Assembly: GCF_900130045.1 (NCBI RefSeq)
Contig: NZ_FQXT01000001.1
Coordinates: forward strand, 787,014-851,013
Length of the DNA: 64,000 nucleotides
DNA from: Leeuwenhoekiella palythoae
Lineage (GTDB): Bacteria > Bacteroidota > Bacteroidia > Flavobacteriales > Flavobacteriaceae
Reading direction: 5' to 3'
This document shows, one piece after another, positions 1 to 64,000 of the stretch; the stretch's first letter is position 1, and every line of letters begins with the position of its first letter. Under the pieces are notes generated by a model. The model was given only the letters and a program-made list of their open reading frames with translations. It was not told the origin of the DNA and did no database searches. The position numbers and the translations under genes are program-made.

Positions 1-1141
1 ATTTATCTACCGAGCTTTGGTATTTTTCGGTATGTACTTCCATATGCGGGCGAGGGCCTACCACACTCATATCCCCGAGCAACACGTTATAGAACTGCGG
101 CAACTCATCAATACTCGTACGTCGTAAAATACGTCCCAATTTCGTTACCCGTTTATCATTCTTGGTCATCATCTTGGTATCCGCATCCGCCGTGGTGGCC
201 ATGGATCGAAACTTATAACACCAAAATACCTTACGGTTTACCCCGTGACGCTTTTGCTTAAAATATAGTGGTTCGTTAGAGTCTAAACGTTGCAGCAAAT
301 AGATCAATGGGCTCAACCATGACAACACCCCTACGATCACCAAGAGGGCAAACACCACATCAAAACTTCGCTTCACTATTTTAGCAAATGGGGTTTCTAG
401 TGGCAGTTCGCGTAAGTTCAATACAGGAACATTGTCATAGAGCTCAATGGTCATCGCCCGGGTAAAGATCTCCTTATTATCCGGAACGATCTTCAGTTTG
501 ATCAGGTTATTATCGGCATAGGCCATCAAATTGAATAACTGAGGTTGCGATAAACGCGAAGCTATACAAAAGATCTGGTGCACATCTTTACGCTTAAAAT
601 AGGCAAAGGCTTCTTCTACTTTCCCTAAATAGGTAGGGCTTTTAGAATGTCCGTTGTCAAAGTAGCCCAGATACCGATAGCCCAAGTCTGGCTCATCAAA
701 CACCTTACGGATCTTCTTTAAGTTACGATCGCGGCCGATCACCACTACATTCACCGCATTCCCGCCTACTTCCCGATATTTCCCTCGGGCATAATAAAAC
801 AGGATGCGATAAAGTAGCAAACTTCCAAATAAGCACAACAGTACATTGCGGTGATAGGCAATAGAATGAAGTGGCGTTTGACTCAGGCTAAACCACGCAA
901 AATAGCCCAGCGTAAACAGCAAATACAGCTGAATGGGTTTATGGATATTGGTAAAAAAGCGTTCTTTCCGGGAAGTAGGATAGTAATCGATCGCATAAGC
1001 ACTCAACAACCACGTGGCATTAAAAAACAGGATAGAATTAATGTCAAAATACAAGTTGGGTATAAACCAAGCAAGCATCCCATTCAGCAAGCTTAAATGG
1101 ATCAAAATACTAATGGGGACGATAAGTGCAGAGCGTTTCAT
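1..1141 (-). CDS. Polyprenyl glycosylphosphotransferase (initiating sugar transferase), 3' end cut by window
   Basis: This enzyme transfers a sugar-1-phosphate to undecaprenyl phosphate, the first membrane step of repeat-unit assembly. The ATG is at 1141 and 380 codons are visible; the C-terminus lies beyond position 1. Reading the minus strand gives hydrophobic N-terminal segments, a Rossmann-like middle part (VVVIGRDRNLKKI) and, from about residue 257, the bacterial sugar transferase domain with KRSFDV, YFKQKRHG, CYKFRSM, LGRILRRTSIDELPQ and GDMSVVGPRP. These motifs are diagnostic of the WcaJ/WbaP/CpsE superfamily. The sugar specificity cannot be read from the sequence. It is the last gene of the polysaccharide locus within this window, 24 bp after the preceding glycosyltransferase. 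Confidence 0.93.
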   Translation of the reverse strand, partial: MKRSALIVPISILIHLSLLNGMLAWFIPNLYFDINSILFFNATWLLSAYAIDYYPTSRKERFFTNIHKPIQLYLLFTLGYFAWFSLSQTPLHSIAYHRNVLLCLFGSLLLYRILFYYARGKYREVGGNAVNVVVIGRDRNLKKIRKVFDEPDLGYRYLGYFDNGHSKSPTYLGKVEEAFAYFKRKDVHQIFCIASRLSQPQLFNLMAYADNNLIKLKIVPDNKEIFTRAMTIELYDNVPVLNLRELPLETPFAKIVKRSFDVVFALLVIVGVLSWLSPLIYLLQRLDSNEPLYFKQKRHGVNRKVFWCYKFRSMATTADADTKMMTKNDKRVTKLGRILRRTSIDELPQFYNVLLGDMSVVGPRPHMEVHTEKYQSSVDK

Positions 1142-1165
1142 AAGTAATTATACTAGGGATCAGTC

Positions 1166-1927
1166 TTAAGAGAGCTTTCGAAGCTTAGGTATCAAGTATT
1201 GTGGGATCTTACGGCCTATTTTAAAGGCTAAGGTTATGGAACCCCAAAGGGGATATCGGTGAATGATATCTAAATCTTCTTTAGACTTTATTTTTTGTAA
1301 GGCGGGGGTGGTACTTTTACCTCCAAGCCGCATTTTGACCAACCAATCGTTGATAAAGTAAGTTTTCAGCTTAGGATTGCTTAGCCAACGCAGCGTGATC
1401 TCATAATCACTGGCGATCCGATACTGCTCCTCAAACAAACCATAAGTTTCAAAGACTTCTTTTTTGACATAGATGGTCGTATGCAAGGGTACCCACCCAT
1501 ACTTAAGATAACGGGATCGAAAGGGCTTCGCTGTATAAATGCGCTTCACCGCATCAGGTTGTTCCCGAGCCACAAACATCCCATTCCCATAGACGATATC
1601 GGCGCTACTGCTTTGAAAAGCCTTCACGATCTCACTTAAGGTACTTGCTTTAGGATAAAAATCGTCGGAATGCAGAATCCCAATGATATCCCCGGTAGCT
1701 GCTTTTATTCCTTTATTTAAAGCGTTATACAAGCCTTTATCCGGTTCGGAAATATAATACCCCAAACGTTCCTTGTAGTCTTCAATAATAGCCTGCGTCC
1801 CATCGGTAGAGCCACCATCGATCACCACATGTTCTATATCAGGATAATCTTGAGCCAGTACCGCTTTAATACACGAACGAATCGTCGCTTTGTTATTGTA
1901 TACAATAGTGATGACAGATATTTTCAA
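1166..1927 (-). CDS. Family 2 glycosyltransferase
   Basis: Inverting GT-A glycosyltransferase of 253 residues, expected to add one sugar to the lipid-linked repeat unit on the cytoplasmic face. The N-terminus has the GT2 start (ISVITIVYNN), then IDGGSTDGTQ near residue 40 and the metal/nucleotide DXD-type motif HSDD near residue 87. There is no membrane segment, which fits a soluble WcaE-like enzyme. The start codon is TTG at 1927; no ATG lies at a sensible position and the domain begins at once. A 105-bp gap with no visible feature separates it from the UDP-xylose synthase gene upstream. The acceptor and donor sugars are unknown. Confidence 0.9.
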   Translation of the reverse strand: MKISVITIVYNNKATIRSCIKAVLAQDYPDIEHVVIDGGSTDGTQAIIEDYKERLGYYISEPDKGLYNALNKGIKAATGDIIGILHSDDFYPKASTLSEIVKAFQSSSADIVYGNGMFVAREQPDAVKRIYTAKPFRSRYLKYGWVPLHTTIYVKKEVFETYGLFEEQYRIASDYEITLRWLSNPKLKTYFINDWLVKMRLGGKSTTPALQKIKSKEDLDIIHRYPLWGSITLAFKIGRKIPQYLIPKLRKLS

Positions 1928-2032
1928 AACAACTAAAAGGTTAAAATATTAATGGTACTACAATGCTTAAAATGGCTATACTTAAAAATCTAAGCATTTC
2001 ATTTTATGATTAAAACAAGGCAATAAGACTGC

Positions 2033-2980
2033 CTATAGATCTCGGCGCAATACACTTTCAAAATAGGTAATCGTCTCTCGCAAACCCTCCTGCAAGTCAA
2101 TCTGAGGCTCCCAGCCTTGGAGCAAAGCCTTGGCTCTAGAGATATCAGGCCGGCGTTGTTGGGGGTCGTCTTGAGGTAAAGGCTGAAACACGAGTCGAGA
2201 AGCCGAGCCTGTCAATTCTAGAATAGTCTGCGCCAATTGCAACATGGTACATTCTTGAGGATTCCCAAGATTGATGGGGCCGGTGACTTGAGCTTCAGTG
2301 CCCATCAACCGAGTCAAACCATGAATTAGGTCATCAACATATTGAAAACTTCGCGTTTGACTCCCATCACCAAAAATGGTTAAAGGTTCCCCACGCAGGG
2401 CCTGCACAATAAAATTAGACACCACCCGCCCGTCGTTGATGTTCATATGCGGGCCGTAGGTATTAAAAATTCGGGCGATCTTGATCGCAACCCCATTTTG
2501 AGTATGGTAATCCATAAACAAAGTTTCTGCACACCGCTTGCCTTCATCATAGCACGAACGCGGCCCTATAGGATTCACATGTCCCCAATAGCTTTCGGGT
2601 TGTGGATGTACCGCAGGATCTCCATACACCTCCGAAGTACTGGCCTGTAAGATCTTTACCTTAACCCGTTTCGCTAACCCCAGCATGTTGATCGCCCCCA
2701 TTACCGAAGTCTTGATGGTTTTAATAGGGTTATACTGGTAGTGCACCGGGCTGGCAGGGCAGGCTAAATTATAGATCTCATCCACCTCAGCATAAAAAGG
2801 CTCGGTAATATCATGCCGTATCAATTCAAAATACGGATTGGCCAACAGGTCTACGATATGTTCCTTACTCCCGGTGAAGTAATTATCCAAACACAGGACT
2901 TCATGGCCTTCTTGGAGCAACTGTTTACACAGATGCGAGCCGATAAAACCGGCACCGCCGGTTACGAGTATTCGTTTCAT
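2033..2980 (-). CDS. UDP-glucuronate decarboxylase (UDP-xylose synthase), SDR family
   Basis: Extended SDR enzyme that oxidises and decarboxylates UDP-glucuronate to UDP-xylose. It has the NAD motif [10 protein letters not shown] near residue 8, the catalytic region STSEVYGDP and YDEGKR (the YxxxK pair), and the family signature [11 protein letters not shown]...DGRVVSNF. Length is 315 residues, normal for bacterial UXS. The ATG at 2980 lies one base after the stop of the acetyltransferase gene; an in-frame GTG at 2992 would overlap that gene and is less likely. The substrate would come from the UDP-glucose dehydrogenase at 25273-26667 in the same locus, so xylose or glucuronate is a likely component of the polymer. 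Confidence 0.93.
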
Positions 2981-2981
2981 T

Positions 2982-3533
2982 CTATTTAACACTGCGTTTA
3001 CGAACGGGTCTAGCTGGATTGCCCTGATTGATAGTGTAGGCTTCCAGATCTTTTGTTGCTACAGAGCCAACCGAAAGCACCGCATGGCTATTACAAGTCA
3101 CTCCCGGGCAAACCACTGCCTTTGCTCCTACCCATACTCCGGCCTTTAAGATAATAGGACCATTGCGGTAATCAAAGGTAGAAACAGTATAATCATGATT
3201 ACCAGTAAGCAACATCGCTCCTTGCGAAATACAAACATGGTCCCCTATAGTAACCTGATCCAGGTTATCAATCCAAGTATTTTCTCCAAGCCAGACGTAA
3301 TTTCCTATTATTAACTTCCAAGGAAATTTGATACTTACCCCAGTTTTAATAACAAAACCATTTCCAATCTTTGCCCCAAAAAGCTTTAGCAAGTAAATTT
3401 TAGGAGTCATAAATGGAAACCATCCTGATCTCAATATAAAAGCATTGCATGTCAACCATATAAATTGCTTGACAACACCTGCCTTTTTAGAAAAGTTCCT
3501 ATTATCAAATTGATCCAGACGTGTACCAACCAT
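2982..3533 (-). CDS. WcaF-like putative acyltransferase (left-handed beta-helix)
   Basis: Protein of 183 residues with hexapeptide-repeat character ([33 protein letters not shown]) and the catalytic-type histidine in GNHDY. It ends with the [10 protein letters not shown] tail common in colanic-acid-type acetyltransferases of the WcaF/NodL group. It probably acetylates a sugar of the repeat unit using acetyl-CoA. The start ATG at 3533 follows the upstream glycosyltransferase stop by four bases, so translational coupling is likely. The function is inferred from family only; the acceptor is not predictable. Confidence 0.88.
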
Positions 3534-3537
3534 AAAG

Positions 3538-4695
3538 TTATTTATTAAATAGAACCCTTAAATTTTCACCAAATGCATTAGTGGTAAAATACTGTCGATA
3601 TGCTTTTGAGGCATTATCTTTCTTCAACCTCCTCTGCTCTTCAGAGAAGTTTAACCAACGCTCCAAAAGGTTAATAGTTCCTTCAAGGGTATCCGCTTCT
3701 GCTATACCGGCTTCCTCTTTAATAATTTCCCTCCATATATTTACTTGTTTGCTAATCAGTACCGGGGTGCCACACGCCAAAGCCTCCACCACTGCAATTC
3801 CAAAATTTTCTTGGTGACTGGGAAGTATAAAATTTTGAGCACCATATAGGGCTCCCCACTTCGCCGCACCTTGTAGCATTCCCGGAAAATGGATTCTATC
3901 ATCTCCAGCAGCATCACTTAAAACCTGCTGACCATAAGCTGATTCCAAACCCGGCCCAGCGATCACCAAATCAGGAATATCTGCATGCTTCACTCTTAGA
4001 CTTCGATACGCTTTAACCAATAAATCAACGCCCTTTTTAGAATCAACACGTCCTAAGAAAAGAAAATAAGGCCTTTCATTTAAAGCAGGTATAGTACTCT
4101 TGAATGCTTCACTAAGAGAATATGAATAGGAAATTGGACTATCTATCCCCAAACCTACCACTATTTCACTTTTTGGATTGTAGGGTTTGAAAGTAGTTCG
4201 TGCCAACTTTAACTCATCTAGACAAGTAAAGAGCAAACCATTAGAATTATTCACTACTTGACGCTCCAGAAATTTCCAAAAAAACCAATTTCGAATGGCT
4301 TTCAATCGGCGGTCTTTTGCTTTTTGAAAATAGGGATCTAGCATGCCATGAGGCATTACCCACAGCGACGATGTTGATGCATATTTTCTCCAAAACAAAT
4401 ACCCCCCGTAACTAGAGTACTGCCAAAGCCCATGAAGGATTATATGATCATAATTTCTTAGGTGTACCCTGGCCCATTCTTTAAAGTTTTCTGTATAGGA
4501 ATACATATTATTTGCAGGACCTAAGGCATAGACCTCATAATGTTTTGAGCGAAGAAAGCTTGCCTCAGGTTCATCAAAGCAAACCACCTCGCTAGCAAAA
4601 CCTACACTATCTAAAGCACATACGGCTAGATCAACGGCTTTGGCAACGCCTCCGGCAATCGGGTTTAATGAAGTAAGAATATGCAATACTTTCAA
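3538..4695 (-). CDS. Family 4 glycosyltransferase
   Basis: Retaining GT-B glycosyltransferase, 385 residues. The N-terminal half starts with KVLHILTSLNPIAGGVAKAV, the usual glycine-rich acceptor-side loop. The C-terminal half has FLGRVDSKKGVDLLVKAY and the EX7E nucleotide-sugar motif in ENFGIAVVEALACGTPV. The start is TTG at 4695, overlapping the TGA of the next gene upstream as TTGA, which suggests coupled translation. Composition is AT-richer than the nucleotide-sugar genes of the locus. Donor and linkage are unknown. Confidence 0.9.
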   Translation of the reverse strand: MKVLHILTSLNPIAGGVAKAVDLAVCALDSVGFASEVVCFDEPEASFLRSKHYEVYALGPANNMYSYTENFKEWARVHLRNYDHIILHGLWQYSSYGGYLFWRKYASTSSLWVMPHGMLDPYFQKAKDRRLKAIRNWFFWKFLERQVVNNSNGLLFTCLDELKLARTTFKPYNPKSEIVVGLGIDSPISYSYSLSEAFKSTIPALNERPYFLFLGRVDSKKGVDLLVKAYRSLRVKHADIPDLVIAGPGLESAYGQQVLSDAAGDDRIHFPGMLQGAAKWGALYGAQNFILPSHQENFGIAVVEALACGTPVLISKQVNIWREIIKEEAGIAEADTLEGTINLLERWLNFSEEQRRLKKDNASKAYRQYFTTNAFGENLRVLFNK

Positions 4696-5762
4696 TATTC
4701 TAAAGATTTTATAGATTCTACAGCATTATTAACCATATTATTCATTAATAAATTATCTGCTATATAAACTCTCGCACTATTACCCATCTCTAGCAATCTC
4801 GATTGCTCACAAGAATTAATAGCTGTTACCAAGGCATCGACATCTTCACAAATCACTCCTGCTTTACTCTCTTCTAAATAATAATACTCTACGCATTGTT
4901 TTATTTCCTTACTTCGAGCTAATGTAAATATTGGCAAACCATAAGCCATCGCTTCTACTATGGAAAGCCCTAACCAAGCAGGCTGTAGGTAAATATCTGC
5001 AAGACTAAATAACTCTTCTTTCTTAGCATTATCATAAAGAGCACCAAAATCATACACATTGTCAAAGACAGAAAAATCAGGCTTATACGGTCCTTCTCCT
5101 ATTATTACAAAACCTACGTCCGGTGTAGCTTCAATAATTTTTTTTAACAAATCTGCTCTTCGTTCTTTAAGGGTGAAACGTGCAGAAAATATACATACAC
5201 GGTCATACTTGATTTTATTTTCAATTTTTAAAGCTGCTTTATTTTTGGTTGGTTTAAATGCTAAAATACGCTCCACATCACTTAAGGTGTTATCTAGGGC
5301 AACTATTTTCTTGGGGGAAATACCCTCATTACACCAAATTTTCTTTTCTTTTTCTGTATACAACCATACCAAATTAGATAATTTAATTTGCCATTTAATT
5401 AAGGATGAAGGTTTTGAAGACTCATCCATATATCGTTTTACTGAAATACCGTGTCCCCACAGGATGGTATCTCTATTAACTATCCTTCTACATAATAAGA
5501 CAAACCACGTTGTAAGATGGCAAAAATTAAGCATTAAAACGACACCCTCTTTTGAAATTATAAAGGGCAACGGATTGTACAAAAGAAATGGACCTATTTT
5601 TAAAGAAGTAATTTTAACAGCTTTAAAAGTAGATAACTCAAACTTACTTTCCTTGATTCTATTAGTATCGCTTGAAACAAATACTTTTATTGTATAAAAT
5701 TTTGCTACTCCTCGAAAAAAATCTGTTCTGTAGTGCGGTATGGAGGGTTGAAGAAACAACAT
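4692..5762 (-). CDS. Family 4 glycosyltransferase (GT-B)
   Basis: Glycosyltransferase of 356 residues. The N-terminus FLQPSIPHYRTDFFRGV resembles GT4 enzymes of capsule clusters. The C-terminal nucleotide-sugar domain carries FVIIGEGPY and LSIVEAMAYGLPIFT, the latter holding the second Glu of the EX7E region. The ATG at 5762 overlaps the stop of the polymerase gene by one base and the gene end overlaps the next glycosyltransferase by four bases, so it sits in a tightly packed operon. It lies in the AT-rich core of the locus, which is usually the strain-variable part. Specificity unknown. Confidence 0.87.
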   Translation of the reverse strand: MLFLQPSIPHYRTDFFRGVAKFYTIKVFVSSDTNRIKESKFELSTFKAVKITSLKIGPFLLYNPLPFIISKEGVVLMLNFCHLTTWFVLLCRRIVNRDTILWGHGISVKRYMDESSKPSSLIKWQIKLSNLVWLYTEKEKKIWCNEGISPKKIVALDNTLSDVERILAFKPTKNKAALKIENKIKYDRVCIFSARFTLKERRADLLKKIIEATPDVGFVIIGEGPYKPDFSVFDNVYDFGALYDNAKKEELFSLADIYLQPAWLGLSIVEAMAYGLPIFTLARSKEIKQCVEYYYLEESKAGVICEDVDALVTAINSCEQSRLLEMGNSARVYIADNLLMNNMVNNAVESIKSLEY

Positions 5763-6907
5763 TAAACCTTAACTTTTAGTAAACCTGTCTGCAAAGACCA
5801 AAATACTAAAATAGGTAAGCTAATGGTATCCAATAAAAACCCTTCTAGAAAAGCACATATAAGCATTGGGATTAAAATAGAGGTGTAAAATATATTGTAG
5901 ACTTGCGTATATAAGAGATTTTTAACATCGTCTATTATAACTAAAAAAAGTAATGTAGAACCCAAAAATCCATTAGCAACTACCGCATAAAAATATGAGT
6001 TAGCAGTATATCCACGTCCTCTTCCGATACCAAAAAGACCGGTTTCTTCAATTTGTTTTAATAAGTTGGACCAAGCGTTTACCCGTGTATTGCTTCTCCC
6101 TGTATAATCTAGGTCATCTATAGACAAATAACCAAAAAATAAAAGAACAAAAATAGAGGACAACAACAATACCATAATCTTACTATCGTATCTTTTCAAT
6201 GAAAAGAATACATTTGAGGAAATTGCTAAAAGAGCGAACAATAAAGCAGTTCTCGAACCCGTAATTACAACAATATAAATACCTAGGATTAAGGAAATGG
6301 TGTAAAATAAGATATTCTTTAGTTTATTACATTGATTGTATAACTTATAAAATGTAAAGCTTGCAAATATTGCGGCATACAAACCTATAAAATTAGGATG
6401 ACTTGTTAAGCCAAAGAGTCTACCATTCCAAATTACATTACCAAGACCTAATATAACAACAATAGCGTTAAGAAAAATAAAACAAAAACTTCCAAAAAAA
6501 ATAGAATTAAAAAAAGAATACTTTTCGACATTCTCTTGAAAAACAAAATGAGCCCTCGAAAAAAAAACAACAATAAGAATGGTAAAACCTAAATTTATTA
6601 TTAGACTATTAAGATCACCATCAATGTAAAACTCAGTTAATATTAGAACTAATTCAAAAATAAAAAGCAATACTAACGGTCTTGAAATCTTTGCGCGATA
6701 TGATAAAAGTTTTATATTCAATACAAGTAAAATGAATACTATAAAGTAATTAGATAAATTGGATAAAACTTCTAAAGGAGCAGGTATACTATAAGTTAAA
6801 GCTTCTTCTTTTGCATTTTTTGCTTTAAATGAACTTAAAAAAATAAGTACAGAAAAAAGATAGAAAAAAACTTTGTTATTAAAAGAGACATTATTTTTAA
6901 TGGTCAT
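5762..6907 (-). CDS. O-antigen/capsule polymerase-like membrane protein (Wzy/ligase family)
   Basis: Integral membrane protein of 381 residues with roughly ten hydrophobic segments. The family-typical periplasmic loop region includes GRLFGLTSHPNFIGLY, ITGSRTALL and GRSNTRVNAW, as in the Wzy_C (O-antigen ligase/polymerase) superfamily. In a cluster with a flippase and an initiating transferase the likely role is polymerising repeat units at the periplasmic face (Wzy-dependent pathway). Sequence divergence is normal for this family, so ligase activity is not excluded. It overlaps the sulfotransferase gene by 11 bp and is very AT-rich. Confidence 0.82.
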   Translation of the reverse strand: MTIKNNVSFNNKVFFYLFSVLIFLSSFKAKNAKEEALTYSIPAPLEVLSNLSNYFIVFILLVLNIKLLSYRAKISRPLVLLFIFELVLILTEFYIDGDLNSLIINLGFTILIVVFFSRAHFVFQENVEKYSFFNSIFFGSFCFIFLNAIVVILGLGNVIWNGRLFGLTSHPNFIGLYAAIFASFTFYKLYNQCNKLKNILFYTISLILGIYIVVITGSRTALLFALLAISSNVFFSLKRYDSKIMVLLLSSIFVLLFFGYLSIDDLDYTGRSNTRVNAWSNLLKQIEETGLFGIGRGRGYTANSYFYAVVANGFLGSTLLFLVIIDDVKNLLYTQVYNIFYTSILIPMLICAFLEGFLLDTISLPILVFWSLQTGLLKVKV

Positions 6908-7754
6908 CTAGATGTTTTTGTATTTGTCTATCTAACAATTCTTCTCGAGAATTTTCACTTTTTGAAAAAAGGCCTTCGATCTCTATGAGATTTTCATTGT
7001 TATAAGGTACACCAGAAAATTCGAGCATTTGCCTTTGGATTTCCTTATTTGCTAAAAAATCTTCTAAATAAAAGTGTTTAAAATTATCCTGATACAACCT
7101 TTCATAATCACACCTATAAGTTTCAACGCTCTTGAGCGCTTCGATATAATACGCTATTAACCCTTTTTGTTTTATTATAGAAGTAAATCCTTTTATTTTA
7201 GGACCAAAGGGCACAGTTTTAAACATCTTGATCAAAGACATTTGGAGAGCATACAGCGAGAGTCCAAAAACATCTTTAAAATCTATTTGCTCCTTGATAC
7301 TCTTTGAATGAAAATTATCTTTTTTATTATTATTCGTTTTATCAAACTTCACTTTGGTAGAAGAATATTTTTTTAAAATTACTGAAAGACTAAAAGAGTA
7401 CCCTTTTTTGGCAAATTTATAATTTGACTTTATGCACTTTACCGGATCACGTTCAATAAAAATAATTTTAGCATCAGGAAAAACAGCGTGTACTAAATGC
7501 GGTCGTAAACTGTTAATAGGTGATTTTTCAACAAACACGTAGTCAGAAGGAACGTCCTTCAATAACTTTTCTCGAATGCGTGTAACGATTTTATCTGAAA
7601 TAGAATAATCCTCATCGTTCAAATATCTAAAATTACCTAGTCTCCAAGTTGCGTGCGGCTCAACTTCAACATAAACCTTGTCGATGAGACTAAAAACTTT
7701 AGAAACAAGGGTTGTGCCCGATCGAGAGTACCCAACTATAAGAACTTTCTTCAT
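6897..7754 (-). CDS. Sulfotransferase family protein
   Basis: Protein of 285 residues with the two PAPS-binding elements of sulfotransferases: the 5'-phosphosulfate loop VGYSRSGTTLVSKVF at residues about 6-20 and the 3'-phosphate region FIERDPVKCIKSNYKF at about 98-113. It is predicted to move sulfate from PAPS to a hydroxyl of the polysaccharide or of its lipid-linked unit. No signal peptide is seen, so action is cytoplasmic. The ATG at 7754 immediately follows the glycosyltransferase stop at 7755. PAPS would come from the cysC/cysD/cysN genes of the same locus. The acceptor is unknown. Confidence 0.85.
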   Translation of the reverse strand: MKKVLIVGYSRSGTTLVSKVFSLIDKVYVEVEPHATWRLGNFRYLNDEDYSISDKIVTRIREKLLKDVPSDYVFVEKSPINSLRPHLVHAVFPDAKIIFIERDPVKCIKSNYKFAKKGYSFSLSVILKKYSSTKVKFDKTNNNKKDNFHSKSIKEQIDFKDVFGLSLYALQMSLIKMFKTVPFGPKIKGFTSIIKQKGLIAYYIEALKSVETYRCDYERLYQDNFKHFYLEDFLANKEIQRQMLEFSGVPYNNENLIEIEGLFSKSENSREELLDRQIQKHLDDH

Positions 7755-8903
7755 CTATTCTAAAATAATTTGAACAAAATTATCAGGAGAAAATTCTTCC
7801 AAATTCAATTCGTTCACATTAACCTTGCGCTTATTTATGATCATATATGCTATTTTATCAGCAATTTCCTGAGCGGTTATTTCATCTAGGGTTAATCCTA
7901 ATTGCTGATCAGATATCAACTCTCCTAGCAACCCATTTTTGTTGCCTATCATTGGTTTTCTGTTGCTCAATGCGTGACCAAAAATGCCGGAAGATGCTTC
8001 AGGATTTTTATAAGGTATCAGGATTGCGTAAGACTGTAGAAAAAGAGATTTCAACCTCTCGTTGGAAACAAAATTATTATCAAATATTATGCTAAAATCT
8101 TGATTCTTTAAATTTTTAATTTTCTTCTGTATTACAGCCTCGACTGAAGCATTTGCTTTTCCTACGATTAAGATAGCTATTTGATCACTTACTTCTTTAC
8201 TTAATTTATCAATGGCTCCTAGTATTTCATAAGTACCTTTTCTAGGAGTTATACTGCCGGGATGTAAAAAAACCTTAGTGTTTTTATCAAGACCGTAAAA
8301 ATCAAAAAGATCAAACCCTTTTTCTTCTTTATAATTTGGTATAGGGTCAGGCAGCCATTTAAAAATATTTCTGTCAGACAATTTATTCAAGTATTGAACT
8401 GATTTACGATCATTTAAAATAAACACAGACTCAATTGATTTATTTGTTGAATACAATTGAGTAATTATTTTTTTTCTATAATACTTTAAATAATTAGTTA
8501 AACCTCTTTTTTGCATTCTGCTAAACTGTAGAAAAAGAATACCAGAAATAAAAAAATTAGTCTTTCTGAAACACAATGCTAACTGAAATACGTTGAAATA
8601 AAGTAAATAAACTTTATTTACTGAATAATGATTAGCATACTGTTTGACCAAACCAAATTCTTTGAAGGATCTTTTTAGCAAACTTATATTTTTCAATTCA
8701 TCAACAATTCCTTGAGACAAAAATTCCCAGACAATAATGTCCTTGCTTTCATTTATGATTTGCGCATTATTCACTTTAAAAGATACTGGTACCACGAAAA
8801 TATATTTATCCTCTAATTTTGTATCTGAAACATATTTTGCGATGTGCAATATATATTCTAAGTGATGACCTGTTAGATTAGAGTCATAAATAAGTTTAAC
8901 CAT
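7755..8903 (-). CDS. Glycosyltransferase, GT-B fold (group 1-like)
   Basis: Protein of 382 residues. The N-terminal part starts VKLIYDSNLTGHHLEYILHI, and the C-terminal domain contains FLHPGSITPRKGTYEILGAI followed by IPYKNPEASSGIFGHALSN, which matches the sugar-nucleotide end of GT4-type enzymes, though the second Glu of the EX7E motif is not obvious. The assignment therefore rests on fold-level motifs and context between two polysaccharide genes. The ATG is at 8903, and 44 bp separate it from the GT2 gene upstream. Specificity unknown. Confidence 0.78.
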   Translation of the reverse strand: MVKLIYDSNLTGHHLEYILHIAKYVSDTKLEDKYIFVVPVSFKVNNAQIINESKDIIVWEFLSQGIVDELKNISLLKRSFKEFGLVKQYANHYSVNKVYLLYFNVFQLALCFRKTNFFISGILFLQFSRMQKRGLTNYLKYYRKKIITQLYSTNKSIESVFILNDRKSVQYLNKLSDRNIFKWLPDPIPNYKEEKGFDLFDFYGLDKNTKVFLHPGSITPRKGTYEILGAIDKLSKEVSDQIAILIVGKANASVEAVIQKKIKNLKNQDFSIIFDNNFVSNERLKSLFLQSYAILIPYKNPEASSGIFGHALSNRKPMIGNKNGLLGELISDQQLGLTLDEITAQEIADKIAYMIINKRKVNVNELNLEEFSPDNFVQIILE

Positions 8904-8947
8904 TGTATTACTTTAAGAGAAAAATACTTTAACTACATCTATAAGCC

Positions 8948-9934
8948 TTAAAACTTATTTGAGATTTTAAAAGTAGTTAGAGGTGAAATATAATATAGCA
9001 AGTACTTCAAAAACCTTTTAAATCCAAAAATAGCCACTGTATCTTTTGTTAAAAGTATTAAAAACTGCCTTTTGATATATTTTCTTTGATTTTTATAAAA
9101 CTCTTCAAATTCCGCTGAATCGATTTTTTCGCCGGCAAATCTAAAAGACATTAAAATAACCTGATGTATAAGATTTAAAAACTTTACACGATCTATTTTA
9201 TTTTCTATTGATTGATTTAGAAAGTTAACCAATTCTTTATGAATAAAAATTAGGTCAAATGAATTTTTAGCTCTCCACGAGGACATAATTGAACCAGATT
9301 CTCTTATTCTATAGTTGTATAAAGCATTTTTAAACACCAGTACTAGATTTGCATTGTAAATGAGCTGAGGGCCAAATAATGCATCTTCATGCAAGAGCTG
9401 TGGATAAAACTTTATCTTTGTTTTTTCCAAAAAATCTCTTTTGATAATGAAACGCTGCGCAGCTCCAACTGGAAATCTTTGGAATAAATAATTTTTGCCC
9501 TTAACAATTAAATTATGGTCTATAAAAAGATCTAATTCAGAAATTTTCTTCGAGGGGTACACCTTTTTTAAAGGAGTAATAAATATATCTATTTCAGGAA
9601 ATTTTTTAAGAGATTCAAATAAAACATTTAGCGAATTTTCAATAAGCCAATCATCACTATCAACAAACCAAACATATTTCCCTTTTGCTAACTCCAATCC
9701 ATTGTTTCTAGCTACACTAAGGCCTGAATTTTTTTGTGCTATTAATTTAATATTTGGAAAGTTTAAAAAATTTTCAACGGTGGCAATACTTTTATCCTGT
9801 GTACCATCATCAACAATTATAATCTCAAGATCTAAAAAGTTAATATCTTGTGAATATATAGATGCTAAGCATTGTTCAATGTAATCTTCTACATTATAAA
9901 CCGGAATAATAATTGACAAAAATGGTTCTTTCAA
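8948..9934 (-). CDS. Family 2 glycosyltransferase
   Basis: GT-A enzyme of 328 residues. It opens directly with LSIIIPVYNVEDYIEQCL, then IIIVDDGTQDKS near residue 40, the acceptor-loop motif NSGLSVARNNGLELAKG and the DXD motif WFVDSDDW near residue 93. The start appears to be TTG at 9934, forming a TTGA overlap with the stop of the upstream gene; the domain begins five residues later, so a later start is impossible. Such EpsJ-like enzymes add hexoses or N-acetylhexosamines; which one cannot be told here. Confidence 0.88.
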   Translation of the reverse strand: MKEPFLSIIIPVYNVEDYIEQCLASIYSQDINFLDLEIIIVDDGTQDKSIATVENFLNFPNIKLIAQKNSGLSVARNNGLELAKGKYVWFVDSDDWLIENSLNVLFESLKKFPEIDIFITPLKKVYPSKKISELDLFIDHNLIVKGKNYLFQRFPVGAAQRFIIKRDFLEKTKIKFYPQLLHEDALFGPQLIYNANLVLVFKNALYNYRIRESGSIMSSWRAKNSFDLIFIHKELVNFLNQSIENKIDRVKFLNLIHQVILMSFRFAGEKIDSAEFEEFYKNQRKYIKRQFLILLTKDTVAIFGFKRFLKYLLYYISPLTTFKISNKF

Positions 9935-11193
9935 AGAAATTTTTTTTTGAATTTATGTTTCAATGATTTAAAAAATAATAAAGATGGTAAAATATGATAT
10001 CCAAATGGTAGAGTGGTCTTAATGCGTCTTAAAAAATCTTTGAATTTTGTATAATTATTATCTGAATACTCCAAAGGAACTACAGAATTTGGTTCACTTT
10101 CTTTTATTTTTTTAAATAAATTTTGCCATCTTTCAGAAACTATTTTTATATCAAAATTTTCTTTTAGATATTTTGAAGTATTCTCGTATTCATTTGAATT
10201 TTGTGCTAGTGCAGAAATTAAATAGGTTTCTAATTCGTTTTCTTCTTGATACAAATATTTTTTTTTATACACAGTTTCTACATATCCTATAGAAAGCCTC
10301 GTTGTAATCAGTGCACCAAAACCTTGCATTTCAATGGCAGTATATCCAAATGTTTCTGTATTACCTGAGGGATTAGGCACACCCACTTTGGTCTTTTCTA
10401 AAATTACATTCTTTTCCTTGCCGAGTACACCGTGAAATATTATTGATTTTAAAAGGTTCCCATTCTCATCTGTAATAAATTTTATGAATTCTTTTTCATA
10501 AGATTTTTCAGCTATACCGTAATCTCCTAATTTCTGGGAACGATTATATAATTTTCCTGATCCAATTACGTGAAGTTCAGCATTAGGATGAATTATTAAA
10601 ACTTTTTTCCAAATTCTTGCTAAAACATGAAAACCCTTTGCCTTTACAATACTTCCTACATAGGTTACTATCTTTGACCTTTCAAAAAAATTTAAACCTG
10701 ACTCAAAATATGAAGTATTTACAGCGTTATAAATATATGTTGACTTGTTAAAAGCAAGATGGTCACGATATGTATTTAATTGCCCTCTACTTACGTTAAC
10801 TATTCTTGATATTTTTTCATTTTTGCAATAATTTTGAAGCATACCAAACGTTATAAAATTATGCGCCCAAATTATAGTTGGAATTTTAAGTTTATTGATA
10901 CATTCTTTTAGGTTGCTGTTATGTTTAAGAACTAACAAGTTGACTTGAAGATTAATTGCTAACTCAAAGGAGTCATTTAAATCATTAACAATTGTAGGTT
11001 CTATAAAATTCAAATTAATAATACTATTACTAAATAATAGAAATTCTAAATCTTGTTGACCATTTTTAACTAAATGACTCAATAAAAACAGCAATGCATA
11101 TTCACTGCCTCCAATACCAGGATTTGATTGATCTAAATCATCGAAATTCACATCCTCTATACCCCTTGTGTCAATGTAAAATGCAACTTTCAT
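9931..11193 (-). CDS. Family 4 glycosyltransferase
   Basis: GT-B glycosyltransferase, 420 residues from the ATG at 11193. An in-frame TTG at 11217 would overlap the preceding gene and is rejected because MKVAFYIDTRG is a normal family start. The acceptor-side loop GIGGSEYALLFLLSHL lies near residue 30, YVGSIVKAKGFHVLARIW marks the start of the donor domain, and ETFGYTAIEMQ carries the EX7E motif. It is AT-rich like its neighbours. Donor unknown. Confidence 0.88.
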   Translation of the reverse strand: MKVAFYIDTRGIEDVNFDDLDQSNPGIGGSEYALLFLLSHLVKNGQQDLEFLLFSNSIINLNFIEPTIVNDLNDSFELAINLQVNLLVLKHNSNLKECINKLKIPTIIWAHNFITFGMLQNYCKNEKISRIVNVSRGQLNTYRDHLAFNKSTYIYNAVNTSYFESGLNFFERSKIVTYVGSIVKAKGFHVLARIWKKVLIIHPNAELHVIGSGKLYNRSQKLGDYGIAEKSYEKEFIKFITDENGNLLKSIIFHGVLGKEKNVILEKTKVGVPNPSGNTETFGYTAIEMQGFGALITTRLSIGYVETVYKKKYLYQEENELETYLISALAQNSNEYENTSKYLKENFDIKIVSERWQNLFKKIKESEPNSVVPLEYSDNNYTKFKDFLRRIKTTLPFGYHILPSLLFFKSLKHKFKKKFL

Positions 11194-11213
11194 TTTAGAA
11201 TAATTCGATTTCT

Positions 11214-12200
11214 TCAATATTCATAATCCTTTAAATCTAAAAGGTCATTCAATTCAACGTTACTGGACTTATAATATTCCTTAAGAGTTTGGATTGTAAA
11301 TTCATTGAATGAATATCTTGCTTTTCTACCTCTTTGCATTTTTCTTTCGATTGTATTTTTTATAGGTATCAAGAAATTTTTCGGTATGTTTTTTGAAATA
11401 TTAAAAACGATAGGATATTTACGCAATATTCTCCTAAAGACATTATGATAATGAGTGGTTCCGTCATTTTGCTTCTCTTTGTTCAAAGAATCAATAGTCT
11501 CTTCCAAAGAGATATTCATGAATGAAGAAAGATCAGTTGCAAACCTGTGTTTGTCCAATATTAAATCCTCAAAATGCAAAACCTTTACATTGTCTTTCGA
11601 AAATAATTCGAAATAAAGTTTTACAACTTCGTTATATTTCAAAGATTTCAATAAAGGTAAATCATTTTTTAATGCAATTTCAATCCACTTATCTGGTTTA
11701 ACATGTCTACCACACGAAAAATTTCTTGGATCAAAAGGCTGGTCTCTGTATTGAGAAAGCAAAAAATCAATTTGATTTCGAATTACAATTATAATTTTGG
11801 CATTTGGAAAAACCTCTTTTATCCTCGTGGCTTTTAAGCCTATGTCAGGATGACTGAAATTGACAGATGTAAGAAGCTCGTGACTAAAGACCGTCGCCTT
11901 TTTTTTCCCTTCGCAGTCCATTATATATTTCTTAAAAATCCCTTGCATCTGTTCTAAAACATTACTTTTTGAATATTCGATACTATGCGAAGATGTTATA
12001 GTATCATAAAAATTACGAAGAGATGAATCATTTAGATAAATATTTGAATTTGAAATATTATATGTGTCCTTACCTATATTTTCAGTTCCAAAAAGACCAA
12101 GATTGAGAATTTCGGAATGCACCTCAAATACATTTTTTTGCAATGTGGTACTTGCTGATTTAGGATAACCAATGTGAACAAAAATTTTATTCATATTCAT
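11214..12200 (-). CDS. Sulfotransferase domain protein
   Basis: Second sulfotransferase of the locus, 328 residues and not closely alike to the one at 6897-7754. The 5'-phosphosulfate loop is VHIGYPKSASTTLQKNVF near residues 8-25 and the 3'-phosphate region IIVIRNQIDFLLSQYRD lies in the middle third. A cytoplasmic PAPS-dependent enzyme is expected. Two start ATGs lie two codons apart (12200 and 12194). The start overlaps the flippase stop by four bases. Two different sulfotransferases suggest sulfation at two positions or of two sugars. Confidence 0.83.
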   Translation of the reverse strand: MNMNKIFVHIGYPKSASTTLQKNVFEVHSEILNLGLFGTENIGKDTYNISNSNIYLNDSSLRNFYDTITSSHSIEYSKSNVLEQMQGIFKKYIMDCEGKKKATVFSHELLTSVNFSHPDIGLKATRIKEVFPNAKIIIVIRNQIDFLLSQYRDQPFDPRNFSCGRHVKPDKWIEIALKNDLPLLKSLKYNEVVKLYFELFSKDNVKVLHFEDLILDKHRFATDLSSFMNISLEETIDSLNKEKQNDGTTHYHNVFRRILRKYPIVFNISKNIPKNFLIPIKNTIERKMQRGRKARYSFNEFTIQTLKEYYKSSNVELNDLLDLKDYEY

Positions 12201-13501
12201 CTTCCAAAAAAATTAAATGTTACTATTTCCTTTTTTATTTTTAAAATTTCTTTTAAGTCCTTATCGACAAAATCGTAAAAAGTATTTATTAAAAATTGAG
12301 GGACAATTGTTGAAAAAGCAGCTCCCACAAAGCCATACTTTGGTATCAAAATCAAATTTAAAAGGATATTGCCAACGGTTGCTATTAACTGTCGAATAAA
12401 TATAGCTTTAGTTTTGTTTAACAATAGCATATATTTTACAGTCATCATACCCGAAAAACTTAAAGGTAATGTCCATATGTATATAGCAAGTACTTGTGCT
12501 GCGCCCTGATATTCGAGGCCAAAAAATAAATTTATAATAAAACCTGATAGAAAAGTCACCATCAAACTTAAAACAATTAAGGCCCAAAAAACATATTTAA
12601 ATATTTGCCTGTATCTTAGCCAAAAATTTGGCTTTCTATGCAACTGGATCAACTTTGGAAAAATAGAAGTCACAATAATAGTTGGCAAAAAACTTGAAGC
12701 CTCTGCTAATTTTATACCCGCAGCATAGATGCCCGTGCTCGCCGCACTCATCATTTGCATTATCATAACTTGGTCTATTTTCATAGCAATCACCGTACTT
12801 AGACTGGCAATTATTAAGGGCCAACTATGAAACAGAAAATCCTTTATAATTTCCAAATCAAAACTAAAAATCTTAATTACTGCTCCTTGTTTTTGAAATT
12901 GCCAAATCATTAATAACAAACGAAAAGCTGAGTATAAAACAATTGATATAGAGAAATAAACAACTGAGAGTGATAAATAAATGAATAATATTTTGATTGA
13001 AGATGCTACTAATAAAGAAATAACATTTGCTATCTGAGATCTTTTTGCTAAGACTTTAGCTTGAAACCAATAGTCTAAAATTTCTGCTGATTCAAAGATT
13101 AATGATATAGAACATACAATTATTAACAATCTTGATATATCTGATTCGTTTGTAAAATAACTAGCTAGTATAGCTAAAAGAGAAAAAACAAACCCTGATA
13201 ATATTCTTAGATTTAAAATTGTTCCAAGAATTATACTTTCTGACTTCTGGGCGTTTACGATTTCTTTAATGAAAATATCCCTAAGGCCTAAACTTGCAAA
13301 TGCGCCAAAAAGAATTATGTAACTAGAAGCATATTGGTATAACCCAAAGTCTGTAGGCGCCAAATATCTTGCAATATAAATTCCGGTGAATAATGCTAAA
13401 AAACTATTTAGAATTTTCCCGAAAAACATATACCCCGTATTGGAAACATATTTTTTGACTTCAAGTGAAGAAAATAAAGAATTTCTAGTTTTTCCCAACA
13501 A
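12197..13501 (-). CDS. Polysaccharide flippase (Wzx/oligosaccharide flippase family)
   Basis: Membrane protein of 434 residues with about twelve hydrophobic segments. The N-terminal part (NTGYMFFGKILNSFLALFTG, YLAPTDFGLYQYA) is typical of PST/Wzx transporters of the MOP superfamily, which flip lipid-linked repeat units to the periplasm. The apparent start is TTG at 13501; an internal Met at residue 26 would remove an N-terminal extension but not a membrane segment, so the start is uncertain. Together with the polymerase gene it supports a Wzx/Wzy mechanism. Confidence 0.9.
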   Translation of the reverse strand: MLGKTRNSLFSSLEVKKYVSNTGYMFFGKILNSFLALFTGIYIARYLAPTDFGLYQYASSYIILFGAFASLGLRDIFIKEIVNAQKSESIILGTILNLRILSGFVFSLLAILASYFTNESDISRLLIIVCSISLIFESAEILDYWFQAKVLAKRSQIANVISLLVASSIKILFIYLSLSVVYFSISIVLYSAFRLLLMIWQFQKQGAVIKIFSFDLEIIKDFLFHSWPLIIASLSTVIAMKIDQVMIMQMMSAASTGIYAAGIKLAEASSFLPTIIVTSIFPKLIQLHRKPNFWLRYRQIFKYVFWALIVLSLMVTFLSGFIINLFFGLEYQGAAQVLAIYIWTLPLSFSGMMTVKYMLLLNKTKAIFIRQLIATVGNILLNLILIPKYGFVGAAFSTIVPQFLINTFYDFVDKDLKEILKIKKEIVTFNFFGR

Positions 13502-13521
13502 AACCTAAAATATTTAAAGAA

Positions 13522-14316
13522 TTATTCAACCAAAAACCAATTATTCAATAGATCAGCTCTATTGTAAACCATTTCTTTTTTAGTCTCCCAATCCAAAACG
13601 GTTTTCCCGGCATACTTACAGATCGCACTCCCAGCAGCCGTATCCCACTCCATTGTAGGAGCAAAACGCGGATAACAATCGGCTTTACCTTCAGCGACCA
13701 TACACAGCTTTAAGGAGCTCCCTTTAGAAATCATTGCGACTTCGCCGTATTCAGCTTCCAGCCCCTTGATATAGTCCTCCGTTTCCCGAGACAAATGAGA
13801 TTTACTGGCTACTGCGGTGTACTGTCGTCGTTCTTGAGCTAATGGCAATTGCTGTCCCGCAGCTAACACCTCTGATTCTGTTGCTGTTGTTGAGATTTCA
13901 AAGGCTTTAAAAGAACCTAGATCTTTAGCGGCGTAAAACAACTCTTGCAGCACCGGCACATAGATCACCCCCAGTATCGGAACCCCGTTTTGAATCAATG
14001 CGATGTTTACCGTAAACTCTCCGTTCTTTTTGATAAACTCCTTAGTGCCGTCTATAGGATCTACAATCCACAGATATTCCCACTCGTTTCGAGTTTCATA
14101 CGCTATATCTTTCCCTTCCTCTGAAAGCACAGGAATACCGGTTTTTTCCAAATAAGACATTATAATGTGATGACTTGCGGTATCGGCTTTGGTAAGGGGT
14201 GAAGCGTCACTCTTAAAGTCTACATCAAAATCTTCGTTATGGTAGATCTCAAGAATGCGTTTTCCTGCTTCTAATGCAGCATTTATAGCGGTATTTAAGT
14301 GATTAGTTAAATCCAA
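13522..14316 (-). CDS. cysQ: 3'(2'),5'-bisphosphate nucleotidase CysQ
   Basis: Inositol-monophosphatase-fold enzyme of 264 residues that dephosphorylates PAP (the by-product of sulfotransferases) and can act on PAPS. The metal-binding motifs are all present: EEGKD near residue 68, DPIDGTKEFIKKNGEFTVN near 88 and WDTAAG near the C-terminus. The start is TTG at 14316; no in-frame ATG lies before the conserved region. It follows cysN with a 136-bp gap and precedes the flippase by 20 bp. Its place beside PAPS-making genes and two sulfotransferases fits PAP removal during polymer sulfation. Confidence 0.93.
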   Translation of the reverse strand: MDLTNHLNTAINAALEAGKRILEIYHNEDFDVDFKSDASPLTKADTASHHIIMSYLEKTGIPVLSEEGKDIAYETRNEWEYLWIVDPIDGTKEFIKKNGEFTVNIALIQNGVPILGVIYVPVLQELFYAAKDLGSFKAFEISTTATESEVLAAGQQLPLAQERRQYTAVASKSHLSRETEDYIKGLEAEYGEVAMISKGSSLKLCMVAEGKADCYPRFAPTMEWDTAAGSAICKYAGKTVLDWETKKEMVYNRADLLNNWFLVE

Positions 14317-14452
14317 GATTTCATTATTAGTTTATTGTTCAGTTTTTTATTGTATTTCCATTTTTCAATTCTAAACTAACGCTGTTTAAAGCTATAAGGA
14401 ATCATAAACAAGAAATAGCAATAAGAAACAGTTCCGCCTTGAAGGCATCGGG

Positions 14453-15715
14453 CTAGATCACCATTCCCGCAGCAACGGTTTCATTAGTACTTTCATCGAT
14501 CAGAATAAAACTCCCCGTACCTTTATTCTGATTGTATTCGTCTACTAACAACGGCTTGGTTGTACGCATTTTTACACGAATGATATCGTTCATACCCACC
14601 GTATCATATTCCTCCTGACGGTGTAAGGTATTGATATCTACCTTATACAACACCTGCTTAATCATTGCCCGCGCTTCAACGCTCGTGTGTTTGATCGCAT
14701 ACTTGGCTCGCGGACTCATCGCATCGTTATTCATCCAGCACAGCATGGCTTCTATATCCTGTTGTGGCTCCGGCTGATTGTGCTCGCGTACGATCATGTC
14801 TCCTCTGCTGATGTCAATATCATCTTCCAGATTGATGGTCACCGATTGGGGCGGAAAGGCTTCTTCCAGTTCTTCTTCGCCCAAGACAATAGATTGGATC
14901 TTCGACTTAAAGCCTGAAGGTAACACCATAACCTCATCCCCTTTTTTAAAGATCCCACTGGTTATTCTACCCGCATAACCGCGGTAGTCGTGAAATTCAT
15001 CACTAAAAGGCCTGATAACATTTTGCACCGGGAAACGACAGTCTACCATATTGTGATCACTGCTGATATGAATGTTCTCCAACGTACCGAGTAAAGAATC
15101 TCCAGAAAACCATGGCATGTGAGCAGACTTGTCTACCACATTGTCCCCGTTTAAAGCAGAGATCGGAATAAAGCGTACATCCTTGATCTTCAGCTTTGAA
15201 GCAAAACTTTTATACTCCTCAATGATCTCGTTAAAACGTTCTTCTCCGTAGTCTACCAGATCCATCTTATTAACGCAGACCACGATGTGTTGAATTTGCA
15301 AGAGCGATGCGATAAATGAATGGCGTTTGGTCTGCTCGATCACTCCCTTACGGGCATCTACCAAGATCAAAGCCAAGTTGGCTGTTGAGGCCCCGGTAAT
15401 CATATTTCGGGTATACTGTACATGCCCCGGCGTATCGGCGATGATAAATTTGCGTTTAGGTGTCGCAAAATAGCGATACGCCACATCGATGGTGATCCCT
15501 TGCTCGCGCTCGTCTTTCAAACCATCGGTAAGATGGGCCAGCTCTAAGTGACTGATTCCTTTCTTTTCTGATATTTTCTGCAGGTTGTCAATTTGATCTT
15601 CGTAAATAGACTTCGAATCAAACAACAATCTTCCTATCAAGGTACTTTTACCATCATCTACACTTCCTGCAGTGGTAAAACGTAATATTTCTTTTTCTTC
15701 GTGTTGTAATCCCAT
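14453..15715 (-). CDS. cysN: Sulfate adenylyltransferase subunit 1 (GTPase) CysN
   Basis: The GTPase subunit that drives ATP sulfurylase, 420 residues. The motifs are GSVDDGKSTLIGRLL (P-loop, about residues 17-31), DEREQGITID (switch I), DTPGHVQYTRNM and VNKMDLVD, followed by two EF-Tu-like barrels. The protein ends after the barrels, so there is no fused APS kinase domain as in NodQ-type proteins; a separate cysC is present instead. It lies 18 bp after cysD. With CysD it makes adenosine 5'-phosphosulfate from sulfate and ATP. Confidence 0.96.
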   Translation of the reverse strand: MGLQHEEKEILRFTTAGSVDDGKSTLIGRLLFDSKSIYEDQIDNLQKISEKKGISHLELAHLTDGLKDEREQGITIDVAYRYFATPKRKFIIADTPGHVQYTRNMITGASTANLALILVDARKGVIEQTKRHSFIASLLQIQHIVVCVNKMDLVDYGEERFNEIIEEYKSFASKLKIKDVRFIPISALNGDNVVDKSAHMPWFSGDSLLGTLENIHISSDHNMVDCRFPVQNVIRPFSDEFHDYRGYAGRITSGIFKKGDEVMVLPSGFKSKIQSIVLGEEELEEAFPPQSVTINLEDDIDISRGDMIVREHNQPEPQQDIEAMLCWMNNDAMSPRAKYAIKHTSVEARAMIKQVLYKVDINTLHRQEEYDTVGMNDIIRVKMRTTKPLLVDEYNQNKGTGSFILIDESTNETVAAGMVI

Positions 15716-15733
15716 TGTTTGTTGCTTTGCTGT

Positions 15734-16639
15734 TTAGAAATATCCTTCTTTTTTACGATCCTCCATAGCGGTTTCTGAACGTTTGTCGTCAGAACGATTC
15801 CCTCGTTCGGTCTGGCGCGCGATTGCTACCTCTTCCAAAATAAGCTCTAAGGTATCGGCTTCTGATTCTGAACCTCCGGTGATGGTAATGTCTCCCAAGG
15901 TACGGAAGCGTATTTTCTTGGTCACCACTTCTTCTTTAGGTCTTAAGCTAATAAACTCCGAATTGGGGATCCAGGTATCTTGTCTACGAATCACTTGGCG
16001 CTCATGTGCAAAATACAAGGAAGGAATCGCAATATTATTTAAGGTTAAGTACTGCCATACATCCAACTCGGTCCAGTTACTTATAGGAAAGACCCTGAAG
16101 TTCTCCCCCATATTGAGTTTTCCGTTGAGCAAATTCCACAGTTCTGGACGTTGATTTTTAGGGTTCCATTGCCCAAAATCATCCCGATGTGAAAAGAAAC
16201 GCTCTTTTGCACGAGCCTTTTCTTCGTCTCTTCGACCTCCTCCTATACAGGCATCAAACTGATGCTCTTCAATCGCCTCCAAAAGCGTGGTCGTTTGCAA
16301 TTTGTTTCGGTTAGCATCGATCCCGGTCTCTTCTTTTACCGAACCGCTCTTGATCGAGTCTTCTACAAGGCCTACCACCAAATTGGCGCCCAACTTTTGC
16401 ATCAGCTCATCTCTAAAAGCGATGGTCTCGGGAAAGTTATGCCCGGTATCTACATGTAAAAAGGTAAAAGGAATCTTAGCCGGGTAAAAAGCCTTGCGTG
16501 CCAGTTCGGTCACTAAGATCGAGTCTTTCCCTCCGGAAAACAAAATAGCCGGGTTTTCAAACTGTGCTGCGGTCTCCCGCAAAATGTATATGGCCTCTGC
16601 CTCCAGTTCCTGCAAATGCGATAATGCGTATTTTCTCAT
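15734..16639 (-). CDS. cysD: Sulfate adenylyltransferase subunit 2 CysD
   Basis: Catalytic ATP sulfurylase subunit, 301 residues, of the PP-loop pyrophosphatase superfamily. The PP-loop [10 protein letters not shown] is near residue 33, [13 protein letters not shown] near 60, [17 protein letters not shown] near 132 and the conserved end is [10 protein letters not shown]. The ATG at 16639 overlaps the cysC stop by four bases (ATGA). It forms APS with CysN. No phosphoadenylylsulfate reductase (cysH) or sulfite reductase gene lies in the window, so the pathway here stops at activated sulfate. Confidence 0.96.
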
Positions 16640-17235
16640 AATATATTGGTTAGTTTATCGTTAATCACGTCCCAGATCTGCTGTACACAGGTCTGAATAT
16701 CATCTTCATGGGTTTTGATTTCAATATCCGGATGTTGCGGCGCTTCAAAAGGCGCAGAAATCCCGGTAAAGTTAGGAATTTCTCCCGTTCTGGCCCTTGC
16801 ATACAAGCCTTTTACATCCCGCGCTTCACATACCTCCAGCGGGCAATTGACATAGATTTCTATATAATCCTCCCCCAAAATATCTTTAGCCCGTTGGCGA
16901 TCACGCCCCATAGGTGTAATAAAAGCCGTGAGCACCACGGTGCCGGCATCGGCAAACAATTTACCCACCTCGGCAATCCTGCGGATATTTTCAGAACGCG
17001 CTTCGGCGGTAAAGCCTAGGTCTTTATTAAGTCCCATGCGGATGTTGTCTCCATCTAAGGTGTAGGTATCGATCTGCTGCTCGTATAAAAACTTTTCTAA
17101 CGCATCACTTACGGTAGACTTACCACTCCCCGAAAGTCCCACAAACCACAAGACTAAAGACCGATGCCCTTTGCGCTTTGCGCGAGCACTGCGGTCTATA
17201 TTATACTTTTGCTTTTTTATATTAGTACTTGCCAT
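16636..17235 (-). CDS. cysC: Adenylylsulfate kinase CysC
   Basis: Phosphorylates APS to PAPS, the donor used by sulfotransferases. Length is 199 residues. The P-loop [18 protein letters not shown] is at about residues 30-47, followed by [15 protein letters not shown], the [17 protein letters not shown] helix and the lid [17 protein letters not shown], all family signatures. The first 29 residues are basic and variable. It lies 3 bp after the SLC13 transporter gene and overlaps cysD. APS kinase is dispensable if sulfate is only reduced by an APS reductase, so its presence fits sulfation. Confidence 0.96.
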
Positions 17236-17238
17236 AGT

Positions 17239-19023
17239 CTAGGTATATATAAAATAAAGGTAGCCCCAGATCACTCCTAAATAGATCAGGGTAAGCGGAG
17301 CTCCAGCTTTAAAAAAATCTTTGAAGCGATAATCGCCGGGCGCCATGATCAACAGATTGGTCTGGTAGCCTATAGGCGTCATAAAGGCTGCAGAAGCCGC
17401 AAAAGCCACTGCCAAAAACAAAGCCTCTGAAGGAATACCTGTCGTAGCACTGATCGAATAGGCCAAAGGAAATGCGATCGAAACTGCTGCCACATTGGTA
17501 ATGAACGAAGTGAGCAAGGTTGTGAAGAGCATCAAGCCTAAGACCACCCCATTAAACCCGTAGGGCAATACTGCGTTGAGGATCCAGGAAGAAACCTCGT
17601 TTGCCAGCCCGGTGCTCATAAACACCTCCCCTACCAAAAGCGAAGACACCAAGATAACAAAAAGATTGAGGCGGAACTCATTTTTGATCTCCTGTATTGA
17701 GGTAAACCCGAGCACCACCGCCAGAGTCAGGATCAGACCAAGTGTCAAAAACAGATCTAACTGCACTATCAGCGCAGCCGTTATAATAGCTACAAGCCCC
17801 AAGCCTAATTTGATCTTTTGTGATAGGGGTTGCTGTTCTTGCGTGACATTAGATAAAATGTAAAAATCGGCACGTAAAGCATCAGTCAAGTTGATATGCG
17901 GTACCACGATCAAAAGATCACCGCTTTTGAGTTGCAGTTCTCCAATACGTCCGCTTAAATCCTCACTGTTACGGTGTACTGCCAAAATAGTCGCCCCATA
18001 GCGCTGTCTAAAATTCGTTTCATTAACCCGTTTCCCGTCCAGAGAAGAATTGGTAGGGATGGAGATCTCTACAAATTCTACCTTGTTTTCATGTGCCAAG
18101 CGCTTTTCGGCTATAAATTCGAGTTTACGTTCTTCGGCGTTGATCTGCATCACATCGGTGAGGCTCCCCGAGAAGATCAGTCGGTCTCCTTCCTGAAGAA
18201 TCATATTGCGTGAGGCCACGACTTCAAAACTTCGGGAACCTCGTATCAACTCGATCAACGAAACCCCTTTATATTCTTTTAAGCCGCTTTCTGACAAAGA
18301 CAAGCCAGAAAGTGCGGATGCCGCCGGGATCTTAGCTTCCACAAAATACTTGCGCACCGCATCTTGCTTTTTTTTAAAATTAAAAGCCCGCTGGGGCAAT
18401 AAATAGTAGCCCAAAGTCATCAGGTAAAGTACACCCGCTATAACGACCAAACTGCCGGGCAGTAAGAAATCTGCAAATCCAAACTCAGGCAAGCCGCTAC
18501 CTGCGATCAAACCATTGAGCACCAAATTGGTAGAAGTTCCTATCAGGGTAAGCATGCCTCCTAAAATTGCCGCAAAGGAAAGCGGAATCAACAACTTGGA
18601 AGGTGCGATCTCGTATTTTTCTGCCATCTTCATCATATAGGGAATCAAGATGATCACCACTGGTGTATTGTTGAATACCGAAGAGATCAAGGCGACCAGC
18701 ATACATAAGACCCCCAGAAACAAAATGGGGGAGCGAATACCTCCCAATACCCTATCTAAATAAAGATCTAAGTTCATGTTTCTATTGATGGCTGCCGAAA
18801 GCGCGACCACGATAAAGATCAACAAAACGCTTTTAGTGATCGCAGCATTTAGAATGCTTTCCACCTGAATATAGCCACAGATCAAAAACAACAAAACAAT
18901 ACCTGCAAATACATAAGAAGGGTTGCGTTTCCCTCTTATAAGTGCAAACACCATCCAGATCAAGCTTATTCCTGTAATATACAGATCATAGGTCTCAGTA
19001 AAAGCATAAAAACCTTCAAGCAT
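17239..19023 (-). CDS. SLC13/DASS-family permease with RCK_C domains (probable sulfate importer)
   Basis: Membrane protein of 594 residues. It has N-terminal and C-terminal membrane blocks with the SNxxx-type motif FNNTPVVIILIPYMMKMA and TLIGTSTNLVLNGL, separated by a soluble part (about residues 200-380) that looks like two TrkA_C/RCK_C domains (SLIELIRGSRSFEV and LQLKSGDLLIVVP). This architecture is found in SLC13-type transporters often placed next to cys genes. Lying directly between fcl and cysC, it is likely to bring in sulfate for PAPS formation; the substrate is inferred from this context. Confidence 0.88.
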   Translation of the reverse strand: MLEGFYAFTETYDLYITGISLIWMVFALIRGKRNPSYVFAGIVLLFLICGYIQVESILNAAITKSVLLIFIVVALSAAINRNMNLDLYLDRVLGGIRSPILFLGVLCMLVALISSVFNNTPVVIILIPYMMKMAEKYEIAPSKLLIPLSFAAILGGMLTLIGTSTNLVLNGLIAGSGLPEFGFADFLLPGSLVVIAGVLYLMTLGYYLLPQRAFNFKKKQDAVRKYFVEAKIPAASALSGLSLSESGLKEYKGVSLIELIRGSRSFEVVASRNMILQEGDRLIFSGSLTDVMQINAEERKLEFIAEKRLAHENKVEFVEISIPTNSSLDGKRVNETNFRQRYGATILAVHRNSEDLSGRIGELQLKSGDLLIVVPHINLTDALRADFYILSNVTQEQQPLSQKIKLGLGLVAIITAALIVQLDLFLTLGLILTLAVVLGFTSIQEIKNEFRLNLFVILVSSLLVGEVFMSTGLANEVSSWILNAVLPYGFNGVVLGLMLFTTLLTSFITNVAAVSIAFPLAYSISATTGIPSEALFLAVAFAASAAFMTPIGYQTNLLIMAPGDYRFKDFFKAGAPLTLIYLGVIWGYLYFIYT

Positions 19024-20133
19024 TTAGCTTTGGGTATACCAATGATACATACGCTCGATTCCCTGAGGTAGTGCAACTTCGTGCCGCCACCCCAAGGCAT
19101 TTAGTTTAGACACATCGGTTAGTTTTTTCATCGTACCATCTGGTTTCTCGGTATTGAAGTAGAGTTCACCTTCAAAACCAACCGTCTTTTTAATTAGCGC
19201 TGCTAGGTCTTTAATCGAGATATCCTCTCCGGTTCCTATGTTGATATGGGTATTGCGGATTTCTGCGGGTTGCCCCTCGACTGCGCTCGGGGTGACATCG
19301 GCAAAGTTTCTGTTCTCCATAATAAAGACGCAGGCATCAGCCATATCTTCACTCCATAAAAATTCGCGCATGGGTTTGCCGGATCCCCAGATCTCTACCC
19401 TCACCTGACCGCTCCCAGAGGGAGAGGAACTTTGAATTCCATATTTAGATAGTATTTCGAGAATCGTAGCTTCAGAGGCATTACCATCCACCCCTTCAAT
19501 GGGCAGTTTATTTAAATCAGCCTTTAGGCTGTCCCAATCTCCGTTCTCTAGGGCTTTTCCTAAATGCATTTTACGAATTAATGCAGGTAACACATGCGAT
19601 TTTTCCAGATCAAAATTATCGTTAGGGCCGTACAAGTTGGTAGGCATCACCGAGATAAAGTTGGTCCCGTATTGCAAATTATAGCTCTCGCACATTTTAA
19701 TACCTGCGATCTTGGCGATTGCATAAGGTTCGTTAGTATACTCCAAAGTATCGGTCAACAGATACTCTTCCTTCATCGGTTGCCGGCAGTTCTTAGGATA
19801 GATACAGGTACTTCCTAAAAACAACAGCTTCTTTACGCTGTGAACATAGGCCTGATGGATCACATTGTTTTGAATCATGAGGTTTTCATAAATAAAATCG
19901 GCTCTATAGGTATTGTTCGCCACGATCCCCCCTACTTTTGCTGCTGCCAAAAACACATAGTCTGGCTGTTCCTCTTGAAAAAAGGCGCTTACCTGAGCTG
20001 CATCTCTCAAGTCCAGTTCACTACTGGTCCGATACACCAAATTGGTATAGCCTTTTTCCTTAAGATTTTTTACGATTGCTGATCCCACCAAACCACGGTG
20101 TCCAGCAACATATATTTTGGCGTCCTTTTGCAT
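19024..20133 (-). CDS. fcl: GDP-L-fucose synthase with repeat-derived insertions
   Basis: SDR epimerase/reductase that converts GDP-4-keto-6-deoxymannose to GDP-L-fucose; 369 residues from ATG 20133. An in-frame TTG at 20148 overlaps gmd and is rejected. The motifs are VAGHRGLVGSAIV, GSTCIYPKN and YAIAKIAG. It is clearly longer than the about 320 residues of E. coli Fcl. Bacteroidota forms already have an extra segment (DLNKLPIEGVDGNASE), but two further stretches, QSSSPSGSGQV and TPSAVEGQPAE, coincide with palindromic REP-like DNA at 19398-19431 and 19273-19296. Both leave the frame open and all SDR motifs intact. It follows gmd by 7 bp. Confidence 0.94.
   Translation of the reverse strand: MQKDAKIYVAGHRGLVGSAIVKNLKEKGYTNLVYRTSSELDLRDAAQVSAFFQEEQPDYVFLAAAKVGGIVANNTYRADFIYENLMIQNNVIHQAYVHSVKKLLFLGSTCIYPKNCRQPMKEEYLLTDTLEYTNEPYAIAKIAGIKMCESYNLQYGTNFISVMPTNLYGPNDNFDLEKSHVLPALIRKMHLGKALENGDWDSLKADLNKLPIEGVDGNASEATILEILSKYGIQSSSPSGSGQVRVEIWGSGKPMREFLWSEDMADACVFIMENRNFADVTPSAVEGQPAEIRNTHINIGTGEDISIKDLAALIKKTVGFEGELYFNTEKPDGTMKKLTDVSKLNALGWRHEVALPQGIERMYHWYTQS
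19273..19296. repeat. REP-like palindrome inside fcl
   Basis: The plus strand reads CCCCTCGACTGCGCTCGGGG followed by TGAC. The same type occurs, often degenerate, in the 24.7-25.0 kb gap (ACTCGATGTGACAA, GCGCAGTCGAGA) and in trpF (CGAGCGCAGTCGAGA). It adds about eight residues (TPSAVEGQ on the minus strand) to Fcl without breaking the frame. Confidence 0.75.
19398..19431. repeat. Second REP-like palindrome inside fcl
   Basis: On the minus strand the segment contains TTCCTCTCCCTCTGGGAGCG followed by GTCAGGTGAGG, which has the look of the widespread CTCTCCC...GGGAG interspersed palindromes of bacterial genomes. It encodes the low-complexity stretch SSSPSGSGQVR between the Bacteroidota-specific segment and the conserved IWGSGKPMREFLWSEDM motif. 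Confidence 0.6.
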
Positions 20134-20140
20134 CTCTTTT

Positions 20141-21253
20141 CTATTCAAAATAATTCATGATACGATACCCACCATCCTTTAAATACTGATCCTTTTTCAT
20201 CAGTTTGAGGTCACTTTGCATCATATCATTCACTAAGTCTTCCAGATCATATTCCGGCACCCAGCCCAATTTTTCTTTGGCTTTGGTCGCATCCCCAATC
20301 AACAGATCCACTTCAGTAGGGCGAAAATATTTGGGATCTACCGCTAAGACTTCTTTGCCTATCTCAAGTTGATATTCCGGATTGACACAGGATTTCACAT
20401 AAGCCTTTTCATCAACGCCTTCGCCTTTAAATTCCAATTCAATACCGGCATGTCCAAAGGCCATTCGTACAAAGTCGCGTACCGGAGTAGTTGTATTCGT
20501 AGCGATCACCCAATCTTCAGCTTCTTCCGCTTGTAAGATCATCCACATCATACGTACATAATCTTTGGCATGCCCCCAATCCCGCTTGGCATCCAGGTTT
20601 CCTAAATAAATTTTATCCTGTAAGCCTAAGGCAATACGTGCAGCAGCGCGGGTGATCTTACGGGTTACAAAAGTTTCTCCCCTGATCGGTGATTCATGAT
20701 TAAACAAAATTCCATTACACGCATACATACCGTAGGCTTCGCGGTAATTTACGGTGATCCAATACGCATACATCTTGGCTACTGCATAGGGTGAACGTGG
20801 ATAAAACGGTGTCTTTTCGGTTTGAGGTACTTCCTGTACTTTCCCGTACAATTCTGAAGTTGATGCTTGATAAATTCGCGTTTTCTCACTCAAGCCCAAT
20901 AAACGCACCGCATCCAAAATACGTAAGGTACCTAGTCCATCCGCATTCCCGGTATATTCCGGAGTTTCAAAAGACACCTGTACATGACTCATCGCGGCCA
21001 GGTTGTAGATCTCATCCGGCTGAATTTCTTGGATCAAACGGATCAAGTTGGTACTGTCGGTCATATCCCCGTAGTGTAAGATAAAATTACGATTTTCCAC
21101 ATGAGGGTCTTGATACAAATGATCAATACGATCCGTATTAAATAAAGATGCCCGTCGCTTAAGACCATGCACCTGATAGCCCTTTTTCAATAAAAATTCG
21201 CTTAAATAAGCCCCGTCTTGTCCGGTCACCCCGGTGATTAATGCTACTTTCAT
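20141..21253 (-). CDS. gmd: GDP-mannose 4,6-dehydratase
   Basis: Converts GDP-D-mannose to GDP-4-keto-6-deoxy-D-mannose, the substrate of the adjacent Fcl. Length is 370 residues. It has the NADP motif [17 protein letters not shown] at residues about 6-22, the catalytic [16 protein letters not shown] and [10 protein letters not shown] pairs, and the signature [20 protein letters not shown]. All match Gmd closely. It lies 47 bp after rmlB and 7 bp before fcl. Confidence 0.97.
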
Positions 21254-21300
21254 GTCTATGATTACTAATTGGTCAGCGCATACTAACGCTGCAGTTTATG

Positions 21301-22320
21301 TTACTTTTTGTTAAATATATCTAAATAATATTGAACCCCCTTTTGAATTCCTGTTTCAAAATCTTCTCGAGGCTCCCAACCCAGCTCCCTTTTAATTTTA
21401 TAAGGATCAATCGCATACCTATGATCATGACCTGCCCGATCAGTAACAAAGCGAATTTGCTCTACATAACTACCTCGAACTTTGGGTTGTATACGATCCA
21501 ATACCTTACAAATATACTTGGCAATATTTGTGTTAGTCCATTCGGCATCTCCACCAATACAATAGGTTTCCCCGGCATTCCCGTGCTTAAACACAAGGGC
21601 CACCGCCTTGCAATGATCCAAGACATACAACCAATCCCGTACGTTTTTCCCATCCCCATAAATGGGGATTGCCTCTCCTGCAAGCGCTTTGCGAATAATA
21701 GTTGGAATGAGCTTTTCCGTATGTTGCTTAGGGCCATAATTGTTAGAGCAGTTGGTAATGACCGTATTCAATCCGTAGGTATGGTGATAACTACGCACCA
21801 GCATATCCGCCGAAGCCTTACTCGCACTATACGGGGAATTAGGTGCATACGGGCTGGCTTCAGTAAAAGATCCGGTAGCACCAAGACTCCCATAGACCTC
21901 ATCGGTAGAAATCTGATGAAAACGCGCAAGTGCAAAGCCCCTTTTATAGACAAAAGGCGCTTCCATCCAAAAGCGATAGGCTACATCCAAAAGCGTAAAA
22001 GTTCCGGTTACATTGGTTTCGATAAAAACCCCGGGATTGTTGATACTATTATCTACGTGCGACTCTGCTGCAAAATGAATCACTCCGGTAAATTGATGTT
22101 GCTCAAAGAGTTGCTCCAACAATTTCCGATCACAGATCGTACCGTGTACAAAATCATACCTAGGGTGTTCCTCAACTTCTTTAAGGTTGTCTAAACTACC
22201 AGCATAAGTTAACGCATCAAGATTTACAATATGCACCTTAGGATGCGCCTCTAGATAATAAGGGATAAAATTAGAACCAATAAAACCGGCTCCTCCGGTA
22301 ACTAAAATACGCGTGTTCAT
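21301..22320 (-). CDS. rmlB: dTDP-glucose 4,6-dehydratase
   Basis: Second enzyme of dTDP-L-rhamnose synthesis, 339 residues. The ATG at 22320 overlaps the rmlD stop as ATGA; an upstream in-frame start at 22347 is rejected because [15 protein letters not shown] is the family start. Catalytic features are FAAESHVDNSI, HQISTDEVYGSLG and YSASKASADMLVRSY (YxxxK). C-terminal DHRYAIDPYKIKRELGW is conserved. Operon order is rmlA-rmlC-rmlD-rmlB. Confidence 0.97.
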   Translation of the reverse strand: MNTRILVTGGAGFIGSNFIPYYLEAHPKVHIVNLDALTYAGSLDNLKEVEEHPRYDFVHGTICDRKLLEQLFEQHQFTGVIHFAAESHVDNSINNPGVFIETNVTGTFTLLDVAYRFWMEAPFVYKRGFALARFHQISTDEVYGSLGATGSFTEASPYAPNSPYSASKASADMLVRSYHHTYGLNTVITNCSNNYGPKQHTEKLIPTIIRKALAGEAIPIYGDGKNVRDWLYVLDHCKAVALVFKHGNAGETYCIGGDAEWTNTNIAKYICKVLDRIQPKVRGSYVEQIRFVTDRAGHDHRYAIDPYKIKRELGWEPREDFETGIQKGVQYYLDIFNKK

Positions 22321-23180
22321 CCGGTAGCCTGTAATTGCGAGATACAACGCGTCAAGCTGCTATTCCAATAGGGCAACCTGACTTTAAAATCTTTTTGCGT
22401 ACGTTCAGTATCCAACACCGAGTAATAAGGTCGTGCAGCCGGAGTAGCATACGCACTAGCTGGTATAGGAGCAACACGGCAGGCACTTTTGGAGTTTTGC
22501 ATGATATGTACCGCTAGATCATACCAGGAGCATAGTCCGGCATTGGCATAATGATAGGTTTCGGTTTGTGAAGACTCAAAGTCTAAAAGTTGGGTAACAA
22601 TAAACCTTGCCAGATCTTCTGCACAGGTAGGACGCCCCACCTGATCAGCAACCACCTGTACCTCCTCTTGTAATTGACCTAAGCGAAGCATAGTTTTTAC
22701 AAAATTACTCCCATACACCGAATACAGCCACGACGTACGTAATATTAGGCTGTTGGGCAAGGCTAAAGCGCGCAAAGCCTCTTCTCCCTCCCATTTAGAA
22801 CGCCCATACACATTAATAGGACCGCAAGCCGCAGTGGTGGGATACGGGCGATACGCCTGCCCATCAAAAACATAATCGGTGGAAAGATGGATGAGACGCA
22901 CCGAAAAGCGTTTACAAATACGTCCCAGGTTGGCGACCACATCCCTATTGAGTTCATAAGCAGCTTCAGCATAGATTTCAGCTGCATCCACCGCCGTATA
23001 CGCGGCACAGTTAATGACGGTTTGTATACGATTTTGTTCTACAAATTGCGCTACCATAGCTATATCCCTAAGATCCAGCTGTTCGCGGGTGGTAAAACAG
23101 AAGCTAGGATCTTCCTTTTTTAAGGCCTGTAAACAGCGCCCCAATTGTCCGTTAGCTCCGGTAACCCAAACCCTATTCAT
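22317..23180 (-). CDS. rmlD: dTDP-4-dehydrorhamnose reductase
   Basis: Last step of dTDP-L-rhamnose synthesis, 287 residues. It has the NAD(P)H motif VTGANGQLGRCLQ at residues 5-17, NCAAYTAVDAAE near 60, STDYVFDG near 100 and the catalytic VYGRSKWEGE near 128. The ATG at 23180 overlaps the rmlC stop by four bases. The sequence is normal for the RmlD family with no odd features. Confidence 0.96.
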   Translation of the reverse strand: MNRVWVTGANGQLGRCLQALKKEDPSFCFTTREQLDLRDIAMVAQFVEQNRIQTVINCAAYTAVDAAEIYAEAAYELNRDVVANLGRICKRFSVRLIHLSTDYVFDGQAYRPYPTTAACGPINVYGRSKWEGEEALRALALPNSLILRTSWLYSVYGSNFVKTMLRLGQLQEEVQVVADQVGRPTCAEDLARFIVTQLLDFESSQTETYHYANAGLCSWYDLAVHIMQNSKSACRVAPIPASAYATPAARPYYSVLDTERTQKDFKVRLPYWNSSLTRCISQLQATG

Positions 23181-23749
23181 CGATACAGCGAAGTATTGGA
23201 GTCAAAGACTTCAGCTTCCGCTAAAGACGGCCAGGCCTGATCTTTGCTTGAAAGTTGATGTGTATCAACAGGCAACTGCCAGTTGATGTTTAGTTGTGTA
23301 TCTCCATAGTATACACCTCGTTCGGCTTTTGGCGCATAATAAGCATCGGACTTATAGGCCACTACCGCGGTAGAAGAAAGTACCGCGAAACCATGTGCAA
23401 AACCTTTGGGTATCAGCAGTTGTTGTTTGTTTTGCGCATCCAACACAACAGCTACGTGCTGCCCAAACGTGGAAGCCTCTTGCCTGAGATCCACGGCCAC
23501 ATCCAGAATACGACCATGTAACACGCGTACTAATTTTGTTTGAGCATACGGCGCTTGCTGGTAATGCAACCCACGTACCACCCCATAGCGCGATTGAGAT
23601 TCGTTATCCTGACAGAAATTAATAGCAAAACCTAAAAAAGCATCCAAAGCATCCTGCCGAAAGCTTTCCATAAAATAGCCCCGTGCATCCGTATGCAGCT
23701 TTGGCGTACAAAGAATGACTTCGGGAATAGGACAGCGTTCAAAATGCAT
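23177..23749 (-). CDS. rmlC: dTDP-4-dehydrorhamnose 3,5-epimerase
   Basis: Cupin-fold epimerase, 190 residues from the ATG at 23749, one base after the rmlA stop at 23751; an in-frame upstream start at 23794 would extend into rmlA and is rejected. Signatures are GYFMESFRQD, FCQDNESQSRYGVVRGLHYQ (active-site His), LDVAVDLRQ and PKGFAHGFAVL. It provides dTDP-4-keto-L-rhamnose to RmlD. Confidence 0.96.
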   Translation of the reverse strand: MHFERCPIPEVILCTPKLHTDARGYFMESFRQDALDAFLGFAINFCQDNESQSRYGVVRGLHYQQAPYAQTKLVRVLHGRILDVAVDLRQEASTFGQHVAVVLDAQNKQQLLIPKGFAHGFAVLSSTAVVAYKSDAYYAPKAERGVYYGDTQLNINWQLPVDTHQLSSKDQAWPSLAEAEVFDSNTSLYR

Positions 23750-23750
23750 A

Positions 23751-24629
23751 CTAGTTCCTTGCGGCACGTTGAAGTAAATACTGCCCGTAAGCATTGTTTT
23801 CCAAACCTTGCGCTAAAGTTTGCAATTGAAATTTGGTAATATAACCTTGATCGTAAGCGATCTCTTCAATACAAGCCACCTTAAGACCTTGCCGTTTTTC
23901 TATCGTATGAATAAAGTTAGAAGCCTCTAGCAACGACTCGTGAGTACCGGTATCCAGCCAAGCATATCCTCTTCCCAGCAAGCTTACGTGCAAGGCATTA
24001 GCTTCACGATACAGTTCATTGATACTGGTAATTTCCAATTCTCCTCGGGCACTGGGTTGCACCTGCTGCGCATACTGCACCACCGAATTGGGATAGAAAT
24101 ACAAGCCGGTCACCGCGTAATTGCTTTTAGGGTGTTTGGGTTTTTCTTCGATACTCAGCACCTTCCCGTTTGCATCAAAGGCCACCACCCCGTATCGGGA
24201 GGCCTCCTGTACTTGATACCCAAATACCGTCGCCAACTTTTGGGTTTGCAAACGCTGCCGGGCGTGCTTAAGTTTTTCGGTAAGTCCGTCTCCGTAAAAC
24301 AGATTATCCCCCAGCACCATACATACATCATCAGCACCAATAAATCCTGCACCTAAAATAAAAGCCTGCGCCAAGCCCTCAGGCTTTGGCTGTTCTTGAT
24401 AAGAAATATGTAAGCCTAAAGCACTGCCATCTCCAAATAAGCGCTCAAATTGTGACACATCCTGCGGCGTACTGATAATCAGAATCTCCCGAATCCCGGC
24501 CAACATCAATACCGATAGCGGGTAATAGATCATCGGCTTATCATATACATTCAAAAGCTGTTTAGAAACAGCTTTAGTAATAGGATACAAGCGTGTCCCC
24601 GAACCTCCTGCTAGGATGATGCCTTTCAT
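23751..24629 (-). CDS. rmlA: Glucose-1-phosphate thymidylyltransferase
   Basis: First enzyme of the rhamnose branch, 292 residues. The nucleotidyl-transfer motif [16 protein letters not shown] lies at the N-terminus, with [26 protein letters not shown] and [20 protein letters not shown] further on. It makes dTDP-glucose from glucose-1-phosphate and dTTP. It is the first gene of the tight run rmlA to cysC, which follows a 643-bp non-coding gap, so a promoter in that gap is possible. Confidence 0.97.
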
Positions 24630-24668
24630 TAAAACAGTACCATTTTTAACATTTTAAAACTTCTTGTC

Positions 24669-24947
24669 AGTTCGCGCAGTCGAGAACTCCAAGCAATACA
24701 AATCTCGATTAATCCAATATTGCCACTCAAAAACGCTTCTCGATACAAATTAAGTTCCTTTAACACTCCGATCAATCCACTCGAAGTGACAAACTAGGTC
24801 AGTTCTAGTGATGTTAGAGCGCCCAAGCGCGAAAACATAGTATCGAGAACTCCAGCGCTAATCCTAAATTGAACAGCTTTACTTGTAATTCTTCTCGATA
24901 CAAATTAAACTCCTTTAACACTCCGCTTAATTCACTCGATGTGACAA
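24669..24947. repeat. Two diverged tandem units in the rmlA-ugd gap
   Basis: The gap 24630-25272 has no gene. It holds two related units, about 24669-24794 and 24839-24947. Each has TCGAGAACTCC at the left and a matching block beginning CTTCTCGATACAAATTAA, continuing with CCTTTAACACTCCG and ending in CACTCGA-GTGACAA (24736-24794 and 24891-24947). The ends resemble the palindromes embedded in fcl and trpF. No open frame of note is present. Confidence 0.75.
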
Positions 24948-25009
24948 GTATCGGTTGCATAAAAAGGCACTAAAACTAATTTTAATTAGATAGCATTTTA
25001 CGGCCTATA

Positions 25010-25168
25010 GAAAAGGACTCGTAAAATTTGAAATGAGCTCTTCGTGAAATTTCCTTTTGTTTGACCCAGAGGGGAGTTAAGGAAATTTAGAAGGCGAATG
25101 ATAAATTTAGAGTCGTTTTCTTAAGCCTAGCGTTTTTTGGTTCTTTTTTTGGCAATGCAAAAAAGAAC
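25010..25168 (+). repeat. Structured interspersed element, diverged copy F
   Basis: An outer stem can be drawn between GGACTCGTAAAATTT (about 25016-25030) and AAATTTAGAGTCGTTTTC, and a terminal hairpin GTTCTTTTTTT/AAAAAAGAAC with loop containing GGCAATGC lies at 25139-25168. Layout (long enclosed stem, then a separate A/T-rich hairpin) matches the better copies at 28240, 29517, 29970 and 38852, but primary sequence is diverged. Confidence 0.5.
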
Positions 25169-25272
25169 ATATGCCCGTTATAATCCTATCTGAAAACAGT
25201 TCGTAGGGCCTGAAAATTCTCAGTTGCTTCTCACCATAGCTTACCTAGAGCTTAAAGCCATTGCAAGCCATC

Positions 25273-26667
25273 TTAACTCCCTATCGCATAAAACTCAAAT
25301 CCTAGATCCGTCAAAGCCTCTTTATCTAACAAGCGACGTCCATCAAACAAAAATGCCGGTTTAAGCATGTGTGTATAGATCGCTTCCCAATCTAAGGTTT
25401 TAAATTCGTCCCATTCGGTCATCACGGCGACAGCATGTGCTTCTGCACAAGCAGCTTCTGCCGTATTCACCACAGTGATCAGCTTACGGTTTTCTTCTTC
25501 AGAACGCGTCCCCAGATAATCCAGATCTGCCAGGATCTGTTCTTGGGTCACTTTAGGATCATACACCACGATCTCGGCTTGCTCATTCAGTAAATAGTCA
25601 GCCACATAGATGGCTGCAGATTCGCGGGTATCATTCGTATCTTTTTTAAATGCCCAGCCCAAAAGTGCTATTTTCTTTCCGGAAACCGTATTGAACAAGG
25701 TTTTAACGATCTTAGCAGCAAAACGGCGTTTTTGATGATCGTTCATCAAGATCACCTGCTCCCAATAATCGGCCACTTCATTCAAACCAAAAGACTTGGC
25801 GATATACACCAAATTCAAGATATCCTTTTGAAAACATGAGCCTCCAAAACCTACTGAAGCTTTCAAGAATTTAGGTCCAATCCGGCTGTCCATCCCAATG
25901 GCTTTAGCCACCTCCTGCACATCGGCTTCCGTCACTTCACAGAGTTCAGACATCGCATTGATGCTCGATACCCGCTGCGCCAAAAAGGCATTGGCGGTTA
26001 ATTTAGAAAGTTCGGAAGACCATACATTGGTGGTCAAAATATTATCCGGGGTCACCCAATGTGCATACACATCCACCAAGGCTTGAATGGCTTCCCGCCC
26101 TTTTTCCGAATCCAGATCTCCCCCGATCAACACGCGATCGGGCTTATGCAAATCGGTCACCGCGGTTCCCTCTGCTAAAAATTCAGGATTCGATAAAATC
26201 TGAAAGTTCACACCATTCCCGGTATTATCCAAAATACGCTTTAAGGCTTCGGCCGTACGTACGGGTAAGGTAGATTTCTCAACAATGATCTTATCATTCT
26301 TCGCTACCCGTGCGATTTGCCGTGCACACAACTCAATATACTTCAGATCGGCAGCCATGCCTTTACCCATCCCGTAGGTCTTAGTAGGGGTATTCACCGA
26401 AATAAAGATCATATCGGCTGCATCGATCGCAGCATCCACATCCGTTGAAAAAAACAGGTTGCGACCGCGCGCCTCAGCCACCACCTCAGAAAGTCCCGGC
26501 TCATAGATCGGGATTTGTTCTACATCAGGATCGTTCCAGGCTGCAATACGTTTTTCGTTAATATCGACCACCGTCACGGTTATTTCCGGTGATTTTTGGG
26601 CGATGATCGCCATTGTAGGACCGCCTACATACCCGGCGCCAATACAACAGATATTTTTAACTTTCAT
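25273..26667 (-). CDS. UDP-glucose 6-dehydrogenase
   Basis: Oxidises UDP-glucose to UDP-glucuronate with NAD. Length is 464 residues. The Rossmann motif [16 protein letters not shown] is at the N-terminus; [30 protein letters not shown] and [12 protein letters not shown] follow, and the catalytic cysteine is in [10 protein letters not shown] (about residue 275). C-terminal [17 protein letters not shown] is conserved. The GMAADLKY region and length recall the larger, eukaryote-like UGDH group also found in Bacteroidota. It feeds the UDP-xylose synthase at the left end of the locus. Confidence 0.96.
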
Positions 26668-26682
26668 AAAAGATATTTATTT

Positions 26683-26706
26683 CATTCCCTTGAAGAAGGG
26701 AATCTC
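26683..26706 (+). repeat. GAAG-loop hairpin, variant ATTCCCTT/AAGGGAAT
   Basis: Perfect 8-bp stem ATTCCCTT/AAGGGAAT around a GAAG loop, flanked by C on the left and CTC on the right. It belongs to the hairpin family also found in the trp operon gaps, with a different stem sequence but the same loop and flanks. It lies between the Wzi gene and ugd. Confidence 0.75.
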
Positions 26707-26712
26707 TCAAGA

Positions 26713-28104
26713 CTATAGACTAAAATTATACCTATACCCCAAGCCTACACCCAGGGTGTTCTGTACACGATCACTCCAATCGAGTCCTAAAGTTCCGGTA
26801 AAAACTCCAAAAGCAGTAGCATAACGCAACTCCCCATAACTGTAAAGCGCGTGCTCCCGGGGTTGATAAGAAATATTATAAGTACCCAAATTAGTCACAT
26901 AGCTCAACTTCCCACGATACTGCAACTTGCCAAAACTTCCGGTAGCACCTAAGTGCACCACATAACTACGGTCATTTACATTACGCTGCCCATAGACTCC
27001 GGGGATAATAAAGGGCAATCCAATAATACGGTTTTGATAATTCCAACCGCTTTGATAAATTCCATTCCAAAAATAGCTATCACCCCCACTAAAAGACCCA
27101 CCGTTACTCGCATCTCCAAAACGCCCACTTTGCGAAACGGTTTGTACATATTCTAGGTCTAGCGCATCCAACCACGAGATCCCTTCGGGTTCTAAATATG
27201 CCCCCCAAACCCCATCGGGAAAGTTACTCAACTCGATCCCCGAGGTATCTTCAAATAGACTTTGATGATAGAGTTTCAGGTAAAAGGTAGGGCGGGTGAA
27301 TTCGTACGCGAGTTCATACGACCCCAGACCATTCCCCAAACTATTGATTTGATCTCCTCCAAAAGCTCCGGATCCGGCAGAAGCCCCCTGACCAAAAAAG
27401 ATATTGATCAAATTCTTAAAGTCGGTAGGTTGTTCACCATACACTGGTGAAGTCCCGCCGAATTGCACATAATGCTTCATACTGCCACTCAGACGGTCTC
27501 CAGGACTGAACACCAAAGCCAACTCCAGACTCTTGTGATGTACTTGTGCGTTGCTTACATACCGATCTTCTTCTAAAAAATAGTGCCCAAAAGTTGCCGA
27601 GGCCTCCAACCACTTGAAGACTTTTAAGGGTTTCAGCATACGGATATAGATCCCGGGTAAGGCTCTAGCGTTGTTACTCCATACAATATCGCCATCTACG
27701 CTCGAGATTCCGTTGAGTTGACGCTCCCGGTGTTTTAACCCTGCATTGGCTTCTATCCACTTCCAGGTATAGGTAGCATAAAGCTCATCGGCCTTAACCC
27801 CATCATAGATCCCGTCATTAGCCAAAAGTCCCCCACCAATTTCAAGACGATGGTTTTCATTAAAGCGGGTCGCATAGGCCACCTGAGCTAATCCCAAAAC
27901 ATTAGTCTCAGCATCCAGCCTTCCATATTGGTTGCTGTACATCCAAAACGGATTTTCCGATCCGGTTGCGGCAAGTCCACGCCCGCTGATCGACAACTGC
28001 AGCCCCTCAAGCTCTTGCGCTTGCCCATACGACACAGAAGCACCTCCTATGAGCGTTAGGGTTAGCAGCAGGCTGTTTATTCTTTTTTGCAGAAACCTAT
28101 TCAA
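26713..28104 (-). CDS. Capsule assembly Wzi-family outer membrane protein
   Basis: Predicted outer membrane beta-barrel of 463 residues with a signal peptide (basic start, LLLTLTLIGGASVSYGQAQ). The mature N-terminus LQLSISGRGLAATGSENPFWMYSNQYG and repeated amphipathic strands ending GVGLGYRYNFSL fit the Wzi/CAPS_assemb_Wzi family, which helps anchor capsule at the cell surface. The start is TTG at 28104. It sits between ugd (45 bp) and a 462-bp gap carrying a structured repeat. Confidence 0.85.
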   Translation of the reverse strand: MNRFLQKRINSLLLTLTLIGGASVSYGQAQELEGLQLSISGRGLAATGSENPFWMYSNQYGRLDAETNVLGLAQVAYATRFNENHRLEIGGGLLANDGIYDGVKADELYATYTWKWIEANAGLKHRERQLNGISSVDGDIVWSNNARALPGIYIRMLKPLKVFKWLEASATFGHYFLEEDRYVSNAQVHHKSLELALVFSPGDRLSGSMKHYVQFGGTSPVYGEQPTDFKNLINIFFGQGASAGSGAFGGDQINSLGNGLGSYELAYEFTRPTFYLKLYHQSLFEDTSGIELSNFPDGVWGAYLEPEGISWLDALDLEYVQTVSQSGRFGDASNGGSFSGGDSYFWNGIYQSGWNYQNRIIGLPFIIPGVYGQRNVNDRSYVVHLGATGSFGKLQYRGKLSYVTNLGTYNISYQPREHALYSYGELRYATAFGVFTGTLGLDWSDRVQNTLGVGLGYRYNFSL

Positions 28105-28239
28105 TTTATAATCTTTTAAAGTTTTGATTGCGCTTCACTTGTCCTTTTGGAAGGCTTCTCTCTATTTTAAAACTTCAGACAGATTGTTTAAAGTCCGTTT
28201 TTAAGTCCTTCTTTTCTAATTTAACTCAATGCTATTCTA

Positions 28240-28394
28240 CCTCGGTTCAGAATAGCTGTAGGAAGCTCCGAAAGAAAGGAGCGATAGCGACGCGGAGCTG
28301 ACAAAGCGATTTTGCCTTATTAGGCAAAAATTCCTAAGCGAGGGGGTCTTTTCTTTTGTTACTTTTCTTTGGACAAGCAAAGAAAAGTAAAAGA
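28240..28394 (+). repeat. Structured interspersed element, copy A
   Basis: It fills much of the gene-free gap 28105-28566. The outer stem is CCTCGGTT (28240) against AAGCGAGG; inside are GCTCCG/CGGAGC and the hairpin TTTTGCC-TTATTA-GGCAAAA. After the outer stem comes CTTTTCTTTTG and a terminal hairpin TTACTTTTCTTTG/CAAAGAAAAGTAA with loop GACAAG. The same layout with different but still pairing stems occurs at 29517, 29970 and 38852. Confidence 0.85.
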
Positions 28395-28506
28395 TTTCCA
28401 TGGCTCCGCCGCGTCACCCCCATTTTTCTAATGAAAAGCAACCTGCCTCAACAACAAACTTTATTAAGCAACGCTACCAAGCACTAAAAGCTTTAGCGGT
28501 ACTCAT

Positions 28507-28533
28507 AAAAAGACCTCCCTAGAAAGGAGGCTA
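28507..28533 (-). terminator. Putative intrinsic terminator just after upxY
   Basis: Read on the minus strand: GCCTCC, a 7-nt loop TTTCTAG, GGAGGT, then CTTTTTA. It lies 34 bp after the upxY stop and ahead of the Wzi gene. The stem is short but G+C-rich and is followed by a T run. It would stop transcripts before the polysaccharide genes unless antitermination occurs. Confidence 0.6.
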
Positions 28534-28566
28534 TACGCGCTAACGGTTCGCAGCGCTATATCGTAT

Positions 28567-29043
28567 TTAATTGACCAAATCTTTTAACCGGGCCTCCACA
28601 ATGACACCCAAACTTTTAATGGCCATTTTTAACTTTTTACGTCCTACCTCCTGCACCACACCTTTTTGCCCTTTAAAATGACCACTGGCAATTTTCACTT
28701 CGGTTCCGGGTTGGTAGGCGCATACACGCACCTCAGTCACGGCATCATCAGACAGCCAGTTTTGAATGGCTGCGATCTCTTCATCGCGCACAATGGCGGG
28801 TTTACCTAACCAAAACAGATAACGTACGACTCCATGCACCGCAAACACCTGTTGGCGATCCGTGGAATTTAAACGAACAAAAACATAGGATTTAAAAAGC
28901 GGAACACGTATTTTTTTCTTACGATCACTCCAAATACGCACCTCTTCCAGTGTAGGACAAAAGACTTCAACCCCTATTTTTTCAAGCGCCGAAGCCACTT
29001 TTTTTTCTGTTTGTGGTTTAACGTATAACACGTACCAATTCAT
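28567..29043 (-). CDS. UpxY-like specialised NusG paralog (transcription antiterminator)
   Basis: NGN-domain protein of 158 residues; ATG 29043 is chosen because NusG paralogs start MNWYVLYVKPQ (an upstream start at 29091 is rejected). The NGN signature WYVLYVKPQTEKKVASAL is followed by LFKSYVFVRL, and a C-terminal KOW-like part GTEVKIASGHFKGQKGVVQEV. Members of the UpxY/LoaP/RfaH group bind RNA polymerase at one operon and suppress termination; in Bacteroides each UpxY sits first in its capsule operon. Here it likewise precedes the whole 28-kb polysaccharide locus, with a terminator directly after it. Confidence 0.92.
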   Translation of the reverse strand: MNWYVLYVKPQTEKKVASALEKIGVEVFCPTLEEVRIWSDRKKKIRVPLFKSYVFVRLNSTDRQQVFAVHGVVRYLFWLGKPAIVRDEEIAAIQNWLSDDAVTEVRVCAYQPGTEVKIASGHFKGQKGVVQEVGRKKLKMAIKSLGVIVEARLKDLVN

Positions 29044-29270
29044 GCAAATCGTTTCTTTTAGCGTTACAAAATTTAGGGGATTTTCTAACATCTAGGTTGG
29101 CGAAAATAAGTAAATCTACCAGTTAAACAAGGGTAATTTAGTATTTAATTTTAAACAAAAATTAAGAAAAATCGCTCAAAGTCAGAAGAAAAACGTTATC
29201 GACAACAGCTTCAAGGCTTTAAAATTTACGGAATTAACTTTATCTAAAATTCAAAATACAAAAGTAGAAC

Positions 29271-29511
29271 TACAAAATACAACACACAGTCATTTCGATC
29301 AACGGGAGAAATCACATCTGCTTGGCAATTCTACATATGCTCTCACCTCCAACTCTTAAAGCAAAAGACAGTCCACGGTGCCGCATTTACTATTTTGAGC
29401 TAATAAATCTAAGACCACACCAAATGAGAAATACAGATCAACAGCTGTCAGTACCAGTAGCCAGTTTGCGGTTTGCCTTTTATAGTATTAAATATCCATA
29501 CCCAAAGGGTT
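29271..29511 (+). repeat. Direct repeat, copy 1 (about 240 bp)
   Basis: The gene-free gap 29044-30554 is built from repeats. This segment shares with 29699-29952 long matching blocks such as GAGAAATCACATCTGCTTGG, AGCAAAAGACAGTCCACG and CCAGTTTGCGGTTTGCC, ending in TCCATACCCAAAGGGTT. The middle is less similar. No protein-coding frame is conserved between the copies. Confidence 0.88.
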
Positions 29512-29516
29512 TAGTA

Positions 29517-29679
29517 TCCTTTTGGTCAGTATAGCAACAGTTGTCCGTTAAAAATTCATGAAGCCTTGGAAGGAATTTAGGACAACTGTTGCGGTTTTCG
29601 CCTCAGGCGAAAAATACCTATCCAAAAGGTGTCCTTTCTTTTGATACTTTTCTTTGGACAATCAAAGAAAAGTAAAAAT
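29517..29679 (+). repeat. Structured interspersed element, copy E
   Basis: The outer stem is CCTTTTGG/CCAAAAGG, the second stem CAACAGTTGTCC/GGACAACTGTTG, the third hairpin TTTTCGCC-TCA-GGCGAAAA, then TGTCCTTTCTTTTG and the terminal hairpin ATACTTTTCTTTG/CAAAGAAAAGTAA with loop GACAAT. All three enclosed stems differ in sequence from copy A but remain fully paired. It lies between the two 240-bp direct repeats. Confidence 0.85.
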
Positions 29680-29698
29680 CAACAATCAGAAATAGAAA

Positions 29699-29952
29699 TA
29701 CAAAATACAACGCCCAGTCATTTCGACCAGCAGGAGAAATCACATCTGCTTGGCAATTCTGCATATGTTCTCATCGCCAACTCTTAAAGCAAAAGACAGT
29801 CCACGATGGAGCGTATATGGTTTTGGATTATAAGATCTAAACATAAACCCGACAAGAAACGGAAATCAGAAATAGAAATTAACAGTTAGCAGTAGCAATA
29901 GCCAGTTTGCGGTTTGCCTTTTATAGTATTAAATATCCATACCCAAAGGGTT
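29699..29952 (+). repeat. Direct repeat, copy 2 (about 250 bp)
   Basis: Partner of 29271-29511, offset by about 430-440 bp and slightly longer. The order in the gap is direct repeat, element E, direct repeat, element B, which suggests that a repeat-plus-element unit was duplicated. Confidence 0.88.
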
Positions 29953-29969
29953 CAACGAATCTAAAAACT

Positions 29970-30170
29970 CCCTCGGTTCAGAATAGACGCAGGGCGTTCC
30001 GAAGGACAGGAGCGATAGCGACGCGGAACTAACAAGACGGTTTTCGCCTAAGCGAAAAATTCCTAAACGAGGGGCTCTTTTCTTTTGTTACTTTTCTTTG
30101 GAGAAGCAAATCGACGCTAGGAGATTCACGAGCTCTCGTGGAATAGAAATCTTGCGAGTAAAGAAAAGTA
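29970..30170 (+). repeat. Structured interspersed element, copy B, with split terminal hairpin
   Basis: It starts CCCTCGGTT CAGAATAG, has GTTCCG/CGGAAC in place of GCTCCG/CGGAGC of copy A, the hairpin TTTTCGCCTAAGCGAAAA and closes with AAACGAGGGG. The terminal hairpin arm TTACTTTTCTTTG is followed by GAGAAGCAAA, then about 50 bp containing TTCACGAGCTCTCGTGG (30111-30158), and only then AAAGAAAAGTAA. So the 3' arm is interrupted by a GAGCTC-type module. Confidence 0.8.
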
Positions 30171-30202
30171 AAGAATATAATACCTAAGTAAAATTACTCA
30201 AT

Positions 30203-30262
30203 CCGACATTTGGAGATTTACGAGCTCCCGCAAAATAATCATCATGCGAGTAAAGAAAATGA
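30203..30262 (+). repeat. GAGCTC module copy 2
   Basis: Contains GGAGATTTACGAGCTCCCGC, then ATAATCATCATGCGAGTAAA and GAAAATGAA. It aligns with the module inside element B and with 30296-30354 and 34560-34620. Each ends in an A-rich AAAGAAAA arm like that of the terminal hairpin. Confidence 0.75.
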
Positions 30263-30295
30263 ATAAACAACATTTTAAAGTAAACATTACTCAAA

Positions 30296-30354
30296 CCGAG
30301 GATCCGAGGTTAACGAGCTCCCGTAACATAGAAATCAATCAATTAAAGAAAAAT
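30296..30354 (+). repeat. GAGCTC module copy 3
   Basis: Contains CCGAGGATCCGAGG, TTAACGAGCTCCCGTAACAT and a terminal TTAAAGAAAAATAA. More diverged than the other copies. Nothing else is seen between here and the terminator at 30471. Confidence 0.65.
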
Positions 30355-30470
30355 AAAAAATCATCAATCAAAAATCAGAAACAATAAATAAAGAACCTTC
30401 ACACCAAACCCATAACATATCAAATCATTGAGCAAAGCCAGTATACGACCATACTACATTTGAAATAAAA

Positions 30471-30502
30471 AAAATCCCCGAATGAAGTTTCGAGGATTTT
30501 TG
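30471..30502 (-). terminator. Terminator of the thioredoxin/rhodanese operon
   Basis: On the minus strand: AAAAATCC-T-CGA, loop, TCG-G-GGATTTTTTTT. It lies about 50 bp after the rhodanese stop, which fits the end of the three-gene minus-strand operon. Confidence 0.75.
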
Positions 30503-30554
30503 GTATTTATAAAAAGTTGAATCTATTTAAGGATGACTCACTACCAGAAATGAC

Positions 30555-30872
30555 CTATTCCTGATACGTCGTTTCTCCGTCCCACTCCATAAATCCACCA
30601 AGCAGGTTGTAGGTGTTTTCAAAGCCCAGCTGATCCATCAGTTGTGCTGCTTGCCCGCTTCGGTTTCCGGAACGACAATAGATGTAATAATTTTTTGATT
30701 TGTCAAGTTCGTTTACTTTATCAATAAATCCTTGACCTTCATAAATATCGATATGATGTGAATTGGGGATGATGCCCTCATCTACTTCATTTTGTGTACG
30801 TACATCGAGAATAAAAGCATTATCATCTTCAGCGATTTGCGCTTCCCATTCTTCCTGAGTTATATTTTTCAT
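30555..30872 (-). CDS. Rhodanese-like domain protein
   Basis: Single rhodanese domain, 105 residues from ATG 30872. The active-site loop is YCRSGNRSGQAA with the catalytic cysteine, preceded by ILDVRTQNEVDEGIIPNSHH. An in-frame ATG at 30932 overlaps the upstream stop, but the extra 20 residues look like translated spacer, so the later start is preferred. Sulfur transfer or thiol chemistry is the family role. It is the last gene of an operon with two thioredoxin-fold proteins, which suggests a thiol-redox link. Confidence 0.88.
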   Translation of the reverse strand: MKNITQEEWEAQIAEDDNAFILDVRTQNEVDEGIIPNSHHIDIYEGQGFIDKVNELDKSKNYYIYCRSGNRSGQAAQLMDQLGFENTYNLLGGFMEWDGETTYQE

Positions 30873-30931
30873 CGTAAATTTTTTAGTATAAAAATCAAAA
30901 ATAAGGCATTGCTCAAGCTTTTCCAACGGCA

Positions 30932-31552
30932 TTACGCCTTAATAGCGCAACCAATCGCCTTGGTCGTTTCTGGGGTTACCGAAGTATCATTCAGCAAAGC
31001 TTCCACAGCATCAGCCACAAAGGCATGAGTAACAGAGGCGGCATCCCGCACACTGTCATCGATAGCCCCAATATACCGTACGATCAATGCATCTTCTTCC
31101 TTTTGAAGAACATAAACATGCGGCGTTTTGGTCGCCCCGTAAGTGGCATAAACCTCGTGATTGGCGTCATACAAATACGGATATGTAACACCCAAGTCCT
31201 TAGCAACTTTTTGCATTTCCGCATAGCTTTCGCCGGATTTCACCTCCGGGTTATTCGGGTTGATCGCGATCACGGGATAGCCCTTTGGTTTAAAGGCGGC
31301 ATCTAAAGCCTGAATACGCTCTTGATTGGCAATAGCAAACGGACATGTATTGCACGTAAACACGACGATAAATCCTTTGGCTTCGCCGAAATCAGAAAGC
31401 GAAACGAGTTCGCCTGAAACATCTTTCAACCTAAAATCAGATGCACGATCGCCAATGTCGTAGCCCGATTTGAATTGATTAAAGCCGGCGATTCCCAGCG
31501 CAGAAACGACCAGGACCAGCGTAAGTACGATCAATACTTTTAAAGATTTCAT
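30932..31552 (-). CDS. Membrane-anchored thioredoxin-like (redoxin/AhpC-TSA) protein
   Basis: Protein of 206 residues with an N-terminal hydrophobic anchor (LIVLTLVLVVSALGIAGF) and a redoxin domain: DRASDFRLKDVSGELVSLSD, then FTCNTCPFAIANQERI with two cysteines spaced CNTC, and TKTPHVYVL (cis-Pro equivalent). A third cysteine sits near the C-terminus (AIGCAIKA), as in the related family of CNTCPF proteins. It probably acts at the periplasmic side in thiol redox reactions. It lies one base after the TlpA-like lipoprotein gene. Confidence 0.88.
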   Translation of the reverse strand: MKSLKVLIVLTLVLVVSALGIAGFNQFKSGYDIGDRASDFRLKDVSGELVSLSDFGEAKGFIVVFTCNTCPFAIANQERIQALDAAFKPKGYPVIAINPNNPEVKSGESYAEMQKVAKDLGVTYPYLYDANHEVYATYGATKTPHVYVLQKEEDALIVRYIGAIDDSVRDAASVTHAFVADAVEALLNDTSVTPETTKAIGCAIKA

Positions 31553-31553
31553 A

Positions 31554-32102
31554 TTAGTTAGAATTCAAGTTAGGGTTTAAAGCAAGTACTTCGCGCTCCA
31601 GACTTCGGTAATCAAAGGATTGCTCATAAAATCTATAGGCATCTTCAGCGATCAACAAGGTGGCCGGTATCGCACCACTCCACGACTCGGATACCTGCGG
31701 GATCCAGACATTGCTATGAGGATCATCCAACAGTAACACCTGGGCGGCAAGTTGATTTTTCAATATATACGGGATCAAGCGTGCTTCAATTTGATCAGGA
31801 AAATCCAGACTCACCAAGGTCACTTCTACCCCTTGCTTGCGATACGCTGCGTGAAGTTTTTCAAATACAGGCAGTTCCTGCACACAGGGCGCACACCAAG
31901 TTGCCCAAAAATTGATCACTTTTACCGTCTCACCTTCCGGAAAATCAAGCATCGGTTTAAAGGCTTCAAAATCATAAACAGGTAACTGGTATCCTTCCGC
32001 GTTAACAATGCGTACAGGTTTTGCGGCTTGTATAGAAGCTGCTTTAGAAGCACAGCCCATTAACACACACAACATCCAAAAACCGAGTAATCCTCTAATC
32101 AA
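31554..32102 (-). CDS. TlpA-like thiol-disulfide oxidoreductase lipoprotein
   Basis: Protein of 182 residues with a lipoprotein signal (LLGFWMLCVLMGC, lipobox LMGC) and a TlpA/ResA-like thioredoxin domain: ETVKVINFWATWCAPCVQEL with the CAPC active site, and AIPATLLI near the C-terminus. It should work in the periplasm, tethered to a membrane. The start is TTG at 32102. It is first in the operon with the CNTCPF protein and the rhodanese. Confidence 0.9.
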   Translation of the reverse strand: MIRGLLGFWMLCVLMGCASKAASIQAAKPVRIVNAEGYQLPVYDFEAFKPMLDFPEGETVKVINFWATWCAPCVQELPVFEKLHAAYRKQGVEVTLVSLDFPDQIEARLIPYILKNQLAAQVLLLDDPHSNVWIPQVSESWSGAIPATLLIAEDAYRFYEQSFDYRSLEREVLALNPNLNSN

Positions 32103-32319
32103 TAGTTCCTTTTTTTTTCCTGGTGCCGATTTCCTATGTGTATCGAATCAGCAAAAAGCATATAATCACTTGCGGTAAATTTAAGGAATACAACATTTTG
32201 ATAACAGATTTTAGGAATTGTATAACATCTACAGCGTTGTATTGAATTTATTCTCGTTGAGAAACCTTAAAATTACGTTAAAGCGGAGAACTCATTTCCA
32301 TCTAAACAAAAAATAATTA

Positions 32320-32336
32320 TACATTTGTACATACAA
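32320..32336 (+). promoter_or_regulatory. -7 box and palindromic candidate operator before marR
   Basis: TACATTTG (32320-32327) matches the Bacteroidota -7 consensus TAnnTTTG. It overlaps TTGTACATACAA (32325-32336), in which TTGTA and TACAA form an inverted repeat. The same 12 bases lie before the YceI gene at 33454. A second, looser palindrome TTGTAGATACACAA follows at 32340. This fits autoregulation by the MarR protein, but it is untested. Confidence 0.65.
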
Positions 32337-32352
32337 CAATTGTAGATACACA

Positions 32353-32811
32353 ATGAAGATCGAAGAAGCATTAAAAATAGGAAACGGTTTAGACTTGTCC
32401 TCAAAAACCTTGATTAACATTCAATACACTTCCAGATTTCTGGAAGAACATTTTGCTGCGCTTCTTAAGGAATTTGATTTGAGTACTCCACAATTTAATG
32501 TGTTGCGCATTTTACGCGGACAGAAAGGAAAACCTGCCAGTCTGGCCTGCATTCAGGAACGTATGGTAGACCGAAGCAGTAATACGACCCGCTTGGTTGA
32601 TAAGTTGATCAAAAAAGCGCTGGTAAGCAGACGCATCTGCCCTGCGAACCGCCGTAAAGTAGAAATCGAAATTACCGCTGCAGGTTTGGAGTTATTAGAA
32701 GACTTAGACCCGCTCACCGCTGCATCCAATGCGGCAAACACCGCGACCTTAACCACAACAGAATTAGAAACCTTGAATACTTTATTAGATAAATTAAGAA
32801 AAGATGAGTAA
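32353..32811 (+). CDS. MarR-family transcriptional regulator
   Basis: Winged-helix regulator of 152 residues. The DNA-binding part runs from DLSTPQFNVLRILRG through LACIQERMVDRSSNTTRLVD to the wing KALVSRRICPANRRKVEIEI. MarR proteins often respond to small phenolics or oxidants and repress neighbouring oxidoreductases. The gene overlaps the nitroreductase gene by 8 bp, and a palindrome repeated upstream of marR and of yceI marks these as likely targets. Confidence 0.93.
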   Translation: MKIEEALKIGNGLDLSSKTLINIQYTSRFLEEHFAALLKEFDLSTPQFNVLRILRGQKGKPASLACIQERMVDRSSNTTRLVDKLIKKALVSRRICPANRRKVEIEITAAGLELLEDLDPLTAASNAANTATLTTTELETLNTLLDKLRKDE

Positions 32812-33436
32812 GTATATTGAACACCTCAACTGGCGATACGCCACCAAGCAGTTTGACGCAAACAAGAAGTTAAGCGAAGACCAACTGCAAACCCTAATAG
32901 ATGCCGTACAACTTTCGGCTTCTTCTTATGGATTACAGCCATACAAGATCCTAGTGATCAAAGATGAAAAGATCAAAGAACAGTTGAAAGCCGCCGGCTA
33001 CAACCAAGCACAATTCACAGATGCATCGGCCATTTTTGTGTTTGCACATCAAACTGATTTTGGAGCCGAACTTGTAGACAGTTATATTGACCACGCAGCA
33101 CGTATTAAAGAAGTCGAAACAGGCGCTTTAGAAGATTATGCAAATCTGATGAAAAACAGCCTTTTAAATCTTCCACAAGAAGCTAAAGCCGGTTGGACTG
33201 CCCGCCAAGCCTACATCGCTCTTGGAAATTTATTAAGTGCCGCTGCCGCTCATCAGATCGACACCTGCCCGATGGAAGGTTTTGATGCGGATGCATTTGA
33301 TAAAATTTTAGGACTTGCTGACACCAACTTACATGCGGTTGTTGTTGCCGCAGCAGGCTATCGCAGTGCTGAAGATCAAACGCAGCACGCTGCTAAAGTA
33401 AGACGCCCACAGGAAGAACTTTTTCAGATCCTCTAA
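32804..33436 (+). CDS. NAD(P)H-dependent oxidoreductase, nitroreductase family
   Basis: Flavin-dependent nitroreductase-fold protein of 210 residues. It begins YIEHLNWRYATKQFDANKKL, typical of the NfsB/YfkO-like group, with SASSYGLQPYKILVI (FMN contact), and CPMEGFDADAFDKILGL near the C-terminus. It probably reduces quinones or nitro compounds with NAD(P)H. It is translationally coupled to the MarR regulator. Confidence 0.92.
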   Translation: MSKYIEHLNWRYATKQFDANKKLSEDQLQTLIDAVQLSASSYGLQPYKILVIKDEKIKEQLKAAGYNQAQFTDASAIFVFAHQTDFGAELVDSYIDHAARIKEVETGALEDYANLMKNSLLNLPQEAKAGWTARQAYIALGNLLSAAAAHQIDTCPMEGFDADAFDKILGLADTNLHAVVVAAAGYRSAEDQTQHAAKVRRPQEELFQIL

Positions 33437-33448
33437 AAAATTTTAACC

Positions 33449-33465
33449 AACATTTGTACATACAA
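33449..33465 (+). promoter_or_regulatory. Candidate MarR operator before the YceI gene
   Basis: AACATTTG followed by the same TTGTACATACAA palindrome (33454-33465) seen before marR. The position relative to the -7-like box is the same in both copies, so the YceI gene is probably under the same control although it has its own promoter. Confidence 0.6.
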
Positions 33466-33500
33466 TTTTAATCCCTACAACAATAAAAATTTAGAATTTC

Positions 33501-34139
33501 ATGAGCACTCTTAATCAAAGCTTAGCAAAACTAAACTTGGCTACAAAAAAAGCCTTCAATCAACTTAACCGCGATAATCGCGTTAAATCAGTATTAATCT
33601 TAGCAGTAGGCATTGCCGCTGCATCATTTACAACAAAAACTATTATGGAAAAAGTAAGCGTAAAAAGCAGTTCAATCACTTGGGTTGGCAAAAAAGTAAC
33701 CGGAAAACATATGGGAACCATCGACCTCAAAGAAGGCTTCTTTGAAATGGAAGACGGCGCAGTTACCGGAGGTGAATTTATGATTGATATGAACAGTATT
33801 GCCTGTACAGACCTTGAAGGAGACAGCAAAGGGCAACTAGAAGGGCACTTAAAAAGTGACGACTTCTTTGGTGTTGAGAACTACCCAACCGCTAAATTGG
33901 TAATCACTAATGCAGTAAAGAATGGAAACACTTATAAAGTAACCGGTGACCTTACCATTAAAGAAACGACTGAACCTATCACTTTTGATCTTGAAGAAGC
34001 CGGTGACAACTTCACCACTACCCTAACCATAGACCGCAGTAAATACAACGTACGTTACGGGTCTGGAAGCTTCTTTGACAATCTAGGAGACAAAACCATC
34101 TATGACGACTTTACTTTAGATATCAACTTGTCTATCTAA
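33501..34139 (+). CDS. YceI-family lipid-binding protein
   Basis: Protein of 212 residues with an N-terminal charged stretch and one hydrophobic segment (VKSVLILAVGIAAASF, residues about 30-46), then a YceI lipocalin-like domain: SSITWVGKKVTGKHMGTI, GEFMIDMNSI, LKSDDFFGVENYPTAKL and DRSKYNVRYGSGSFFDN. YceI proteins bind isoprenoid-type lipids and are usually periplasmic. It is a probable member of the MarR regulon by its upstream palindrome and is followed by a strong terminator. Confidence 0.93.
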   Translation: MSTLNQSLAKLNLATKKAFNQLNRDNRVKSVLILAVGIAAASFTTKTIMEKVSVKSSSITWVGKKVTGKHMGTIDLKEGFFEMEDGAVTGGEFMIDMNSIACTDLEGDSKGQLEGHLKSDDFFGVENYPTAKLVITNAVKNGNTYKVTGDLTIKETTEPITFDLEEAGDNFTTTLTIDRSKYNVRYGSGSFFDNLGDKTIYDDFTLDINLSI

Positions 34140-34164
34140 TTAATAGTCCTTCACAAGTATTTAG

Positions 34165-34195
34165 AAAGCTGCCTTTAAAAAAAGGCAGCTTTTTT
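34165..34195 (+). terminator. Intrinsic terminator after the YceI gene
   Basis: Perfect stem AAAGCTGCCTTT/AAAGGCAGCTTT followed by a T run, 26 bp after the stop codon. Confidence 0.92.
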
Positions 34196-34268
34196 ATGGA
34201 ACAACGCAATTCTAGACTACTTTATTAGAACAAATAAGATACCTGAAGGGTGAAATGTAATCAAACTT

Positions 34269-34480
34269 CCCTCGGTTCAGAATAGACGCAAGGACAGAGC
34301 ATTAAGAAAAGGTCTAGTAGACCTTTTTAGCGAATGAGCTAGATGGCGCGTTGGCTTTGGAATGGAATTTTTTACTTCAAGTAGGAACTACTATAAAAAA
34401 ACTTCTACAGCGACACGGAGCTTGCAAGGCAGTTTTTGCCTGATAAGGCAAAAAATTCATAAGCGAGGGTGTCTTTTCTT
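34269..34480 (+). repeat. Structured interspersed element, copy C (interrupted)
   Basis: It starts CCCTCGGTTCAGAATAGACG and ends AAGCGAGGGTGTCTTTTCTT, with the hairpin TTTTTGCC-TGATAA-GGCAAAAA near the end. About 80 bp of unrelated DNA (with AGGTCTAGTAGACCT, a small perfect palindrome) lies in the inner region. The terminal A/T hairpin is absent; instead GCATCCGACGACCGCAGGGA and a closing ATGC follow (34484-34513), another interspersed-repeat type. Confidence 0.75.
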
Positions 34481-34559
34481 TTCTGCATCCGACGACCGCA
34501 GGGAGAGGAATGCATCTGTTGTGCTTTGTAATCATGTTAGTTGAATTAGTATTAGCAAA

Positions 34560-34620
34560 TCGAGGATACGAGATTCACGAGCTCCCGTAAAATAACAATC
34601 ACGCGAGCAAAGAAAATGAA
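34560..34620 (+). repeat. GAGCTC module copy 4
   Basis: Contains TCGAGGATACGAGATTCACG, AGCTCCCGTAAAATAACAAT and AGCAAAGAAAATGAA. It aligns along its length with the modules at 30111, 30203 and 30296. It is a further piece of the repeat tract in the 759-bp stretch between the YceI gene and trpE. Confidence 0.75.
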
Positions 34621-34722
34621 CAACCACGATTTCTGATAAAATCTTTAATCTACTTATAACGGCATCTCACCTAACATCAACTCGACTAATGAATAATTTT
34701 TTAAAAGTAATTTTAAAAAATA

Positions 34723-34753
34723 TTGGTCTCTTTCTGAACGATGTGTATCTTTG
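34723..34753 (+). promoter_or_regulatory. trp promoter
   Basis: TTG at 34723-34725 and TATCTTTG at 34746-34753 with 20 bp between them match the Bacteroidota -33/-7 consensus. The start point would be about 34758, only a few bases ahead of the leader peptide ATG. Confidence 0.75.
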
Positions 34754-34762
34754 AGGCTCATT

Positions 34763-34810
34763 ATGAAAAACAAAACAGTAAATACTTGGTGGTGGATCTC
34801 GCAACAGTAA
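34763..34810 (+). CDS. trpL: trp leader peptide
   Basis: A 15-codon frame reading MKNKTVNTWWWISQQ with three consecutive tryptophan codons (TGG TGG TGG) and a TAA stop. It is followed by mutually exclusive RNA pairings and a terminator ahead of trpE, so it is the sensing peptide of a classical attenuator: ribosome stalling at the Trp codons would favour the antiterminator. Confidence 0.93.
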   Translation: MKNKTVNTWWWISQQ

Positions 34811-34811
34811 C

Positions 34812-34876
34812 GTCGTGAAGCAACCTTGTATTTAATATCAAAATAAAAAAGGCCTGTCTCACGACAGGTCTTTTTG
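34812..34876 (+). promoter_or_regulatory. trp attenuator (antiterminator and terminator)
   Basis: The terminator is CCTGTC-TCAC-GACAGG (34853-34868), extended by A/T pairs and followed by TCTTTTTG. The competing antiterminator is GTCGTGA (34812-34818), which pairs perfectly with TCACGAC (34859-34865), using the loop and 3' arm start of the terminator. GTCGTGA lies directly after the leader stop codon, so a ribosome finishing the peptide would mask it and one stalled at Trp codons would not. Confidence 0.9.
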
Positions 34877-34898
34877 TTTATAAGCCTATCAACCCAAA

Positions 34899-36296
34899 AT
34901 GAAATACACCTTAAAAACCCACCGCAAAAAAATTCTTGCAGATACCATCACTCCGGTGTCGGTTTACCTGCGTCTGCGTGATAAGTTCCCAAACAGCCTG
35001 CTCCTCGAGAGTAGCGACTACCGGGCTAACGACAACACCTTCAGCTACATCTGCTGCAAACCTATCGCTTCGATCACCGTAAAAAACGAAGTGATCACCG
35101 AAGTTTTCCCTGACGGAACTACCACAACCACGGCCATTGAAGTTGATACCGATGTGGTAGGCATCATTGAAGCTTTTGCTAAAAAATTTGAAACCGAAGA
35201 CAACGAACAGAAGTTCATTCAAAACGGACTCTTCGGCTATATGAGTTATGACGCCGTGCGTTATTTTGAAGATATTGAAGTGACCAAAAAAGAAGCGCAG
35301 CTTGATGTGCCAGACTTGTATTATGCAGTCTACCAAAACATCATTGCCATCAATCACTTCAATAACGAAGCGCACATTTTTTCACATACCTATAACGAAG
35401 AGAACAACCTCAGCCAGATCGCTCAACTGCTTACCGTAAAAAGTTTTGCCGAGTATCATTTTAAGCTGGAAGGCGAACAACAATCGCAGATGTCTGACGA
35501 GGCTTTTATAGAGCTGGTAAAAACCTGTAAAAAGCATTGCCAGCGTGGAGATGTGTTTCAGATCGTTCCATCTAAACGCTTTTCACAAGGCTTTAGCGGA
35601 GACGAGTTTAACGTGTACCGAAGCTTACGCAGCGTCAACCCTTCGCCGTATCTGTTCTTTTTTGACTACGGTAATTTTAAGATCTTCGGAAGTTCACCTG
35701 AAGCACAGCTCATCGTTAAAGAAGGCAAAGCCGAAATTCACCCGATCGCCGGGACCTTTAAACGTACCGGAAATGATGAAAAAGACGCCGCTTTGGCCAA
35801 GAAACTTTCGGAAGATGCCAAAGAGAACAGCGAGCACGTGATGCTGGTCGATTTGGCCCGCAACGACCTGAGCCGTAACGGCAGTAATGTAAAAGTAGAA
35901 ACCTATCGTGAGGTACAATTTTTTTCGCACGTGATCCATCTGGTGAGTAAAGTGACAGGAACCAAACATCCTGATACCTCAACCATGCGGGTTGTGGCAG
36001 ACACCTTTCCGGCAGGAACTTTAAGCGGTGCACCCAAACACAATGCGATGAAATTGTTGGAGAAATACGAACCTATCAACCGAGATTTCTACGGAGGTGC
36101 CATTGGGTTTATGGATTTCAACGGAAACTTCAATCATGCGATCATCATCCGTTCCTTTTTAAGTAAAAACCACCAATTGCATTATCAAGCGGGAGCAGGA
36201 ATCGTAAGCGACAGCGTACCGGAAAAAGAATTAGAAGAAGTATATAATAAATTAGGAGCCCTTACCAAAGCCCTTAAACTGGCTGAAGAACTATAA
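34899..36296 (+). CDS. trpE: Anthranilate synthase component I
   Basis: Makes anthranilate from chorismate with ammonia from TrpG. Length is 465 residues. The N-terminal part carries the tryptophan feedback motif LLES (in NSLLLESSDYRAN). The chorismate-binding domain has GDVFQIVPSKRFSQ, PSPYLFFFDYG, HPIAGTFKRTG, ENSEHVMLVDLARNDL and FPAGTLSGAPKHNAM. It lies 23 bp after the attenuator and 1 bp before trpG. Confidence 0.97.
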   Translation: MKYTLKTHRKKILADTITPVSVYLRLRDKFPNSLLLESSDYRANDNTFSYICCKPIASITVKNEVITEVFPDGTTTTTAIEVDTDVVGIIEAFAKKFETEDNEQKFIQNGLFGYMSYDAVRYFEDIEVTKKEAQLDVPDLYYAVYQNIIAINHFNNEAHIFSHTYNEENNLSQIAQLLTVKSFAEYHFKLEGEQQSQMSDEAFIELVKTCKKHCQRGDVFQIVPSKRFSQGFSGDEFNVYRSLRSVNPSPYLFFFDYGNFKIFGSSPEAQLIVKEGKAEIHPIAGTFKRTGNDEKDAALAKKLSEDAKENSEHVMLVDLARNDLSRNGSNVKVETYREVQFFSHVIHLVSKVTGTKHPDTSTMRVVADTFPAGTLSGAPKHNAMKLLEKYEPINRDFYGGAIGFMDFNGNFNHAIIIRSFLSKNHQLHYQAGAGIVSDSVPEKELEEVYNKLGALTKALKLAEEL

Positions 36297-36297
36297 C

Positions 36298-36870
36298 ATG
36301 AAAAAACGAGTTTTAGTCATAGACAATTACGACAGTTTTGTGTACAATCTGGTACACTATCTTGAAGATTTAGACTGCGAAGTCACCGTAAAACGTAACG
36401 ATCAACTGCAACTAGAAGAAGTGGCTGCTTTTGATAAGATCCTGCTGTCACCCGGACCGGGAATTCCCGAAGAAGCTGGTCTGCTTCTGGAAATCATTAA
36501 AACCTACGCACCTACTAAAAGTATGTTTGGCGTTTGCTTAGGCCAGCAGGCCATTGGTGAAGTTTTTGGTGGAACGCTTATCAATTTAGATCAGGTGTTT
36601 CACGGGGTTGCGACTTCGGCTAAACAACTGGTGACTGATGAGCCCCTTTTTAAAGATATTCCTACGGAATTTGAAATTGGCAGATACCACTCGTGGGTCG
36701 TTGCTCCCGAAAATTTCCCGGAAGCTTTAGAGATCACTTCGGTGGATGTGAACGGACAAATCATGTCGCTACGCCATAAAGAATATGACGTGCGCGGCGT
36801 ACAATTTCACCCCGAATCGGTACTGACTCCCGAAGGCAAAACAATGATCAAAAATTGGGTAAATAACTAA
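36298..36870 (+). CDS. trpG: Anthranilate synthase component II (glutamine amidotransferase)
   Basis: Class I glutamine amidotransferase of 190 residues. It has the catalytic cysteine in FGVCLGQQAIGE (about residue 80), the oxyanion motif LSPGPGIPEEAG and the His-Glu pair in VQFHPESVLTPEG. It supplies ammonia to TrpE. It is separate from trpD, unlike fused TrpGD of enterobacteria. Confidence 0.96.
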   Translation: MKKRVLVIDNYDSFVYNLVHYLEDLDCEVTVKRNDQLQLEEVAAFDKILLSPGPGIPEEAGLLLEIIKTYAPTKSMFGVCLGQQAIGEVFGGTLINLDQVFHGVATSAKQLVTDEPLFKDIPTEFEIGRYHSWVVAPENFPEALEITSVDVNGQIMSLRHKEYDVRGVQFHPESVLTPEGKTMIKNWVNN

Positions 36871-36879
36871 ATATTTTTT

Positions 36880-36987
36880 CATTTCCGTGAAGACGGAAAT
36901 CTTTAAAATAAAAGAAGTAGTCCATTTCCGTGAAGACGGAAATCTCATGAATCAAAACAAGTCTATTTCCATGAAGATGGAAATCTC
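36880..36987 (+). repeat. Three GAAG-loop hairpins between trpG and trpD
   Basis: Copies at 36880-36902, 36923-36946 and 36964-36987. The stems are ATTTCCGT/ACGGAAAT (twice) and ATTTCCAT/ATGGAAAT; the loop is GAAG each time and CT or CTC follows. The third copy changes both sides of one pair, so pairing is kept. Confidence 0.88.
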
Positions 36988-37029
36988 ACATAAATAATAA
37001 TGCTCCCTACGGAGTACTTATAGCGAATA

Positions 37030-38025
37030 ATGAAAACAATATTAAATCGACTCATAAACCACGAGCAACTCAGTAAAGAAGAGGCACGCGAGGTTTTGGT
37101 CAATATTTCAGAAGGAAAATACAACACCAGTCAGATTGCGGCTTTTATCACAGTGTATATGATGCGCAGCATTACTGTTGAAGAACTTGCCGGCTTCAGA
37201 GATGCGTTGCTTGATTTGTGCATTGCCGTACCCTTTGACGGATACAACGCCATCGACCTCTGTGGAACCGGTGGTGATGGTAAAAACACGTTTAACATCT
37301 CTACACTTTCCTCATTTGTAGCAGCAGGTGCAGGAATCAACGTAACCAAGCACGGAAACTACGGAGTTTCTTCCGTGAGCGGAAGCAGCAACGTTATGGA
37401 AAGCTTCGGAATAAAATTCACCAACGATGCCGACTTTTTAAAGCGCTGTCTGGATGAAGCCGGTATTTGTGTATTGCACGCGCCGCTTTTCCATCCGGCG
37501 ATGAAAAATGTGGGGCCTATTCGTCGCGAACTTGGGGTAAAAACCTTTTTCAATATGCTGGGCCCTATGGTGAATCCGGCGTTTCCTGAGAACCAACTCG
37601 TGGGTGTTTTCAATTTGGAACTCGCTCGTTTATATGGATATCTGTATCAGGATACTAAAAAGAACTTCACCATTTTACACAGTATCGACGGCTATGACGA
37701 GATTTCCCTTACCGGAAATACCAAAGCCATTCGCAACAACAGCGAGCGTATGTTGACTGCTGAAGATTTTGGGGTTCATACCATCAAGCAAGAAGAAATT
37801 TATGGTGGCGACACCATCGAATCTTCTGCGGCGATCTTTAAAAAAGTGATCAGCGGTAAAGGCACCGAAGCGCAAAACAATGTGGTTTGTGCCAATGCAG
37901 GTATGGCCATTGCCACCGTTAAAAACCTCGAACCTAAAGCAGGTTTTGAACTTGCTAAAGAATCTCTTTTAAGCGGAAAAGGACTTGAACGCTTAAATAA
38001 ACTCATAGCCCTAAGCAGCAAATAA
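37030..38025 (+). CDS. trpD: Anthranilate phosphoribosyltransferase
   Basis: Second step of tryptophan synthesis, 331 residues. It has the PRPP-binding motif DLCGTGGDGKNTFNIST near residue 76, KHGNYGVSSVSGSSNVME near 112, and HPAMKNVGPIRRELGVKTFF, all class signatures. It starts 159 bp after trpG, a gap holding three hairpins, and is followed after one base by trpC. Confidence 0.97.
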   Translation: MKTILNRLINHEQLSKEEAREVLVNISEGKYNTSQIAAFITVYMMRSITVEELAGFRDALLDLCIAVPFDGYNAIDLCGTGGDGKNTFNISTLSSFVAAGAGINVTKHGNYGVSSVSGSSNVMESFGIKFTNDADFLKRCLDEAGICVLHAPLFHPAMKNVGPIRRELGVKTFFNMLGPMVNPAFPENQLVGVFNLELARLYGYLYQDTKKNFTILHSIDGYDEISLTGNTKAIRNNSERMLTAEDFGVHTIKQEEIYGGDTIESSAAIFKKVISGKGTEAQNNVVCANAGMAIATVKNLEPKAGFELAKESLLSGKGLERLNKLIALSSK

Positions 38026-38026
38026 G

Positions 38027-38809
38027 ATGAATATATTAGACAAAATAATCGCCGATAAATACAAAGAAGTAGCCTTACGCAAGCAGCTGATTCCGGTGAA
38101 ACAATTGGAACAGTCGGTACTTTTTGAACGTAAATCGCCTTCGCTTGCGCAAGCCTTGAGCACAAGCGCCTCAGGAATCATCGCTGAGCATAAACGCCGG
38201 TCGCCCAGTAAAGCGACGATCAATCACAACCTCAATGTGCAAGATGTAGCCAGTGGTTACGAGCAAGCCGGAGTTTGTGGAATGAGCGTACTTACTGATG
38301 GAAAATATTTTGGCGGTTCGCTGGACGATTTGTTACTGGCGCGCGCCGCAGCACAATTACCGCTGTTACGCAAAGAATTTGTGATCGACACCTACCAAAT
38401 TCTGGAAGCGAAAGCCTATGGTGCCGATGTGATCTTGCTCATTGCAGCAGTGCTCACTCGGGAAGAGATCAAAACCCTTTCAGAATTTGCTAAATCGCTT
38501 GGTCTTGATGTACTTCTCGAGGTGCACAATCTGGAAGAATTGCAAAAGTCGGTGATGCCGTCTTTAGATATGTTGGGCGTAAACAATCGCAACCTGAAAA
38601 CTTTTGAAGTGAGCCTCGAAACCAGCAAAAGCCTATCGGCTGAAATCCCGGATGATTTTGTAAAAGTATCTGAAAGCGGCATCAGTTCGATCGAAGCGAT
38701 CAAAGCCTTACAGCCCTATGGCTATAAAGGATTCCTCATTGGCGAGAACTTTATGAAAACCGATGATCCCGGCGCCAGCGCAACCGAATTTATCAAACAG
38801 CTTATTTAA
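38027..38809 (+). CDS. trpC: Indole-3-glycerol phosphate synthase
   Basis: TIM-barrel enzyme of 260 residues. It has the catalytic lysines in IIAEHKRRSPSK and LLRKEFVIDTYQI, plus GVNNRNLKTFEV and KVSESGIS. It is monofunctional, with TrpF encoded separately downstream. It begins one base after the trpD stop. Confidence 0.97.
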   Translation: MNILDKIIADKYKEVALRKQLIPVKQLEQSVLFERKSPSLAQALSTSASGIIAEHKRRSPSKATINHNLNVQDVASGYEQAGVCGMSVLTDGKYFGGSLDDLLLARAAAQLPLLRKEFVIDTYQILEAKAYGADVILLIAAVLTREEIKTLSEFAKSLGLDVLLEVHNLEELQKSVMPSLDMLGVNNRNLKTFEVSLETSKSLSAEIPDDFVKVSESGISSIEAIKALQPYGYKGFLIGENFMKTDDPGASATEFIKQLI

Positions 38810-38851
38810 TAGTATATAAATTGAATACTAAATAGTAGAAATGCGAAGCCT

Positions 38852-39007
38852 CCTTTTGTTCCAGAATAGGCTTTATAAAATGGGAAAGACAGCGCAGCGC
38901 CCATTTTATAAAATGGTTTTCATAACCGACGAAGGTTATGGAAAATTCCTAACAAAAGGCGTCTTTTTCTTTGGTTCGTTTCTTTTGGACGAGCAAAAGA
39001 AATGAAC
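38852..39007 (+). repeat. Structured interspersed element, copy D, in the trp operon
   Basis: Outer stem CCTTTTGTT/AACAAAAGG (perfect), inner stem TTTATAAAATGGG against CCATTTTATAAA, third hairpin CATAACC-GACGAA-GGTTATG, then CGTCTTTTTCTTTG and terminal hairpin GTTCGTTTCTTTTG/CAAAAGAAATGAAC with loop GACGAG. Every stem differs from copy A but pairs as well or better. It fills the 225-bp trpC-trpF gap. Confidence 0.87.
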
Positions 39008-39034
39008 AAAACAGAATAGGAAGTAATAAAATTA

Positions 39035-39730
39035 ATGGTTAAAACAATCCATAATAAAAAGTACGATAAGCTATGCCTTAAGGTTTGTGGTATGAAACAC
39101 AACACCCTTGACGTAGCCCAACTCAAGCCAGATTATTTGGGTTTTATTTTCTTTGAAAAAAGTAAACGAAATTATGACCAGGCAGCTATTGAAGCTCTTC
39201 CGGAAGGGATACAGAAAGTGGGCGTTTTTGTAGATGCAAGCATTGAATTTGTACTCGATAAAATCCAGCAATTTCAGTTTGATGTGATTCAGCTGCACGG
39301 AAGCGAAACTCCTGAATATTGTAAGACGCTTCAAAACGGTTGTCTTATCGAGCGCAGTCGAGATACTGCCGAAGCTACTCCTTCCAAAATACCCAAAATC
39401 TGGAAAGTCTTCAGCATAAAAGACCACTTTGACTTTTCAGTTTTGGAAGCTTATGAAGCTGTGGTCGATAAATTTTTATTTGACACCAAAGGAAAGGAAA
39501 AAGGCGGAAATGGCTATACCTTTGATTGGAGCGTGCTTCAAGACTATCCTTCGCAAAAGCCTTTTATCTTAAGTGGCGGTATAGGATTGGAAGAAATCCC
39601 AGCGGTAAACGAACTTAAAAAAACAACCCTTCCGCTGGCGGGGATTGATGTCAATAGTAAATTTGAAGACGAACCGGGATTAAAAAATATAGACTTATTA
39701 AAGTCACTTATAAAAGAATTAAATAGATAG
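39035..39730 (+). CDS. trpF: Phosphoribosylanthranilate isomerase with a repeat-derived insertion
   Basis: TIM-barrel isomerase of 231 residues. It has the N-terminal catalytic KVCGMKH, DYLGFIFFEKSKR, VGVFVDAS, VIQLHGSETPEYC, FLFDTKGKEKGGNGYTFDW and the phosphate-binding FILSGGIG and GIDVNSKFEDEPG. Between PEYCKTLQ and KIWKVFSI lies a stretch (NGCLIERSRDTAEATPSK) not expected in the family; its DNA contains TATCGAGCGCAGTCGAGATA, a REP-like palindrome. The frame stays open and catalytic residues are intact. Confidence 0.94.
   Translation: MVKTIHNKKYDKLCLKVCGMKHNTLDVAQLKPDYLGFIFFEKSKRNYDQAAIEALPEGIQKVGVFVDASIEFVLDKIQQFQFDVIQLHGSETPEYCKTLQNGCLIERSRDTAEATPSKIPKIWKVFSIKDHFDFSVLEAYEAVVDKFLFDTKGKEKGGNGYTFDWSVLQDYPSQKPFILSGGIGLEEIPAVNELKKTTLPLAGIDVNSKFEDEPGLKNIDLLKSLIKELNR
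39346..39367 (+). repeat. REP-like palindrome inside trpF
   Basis: TATCGAGCGCAGTCGAGATA followed by CT. Inverse orientation of the CTCGACTGCGCTCG core found in fcl at 19273-19296 and related to GCGCAGTCGAGAACTCC at about 24673. It encodes part of the extra residues (LIERSRDT) of TrpF. Confidence 0.78.
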
Positions 39731-39774
39731 AGATTTCCGTCTGAGTTGAAATAAAAAATTACTGTGAATTAAAA

Positions 39775-39819
39775 GATTTCCGCCCAGTTTATCCTGAGCG
39801 ATAGCCGAAGGGCGGAAAT
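39775..39819 (+). repeat. Composite hairpin between trpF and trpB
   Basis: Stem ATTTCCGCCC/GGGCGGAAAT with a long loop containing TATCCTGAGCGATAGCCGAA. The stem belongs to the ATTTCC hairpin family; the loop looks like a second repeat type nested in it. Confidence 0.7.
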
Positions 39820-39833
39820 ATCAATATAGAATT

Positions 39834-41018
39834 ATGAACTACAACGTAAATGAAAAAGGATATTATGGCGATTTTGGTGGTGCTTACATCCCAGAAATGC
39901 TATACCCTAATGTAGAAGAGCTGCGTCAAAATTACTTAAAAGTGATGCAGGAACCGGATTTTCAAGAAGAATTCAAGGCGCTTTTAAAAGAATATGTAGG
40001 TCGCCCTACCCCATTATATTATGCCAAGCGTTTTTCCGAAAAATATGGAACAAAAGTGTACCTCAAACGGGAGGATCTGTGTCACACGGGAGCACATAAA
40101 GTGAACAACACGATTGGCCAGATCTTAATGGCCAAGCGTCTGGGTAAAAACCGTATCATCGCAGAAACCGGTGCCGGTCAGCACGGGGTGGCTACGGCCA
40201 CCGTATGTGCGTTGATGGGCTTAGAATGCATCGTGTATATGGGAGCGATAGACATCAAACGTCAGGCGCCTAACGTAGCGCGAATGAAAATGCTTGGCGC
40301 CACAGTAGTTCCCGCAGAATCTGGCAGCAAAACCTTAAAAGATGCGACCAATGAAGCCATTCGGGATTGGATCAATAATCCGACCGATACGCACTACATC
40401 ATTGGTAGTGTGGTAGGACCGCACCCGTATCCTGATATGGTGGCGCGTTTTCAGAGTGTGATCTCTGAAGAAGTAAAAAAGCAATTACTGGAGAAAGAAG
40501 GCAAAGAAAATCCAGATTATGTAGTGGCCTGCGTAGGAGGTGGCAGCAATGCAGCCGGGCTTTTTTATCATTATCTCGATACTCCGGAAGTGGGCATCAT
40601 CGCTGTAGAAGCTGCCGGAAAAGGCATCCATTCCGGGGAAAGTGCAGCAACTTCAGCCTTAGGTAAAGAAGGTATCATTCACGGAAGTAAAACCCTGCTA
40701 ATGCAAACCGATGACGGACAGATCACAGAGCCGTATTCGATTTCTGCAGGTCTCGATTATCCTGGTGTCGGGCCTATGCACGCACATTTATTCAGAAGCG
40801 GCCGTGGGGAGTTCATCAGCATCACCGACGATGACGCGATGCAGGCCGGTCTTGAATTATGCAAACTGGAAGGTATCATTCCCGCGATCGAATCGTCTCA
40901 CGCTTTGGCCATTTTTGAAGAGCGCAAGTTTAAAAAAGATGATGTAGTGGTCGTGAATTTGAGCGGTAGAGGAGATAAAGATTTGAATACGTATATAGAT
41001 TACTTCAAACTCGCTTAA
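39834..41018 (+). CDS. trpB: Tryptophan synthase beta chain
   Basis: PLP enzyme of 394 residues that joins indole and serine. It has the PLP lysine in [54 protein letters not shown] (phosphate-binding glycine loop) and [12 protein letters not shown]. The length is normal for TrpB1. It is separated from trpA by a GIY-YIG gene, which is unusual because trpB and trpA products form one complex and are normally adjacent. Confidence 0.98.
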
Positions 41019-41033
41019 GCGTGTTTGAATTTT

Positions 41034-41057
41034 TCATTTCCGCGAAGGCGGAAATCT
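41034..41057 (+). repeat. GAAG-loop hairpin left of the GIY-YIG gene
   Basis: Perfect 8-bp stem ATTTCCGC/GCGGAAAT with a GAAG loop, flanked by TC and CT. Together with 41465-41488 it forms an exact 24-nt inverted pair around the small nuclease gene. Confidence 0.88.
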
Positions 41058-41081
41058 CTTGAATGTAAGCACACATTTTAA

Positions 41082-41375
41082 ATGGATGAATTATTCTACG
41101 CATATATTCTTACAAATAAAAACCACACAGTGCTTTACATTGGGGTTACCAATGATTTAAAAAGAAGACTTAAACAACACAAACAAAAGAGCAATAAAGG
41201 ATTTTCAGGAAAGTACAATGTTGAGAAACTCGTCTATTTTGAATCTAGCCCTTATGTCGAAAACGCCATTAAAAGAGAGAAACAGCTCAAAAAATGGAAT
41301 CGAGCCTGGAAAGAAAATCTAATCAACGAAATGAATCCTGATTGGAACGACCTGAGTTGGATGCTGAACGAATGA
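41082..41375 (+). CDS. Small GIY-YIG nuclease-domain protein
   Basis: Stand-alone GIY-YIG domain of 97 residues: FYAYILTNKNHTVLYIGVTN (the YIL...YIG core at residues about 4-17), the catalytic-type arginine in DLKRRLKQHKQ, and a Glu-containing part with KREKQLKKWNRAWKENLI. This matches the YhbQ/UPF0213-like single-domain group, whose role is unknown. It interrupts trpB and trpA and lies between two exactly inverted hairpin repeats, suggesting it arrived with them. Any mobility role is inference. Confidence 0.92.
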   Translation: MDELFYAYILTNKNHTVLYIGVTNDLKRRLKQHKQKSNKGFSGKYNVEKLVYFESSPYVENAIKREKQLKKWNRAWKENLINEMNPDWNDLSWMLNE

Positions 41376-41410
41376 GGTTTCCGTAGAAAACATAATAATA
41401 ACTTGAAATG

Positions 41411-41488
41411 AATTGGGAAAGATTTCCGCAGCGTACATAATTGAAATTAGAATTAGGTTGGGAAAGATTTCCGCCTTCGCGGAAATGA
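41411..41488. repeat. GAAG-loop hairpin right of the GIY-YIG gene, with a partial copy
   Basis: TTGGGAAAGATTTCCGC occurs at about 41412-41428 and again at 41458-41474. The second runs into a full hairpin at 41465-41488 (ATTTCCGC-CTTC-GCGGAAAT), which is the exact reverse complement of 41034-41057. The first copy is truncated after its left arm. Confidence 0.82.
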
Positions 41489-41503
41489 CTAAAGAATAAA
41501 AAT

Positions 41504-42268
41504 ATGAACAGAATAAATAAGAAATTACAGGAAAGCCAAAAATTGCTTTCTATATACTTTACCGCAGGTTATCCTGAGTTGGAAGATACTACAACGGTTA
41601 TTGAAAAACTGGTGGAATCAGGAGTTGATATGATTGAGATCGGTTTACCCTTTAGCGATCCGCTAGCAGATGGACCAACGATTCAAGAGAGTTCTACCGC
41701 AGCTTTAAAAAATGGAATGACCACCGCCAAGCTCTTTGATCAGATCAAGGACATTAGGAAAACCGTAGATATCCCATTGATCGTAATGGGGTATTTTAAC
41801 CCGATGCTTCAATATGGTGTTGAAAAATTCTGTGCTATTTGTGCTGAAATAGGCATAGACGGACTCATTATGCCGGATCTCCCGCTTGCGGAATATGAAG
41901 AACACTATCAAGCTACTTTTGAAAAATATGGTCTTAAGATGATCTTTTTGATCACGCCTCAAACTTCAGACGAGCGTATTAGACAAATCGATGCTGCGAG
42001 TGACGGTTTTATTTATATGGTGAGTAGCGCAAGTACTACGGGAAAAACTTCGGGCTTCAGCAGTGTGCAAACCGATTATTTTGAACGCATCGCTGCCTTG
42101 AAGCTTAAAAATCCACAGATCGTAGGCTTTGGGATCAAAGATGAAGAAACCTTTAAGGCTGCAACACAAACTGCAAAAGGCGCCATTATAGGTTCAGCAT
42201 TCATAAAAACCCTTACCGAAAAAGGTTTAGACGGGATAGAACCGTTCATAAAGAGTATAAGACCCTGA
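41504..42268 (+). CDS. trpA: Tryptophan synthase alpha chain
   Basis: TIM-barrel lyase of 254 residues that releases indole from indole-3-glycerol phosphate. Its catalytic Glu lies in MIEIGLPFSDPLADGPTIQ and catalytic Asp in GLIMPDLPLAEYEEH; FLITPQTSDERI and GFGIKDEETF follow. It ends the trp operon. Its 5' neighbour is the inverted hairpin, 15 bp upstream. Confidence 0.97.
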   Translation: MNRINKKLQESQKLLSIYFTAGYPELEDTTTVIEKLVESGVDMIEIGLPFSDPLADGPTIQESSTAALKNGMTTAKLFDQIKDIRKTVDIPLIVMGYFNPMLQYGVEKFCAICAEIGIDGLIMPDLPLAEYEEHYQATFEKYGLKMIFLITPQTSDERIRQIDAASDGFIYMVSSASTTGKTSGFSSVQTDYFERIAALKLKNPQIVGFGIKDEETFKAATQTAKGAIIGSAFIKTLTEKGLDGIEPFIKSIRP

Positions 42269-42352
42269 GTATTAACCCGCTTTTAGCAAGTTCTTACCAT
42301 TAATTAACAGCTGCGCTTCGTATCTTGTTTTTAACAAAAAAAGAAAACTATT

Positions 42353-42481
42353 ATGGATAAGAAATTTGAACGTACTGTAGATCAAAAGAACCCAACGAAT
42401 CCTACAGGAAATAGAAACGAGAAAACCAACAAGGTGGATATTGATGAGAAAACCATCAAAGACCAACAGAACAAGCACTAA
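42353..42481 (+). CDS. Small hydrophilic hypothetical protein (42 aa)
   Basis: A short frame from ATG 42353 with about half charged or amide residues (begins MDKKFERTVDQKNPTNPTGN, ends DQQNKH). A near -7 box TATCTTGT lies about 30 bp upstream and a strong terminator follows at once, so an independent short transcript is likely. No known domain recognised; expected to be disordered. Confidence 0.6.
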   Translation: MDKKFERTVDQKNPTNPTGNRNEKTNKVDIDEKTIKDQQNKH

Positions 42482-42507
42482 GCGCTTGCACTAACTACCA
42501 AAAATTG

Positions 42508-42537
42508 AAAAGCCGATACTTTACGTATCGGCTTTTT
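42508..42537. terminator. Terminator between the small gene and the SulP gene
   Basis: Stem AAAGCCGATAC/GTATCGGCTTT with loop TTTAC and A/T runs on both sides, so it can serve both converging genes (the small ORF ending at 42481 and the SulP gene ending at 42546). Confidence 0.92.
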
Positions 42538-42545
42538 AAATGCGT

Positions 42546-44087
42546 TTAATTAGCATCACTCCCTACTAGATTGTACGTAGGATCTTCAATAATATTTACA
42601 TCAATGATCGCCTCGGCGTTCTTCAACAGACGACGACAATCAGGACTCAAGTGTCTTAAATAAACTGTTTTACCAAGTTTATGATAACGGCTGGTAACGA
42701 CGTTTAAAGCTTCGATAGCTGACATATCTGCTACCCTACTTTCTTTAAAATCAATAATGATCTTGTTGGGGTCATTCAGAATATCAAACTTTTCAGTAAA
42801 ATTAGTCGTTGAAGCAAAAAATAACGGTCCGTAGATCTCATAATGTTTGGTGCCTTCATCATCTACATATTTTCTAGCTCTAATGCGTTTAGCACTTTCC
42901 CAAGCAAAAAACAAAGCCGAAAGAATCACACCCACCAATACGGCCAGCGCGAGGTTATGCAGAATCACAGTGATCGCAGCCACGATGATTACCAAGAAAA
43001 TATCCTTTTTAGGCACTTTGTTGAAAATACGAAGCGTCGCCCACTCGAAGGTACCTACCGCAACCATAATCATCACCCCTACGAGAGCCGCCATCGGAAC
43101 TTTCTCGATCACCGGCGCACCGAATAGTACGATCATCAAAATAGTTAATGCGGCAATAATACCTGACAAACGCGCTCTGGATCCCGCGGAAAGATTCACT
43201 AAGGTTTGCGCGATCATCGGGCAACCTCCCATTCCGAAGAAAAAGCCGTTAAGTAAATTGGAACTTCCCTGAGCTATACACTCGCGGTTTCCGTTCCCTT
43301 TAGTTTGTGTGATCTCATCTACGAGATTCAGAGTCAGTAAACCTTCAGTAAGTCCTACCGCCGCCATCACCATAGAATACGGTGCGATCACTTTCAACGT
43401 TTCGTAAGAAATAGGAATTTCAGGAATATGGAACGGAGGAAAACCACCACTTACCGAAGCGATATCTTTCACCGTTTTAGTATCAATTCCGAAGAAATAC
43501 ACAAGTGCAAAAACCACAATAATCGCCACCAACGAAGAAGGAACAGCCTTGGTCAATTTCGGAAGAAATATAACGATCAATACCGTAAGGGCGGCCAGAC
43601 CCGCCATAATTAATAAAGGCGTACCGGTCAACCATGCAACCTCGCCATTGACCAAAGTTTTAAACTGTTTGATCTGCGACATAAAGATCACGATCGCAAG
43701 ACCGTTTACAAACCCAAACATCACCGGGTGCGGCACCAGACGAATAAACTTCCCCAGTTTAAACAGTCCGATCAACACTTGAATTACACCGGCAAGTGCC
43801 ACAGCAGCTAAAACATATTCTAAGCCGTGCGAATTCATCAATGCAATCAGCGTGATCACTGTGGCTCCTGCTCCACCTGAAATCATCCCGGGACGACCTC
43901 CAAAAATCGCAGTGACCAAGCCCGCGATAAACGAAGCGTATAAGCCCATTAAAGGCGGCAGACCGGCAAGGATTGCAAAAGACAAGGATTCTGGGATCAT
44001 CGTCATCGCTACGGTAAGACCGGCAAGAATTTCGGTTTTGTAATTGACCTTTTGGGTGAGATCAAATAAGTTGAATACCTTTTTCAT
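42546..44087 (-). CDS. SulP-family anion transporter with STAS domain
   Basis: Inner membrane transporter of 513 residues with 10 or more membrane segments. It has the SulP start (NYKTEILAGLTVAMTMIPESLSFAILAGLPPLMGLYASF region), GGPGMISGGAGATVITL-type loops and a C-terminal STAS domain (IIIDFKESRVADMSAIEALN). SulP proteins move sulfate, bicarbonate or other anions, often with sodium or protons. It has no cys gene beside it here, so bicarbonate is as likely as sulfate. It is read alone from 44087. Confidence 0.92.
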   Translation of the reverse strand: MKKVFNLFDLTQKVNYKTEILAGLTVAMTMIPESLSFAILAGLPPLMGLYASFIAGLVTAIFGGRPGMISGGAGATVITLIALMNSHGLEYVLAAVALAGVIQVLIGLFKLGKFIRLVPHPVMFGFVNGLAIVIFMSQIKQFKTLVNGEVAWLTGTPLLIMAGLAALTVLIVIFLPKLTKAVPSSLVAIIVVFALVYFFGIDTKTVKDIASVSGGFPPFHIPEIPISYETLKVIAPYSMVMAAVGLTEGLLTLNLVDEITQTKGNGNRECIAQGSSNLLNGFFFGMGGCPMIAQTLVNLSAGSRARLSGIIAALTILMIVLFGAPVIEKVPMAALVGVMIMVAVGTFEWATLRIFNKVPKKDIFLVIIVAAITVILHNLALAVLVGVILSALFFAWESAKRIRARKYVDDEGTKHYEIYGPLFFASTTNFTEKFDILNDPNKIIIDFKESRVADMSAIEALNVVTSRYHKLGKTVYLRHLSPDCRRLLKNAEAIIDVNIIEDPTYNLVGSDAN

Positions 44088-44375
44088 GAAGTAGTTTTGT
44101 GCAAAAAGCCTGTGTGTTTGTAAAATGGAAAATGCTGTGATTTAGCAGGTTAATCCGTTTCTCAATTCGGCTGCAAAAATAGCCTTTTTTAACGGAAGGG
44201 CAAGCCTTGAAGCTTCCTATCCGATCTGACTTCTATAACTAGTGCACTCGCAATAAATACGCAAAGGATTTCGAAAAGCCTCAACCTCAAGTAGTGCCGT
44301 TAAACTTATATTAATGCGGCAGCACAGCAGATACCGAGCGGCTTAAAGTCTTATTTTCGTATAAAATCACTAACT

Positions 44376-45647
44376 ATGAAAACATCCCTCTATATTTTAG
44401 CCGGAGTTCTTGCTTTGGCTGGTTGTAAAAATGATAAAAGCGTACCCGAAAGCGAGCAAGAAGAACTCGCCGATAACGGTCCCGTTACCGTAGAAACTAC
44501 GGTGGGTCCTTTAGAACTGCCTGCTCCTTTTGCCTCAGAATCGGTAACTAAAGAAAGTAAGATCGTGGCTTGGCCTTCAGGAACAACTCCTACTGCTGCC
44601 GAAGGTTTTAAAGTAGAACGCTTTGCCGACTCGCTCAAACATCCACGATGGACGTATGTAGCTCCAAATAACGATATTTTTGTAGCGGAGTCCAACACCA
44701 AAGACAGCGCCAACCGCATTACCTTATTGCGTGATACCAACAGCGATGGCAAAGTAGATGAACGCTATATTTTTAAAGAAGATCTTAATCAGAATTTTGG
44801 AATGCTGGTTTTAGACGGTTCGTTTTACATCGCAAACACTGATGGTTTATACCGCTTTCCATACACCGAAGGGCAAACCAAATTAGAAGGTGAAGGTGAA
44901 AAAATAGTTGAACTTTCTGCAAGTGGTTATAACAACCATTGGACGCGCAATATCATCACCAACGAAGCCGGAGATAAGATTTATATTTCGGTGGGATCTG
45001 CTAGTAATGTAGGTGAACAAGGAATGGAGAAAGAAGAGCGTCGCGCCAATATTCTTGAGGTAAATCCTGACGGAACCGGAGAGATCATTTACGCAGCCGG
45101 ACTTCGAAATCCTGTGGGGATGGACTGGAATCCGGTGACGGGCGAACTGTGGACTGCAGTTAACGAGCGCGATGAATTGGGGAATAACTTGGTTCCTGAT
45201 TATGCGACCAGCGTTAAAAAAGGCGGATGGTACGGCTGGCCATACAGCTACTATGGGCAGATCAACGACCCACGCTGGGAAGATGATCCGCATCAAGATT
45301 TAGTAGACAAAGCGATTATGCCTGATGTTGCTTTAGGACCGCACACCGCATCTTTAGGTTTTACCTTTTATACCGCAGAACAATTCCCACAAATGTACCG
45401 CAATGGGGCTTTTGTAGGTCAGCACGGCTCTTGGAACCGCGAGCCTTTCTCAGGATATAAAGTCGTATTTATTCCGTTTGAAAACGGGATCCCAAAAGAA
45501 CCAACCGATTTCCTTACCGGTTTTGTTCCTGACGAAAACGGGAATGAAGTGTACGGCCGCCCGGTGGCTACTACAGTAGCGCCAGACGGTTCCTTACTGG
45601 TGAACGATGATGATGGCGGAGTGATCTGGCGCGTTTCCGCAGAGTAA
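44376..45647 (+). CDS. PQQ-dependent sugar dehydrogenase-like lipoprotein (sorbosone dehydrogenase family)
   Basis: Protein of 423 residues with a lipoprotein signal (LYILAGVLALAGC) and a six-bladed propeller of the glucose/sorbosone dehydrogenase family. Markers are GFKVERFADSLKHPRWTYV, DTNSDGKVDERYIF, YAAGLRNPVGMDWNP, PHTASLGFTFY, VGQHGSWNREPFSGYKV and a final VNDDDGGVIWRVS. Many members bind PQQ, but cofactor use cannot be proven from sequence. It is followed 113 bp later by a TonB-dependent receptor. Confidence 0.87.
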   Translation: MKTSLYILAGVLALAGCKNDKSVPESEQEELADNGPVTVETTVGPLELPAPFASESVTKESKIVAWPSGTTPTAAEGFKVERFADSLKHPRWTYVAPNNDIFVAESNTKDSANRITLLRDTNSDGKVDERYIFKEDLNQNFGMLVLDGSFYIANTDGLYRFPYTEGQTKLEGEGEKIVELSASGYNNHWTRNIITNEAGDKIYISVGSASNVGEQGMEKEERRANILEVNPDGTGEIIYAAGLRNPVGMDWNPVTGELWTAVNERDELGNNLVPDYATSVKKGGWYGWPYSYYGQINDPRWEDDPHQDLVDKAIMPDVALGPHTASLGFTFYTAEQFPQMYRNGAFVGQHGSWNREPFSGYKVVFIPFENGIPKEPTDFLTGFVPDENGNEVYGRPVATTVAPDGSLLVNDDDGGVIWRVSAE

Positions 45648-45712
45648 TTCCACACAAATCAAGCCTATTGGTGTTTTAGTTTTTAGTGGCTCCAATAAGG
45701 TATACGTTTTAG

Positions 45713-45720
45713 TATTTTTG
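45713..45720 (+). promoter_or_regulatory. -7 box before the TonB-dependent receptor gene
   Basis: TATTTTTG fits TAnnTTTG, 40 bp before the ATG at 45761. No clear -33 TTG is seen at the usual distance. Confidence 0.4.
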
Positions 45721-45760
45721 AAATTCATCAGAATTTCCACCCTCGATTATCGAGTACTTT

Positions 45761-47839
45761 ATGAAAAATATTCTTTTAGGTCTGCTGTTGTTTTCTGGAT
45801 GTGCATTTGCTCAAGAGAAAACAGCAGCAGATTCTGTTTTAGTTCGAAATACCTTAGGTGAAATTACCATCACCTCCACCCCTATTCATGATAAATTGCA
45901 ACGCATTCCCGCGGCGGTAAATGTCATTGCTGCTGAAGATTTTCAGCGCGGTGACCAACTTTCTATCGCTAACGAGCTCAATAAAAATCCTGGAATTCAG
46001 ATGCAGCAAGGTGCGCTCAATACGAGCCGCATCAGCATCAGAGGTTTAGGAGCGCGCAGTCAATATTCCACAAACCGTGTAAAGGCCTATATTGAAGGCA
46101 TCCCGCTGACTACCGGCGAAGGTGAAACCACTTTGGAAGATATCGACCTCAACTTGATCGAGCGTATGGAGATCATTAAAGGGCCTGCCAGCAGTAGCTA
46201 TGGCGCAGGCCTGGGCGGAGCGATCAATATTTCGGTAATAAAACCGGAACGCAGCACAATCAAATTAAATGGATTAGCAGGCGCTTATGGTCTTTTTAAA
46301 AGCGGAATCACCGCAGCACTCGCTGAGGACAAAACCGCTGGATTTGTAAGCTTTAATCATCTGGAGAAAGACGGCTTTAGAGCGAATAGTAACTACAACC
46401 GAAACACCCTAACCGGATTTGCGAGAACCCAGATTAATGCCGCCAGCACGCTAACCTTCTTCGGAAACTATACACGGGTAAAAGCCTTTATCCCAAGTTC
46501 TGTAAATGAAGAAACCTTACAAAACAGTCCTGAAGACGCAGCATTCACGTGGGGGCAAGCGCAAGGCTATGAGTCGTATGATAAAGCCTTAGCCGGACTT
46601 TCTTACGATTGGAACATTAACGCTAACCATAGGTGGCAAACCAGTGTTTTTGCAAATTACCGTGACGGGTATGAACCGCGACCTTTTGATATTCTTGATG
46701 AAGATTCTTTTGCCTTTGGAATTCGCAGTACCTTAAAATCTCAATTTTCCCTTTTCAACCTTCCTGCAAAAAGCAGTATTGGGGTTGAATATTTTGATGA
46801 GCATTACCAGGCCCAGCTTTTCAATAATTTATATGAAGAGAATAATGGCAATGGAAGCCTGCAAGGTGACCGTTTTAGTAATCAAGAACAGGACCGCAAA
46901 TACCTCAACCTCTTTGCTCAATTAAGCCTGCAACTTGCACCGAAGCTTAAAGCAGATGTCGGCCTGAATTACAACCACAGCAGATACCGCCTGGATGATT
47001 ACCTTAACGAAGCCAATATTGACAACAGTGGGGTGTACACATACCCTCGCATCTTTTTGCCGCAAGCAGGTTTGAGTTATGAAGCCGCTAGCGATAAATT
47101 TATTTACGCCTCGGTAAGTCGTGGATTTTCACTTCCCACTGTTGCCGAAACCTTAACTCCGGAAGGTGCCATCAACCCGGAGATCAAACCCGAAACCGGG
47201 ATGAATTATGAGCTGGGATTAAAAGCCCAATGGCTAGATAAAAAACTCTATACCGAACTCGCTTTATACACGGTTCAGGTTACTAATTTACTGGTTGCAG
47301 AGCGTGTGGGCGATGATCAATATGTAGGTCGCAATGCCGGAGCCACAGACCATAACGGGATTGAATTCTTTATTCATTATCGCGAAAAGTTATCAACGGA
47401 ATGGTCATTACAACCCTACGGATCTTTAGCGGTGAACGATTATTCATTTGATGAATTTGTAGATAACGACGAGAATTTCAATGGAAATGACCTCACCGGA
47501 GTCGCTGATCAAGTGATCAATTTAGGTCTGGATGTGGCTTTTCAAAATCGTTTTAAAATCAACATCAATTACCGCCACACCGGAAGCATTCCACTGGATG
47601 ATGCCAACAGTCTTTATAGCGACGCCTACAATCTTGTAAACCTACGTGGTGACTATAGTTTTACGCTTTTTAATGAAATAAAAACCCAGCTTTTTGCGGG
47701 AGTTAATAATGTGTTTGACACCAATTATGCAGCACAGGTATTACCCAACGCAACCGGTTTTGGTGGTGCAGCGCCACGTTACTACTATCCCGGAGAACCT
47801 GTAAATTTTTACGCCGGATTGAACATCGATCTATTCTAA
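45761..47839 (+). CDS. TonB-dependent outer membrane receptor
   Basis: Protein of 692 residues with a signal peptide (ILLGLLLFSGCAFAQ). A plug domain follows: GEITITSTPIHDKLQRIPA, ISIRGLGARSQYSTNRVKA, ERMEIIKGPASSSYGAGLGG. The rest is a 22-strand-type barrel ending in YYYPGEPVNFYAGLNIDLF with the terminal Phe needed for barrel assembly. There is no N-terminal carboxypeptidase-like domain, and no SusD-like partner is nearby, so a siderophore, metal or small-molecule substrate is more likely than a polysaccharide. Its end overlaps a converging gene by 4 bp. Confidence 0.94.
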   Translation: MKNILLGLLLFSGCAFAQEKTAADSVLVRNTLGEITITSTPIHDKLQRIPAAVNVIAAEDFQRGDQLSIANELNKNPGIQMQQGALNTSRISIRGLGARSQYSTNRVKAYIEGIPLTTGEGETTLEDIDLNLIERMEIIKGPASSSYGAGLGGAINISVIKPERSTIKLNGLAGAYGLFKSGITAALAEDKTAGFVSFNHLEKDGFRANSNYNRNTLTGFARTQINAASTLTFFGNYTRVKAFIPSSVNEETLQNSPEDAAFTWGQAQGYESYDKALAGLSYDWNINANHRWQTSVFANYRDGYEPRPFDILDEDSFAFGIRSTLKSQFSLFNLPAKSSIGVEYFDEHYQAQLFNNLYEENNGNGSLQGDRFSNQEQDRKYLNLFAQLSLQLAPKLKADVGLNYNHSRYRLDDYLNEANIDNSGVYTYPRIFLPQAGLSYEAASDKFIYASVSRGFSLPTVAETLTPEGAINPEIKPETGMNYELGLKAQWLDKKLYTELALYTVQVTNLLVAERVGDDQYVGRNAGATDHNGIEFFIHYREKLSTEWSLQPYGSLAVNDYSFDEFVDNDENFNGNDLTGVADQVINLGLDVAFQNRFKININYRHTGSIPLDDANSLYSDAYNLVNLRGDYSFTLFNEIKTQLFAGVNNVFDTNYAAQVLPNATGFGGAAPRYYYPGEPVNFYAGLNIDLF

Positions 47840-48615
47840 TTTCCTTCAGGAAGTTTCATACCATTTTCTCCAAATTCGTTGAGTTCGGCTTCAAAGCTAT
47901 CGGCGAGTTCAATGAATTTGTCTAAAAGGTCCAGTTGGTTTTCAGGCTCTAACAAATTGCCGGGAAGTTGCTTGGCATCGCAATACTCAAAAAACAGGTT
48001 GTGGTAATACGCATCAATCCCCAATTGCTCCACTAAAAATTCCCGATTAAAATATTCATCGGTAGCAAAGAGCACTCGGTATTGTTTATATGTAATAGGC
48101 GCATAACTTTCCTTTTGTTTGGAAGGGTCTTTCTTAAACAAGCTCATAAAAAGGCGTCCTATCTCCATAAAATCGACACCATTGGTACTGTTGGGCGGTC
48201 GGTATAGTTGGCGGTTCTTTTTGATGTCATTTTGAATTCTACTATTGAAAATACTATCGTAGACGCGCACATCAAAAGGCTTTTCCTTAGGCGCTTCGGT
48301 GAGGCGTACTTCGTCCAGTTCGTTTAAGTTCTCTTTCAACTCCACGACCCAAACCTTTTCCAGCTGATATTGCTCTACCACAAACACCTGCGTTTCCATA
48401 AACGGCGCACTAAACACCAAAGAATCTTCTAAGCGGGCCGCCAGACTAAAATCTCCCTCATCAGTAGTGGTCGTACTTTTATTCTGCGTCAGGTTTTGCA
48501 CCAGCACGCCGGGAACACGCTTATCGCCCGCATAAACCTTTCCGGAGGTGTTCTGTGCATAAGCATTACCCATCATCAATATGACAACTCCTGTAAGTAA
48601 AATAAGTATTCGCAT
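47836..48615 (-). CDS. Secreted protein with carboxypeptidase-like regulatory domain (paralog 1)
   Basis: Protein of 259 residues from ATG 48615 (a GTG one codon upstream is less likely). After a signal peptide (LILLTGVVILMMGNAYAQ) comes a carboxypeptidase D regulatory-like fold: GKVYAGDKRVPGVLVQNLTQ, TTTDEGDFSLAARLEDSLVFS, ETQVFVVEQYQLEKVWVVEL. The C-terminal half is helical and unknown. It shares its whole layout with the next gene upstream and likely arose with it by duplication. Function unknown. Confidence 0.8.
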   Translation of the reverse strand: MRILILLTGVVILMMGNAYAQNTSGKVYAGDKRVPGVLVQNLTQNKSTTTTDEGDFSLAARLEDSLVFSAPFMETQVFVVEQYQLEKVWVVELKENLNELDEVRLTEAPKEKPFDVRVYDSIFNSRIQNDIKKNRQLYRPPNSTNGVDFMEIGRLFMSLFKKDPSKQKESYAPITYKQYRVLFATDEYFNREFLVEQLGIDAYYHNLFFEYCDAKQLPGNLLEPENQLDLLDKFIELADSFEAELNEFGENGMKLPEGN

Positions 48616-48642
48616 CACCTTGCTTTAAGTTGCGAAGTTAGT

Positions 48643-49395
48643 TTAATTCGCTGCGTTCAACTTGTGAAATTCGGCACTTCTTTTCATTAAATACTCCAGA
48701 AAACGCATCTCATTTTTATCTTGCAACAAGCGTGCATCTACCTGCTGCTCCAGACAATAATCAAAAAACAGCGGCTCTTCTTCTTGGGTCACGGCTAATT
48801 GATTGCGCAGTAAATCCTGATTAAAAAATGCATCCTTTTTGAAAAAAGCTTCGAGCTCTCCCAGTTTTAAAATTCTAAAGCGGTTGGGATCTTCGGCTTT
48901 TTCTTTTTTGTCTTTTTTAATCGAATTCCATACCATTTTTCCGATAGCGATAAAATCAATGCCAGAACCGCTAGGACCGGGACTATACAATTCAGGATGT
49001 TCTTGAATATCCTTTTGCAACCACGTGTTGAAGTTTTTATCATATTCTTCTACCCGAAACTCTTTCACCTTGTTAGTTGCCGTAATGGTCACAGCATCCA
49101 GTTCATTTCTGCTTTCTTTAAGTTCGACCACCCAAGTTTCTTCTAGTTGATACGCTTCTACTTGATGAATTTGAGTTTCAAAAAACGAATAGCTAAAGAT
49201 CAAAGAATCTCCCAACTGTGCGGCGATCTCAAAATCACCCCAACGGTTGGTCGAAGTCATTAAGTCTTGGGTTTTATTGATGATCAACACGCCTTCTAGC
49301 GGTTTATCTTCAGCATACACTTTTCCTTGTGATTGTTGTGCGTATACTGCCGTGCTGAGCAAGAGGATAAAAGCAAAAATTAATTTTGATAGCAT
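48643..49395 (-). CDS. Secreted protein with carboxypeptidase-like regulatory domain (paralog 2)
   Basis: Protein of 250 residues with a signal peptide (LIFAFILLLSTAVYAQ) and the same layout as the neighbour: GKVYAEDKPLEGVLIINKTQ, GDFEIAAQLGDSLIFSYSF, ETQIHQVEAYQLEETWVVEL, then IDFIAIGKMVWNSIKKDKKE in the helical part. The two genes are 27 bp apart. Such proteins are common in Bacteroidota, but no role is established. Confidence 0.8.
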   Translation of the reverse strand: MLSKLIFAFILLLSTAVYAQQSQGKVYAEDKPLEGVLIINKTQDLMTSTNRWGDFEIAAQLGDSLIFSYSFFETQIHQVEAYQLEETWVVELKESRNELDAVTITATNKVKEFRVEEYDKNFNTWLQKDIQEHPELYSPGPSGSGIDFIAIGKMVWNSIKKDKKEKAEDPNRFRILKLGELEAFFKKDAFFNQDLLRNQLAVTQEEEPLFFDYCLEQQVDARLLQDKNEMRFLEYLMKRSAEFHKLNAAN

Positions 49396-49445
49396 AGTCA
49401 GGTCTATGCAGTAATGACCTTAGTTATGCTTACATGTTGCAAAAA

Positions 49446-49898
49446 TCACACGCGAACCGCATCTGGCACCAAGCCGGTATAGTCCCCGCCATTGCGAATA
49501 ACGTCCCGCACAATGGATGAAGAAATGTAACTTTTACCCGAAGAAGTGAGTAAGAACACGGTTTCTATTTGCGCCAATTTTCTGTTAGTATGCGCGATGG
49601 CTTTTTCAAATTCAAAATCCGCCGGATTGCGCAATCCTCTAAGAATAAAGCCGGAATCTGTCGCATTACAAAAATCAACAGTAAGACCTTGATAGGTCAT
49701 CACTTTGATCTTGGGTTCATCTTTAAAGGACTCTTTTAAAAAGCCTTCCCGCTGCTCTAAAGTGAACATGTATTTCTTATCAGCATTCACCCCGATCGCT
49801 AAAATGATCTCATCAAAAAGCTTTAAGCCTCGCTCAATGATATCATAATGTCCTAAAGTAAGCGGATCAAAAGATCCCGGAAATACTGCGCGTTTCAT
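49446..49898 (-). CDS. coaD: Pantetheine-phosphate adenylyltransferase
   Basis: Penultimate step of coenzyme A synthesis, 150 residues. The nucleotidyltransferase motif AVFPGSFDPLTLGHYDIIER is at the N-terminus, with GVNADKKYMFTLEQR, FILRGLRNPADFEFE and the ISSSIVRDVIRNGGD motif at the C-terminus. Standard length and motifs. Confidence 0.96.
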   Translation of the reverse strand: MKRAVFPGSFDPLTLGHYDIIERGLKLFDEIILAIGVNADKKYMFTLEQREGFLKESFKDEPKIKVMTYQGLTVDFCNATDSGFILRGLRNPADFEFEKAIAHTNRKLAQIETVFLLTSSGKSYISSSIVRDVIRNGGDYTGLVPDAVRV

Positions 49899-50045
49899 AA
49901 ATGAAAATTCAAATTCAAAATTAAAGGTACAAAAACTGAAGTGTTTAAAGTTTGTGGTAGCGTTACCTAATGCTTATAAAATATTCAGTCCATTGCGGGG
50001 GCAATAAAAGCTGCGTTTAGATCGCCTACTATTTACTGAGACTGC

Positions 50046-51038
50046 CTACTGAGACTTTTCACCATTCATTGCCTGCTCAATAACATTATCAAACAAATCT
50101 GGCAATGAAATCCCCGCCACCTTTGCCTGCTGCGGGATGATACTCGCAGGACTCAACCCCGGTGTGGTATTCACTTCTAAAAAGTGCGGGGCGCCATTGT
50201 GGAAAATAAATTCAGCTCTGGTGAGGCCTTTTAATTTTAAGATCTTAAAGACTTTTTCTGCTTCGCGTTGTACGGCTTCGGTTTGCGCATCGGTGATTCT
50301 TGCCGGAGTGATCTCTTGTGATTTACCCTCATATTTTGCCTGATAATCAAAGAAGTCATTGTCGCTAACAATTTCGGTAACCGGAAGCGCCATAACTTTT
50401 CCTTGATAATTGATCACGCCAACAGAAACTTCGGTTCCTTCTAAAAAAGATTCAATAATGATCTCATCATCTTCTTTAAACGCCACTTCGATCGCTCCTT
50501 CTAATTCTTCGGAACCATAAACCTTAGAAACTCCGTAACTGCTACCTGCTTTGTTAGCTTTTACAAAACACGGCAAACCTACTTTATCTAAAATTTCGGT
50601 AGCATTGATAACGTCGCCCTTATTTAGCAAATAATTGGTTGCGGTTTTGATTCCATAGGCTTTCAATACGCTGATGCAATCCCGCTTATTAAACGTAAGC
50701 GCAGCCTCATAATAATTACAGGCCGTCTGCGGAATCTTCAAAAGCTTTAAATAAGCTTGCAACACGCCGTCTTCTCCCGGTGTTCCGTGAATCGTGTTGA
50801 ATACGCAATCAAAGGTGATCTTAGTGCCTTCCACATTAATCGAGAAATCAGCTTTATCAACAGGAATTGGCGGGTGATCGGCGTGTTTACAAAACCAGCC
50901 TTCCTTTAAAATATGAATGGGAAATACATTATAAATAGATTGGTCTAGATGTTTGCAAACCGTGTTTCCGCTCAAGATCGAGATATTCACCTCACTGGAA
51001 AATCCACCCATCACGACTGCAATATTTTTTTTTGACAT
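50046..51038 (-). CDS. ddl: D-alanine--D-alanine ligase
   Basis: ATP-grasp enzyme of peptidoglycan precursor synthesis, 330 residues. Motifs: VVMGGFSSEVNISILSG at the N-terminus, FNTIHGTPGEDGVLQAYL, PCFVKANKAGSSYGVSKV, EFIFHNGAPHFLEVNTTPG and GLSPASIIPQQAKVAGI. It is divergent from the PASTA-protein gene (208 bp between starts). Confidence 0.96.
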   Translation of the reverse strand: MSKKNIAVVMGGFSSEVNISILSGNTVCKHLDQSIYNVFPIHILKEGWFCKHADHPPIPVDKADFSINVEGTKITFDCVFNTIHGTPGEDGVLQAYLKLLKIPQTACNYYEAALTFNKRDCISVLKAYGIKTATNYLLNKGDVINATEILDKVGLPCFVKANKAGSSYGVSKVYGSEELEGAIEVAFKEDDEIIIESFLEGTEVSVGVINYQGKVMALPVTEIVSDNDFFDYQAKYEGKSQEITPARITDAQTEAVQREAEKVFKILKLKGLTRAEFIFHNGAPHFLEVNTTPGLSPASIIPQQAKVAGISLPDLFDNVIEQAMNGEKSQ

Positions 51039-51195
51039 AGTAAAAAAGAAAGCTTTACGTTATCTAATAGAAGGCGATCTTAAGATCATCTTCAACTATT
51101 GAAAAAACAAGTTCATTTAAGCTCGGTTCACCGAGTAATTTAAGGCTTCAAAGAACGTTATTTTTAGGAAAACTCGGCAAAAAAAATGATTGCAA

Positions 51196-51226
51196 TTGAG
51201 CGTCAGCCAATTTTAAACTAAGTTTG
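51196..51226 (+). promoter_or_regulatory. Promoter of the PASTA-rluD genes
   Basis: TTG at 51196-51198 and TAAGTTTG at 51219-51226, 20 bp apart, both fitting the Bacteroidota consensus. The start codon is 21 bp further. Confidence 0.75.
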
Positions 51227-51246
51227 TAGCCGCAAAATCGCTCTTT

Positions 51247-51870
51247 ATGGGATTCTTTAAATTTATATTCAGCAAAGCCTTTTTAAAACAACTCTTGTTG
51301 GCGTTACTGGTACTGGTTCTTCTTGTATTTGGTCTGTTGTACTGGCTGCGTGCCTCTACAAATCACGACCAGCGCATCGCCGTGCCAGACCTTAGCAAAA
51401 TGTCTCTAGGCTTAGTGCAACAAGAACTTGAAAATGCCGACCTAAACTATGTGGTGATCGATTCTTCAAACTACAATCCGGATTATCCCACATACTCAGT
51501 GATCGAGCAAAATCCCGCAGCGGGAAAATTTGTAAAAGAAGGCCGAAAAATATATCTGGTACTAAACCCTTCAGGCTATCGTAAAATTGAAATTCCACAG
51601 CTAGTTGGTAGAACCCAACGTCAGGTAGAACCAACCTTGCTTGCCTTAGGATTTAAAATTGGAAAAATTGATTACCGCGACCATATAAGTTCTGACGAAG
51701 TGCTTGAACTACGCCACGACGGCAAAACCCTCAAGGTGGGCGATGCGTTGCGTAAAACTTCAGTTATTGACTTGGTTGTAGGTAATGGAAAAGGCAGCTA
51801 CCGCACCTCTGGCGATGCTGCACAAGATGTAATAAATGACGCTGAAGAATTAGACGATGCAGGATTTTAA
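51247..51870 (+). CDS. Membrane-anchored PASTA-domain protein
   Basis: Protein of 207 residues: a short cytoplasmic end, one membrane helix (LLLALLVLVLLVFGLLYWL, residues about 17-35), then PASTA repeats: VPDLSKMSLGLVQQELENAD with PTYSVIEQNPAAGKFVKEGR, and IPQLVGRTQRQVEPTLLALG. PASTA domains bind muropeptides or lipid II. No kinase or transpeptidase domain is fused. It overlaps the rluD-like gene by 14 bp and lies divergent to ddl. Confidence 0.9.
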   Translation: MGFFKFIFSKAFLKQLLLALLVLVLLVFGLLYWLRASTNHDQRIAVPDLSKMSLGLVQQELENADLNYVVIDSSNYNPDYPTYSVIEQNPAAGKFVKEGRKIYLVLNPSGYRKIEIPQLVGRTQRQVEPTLLALGFKIGKIDYRDHISSDEVLELRHDGKTLKVGDALRKTSVIDLVVGNGKGSYRTSGDAAQDVINDAEELDDAGF

Positions 51871-52891
51871 GACGGAAGGTCCTGATGAGCAGGATGATGA
51901 ATTGTATGAACATTACAGCTTTACCGCAGGCAAAGGCCAAGAGCCGCTGCGCGTAGATAAATTTCTGATGAATTTTATTGAAAAAGCAACGCGTAATAAA
52001 ATTCAGCAAGCTGCAAAAAATGGAAACATTCAGGTAAACGGAGCAGTTGTAAAGCAAAATCATAAAGTAAAAGCTAATGATGTTGTTCGGGTTCTTTTTG
52101 AACACCCACCTTATGAATTTTTACTTACGCCTGAGGATATTCCGCTTGATATCGTTTATGAAGATGACACCCTGCTTGTCGTGAATAAACCTGCGGGCAT
52201 GGTCGTACATCCCGGTCACGGCAATTACAGCGGTACGCTCATCAATGCATTGATCTATCATTTTGATAACCTTCCGGAAAACAGCAGCGGTAGACCAGGC
52301 CTGGTGCATCGTATTGATAAGGACACGAGCGGACTTCTCGTAGTCGCGAAGACTGAAGAAGCAATGACGCATCTTGCGAAGCAGTTTTTTGATAAAACCA
52401 GTGAGCGTGAATATATCGCGATCGTTTGGGGAAATGTAGAAGAAGATCAAGGAACGGTAGAAGGGCATATAGGCCGTCATCCTAAAAACCGTATGCAAAA
52501 CACGGTTTACGAAGATGGCGATCAAGGTAAGGAAGCGGTAACACATTACAAGGTTTTAGAACGCTTGGGCTATGTCACTAAAATCTCGTGCAAGCTCGAA
52601 ACCGGGCGCACGCATCAGATACGTGTGCATATGAAACACATTGGGCACACGCTCTTTAACGACGAGCGCTATGGCGGCGATGTGATCCTAAAAGGCACCA
52701 CCTTTACCAAGTACAAGCAATTTGTAGAAAACTGCTTTAAAGTGCTCCCCAGACAGGCCTTACACGCAAAAACATTAGGCTTTGAACATCCTAAAACCGG
52801 TGAGTGGTTACGCTTTGACAGTGCGATCCCAGAAGACATGGAAGCCTGTATCGAAAAATGGCGCAGTTATGCTAAACACGCAATGGAATAG
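51857..52891 (+). CDS. RluD-family rRNA pseudouridine synthase
   Basis: Protein of 344 residues: an N-terminal S4 RNA-binding domain (LRVDKFLMNFIEKATRNKIQ to VNGAVVKQNHKV) and a catalytic domain with HRIDKDTSGLLVVAKT (the catalytic Asp), VNKPAGMVVHPGHGNYSGTL and LETGRTHQIRVHMKHIGH. This is the RluA/RluC/RluD group; exact target uridines in 23S rRNA are inferred. The start lies within the end of the PASTA gene, as often seen in Flavobacteriia. Confidence 0.95.
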   Translation: MQDFKTEGPDEQDDELYEHYSFTAGKGQEPLRVDKFLMNFIEKATRNKIQQAAKNGNIQVNGAVVKQNHKVKANDVVRVLFEHPPYEFLLTPEDIPLDIVYEDDTLLVVNKPAGMVVHPGHGNYSGTLINALIYHFDNLPENSSGRPGLVHRIDKDTSGLLVVAKTEEAMTHLAKQFFDKTSEREYIAIVWGNVEEDQGTVEGHIGRHPKNRMQNTVYEDGDQGKEAVTHYKVLERLGYVTKISCKLETGRTHQIRVHMKHIGHTLFNDERYGGDVILKGTTFTKYKQFVENCFKVLPRQALHAKTLGFEHPKTGEWLRFDSAIPEDMEACIEKWRSYAKHAME

Positions 52892-52932
52892 CGCTATTGC
52901 AATGGTCGTTTTAATTTAAGTACCTTTGACGT

Positions 52933-53118
52933 ATGCTCGATTTCATTCCAGATAATTTACAATCGATTCTCATTATTGTGGTTTTGGCAGTGCTATTTCT
53001 TGCCGTTATGGCCAACAATAAACGCAATCAAAGTAAATTAAGAGACCGCCGGAAACGCAATTTTAAAACAGATTATTTCAATCTTAAGAAAGAGCGCGAA
53101 GACGAATCTAAATCCTAA
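52933..53118 (+). CDS. Small membrane protein of unknown function
   Basis: Protein of 61 residues with one hydrophobic helix (LQSILIIVVLAVLFLAVMA, about residues 9-27) followed by a strongly basic tail (NKRNQSKLRDRRKRNFKTD). No recognised family. It sits between the pseudouridine synthase and the adenosyltransferase with short gaps, so cotranscription is likely. Confidence 0.75.
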   Translation: MLDFIPDNLQSILIIVVLAVLFLAVMANNKRNQSKLRDRRKRNFKTDYFNLKKEREDESKS

Positions 53119-53129
53119 AAACTTTAGCT

Positions 53130-53705
53130 GTGAAAATCTATACTAAAACCGGAGACAAAGGTACCACTGCCCTCTTTGGAGGCACGCGCGTATCTAAGCA
53201 CAACATTCGTATTGAAAGCTACGGCACCTTAGATGAACTCAACTCCTATTTAGGCTTGTTGCGCGATCAGGAAATAGATGCGCACAGCAAAGCTACTTTG
53301 ATCTCTATTCAGGAAAAACTATTTGTCATCGGGGCAATTCTGGCGACAGATCCCGAGAAAGCGGTTTTAAAAAATGGCAAAGAGCGCCTGAATATTGAAA
53401 AAGTAAGTGAAGCTGATATTCAACATTTAGAACAGGAAATGGATGCGATGGATGCTCAGCTTCCACCTATGACGCATTTTATTCTCCCCGGAGGACATCA
53501 AACCGTGTCATTCTGTCACGTAAGCCGTGCGGTATGCCGCAGAGCTGAAAGACTCGCAACGGCTCTTTATCAAGAAGTTCCGTTTGAAGAAAACGCGCTA
53601 AAATACTTAAACCGCCTTTCTGACTACCTCTTTGTGCTGGCACGGAAGTTGTCTAAAGACTTGCAAGCCGAAGAGATTAAATGGATTCCTGAAAAGAAGG
53701 GTTAA
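53130..53705 (+). CDS. Cob(I)yrinic acid a,c-diamide adenosyltransferase, PduO type
   Basis: Transfers the adenosyl group of ATP to cobalt in corrinoids. Length is 191 residues. The ATP-binding N-terminus is KIYTKTGDKGTTALFGGTRV, and the SRAVCRRAERLATAL helix with its conserved arginines and the NRLSDYLFVLAR motif follow. The start is GTG at 53130. No other cobalamin genes are near, so it probably serves salvage. Confidence 0.94.
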   Translation: MKIYTKTGDKGTTALFGGTRVSKHNIRIESYGTLDELNSYLGLLRDQEIDAHSKATLISIQEKLFVIGAILATDPEKAVLKNGKERLNIEKVSEADIQHLEQEMDAMDAQLPPMTHFILPGGHQTVSFCHVSRAVCRRAERLATALYQEVPFEENALKYLNRLSDYLFVLARKLSKDLQAEEIKWIPEKKG

Positions 53706-53791
53706 AACACAGAAAAATTAGGCTTAACCCTCGTAATCACAAGAGATTACAGACGTTCATAAAAATAATTTTGAATTAACATTCAATTTTC

Positions 53792-53821
53792 TTGGATTTT
53801 ACGTTAATAAATTTATTTTTG
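53792..53821 (+). promoter_or_regulatory. Promoter of the DUF2795 gene
   Basis: TTG at 53792-53794, 19 bp, then TATTTTTG at 53814-53821. The ATG at 53845 follows 23 bp later. Confidence 0.75.
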
Positions 53822-53844
53822 CAAAAAAATAAATACGTTAACTT

Positions 53845-54066
53845 ATGTACTGGACATTAGAACTAGCTTCTCATTTGAGCGACGCACCTTGGCCTGCAAC
53901 CAAAGATGAATTGATTGATTATGCGATTAGAACGGGAGCACCATTAGAAGTGGTTGAGAACTTACAAGCTATGGAGGATGAAGGTGACTCTTATGATTCG
54001 ATTGACGAAATATGGCCAGACTATCCGTCTGAAGACGACTACCTCTGGAATGAGGATGAATACTAG
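53845..54066 (+). CDS. DUF2795 domain protein
   Basis: Acidic protein of 73 residues (MYWTLELASHLSDAPWPATK, then YAIRTGAPLEVVENLQAM and an Asp/Glu/Tyr-rich end). This small family is widespread in Bacteroidota and commonly lies before secA, as here. The function is unknown. A terminator follows, so secA is probably transcribed separately. Confidence 0.88.
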   Translation: MYWTLELASHLSDAPWPATKDELIDYAIRTGAPLEVVENLQAMEDEGDSYDSIDEIWPDYPSEDDYLWNEDEY

Positions 54067-54091
54067 ATTTTACAACATTCTAAACATAAAG

Positions 54092-54118
54092 AAGTCTCGC
54101 AATGAGGCTTTTTTTTTG
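54092..54118 (+). terminator. Terminator after the DUF2795 gene
   Basis: Stem AAGTCTC/GAGGCTT (one G-T pair) with loop GCAAT and a run of nine T. Confidence 0.8.
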
Positions 54119-54297
54119 CTTAAATTTGAAGTGCAAAATAGAAGAATTCAGTTTTAAAAATTCTTCAGAAGAATAAAGAAATTTTCATCGTAGAGATGAA
54201 AATCAAAATAACTCCTGAGACTTCAGGATTACAAGAAATTAATTTTTCCCTTTAAAACGAAACCACAGGTTTTGTTGGGATAAAAGAACTACCAATT

Positions 54298-57200
54298 ATG
54301 GGATTATTAGACAAAGTATTAAAGGTTTTTGTGGGTGACAAATCCAAACAAGATGTCGCTGCCATTCAACCTATTGTTGATAAAATAAAAAGTTTTGAAG
54401 CGCAGCTTGAAGCTTTAACGCACGATGAGCTACGTCAGAAGACCACAGAATTCAAAGCTAAAATCGCAGATGCACTTTCTGATACTAACGCAACACTACT
54501 TCAGTTAGAGAAAGAAGCTGATGAGACCGAAGACATTGACCGCAAAGAGGAAATCTACGCGGAGATCGACAAACTTAAAGACGAGTCTTACAAAATCAGC
54601 GAAGCAGTCCTAAATGACATTCTTCCCGAAGCTTTTGCTGTGGTTAAAGAAACCGCAAAACGCTTTGTTCATAATCCGCAATTGAAAGTTACTGCAAGTG
54701 CTTTTGATCGTGAACTAAGCGCAGAAAAAGACTACGTTCAACTTGACGGTGATGATGCGATCTGGTCTAACAGCTGGGATGCTGCCGGAAAGCCTATCAC
54801 TTGGGATATGATCCATTATGACGTGCAGCTCATAGGTGGTGTGGCTATGCACCAGGGTAAAATTGCAGAGATGCAAACTGGTGAAGGTAAAACATTAGTG
54901 GCAACGCTTCCGGTGTATCTAAACGCACTTACCGGAAATGGTGTACACCTGGTAACGGTTAACGATTACTTAGCAAAACGTGATAGCGCTTGGATGGCGC
55001 CGTTATTTAACTTTCACGGACTCACAGTAGACTGTATCGATTACCACAGGCCTAATTCGGCTTCCCGTAGAAAAGCTTACGCTGCTGATATCACGTATGG
55101 TACGAATAACGAATTTGGTTTTGATTACTTGCGTGATAATATGGCGCACGCACCAAATGATCTGGTACAACGCGCTCCTAATTATGCGATCGTCGATGAG
55201 GTCGACTCGGTATTGGTAGATGATGCGCGTACACCCTTGATCATTTCAGGACCTGTACCCAAAGGAGATCAACACGAGTTTGATGCATTGAAGCCTAAAA
55301 TTGATAGCTTAGTAAGCCTTCAGCGTCAACAATTGACAGGAACTTTAGCTGAAGCGAAAAAGCTTATTTCAGCAGGCGACACCAAAGAAGGTGCTATTCT
55401 TTTATTACGCGTATACCGCGGTCTTCCAAAGAATAAAGCGCTGATTAAATACTTGAGTGAAGAAGGAATTCGTCAACTTTTACAGAAGACTGAAAACCAT
55501 TATATGCAAGATAACAATCGCGAGATGCACGTGATTGATTCTGAATTATACTTCACCATTGATGAAAAGAACAACCAGATCGAATTGACCGATAAAGGTA
55601 TCGATCACTTGTCTGGAAAAGAAGATCCTAATTTCTTCATTATGCCAGAAATGGGCGTTGAGATCAGCAAGATCGAAAACGCAAATCTTTCCACCGAAGA
55701 AGAAGCTGAAAAGAAAGAGGAACTCTTTAGAGAATTCAGTGTTAAGAGTGAGCGTATTCATACGATGAATCAGCTGTTAAAAGCCTATACTTTATTTGAA
55801 AAAGACACCGAATATGTGGTGATGGACAATAAAGTGAAGATTGTTGATGAGCAAACCGGTCGTATTATGGACGGGCGTCGTTACAGCGATGGTTTACACC
55901 AGGCGATCGAAGCAAAAGAGAATGTGAAAATCGAAGATGCTACGCAAACTTTTGCAACGGTAACCCTTCAGAATTACTTTAGAATGTACCGCAAACTTTC
56001 GGGTATGACGGGTACTGCAGTAACAGAAGCAGGCGAATTCTGGGAAATCTACGAATTGGATGTTGTTGAAATTCCTACCAACCGCCCGATTGCCAGAGAT
56101 GACAAAGACGATAAAGTTTATAAGACCAAGCGTGAGAAATACAATGCCGTTATTGATGAAGTACAACTTCTGGTTCAAGCCGGAAGACCGGTACTTATTG
56201 GTACGACTTCGGTAGAAATTTCTGAGATCTTGAGCAGAATGCTTTCGATGCGAAAAATTCAGCATAATGTATTGAACGCCAAATTGCATAAGAAAGAGGC
56301 CGATATTGTTGCCGATGCAGGTAACGCAGGTCAGGTAACCATCGCTACCAATATGGCGGGTCGTGGTACCGATATCAAACTGAGTAAAGAAGTAAAAGAT
56401 GCCGGAGGTCTTGCGATTATAGGTACTGAGCGTCACGATTCGCGTCGTGTAGACCGTCAGTTACGTGGTCGTTCTGGACGTCAGGGAGACCCGGGTAGTT
56501 CTCAATTCTACGTGTCGCTTGAAGACAACTTGATGCGTTTATTCGGTTCTGAACGAATTGCTAAAATGATGGACCGTATGGGACTTCAGGAAGGTGAAGT
56601 AATTCAGCACGGAATGATCTCTAAGTCTATCGAGCGTGCGCAGAAAAAAGTTGAAGAGAACAACTTTGGTGTGCGTAAGCGTCTTCTGGAGTATGATGAT
56701 GTGATGAATGCACAACGTGAGGTGATTTACAAGCGTCGTTATCACGCGCTATTTGGTGAGCGTCTTCGCGTAGATGTTGCTAATATGATCTACGACACTT
56801 CTGAAGCGATCGCCGAAACGAACAAAATGGCGCAGGACTTTAAGAACTTTGAGTTTGAGTTGATTCGTTTCTTCTCGATGAGCAGTCCGGTTGACGAAGC
56901 GCAATTTGCGAGTTCTTCTGCAAAACAGCTTGCAGTCACTGTTTACGACGCCGCTCTAAAGCACTATAAAGAGAAAATGGAGCGTAATGCCGCTACCGCT
57001 TTCCCAATCATTAGTAATGTCTATGAAAATCCGGAAAGCAACTATGAGCGTATCGTGGTTCCTTTCTCTGATGGAACTAAAGAACTTAAAGTCGTTACCA
57101 ATTTAAAAGACGCTTATGAGTCTCAAGGTAAACAACTGATTACCGACTTTGAGAAAAACATTACCCTTGCAATTATAGATGATGCGTGGAAAACGCATTT

Positions 57201-57660
57201 ACGCAAGATGGATGAATTGAAACAAAGTGTGCAGCTTGCGGTTCACGAGCAAAAAGATCCGTTATTGATCTATAAGTTTGAAGCTTTTGAGTTATTCAAA
57301 CAGATGATCGATCAGGTGAATAAAGATGTGATTTCCTTCTTATTTAAAGGAGAGCTACCGGTTCAGCAGCAAAATCAAATTAGAGAAGCGCGTCAAGTAC
57401 GTCAAACAGAACAAACGCAAACTTCTAAAGAAGAAATTCCTAATCTTGATGAACGTGCCGCACAAAGTCGTGCAGCAAGTGGCAACACGCAACCTCAGCG
57501 TCAGCAAGTGACTGAGACCATCACCCGTGAGCGTCCTAAAATAGGCCGTAATGATAAAGTAACGATCAAGCACGTGATGAATGGGGAGAACAAAACAATG
57601 AAGTTTAAACAAGCCATTCCACTTCTTGATAAAGGCGATTGGGTGCTTGTAGATGAGTAA
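54298..57660 (+). CDS. secA: Preprotein translocase ATPase SecA
   Basis: Motor of Sec export, 1120 residues, much longer than the 901 of E. coli. Motifs: [20 protein letters not shown] (Walker A), [35 protein letters not shown] (Walker B), [12 protein letters not shown] and [19 protein letters not shown]. Extra length lies mainly between the first ATPase block and the second (about residues 330-480), as in other Bacteroidota, and in a Q/R-rich linker near the C-terminus. The tail [20 protein letters not shown] ends without the CxC...C zinc-binding motif that recruits SecB in many bacteria. Confidence 0.97.
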
Positions 57661-57681
57661 TAGTATTAAACTTCAAACAGT

Positions 57682-57713
57682 AAAAAAGTTCGGTTAACAA
57701 CCGGACTTTTTTT
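57682..57713 (+). terminator. Terminator after secA
   Basis: AAAAGTTCGGTT-AAC-AACCGGACTTTT with one G-T pair and a long T run, 22 bp after the stop. Confidence 0.9.
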
Positions 57714-57775
57714 GTGAATAACTATTTGCAATCTGTTGGTTTTAATCTTTACATAAACTTAATATTGCAGCCTTT

Positions 57776-57803
57776 TTGAGCCTGAAGAATACCCCTAGTT
57801 TTG
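57776..57803 (+). promoter_or_regulatory. Promoter of the DUF3140-like gene
   Basis: TTG at 57776-57778, 17 bp, then TAGTTTTG at 57796-57803, a full match to the consensus. It lies 20 bp ahead of the TTG start codon at 57824. Confidence 0.7.
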
Positions 57804-57823
57804 TAACCTAAAACCCTATTATA

Positions 57824-58180
57824 TTGTTTTCTAAAGAACGTCTACACAACGAGTTAATTCAATCTACAAACATGTCTGCAGTAGAGCTGCGTGCGTGGTT
57901 GCGCACCGATATTGCTCCTATAACTGTGGCCAATTATAAGGATGCTCCATCATTAGATCAATCCAATAAATTGCTGACGATTCTGATGAAAAACACCGAA
58001 GAGCTTACCAGAACAGATTGCTTTTTTATTCAGAGTATTTTGCAACGCATTAAGTACTTAAAAAACAATCGCAGCAAAGAGGGATACGCGCGTCTTGATT
58101 GGGAAAATAGTTTACGCAGCTTAGGTTATGATATCAAGAAGCAACTAAAGCCTGCTAAAAAGTCAAAGGCTTACCACTAA
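57824..58180 (+). CDS. DUF3140-like protein
   Basis: Protein of 118 residues if started at TTG 57824, or 102 from ATG 57872. The layout NMSAVELRAWLRTD...LLTILMKNTEELTRTD...YARLDWENSLRSLGYDIKK follows the DUF3140 family (mostly actinobacterial), in which an NMT/S-ELxxWL start and a W...L.S.GHDP end are conserved. As the NMS motif begins before the internal ATG, the TTG start is preferred; the promoter spacing agrees. Function unknown. Confidence 0.72.
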   Translation: MFSKERLHNELIQSTNMSAVELRAWLRTDIAPITVANYKDAPSLDQSNKLLTILMKNTEELTRTDCFFIQSILQRIKYLKNNRSKEGYARLDWENSLRSLGYDIKKQLKPAKKSKAYH

Positions 58181-58256
58181 TTATTTTTGCGGCAGCTTTT
58201 TTAATTTTTAGAGAATTACACTACCTTCAATACCCTATTTGGTAGCTTCTAATCGT

Positions 58257-58733
58257 ATGAAAAATTTTAGACTTGAACTCAAGTGGGCGGTAATCTACAC
58301 GCTTACATTACTCCTTTGGATGGTTTTTGAACGGCTTATGGGCTGGCACGATGAGCATATTGATATGCACCACATCTACACCATGCTATTCTACATTCCG
58401 GCGATCATTTTATATTATTTCGCTTTAAGTGATAAACGCAATAATTTTTACGGAGGTATCATCTCATTTAAACAAGCTTTTTTAAGCGGCTTGATACTTT
58501 CAGTATTTATTGCACTGCTTGCAGCTCCGGCACAATACATCACCAGTACTTATATTACGCCTCAGTATTTTGACAATGTGATTGCTTACGCTGTAGAAAG
58601 TGGCAAAATTGCTCCGGAAGAAGCTGCTTCATTCTTTAACCTTAAAAGCTACATGATTCAGTCTGTAGCCGGAAGCCTTGCCTTCGGTCTTGTTTTAAGT
58701 GCTCTTGTGGCATTTTTTGTAAAAAGAAAATGA
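58257..58733 (+). CDS. DUF4199 membrane protein
   Basis: Protein of 158 residues from ATG 58257 (an in-frame TTG at 58239 is less likely). It has four hydrophobic segments: LKWAVIYTLTLLLWMVFERL, HHIYTMLFYIPAIILYYFAL, FLSGLILSVFIALLAAPAQY and SLAFGLVLSALVAFFV. Charged GWHDEHIDMHH lies between the first two. The layout fits the Bacteroidota family DUF4199, which has no established role. Confidence 0.85.
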   Translation: MKNFRLELKWAVIYTLTLLLWMVFERLMGWHDEHIDMHHIYTMLFYIPAIILYYFALSDKRNNFYGGIISFKQAFLSGLILSVFIALLAAPAQYITSTYITPQYFDNVIAYAVESGKIAPEEAASFFNLKSYMIQSVAGSLAFGLVLSALVAFFVKRK

Positions 58734-58774
58734 TAAGATCATTTTAAATCTTTCGGCAAAAATCTGCATTGGGT

Positions 58775-58782
58775 TATCTTTG
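58775..58782 (+). promoter_or_regulatory. -7 box very close to the HAD gene start
   Basis: TATCTTTG ends only four bases before the ATG at 58787. If used, transcription would begin at or near the start codon, giving a leaderless mRNA. Confidence 0.45.
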
Positions 58783-58786
58783 AAGG

Positions 58787-59605
58787 ATGACAAAGAAAAT
58801 TCAATTAATGTGTTCTGATATAGATGGAACACTTCTTAACGCTAAACGTGATATTGCCCCTGAAACTGCTGCTGCAATTAATAAACTCCCTCAAGACTTT
58901 CCGATTATTCTGGCCTCTTCCAGAATGCCTTCGGCAATGTATTATTTACAGGAAAAAATTGGACGTTTGGGAAGTCCGATCATCAGCTACAATGGTGGTC
59001 TCGTGCTAGATGGTAAAGGAAACAAACTTTACAGCCAGACGGTTTCTCTTGATTTTCTTGAAACGGTAATTCAACATCAGCAGGATTACGACTACAACAT
59101 CAGCACCTATTGCACCGATACGTGGCGTACCGCAAAATCAGATTACTGGACTTTGCGAGAAATTAGAAGTACTCGTGTAGAACCCGTTTATACGCCGCTT
59201 AACGAGCACATAGCCGTATTAAAAGCCATTGACGAACAACCGCATAAGATTATGTGTATGGGTTCACCAAGAGCTTTAGACAGTCTGATCGCGCTTCTTC
59301 GTGAAAAACACGGTAATGAAGCACACTTTTACCGCTCAAAAGATGTGTATGTGGAGATCACTCCAAAAAACATTGATAAAAGCAGTGCGCTAGCGACTTT
59401 GATCGATAAAAACTATGGTTTAGAACTAAGTGACGTAATTGCATTTGGCGACAACTTTAACGACACTACAATGATCAAGAATGTAGGTCTTGGCGTTGCA
59501 GTTGCTAACGCAGCGCAGGAGGTAAAAGATGTTGCAGATTATGTAAGTGAGTACACTAATAAAGAACACGCTGTAGCAAAAGCGATTGAAAAATTTCTCA
59601 TTTAA
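58787..59605 (+). CDS. Cof-type HAD-IIB hydrolase (sugar-phosphate phosphatase-like)
   Basis: HAD-superfamily phosphatase of 272 residues. It has CSDIDGTLLNAKRDI (motif I, nucleophile Asp), LASSRMPSAMYYLQ (motif II Ser), the C2 cap domain in the middle, DKSSALATLIDKNYG (motif III Lys) and IAFGDNFNDTTMIKNVG (motif IV). Relatives hydrolyse sugar phosphates or flavin-related phosphates; the substrate is not predictable. Confidence 0.93.
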   Translation: MTKKIQLMCSDIDGTLLNAKRDIAPETAAAINKLPQDFPIILASSRMPSAMYYLQEKIGRLGSPIISYNGGLVLDGKGNKLYSQTVSLDFLETVIQHQQDYDYNISTYCTDTWRTAKSDYWTLREIRSTRVEPVYTPLNEHIAVLKAIDEQPHKIMCMGSPRALDSLIALLREKHGNEAHFYRSKDVYVEITPKNIDKSSALATLIDKNYGLELSDVIAFGDNFNDTTMIKNVGLGVAVANAAQEVKDVADYVSEYTNKEHAVAKAIEKFLI

Positions 59606-59658
59606 AACCGCATTAAGAGATTACACGATTATCTAATCTCGATCATTTTGCAAAAAAA

Positions 59659-59693
59659 GAGAGGCGCAACTTCAACCAATCAGTGCGCCTCTC
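59659..59693. terminator. Terminator between the converging HAD and ABC1 kinase genes
   Basis: Perfect 10-bp stem GAGAGGCGCA/TGCGCCTCTC. On the minus strand it is followed by a T run, so it mainly serves the kinase gene. Confidence 0.85.
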
Positions 59694-59723
59694 AAAACAA
59701 CCTAACCAATAATCTTCAATCTC

Positions 59724-61034
59724 TTAATCTAAATAGTTTTTATAATTATTCACTTTGATTTTTGCACCTAAATCGTGCATCAAGTTATACAAACCAAAAA
59801 ACGTTCGGTTGATGTAGAGGAAATGTTTGCTTCCCCGATTTCCATTCATTTTTCGAAGTTGGGTGTCCTTAGAGTATTTATCACTTAAATCTGCAATTTG
59901 AGCAAAGAAACTTTCATCACTAAAGTCAAAAGTATCGAGGTGAAAGGGCTTCGTGAACAAGCTTAACATTTCGTGAAACAATGCAGAAAAGAACGCCGTT
60001 TCTTCGGCAGAATCGCTTGTTTTTAAAATTTCAAGCTCAAGCATTTTCGCTTTAAATATTTCAGGATCATTAATATTTTCAGGCTTCGCTAATTCAAAAT
60101 AAGGCGTATAGAATTCCTGGGGAACTTTTTTAATGCATCCGAAATCGATCGCGATTAGATTATGTTCTTTATCAACCAAGAAGTTTCCGGGATGAGGATC
60201 TGCGTGAACCTGTTTTAGATAATGCATTTGAAACATATAAAAATCCCATAAAGCTTGCCCAATTTTGTCCGCGGCTTCCTTATCGGTATTTACCTGAGTA
60301 AATTCACTGAGATGCACACCCGTCATCCAGTCCATCGTAATGATACGCTCACTGGATAGTTCTGGATAGTATTTAGGAAACCTCAGGTCATCAATCACAC
60401 TGCATTGTTTAGTAATTTCTTGACTTTGCTTTACCTCCAGCAAATAATCTGTTTCTTCCAGCAGTTTTTCTTCGACTTCCTTAAAGTACTTTTCTTTATC
60501 CTTTCCTTTTAAATTGAACATTCGAGTAGCGATTGGCTTCACTAGAGCCAAATCGCTACTGATGCTGTCTGCAACGCCGGGGTATTGAATTTTCACAGCA
60601 AGTTTTTTCCCATCTAAAGTAGCTTGATGTACTTGACCGATGCTCGCAGCATTAACACTATCTTTCTCGAATGTATCGTATAAATCTTCAGGATATTTAT
60701 CTAGATATTTTTTAAATGTTTTGCGTACCAAAGCCGCAGAAAGTGGCGGTACCGAAAACTGGGATAGAGAAAATTTCTCAACATACGCCTTAGGCAAAAT
60801 GTTCTTTTCCATACTCAGCATTTGCGCGACTTTAAGCGCACTACCCTTTAAACTTTTGAGTCCGTCATAGATATCTTCGGCATTTTCATCATCAAGCGTT
60901 TCTCGTGTAATGCTAGAATCAAAGGCTTTTTTACTATAATATTTAGCATAGTTCCCTCCCACTTTCACACCAGTTTTAACCAGCTGTGATGCGCGAGAAA
61001 GTTTATTGGTAGGTATGTGATCAATTGTTTTCAT
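59724..61034 (-). CDS. ABC1/AarF-type atypical kinase
   Basis: UbiB/COQ8-like protein of 436 residues. Motifs: the N-terminal KxGQ-type helix, here SALKVAQMLSMEKN with Ala where Gly is usual; the Ala-rich loop VNAASIGQVHQATL; the Lys in KLAVKIQYPG; the catalytic loop HADPHPGNFLVD; and AIDFGCIKKVP (DFG). UbiB-family proteins support quinone synthesis or lipid trafficking by an ATPase-like activity. The C-terminus lacks membrane helices. It lies 8 bp after a TetR regulator gene. Confidence 0.92.
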   Translation of the reverse strand: MKTIDHIPTNKLSRASQLVKTGVKVGGNYAKYYSKKAFDSSITRETLDDENAEDIYDGLKSLKGSALKVAQMLSMEKNILPKAYVEKFSLSQFSVPPLSAALVRKTFKKYLDKYPEDLYDTFEKDSVNAASIGQVHQATLDGKKLAVKIQYPGVADSISSDLALVKPIATRMFNLKGKDKEKYFKEVEEKLLEETDYLLEVKQSQEITKQCSVIDDLRFPKYYPELSSERIITMDWMTGVHLSEFTQVNTDKEAADKIGQALWDFYMFQMHYLKQVHADPHPGNFLVDKEHNLIAIDFGCIKKVPQEFYTPYFELAKPENINDPEIFKAKMLELEILKTSDSAEETAFFSALFHEMLSLFTKPFHLDTFDFSDESFFAQIADLSDKYSKDTQLRKMNGNRGSKHFLYINRTFFGLYNLMHDLGAKIKVNNYKNYLD

Positions 61035-61042
61035 ACCATTTC

Positions 61043-61729
61043 TTATTTAGTTCTTGAAAAATTTTCTTTAAACAGAAATTTCCCGAAATCAAGAACGCTT
61101 TCTAAAGGCGTTGTATTAAATACGTCAAAAATGGCGTTTACGGATTTTTCGATAGCCACATCTGTTTTTTCAAAACGTGCCGAATTATCATCCATCCAAT
61201 ATTTCAGCAGAAACAAGGTCTGTAACCAAGCACCCTCACTAAAAATAGAAACCGGATTCTTCGTAAATCTTGACGACTTATTTTCATTATCCTGCTCGAT
61301 CAAATCACTTGCAAACTCACGCACTTTTAGGCGCAAATCTCTGAGTTGTGCTAAACTTTTTAAACTGTTTTTCTGTTCTTGTAATGCAAAAAGCACATAG
61401 CTGCGATTTGCGGTCAACACTTCAAAAAACGTATAGAAAAAAGAAAGCATCTTCTCTTTATTAGGATACGTAGCATAATCAGGATTTTTATGAAGCACTT
61501 GAATGGTGTTATCATAAAACGCTATCCAGACCGCTTCCCGGATGCCTTGAAACGAACCAAAGAAATTGTAGAACGCTCCCTCTTCAATATTGTGATCTTT
61601 ACAGAATTTAAATACCGAAGCTGGTTTGTGCCCGTGCTCTAACACGTACTCCATATACATCGTCATAACCGCGCTTGCGGTAAGCTTGGGAGCCTTTTTT
61701 GTTGTGGTTGCTTTTTTTGTAGTCGCCAT
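61043..61729 (-). CDS. TetR-family transcriptional regulator
   Basis: Protein of 228 residues with a Lys/Thr-rich, alanine-containing N-terminal tail (about 15 residues), then a helix-turn-helix part: SAVMTMYMEYVLEHGHKPAS, VFKFCKDHNIEEGAFYNFFG. The C-terminal ligand domain is unspecific. It forms a two-gene operon with the ABC1 kinase. Two copies of AATGTTTAAGCT upstream are candidate binding sites for it. Confidence 0.88.
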   Translation of the reverse strand: MATTKKATTTKKAPKLTASAVMTMYMEYVLEHGHKPASVFKFCKDHNIEEGAFYNFFGSFQGIREAVWIAFYDNTIQVLHKNPDYATYPNKEKMLSFFYTFFEVLTANRSYVLFALQEQKNSLKSLAQLRDLRLKVREFASDLIEQDNENKSSRFTKNPVSIFSEGAWLQTLFLLKYWMDDNSARFEKTDVAIEKSVNAIFDVFNTTPLESVLDFGKFLFKENFSRTK

Positions 61730-61735
61730 AATCTT

Positions 61736-61774
61736 AATGTTTAAGCTGTTGTAAATTTAAATAATGTTTAAGCT
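61736..61774. promoter_or_regulatory. Direct repeats upstream of the TetR gene (candidate operator)
   Basis: AATGTTTAAGCT occurs at 61736-61747 and 61763-61774, 27 bp apart, the nearer one seven bases before the TetR start codon. Autoregulation is a reasonable guess only. Confidence 0.5.
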
Positions 61775-61961
61775 TACTTCAAAGACGTTAAACAAAAGCT
61801 TTAGTTAAAGTTCTTTCAGTTTAAATGAAAGTTGTGTCAGTTTGTCACTTCATTTGCTTTGGTATTTTTTTTGAAATCTGCACCGCACAAAATGGTTCAC
61901 ACCTATCAATCTTATAATTAATTAGTACCGAAACATTCGGTTTAAAAAATTTAAATACACT

Positions 61962-63848
61962 ATGTCTACAGGTAAAATCAATGTTGCTGTTGAGAACATT
62001 TTTCCGTTGATCAAAAAGTTCTTGTACAGTGATCACGAAATTTTCTTGCGTGAATTAATTTCAAACGCAACTGATGCTACACTAAAACTTAAGCACTTGA
62101 CCAACATTGGCGAAGCTAGCGTTGAATATGGCAATCCGGTAATTGATGTAAAAATCGATAAGGATGCCAAAACTTTGAGCATTACCGATCAAGGTATTGG
62201 TATGACCGAAGAAGAAGTTCAGAAGTATATTAATGAAGTTGCTTTTTCTGGCGCTGAAGAATTTTTAGATAAATACAAGGACACCGCAAAGGATAGTGGC
62301 ATTATTGGACATTTTGGTCTTGGTTTCTACTCTGCTTTTATGGTAGCGCGCAAGGTGGAGATCATCACAAAATCATATAAAGATGCGCCTGCAGTAAAAT
62401 GGGAGTGCGACGGTTCGCCGGAATTCACGCTCTCTCCTGCTGAAAAAGACGTTCGCGGTACAGAAATCATTCTTCATATTGCTGAAGATTCTGAAGAGTT
62501 TCTTGAAGAGAACCGCATCAGCGAACTCTTAACAAAATACAATAAGTTTATGCCGGTGCCGATTAAGTTTGGTACTAAAGAAGAAACGCTTCCACTTCCT
62601 GAGGATGCTCCAGAAGATGCCGAAGCAGAAACTAAAACGGTTGATAACATAATCAACAACCCTGATCCGGCGTGGACAAATCAGCCTACTGATCTTGAGG
62701 AAAAAGATTATAAAGACTTTTACCGAGAGCTCTACCCAATGCAGTTTGAAGAGCCACTTTTCCATATTCATTTAAATGTAGATTACCCGTTCAATTTAAC
62801 TGGTATTCTTTACTTCCCACGTTTGGGACAGGATATGAATATTCAGAAAGATAGAATTCAGCTGTACCAAAATCAGGTCTTTGTAACCGATAATGTAGAA
62901 GGAATCGTTCCTGAATTCTTAACGATGCTTCGTGGGGTAATTGATTCTCCAGATATTCCGCTTAACGTTTCACGTTCCTATCTGCAAGCCGATGGCGCTG
63001 TAAAGAAAATCTCAAGCTACATTACCCGTAAGGTAGCAGATAAACTGAAGTCGCTTTTTAACGAAGACCGTGAGGATTTTGAAAAGAAATGGAACGACAT
63101 TAAAGTAGTGATTGAATACGGAATGCTGAGCGAAGATAAATTCTTCGATAAAGCAGACGCTTTTGCGCTCTACCCTACCGTTGACAATACCTACTACACT
63201 TTTGCTGAACTTCAAGAGAAAATCAAAGAAAATCAGACTGATAAAGACGGGAAGCTAGTTGTGCTTTACGCTTCTAATCAAGACTCACAGCATCAATACA
63301 TTCAAGCTGCAAAAGATAAAGGCTACGAGGTTTTATTACTAGACTCGCCAATTGTTTCTCACTTGCTTCAAAAGCTTGAAACTTCTAAAGAGAACCTCAG
63401 CTTTGTACGTGTAGACGGTGACGACATCAATAACCTGATCAAAAAAGATGAGGAACAAATTTCTAAGCTTTCTGATGATGAAAAAGAAAGTCTAAAGACC
63501 TTGCTTGAAGAAACGATCAATGATAAGTCGTATACTGTAAAACTTGAGGCGATGGATAGCAACTCAGCACCGTTTATGATTACACAGCCTGAGTTTATGC
63601 GTCGTATGAAAGAAATGCAGGCAACCGGCGGTGGCGGTATGTTTGGAATGGGCAATATGCCAGATATGTATAACTTGGTGGTGAACACGAATAGTGAGCT
63701 TGTAGGTGAGATTTTAAACACGAAAACCAAGAAAAAACAAGAACGCCTAATCACACAATCTATGGATTTGGCACGTTTATCTCAGGGCTTGCTTAAAGGC
63801 GAAGCTTTAACTAACTTTGTTAAACGCTCCTATGAGATGATCAAATAG
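61962..63848 (+). CDS. htpG: Molecular chaperone HtpG (Hsp90)
   Basis: ATP-dependent chaperone of 628 residues. GHKL ATPase motifs: FLRELISNATDATLKLKHL, ITDQGIGMTEEEVQKYINE, IIGHFGLGFYSAFMVA and RGTEIILHIAED. The middle domain has the RGVIDSPDIPLNVSRSYLQ motif with the catalytic Arg. An acidic PEDAPEDAEAE stretch sits in the linker region, and a GGGGMFGMGNMPD segment near the end is Gly/Met-rich. It stands alone, divergent from the TetR-ABC1 operon. Confidence 0.97.
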   Translation: MSTGKINVAVENIFPLIKKFLYSDHEIFLRELISNATDATLKLKHLTNIGEASVEYGNPVIDVKIDKDAKTLSITDQGIGMTEEEVQKYINEVAFSGAEEFLDKYKDTAKDSGIIGHFGLGFYSAFMVARKVEIITKSYKDAPAVKWECDGSPEFTLSPAEKDVRGTEIILHIAEDSEEFLEENRISELLTKYNKFMPVPIKFGTKEETLPLPEDAPEDAEAETKTVDNIINNPDPAWTNQPTDLEEKDYKDFYRELYPMQFEEPLFHIHLNVDYPFNLTGILYFPRLGQDMNIQKDRIQLYQNQVFVTDNVEGIVPEFLTMLRGVIDSPDIPLNVSRSYLQADGAVKKISSYITRKVADKLKSLFNEDREDFEKKWNDIKVVIEYGMLSEDKFFDKADAFALYPTVDNTYYTFAELQEKIKENQTDKDGKLVVLYASNQDSQHQYIQAAKDKGYEVLLLDSPIVSHLLQKLETSKENLSFVRVDGDDINNLIKKDEEQISKLSDDEKESLKTLLEETINDKSYTVKLEAMDSNSAPFMITQPEFMRRMKEMQATGGGGMFGMGNMPDMYNLVVNTNSELVGEILNTKTKKKQERLITQSMDLARLSQGLLKGEALTNFVKRSYEMIK

Positions 63849-63902
63849 GCAGTTAGATCTTAGATTTGAGACACCTGGATCTAAAACCCTGACTTCATAA
63901 GG

Positions 63903-63930
63903 AAAACCGCTCTAACTGAGCGGTTTTTTT
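63903..63930 (+). terminator. Terminator after htpG
   Basis: AAAACCGCTC-TAACT-GAGCGGTTTT followed by more T, 55 bp after the stop. The remaining 70 bp to the window end show nothing. Confidence 0.93.
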
Positions 63931-64000
63931 ATGCCCGAATTCTAACGATTCTTTAACCCATTTCATCCTGCGATTACACCTTAAAATGCTAACTTCACTT

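Follow-up and report, generated by a model that had tools for sequence, protein, structure and literature searches.

The window analysed here, a 64,000-nucleotide stretch of the Leeuwenhoekiella palythoae contig NZ_FQXT01000001.1 (positions 787,014 to 851,013), carries several copies of a non-coding element, 160–200 nt long, whose fold as one structure over its entire length is well supported. Scoring of positions 24900–39100 with the covariance model R2 (filters off), together with direct inspection of the window sequence, gave the following copies:

24999–25169, + strand: F, with a 3' module of GCC/GGC, TTTTTT and AAAAAA (R2 27.4 bits, E 3e-5)
28237–28392, + strand: copy A, type 1, with P1, P1b, P2 of class B, P3, the pseudoknot linker and P4 (R2 92.9 bits)
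29516–29677, + strand: copy E, type 2, complete (R2 149.9 bits)
29968–30172, + strand: copy B, type 1, with another repeat interrupting P4 (R2 65.7 bits)
34267–34515, + strand: copy C, type 1, with an enlarged P2 domain and a replaced 3' module (R2 26.0 bits)
38850–39008, + strand: copy D, sense, in the gap between trpC (38027–38809) and trpF (39035–39730) (R2 99.0 bits)

An earlier note on this DNA had assigned six copies to one layout. This holds for A, D and E, which are whole and have the stems it quoted (with one G.G mismatch in the outer stem of A); B is interrupted, its terminal hairpin holding ~50 surplus bases, C is rearranged, another module standing where the terminal hairpin should have its 5' arm, and F, which has in common with them the 3' module and some of the core, is a distant relative at best. 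The minimum free energies of E, D and A lie below those of all 200 shuffles (z −6.4, −5.4 and −4.1, respectively). The architecture comprises six helices and a pseudoknot: an optional hairpin P0, the outer stem P1, helix P1b and the branches P2/P2b and P3 follow in order, and the 3' part would form an H-type pseudoknot, in which a major-groove triple helix of the pyrimidine motif lies over the terminal hairpin P4. The parts of copy E are placed as follows:

29518–29525, + strand: 5' strand of P1, CCTTTTGG, with the 3' strand CCAAAAGG at 29622–29629
29529–29532, + strand: 5' strand of P1b, GTAT, with the 3' strand ATAC at 29614–29617
29535–29591, + strand: P2/P2b domain, with the conserved loop GAAGCCTTGGA at 29560–29570
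29595–29613, + strand: hairpin P3
29631–29634, + strand: 5' strand of the pseudoknot, GTCC, with its partner GAC in the P4 loop at 29657–29659
29635–29642, + strand: TTTCTTTT, predicted to lie as the Hoogsteen third strand parallel to AAAGAAAA in the 3' arm of P4
29645–29674, + strand: terminal hairpin P4

Across 35 aligned copies, 48 of the 53 pairs are altered on both sides, a count reached by none of 500 shuffles (32.4 ± 1.9) and well above the 21–30 obtained by sliding the 3' partners. The stems thus change in step, as the earlier note had proposed, and such compensatory change in paired positions supports its further claim that the fold is under selection. The CAGAATAG-like "joint" that it described is in fact half of the covarying 4-bp helix P1b (CAGAATAG/ATTCCT and CAGTATAG/ATACCT, that is, GAAT/ATTC and GTAT/ATAC), which is absent from the covariance model yet paired in all 35 aligned copies; a crude scan found the pairing to fail in 26 of 174 copies. 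In an alignment built without structure, and with P1 excluded, G.T cells number 39 and A.C cells 0, and the element strand is therefore the strand that folds. Besides P1b, the present analysis adds to the earlier description the hairpin P0, the pseudoknot with its triple helix and the operon contexts discussed below.

The 3' module is predicted to be an H-type pseudoknot. Its T-rich linker fits the purine arm of P4, most likely in a parallel triple helix. In 113 non-redundant modules neither the pseudoknot nor the third strand was equalled by any of 2000 permutations, and the same is true of 66 types and of 22 phylum-only modules; the triplex run is shorter than 5 or the pseudoknot run shorter than 3 in 18 of the 113. 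Linker and arm match in register (A4GA3-T5CT3, A4G2A3-T5C2T3, A6GA3-T6CT3, A7-T7). Antiparallel pairing of the two is likewise above permutations (4 of 2000 reach it, vs. 0 for parallel) and its mean run is only slightly shorter (6.58 vs. 6.68); the evidence for the parallel match is statistical, and it is the register more than the run length that favors it. The terminal hairpin forms the 3' end of the element, as it would in a family of intrinsic terminators, but this reading is very improbable: in the sequences inspected by eye an A-rich sequence and no T run follows P4, and copy D and the paa copies lie within operons. A dispersed, structured unit with a pseudoknot along its 3' edge would also suit an orphan guide-RNA scaffold of the TnpB/IscB type that is moved in trans. 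We regard this as the remotest of the readings considered, since the TnpB zinc-ribbon family has matches in 0 of 15 element-bearing genomes; an IscB search (0 of 15) says nothing either way, because its control gave no signal either.

The element is a dispersed unit, found across marine flavobacterial genomes. An absence of further copies in the genome would have told against the earlier note; copies do exist in the genome (26 whole and partial BLAST matches with copy A alone), in the genus (8 of 12 other Leeuwenhoekiella genomes by BLAST) and in the family (48 of 149 genomes by the covariance model). Spread as a unit is shown by computation within one genome (G068), where seven copies on seven contigs are 88.8–97.5% identical across P0–P4 and their flanks only 19–54% (left) and 29–55% (right). 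In three of these seven the flanks score high for an outer inverted repeat (complementarity scores 20–25), which is not a general feature because a random sample of 40 of the 118 elements outside the genus gave a z of 0.35 over 8 permutations. Mosaic and chimaeric copies occur, and modular exchange is evident at one locus. The site in a second genome (G011) matching copy C holds a chimaeric element (L346 7491–7637, 106.8 bits). In G011 the trpC–trpF position of copy D is also occupied; in the gap corresponding to copy A (L056) R2 finds no element and other repeats are visible by eye, the genes near E and B are arranged differently, and a search of G011 for a clean empty site yielded no readable target site.

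This dispersal bears on whether the element could be a small RNA gene acting in trans, or an aptamer of the riboswitch kind, present as many paralogues. Its conserved loop and complex fold would fit such a role; however, one genome has 26 element places in the stretches searched alone, beside unrelated genes and in both orientations, and the sequences inspected by eye contain no obvious promoter or U-run terminator, so we consider it improbable. A riboswitch for aromatic metabolism, suggested by trp, paa and kynureninase contexts, was set aside because PNP/ArsM, ArgB, homocysteine synthase and XdhC-family genes are among the contexts too. Integron attC sites are marked by a RYYYAAC/GTTRRRY core and an integrase, and on these general grounds an attC reading was set aside as well; a likeness to retrons was considered on the same footing and not adopted.

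In the L. palythoae genome and G011 together, the G-poor strand carries 42 of 48 elements, and where the neighboring genes are convergent or divergent it still carries 19 of 22, a pattern suggestive of a process linked to replication. Such strand bias, the similar copies with unrelated flanks, the mosaic and chimaeric copies and the lack of a clear gene-orientation bias outside one subfamily make it a serious possibility that the element is a mobile repeat of single-stranded DNA, of the REP/BIME- or IS200-derived type, with a nuclease at the replication fork recognizing its fold in trans and any RNA effects incidental. However, half of the element-bearing genomes examined (10 of 20) lack a Y1 match, and only 1 of 29 Y1-centred loci searched (20 of 27 in one set and 9 of 11 in another) contains an element. 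One Y1 gene in G066 lies ~1.6 kb from an element (L147, an added locus that is not Y1-centred) and an element lies near a Y1 gene in G004 (L076); RAYT/Y1 as the mobilizer was rejected for lack of consistent linkage. Judged by eye, the palindrome flanking the window genome's own RAYT-like gene differs from the element, and in Leeuwenhoekiella the lagging-strand template, as GC skew indicates, would be the element complement rather than the folding strand.

A single-stranded-DNA repeat would also leave unexplained the orientation of the GAAATG-CAGAATA subfamily: 14 copies are sense, 0 antisense and 1 convergent, with sense in 14 of 14 co-directional gaps, in paa, trp, kynureninase and ArsM operons. 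Seven of the 14 sense copies stop 14–19 nt upstream of the next start, and in the paa operon (PaaA, PaaB and PaaC assigned by NCBIfam) this subfamily and other types sit in different gaps. Copies outside it have no clear sense bias (31 sense vs. 25 antisense), and among Leeuwenhoekiella copies antisense is commoner (30 vs. 11 sense).

The element is, we tentatively infer, a structured repeat that is mobile and does its work as RNA, within the transcripts of operons. In a sense copy the triple-helix pseudoknot would halt 3'–5' exonucleases and keep the upstream cistron insulated from the start codon that follows, and the relative expression of neighboring genes would thereby be adjusted, much as an intercistronic REP/BIME would do if it were built around a triplex of the ENE type; most copies outside such operons would be dispersed passengers. 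A bolder and rather doubtful extension is that these are phylum-wide mobile bacterial RNA elements with an ENE-like triplex pseudoknot, which are recruited again and again between operon cistrons, where they set mRNA stability, and which may have spread by way of an RNA or a folded single strand, in the manner of SINEs. If the proposal is true, Bacteroidota have a widespread structured element with a triple helix at its core, most familiar as a motif of telomerase and of viral or long non-coding RNAs, and use this element within operon messages; this would make it possible to test how operons of the phylum tune adjacent genes and would ask what mobilizes repeats with neither a transposase gene of their own nor a consistently linked RAYT.

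The earlier note knew of no named family for the element, and none emerged from the stretches compared with Rfam 15: the window and 12 other loci gave no element match at gathering score, and at E ≤ 5 positions 28150–30400 gave just six matches (E 1.6–4.3), all far under gathering. ENE- and telomerase-type pseudoknots are H-type; in their major groove a third strand of pyrimidines runs parallel to a purine arm. The predicted third strand of the element has the same parallel arrangement; unlike them, the element is bacterial, intergenic and repeated, and C.G-C triples are expected inside many copies. The likeness drawn here is one of predicted triplex arrangement; ENE triplexes also protect RNA 3' ends, which the element may do, and engage poly(A). 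The largely non-subscription literature searched, with PMC6006769, PMC3733652, PMC2864571 and PMC9723704 among it, yielded no earlier description of the element. The REP/BIME repeats and RAYT (TnpA-REP) systems described in PMC6006769 and PMC3733652 are, like the element, intergenic, repetitive, palindromic and mosaic, with possible effects on mRNA. However, the REP unit is a single hairpin of 21–65 nt and the element a multi-branched 160–200 nt structure with a triplex pseudoknot and no consistently linked RAYT; by eye, no GTAG/GTGG foot was seen directly 5' of P4 in the modules inspected. Flavo-1 (RF01705) and other Bacteroidetes RNA motifs tabulated in PMC2864571 are likewise structured RNA motifs of the same phylum, but no Rfam family matches the element itself at gathering score over the window and the 12 other loci; Flavo-1 matches elsewhere in one locus (L097, 329–412), away from the element. 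The STAXI motif, also described in PMC2864571, consists of repeated pseudoknots discussed as RNA or single-stranded DNA, and differs from the element in both architecture and contexts.

The fold of the repeat element, present in the window as copies A to E and F, at best a distant relative, is under selection. Two main types can be distinguished: type 1 (A, B and C), with the P2 domain GCTCCG-...-CGGAGC (GTTCCG-...-CGGAAC in copy B), and type 2 (E), in which P2 carries an inner helix, termed P2b, together with the conserved loop GAAGCCTTGGA; copy D has a P2 of its own kind, and the outer helix P1, P1b, P3, the linker and the terminal hairpin P4 are common to the types. When 17 type-2 copies are aligned using MAFFT without structure, 95.5% of cells are paired and 25 of 52 pairs show double-sided changes (0 of 500 shuffles). 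An alignment of 35 copies, taken from 30 loci by their score with the covariance model R1 and aligned to that model, leans to the modelled structure; in it 45 of 49 pairs covary. The P1b helix, the predicted pseudoknot and the third strand lie outside the model, which makes them less biased evidence; P1b (columns 15-18 with 166-169) is paired in 35 of 35 copies, with double changes in three of its four pairs, and a cruder alignment-free scan finds it paired in 148 of 174 copies and failing in 26. The changes at 25 of 52 and 45 of 49 pairs bear out the proposal of the earlier note that the stems change in step and that the structure is selected.

A triloop hairpin (P0) lies 5' of P1 in 41 of 111 elements outside Leeuwenhoekiella, with varied stems, against 7, 2, 5 and 2 in four control windows farther upstream; the same strict rule finds it in 9 of 69 elements within the genus, where stems of the kind ACCC-GAA-GGGT occur, against 1, 1, 3 and 3 in controls. 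There are 39 G.T versus 0 A.C cells in a MAFFT alignment with P1 left out, and 96 versus 6 (54 versus 6 minus two nearly fixed G.T pairs) in a second alignment that the model biases to G.U. Judged by this excess, the strand that folds is the element strand, as RNA or as DNA.

Further copies, for which the earlier note had proposed a search, are found in the same genome: BLAST with copy A yields 26 matches, whole and partial (E 3e-76 to 1e-3), and the second model, R2, run over the window and ten other stretches, yields 26 places at E <= 1e-5 (tallied by locus, one truncated at a locus end), with copies concentrated on contigs C8 and C5. Matches to copy A occur in 8 of 12 other Leeuwenhoekiella genomes and none were found by BLAST in the other 4. 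The element is a dispersed unit. Of the eight copies listed for genome G068, seven, spread over seven contigs, share 88.8-97.5% identity across the region between P0 and ~12 nt beyond P4, with flank identities of 19-54% (left) and 29-55% (right). In G011, a genome with places corresponding to the window, the element at the place of C joins a type-2 core to a type-1 3' P1 strand, and copies therefore exchange modules; the trpC-trpF junction holds D in both genomes, and R2 detects no element in the G011 gap corresponding to copy A. In three of the seven G068 copies (L090, L152 and L155) the two flanks show high inverted complementarity, which is not a general feature. The sole Y1/RAYT-like gene found in the L. 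palythoae genome (L001, G000:C8:487305-490538) is bordered by GCGCGATTGTATCGCG palindromes, not by the element. One locus elsewhere (L189, G098:C38:297000-306000) arrays seven matches, one a fragment, in ~2.7 kb. Other repeats adjoin or replace parts of the element:

Window 30118-30350 and 34560-34620: a different repeat around GAGATTCACGAGCTCCCGTAAAATA, which sits within the terminal hairpin of B and recurs downstream of B and C
Window 24660-24960, adjoining F: a flavobacterial repeat family around GTCAGTTC...TCGAGAAC
Window 34480-34560; L008 11149-11200; L002 14270-14330; L026; L027; L034: an alternative 3' module, CTGCATCCGACGACCGCAGGGAG (or TTGCATCC...), replacing the terminal hairpin in several copies

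The 3' module is predicted to form an H-type pseudoknot between linker and P4 loop, with varied pairings (GTC/GAC, CTC/GAG, GCC/GGC, CTTGAA/TTCAAG, CTTGAC/GTCAAG, GGTC/GACC, TGTA/TACA), and a third strand along the P4 purine arm. From 159 extracted terminal hairpins, 16 were removed by a filter for P3-like hairpins, leaving 143, of which 113 are non-redundant. In these the mean linker-loop pairing run is 4.19 (permuted, 3.42 +/- 0.06) and the mean parallel T.A/C.G run 6.83 (permuted, 5.57 +/- 0.11); 0 of 2000 permutations reach either mean, which holds too in 66 distinct types, in 92 modules outside the genus and in 22 from the phylum-wide search. In eighteen of the 113, the triplex run is shorter than 5 or the pseudoknot run shorter than 3. 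Mean linker-arm runs are almost equally long in the two orientations (6.68 for parallel, 6.58 for antiparallel), and it is the register, not the mean run, that decides between them. For the 32 types with G inside the tract, the parallel run is 7.78 (permuted, 6.81; 0 of 2000 permutations as high) and the antiparallel 7.56 (permuted, 7.10; 4 of 2000 as high). Tracts could be classed in 60 of 66 types. Consistent with parallel binding are A3GA4 with T3CT4 (6 types; 10 more with T4CT4), A4GA3 with T5CT3 (5), A4GA2-T4CT2, A4GA5-T4CT5, A4G2A3-T5C2T3 and A6GA3-T6CT3, as are the pure tracts A6-T6 (7 of 8) and A7-T7 (3 of 3); A3GA3 with T4CT4 and A5GA4 with T5CT5 (one type each) have an inconsistent count after C. 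Ten types have a G in the arm without a matching C in the linker, and since 8 of them carry an A-tract of at least 5 before the G, the T-run alone could cover the A-tract.

R1 matches at least 48 of 149 Flavobacteriaceae genomes (E <= 0.001), a lower bound with at most 19 candidates scored per genome under stricter filters, and R2 matches 34 genomes in a draw of 395 from across the phylum (at most 7 candidates each), 9 of the 34 within the family. Scores outside the family are weak, ranging from 31 to 54 bits, and the part recognisable by eye in the printed sequences is mainly the 3' module. Among the matches listed, the class-A loop pattern is mainly found in Flavobacteriaceae (Kordia, Aquimarina, Arenibacter, Maribacter, Mesonia, Winogradskyella and others); at 16 bases it is bound to hit by chance as well in a collection of that size. 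It also occurs in nine viral-contig stretches (L336-L344), which may be chance hits.

Several gaps in paa operons hold elements, both of a subfamily starting GAAATG-CAGAATA and of other types, and further copies lie between or beside other genes:

Window: element D, between trpC and trpF
L175: between trpF and trpB
L113, L168: adjoining kynureninase genes
L182, and L198 by eye: between PNP and arsenosugar ArsM genes
L173, L086, L082: beside ArgB, homocysteine synthase and XdhC-family genes

NCBIfam models score above cut-off for PaaA, PaaB, PaaC, TrpB, TrpC (window), kynureninase (L113), PNP, ArsM, ArgB and the O-acetylhomoserine enzyme, and below the equivalog cut-off for TrpF, PaaG, PaaH, MetX, ArgE and XdhC. 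Other structured sequences were noted as well: a Flavo-1 RNA (RF01705; L097 329-412) close to a paa operon copy; a Bacteroidete trp leader RNA (RF01692, 49.6 bits; window 34743-34858) upstream of trpE; three short hairpins like ATTTCCGTGAAGACGGAAATC at 36875-36990, between trpG and trpD (named by eye); and a relative of that hairpin near 26680.

With neighbours taken from ORF calls, not annotation, 118 of 127 matches outside the genus were classed (two duplicates, one fragment and six weaker matches were dropped): 45 are sense to co-directional genes, 25 antisense, 26 convergent, 18 divergent and 4 without context. The GAAATG-CAGAATA subfamily contributes 14 sense, 0 antisense and 1 convergent, several of the 14 coming from the same genome or operon; the remaining copies are 31 sense, 25 antisense, 25 convergent and 18 divergent. 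Within the genus, where 77 of 81 R2 matches and C were classed (two cut by a locus end and two weak were dropped), 30 are antisense, 11 sense, 19 convergent, 13 divergent and 5 without context. By GC skew of the stretches, from which the replication strand was inferred, the G-poor strand carries 42 of 48 elements of the L. palythoae genome and G011, including 19 of the 22 that have convergent or divergent neighbours; in other genomes of the genus, local skew puts 19 of 25 there. Clustered copies are not independent, and these counts are therefore not clean probabilities.

That one subfamily is sense in all its co-directional gaps speaks for a role in the transcript, and the bias of the Leeuwenhoekiella copies to one replication strand speaks for spread linked to the fork. 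We tentatively place an RNA role first among the readings, at a little under an even chance, because of the evidence on the folded strand and the sense bias of 14 to 0. An RNA role and fork-linked spread can be compatible in this element, as in REP/BIME repeats.
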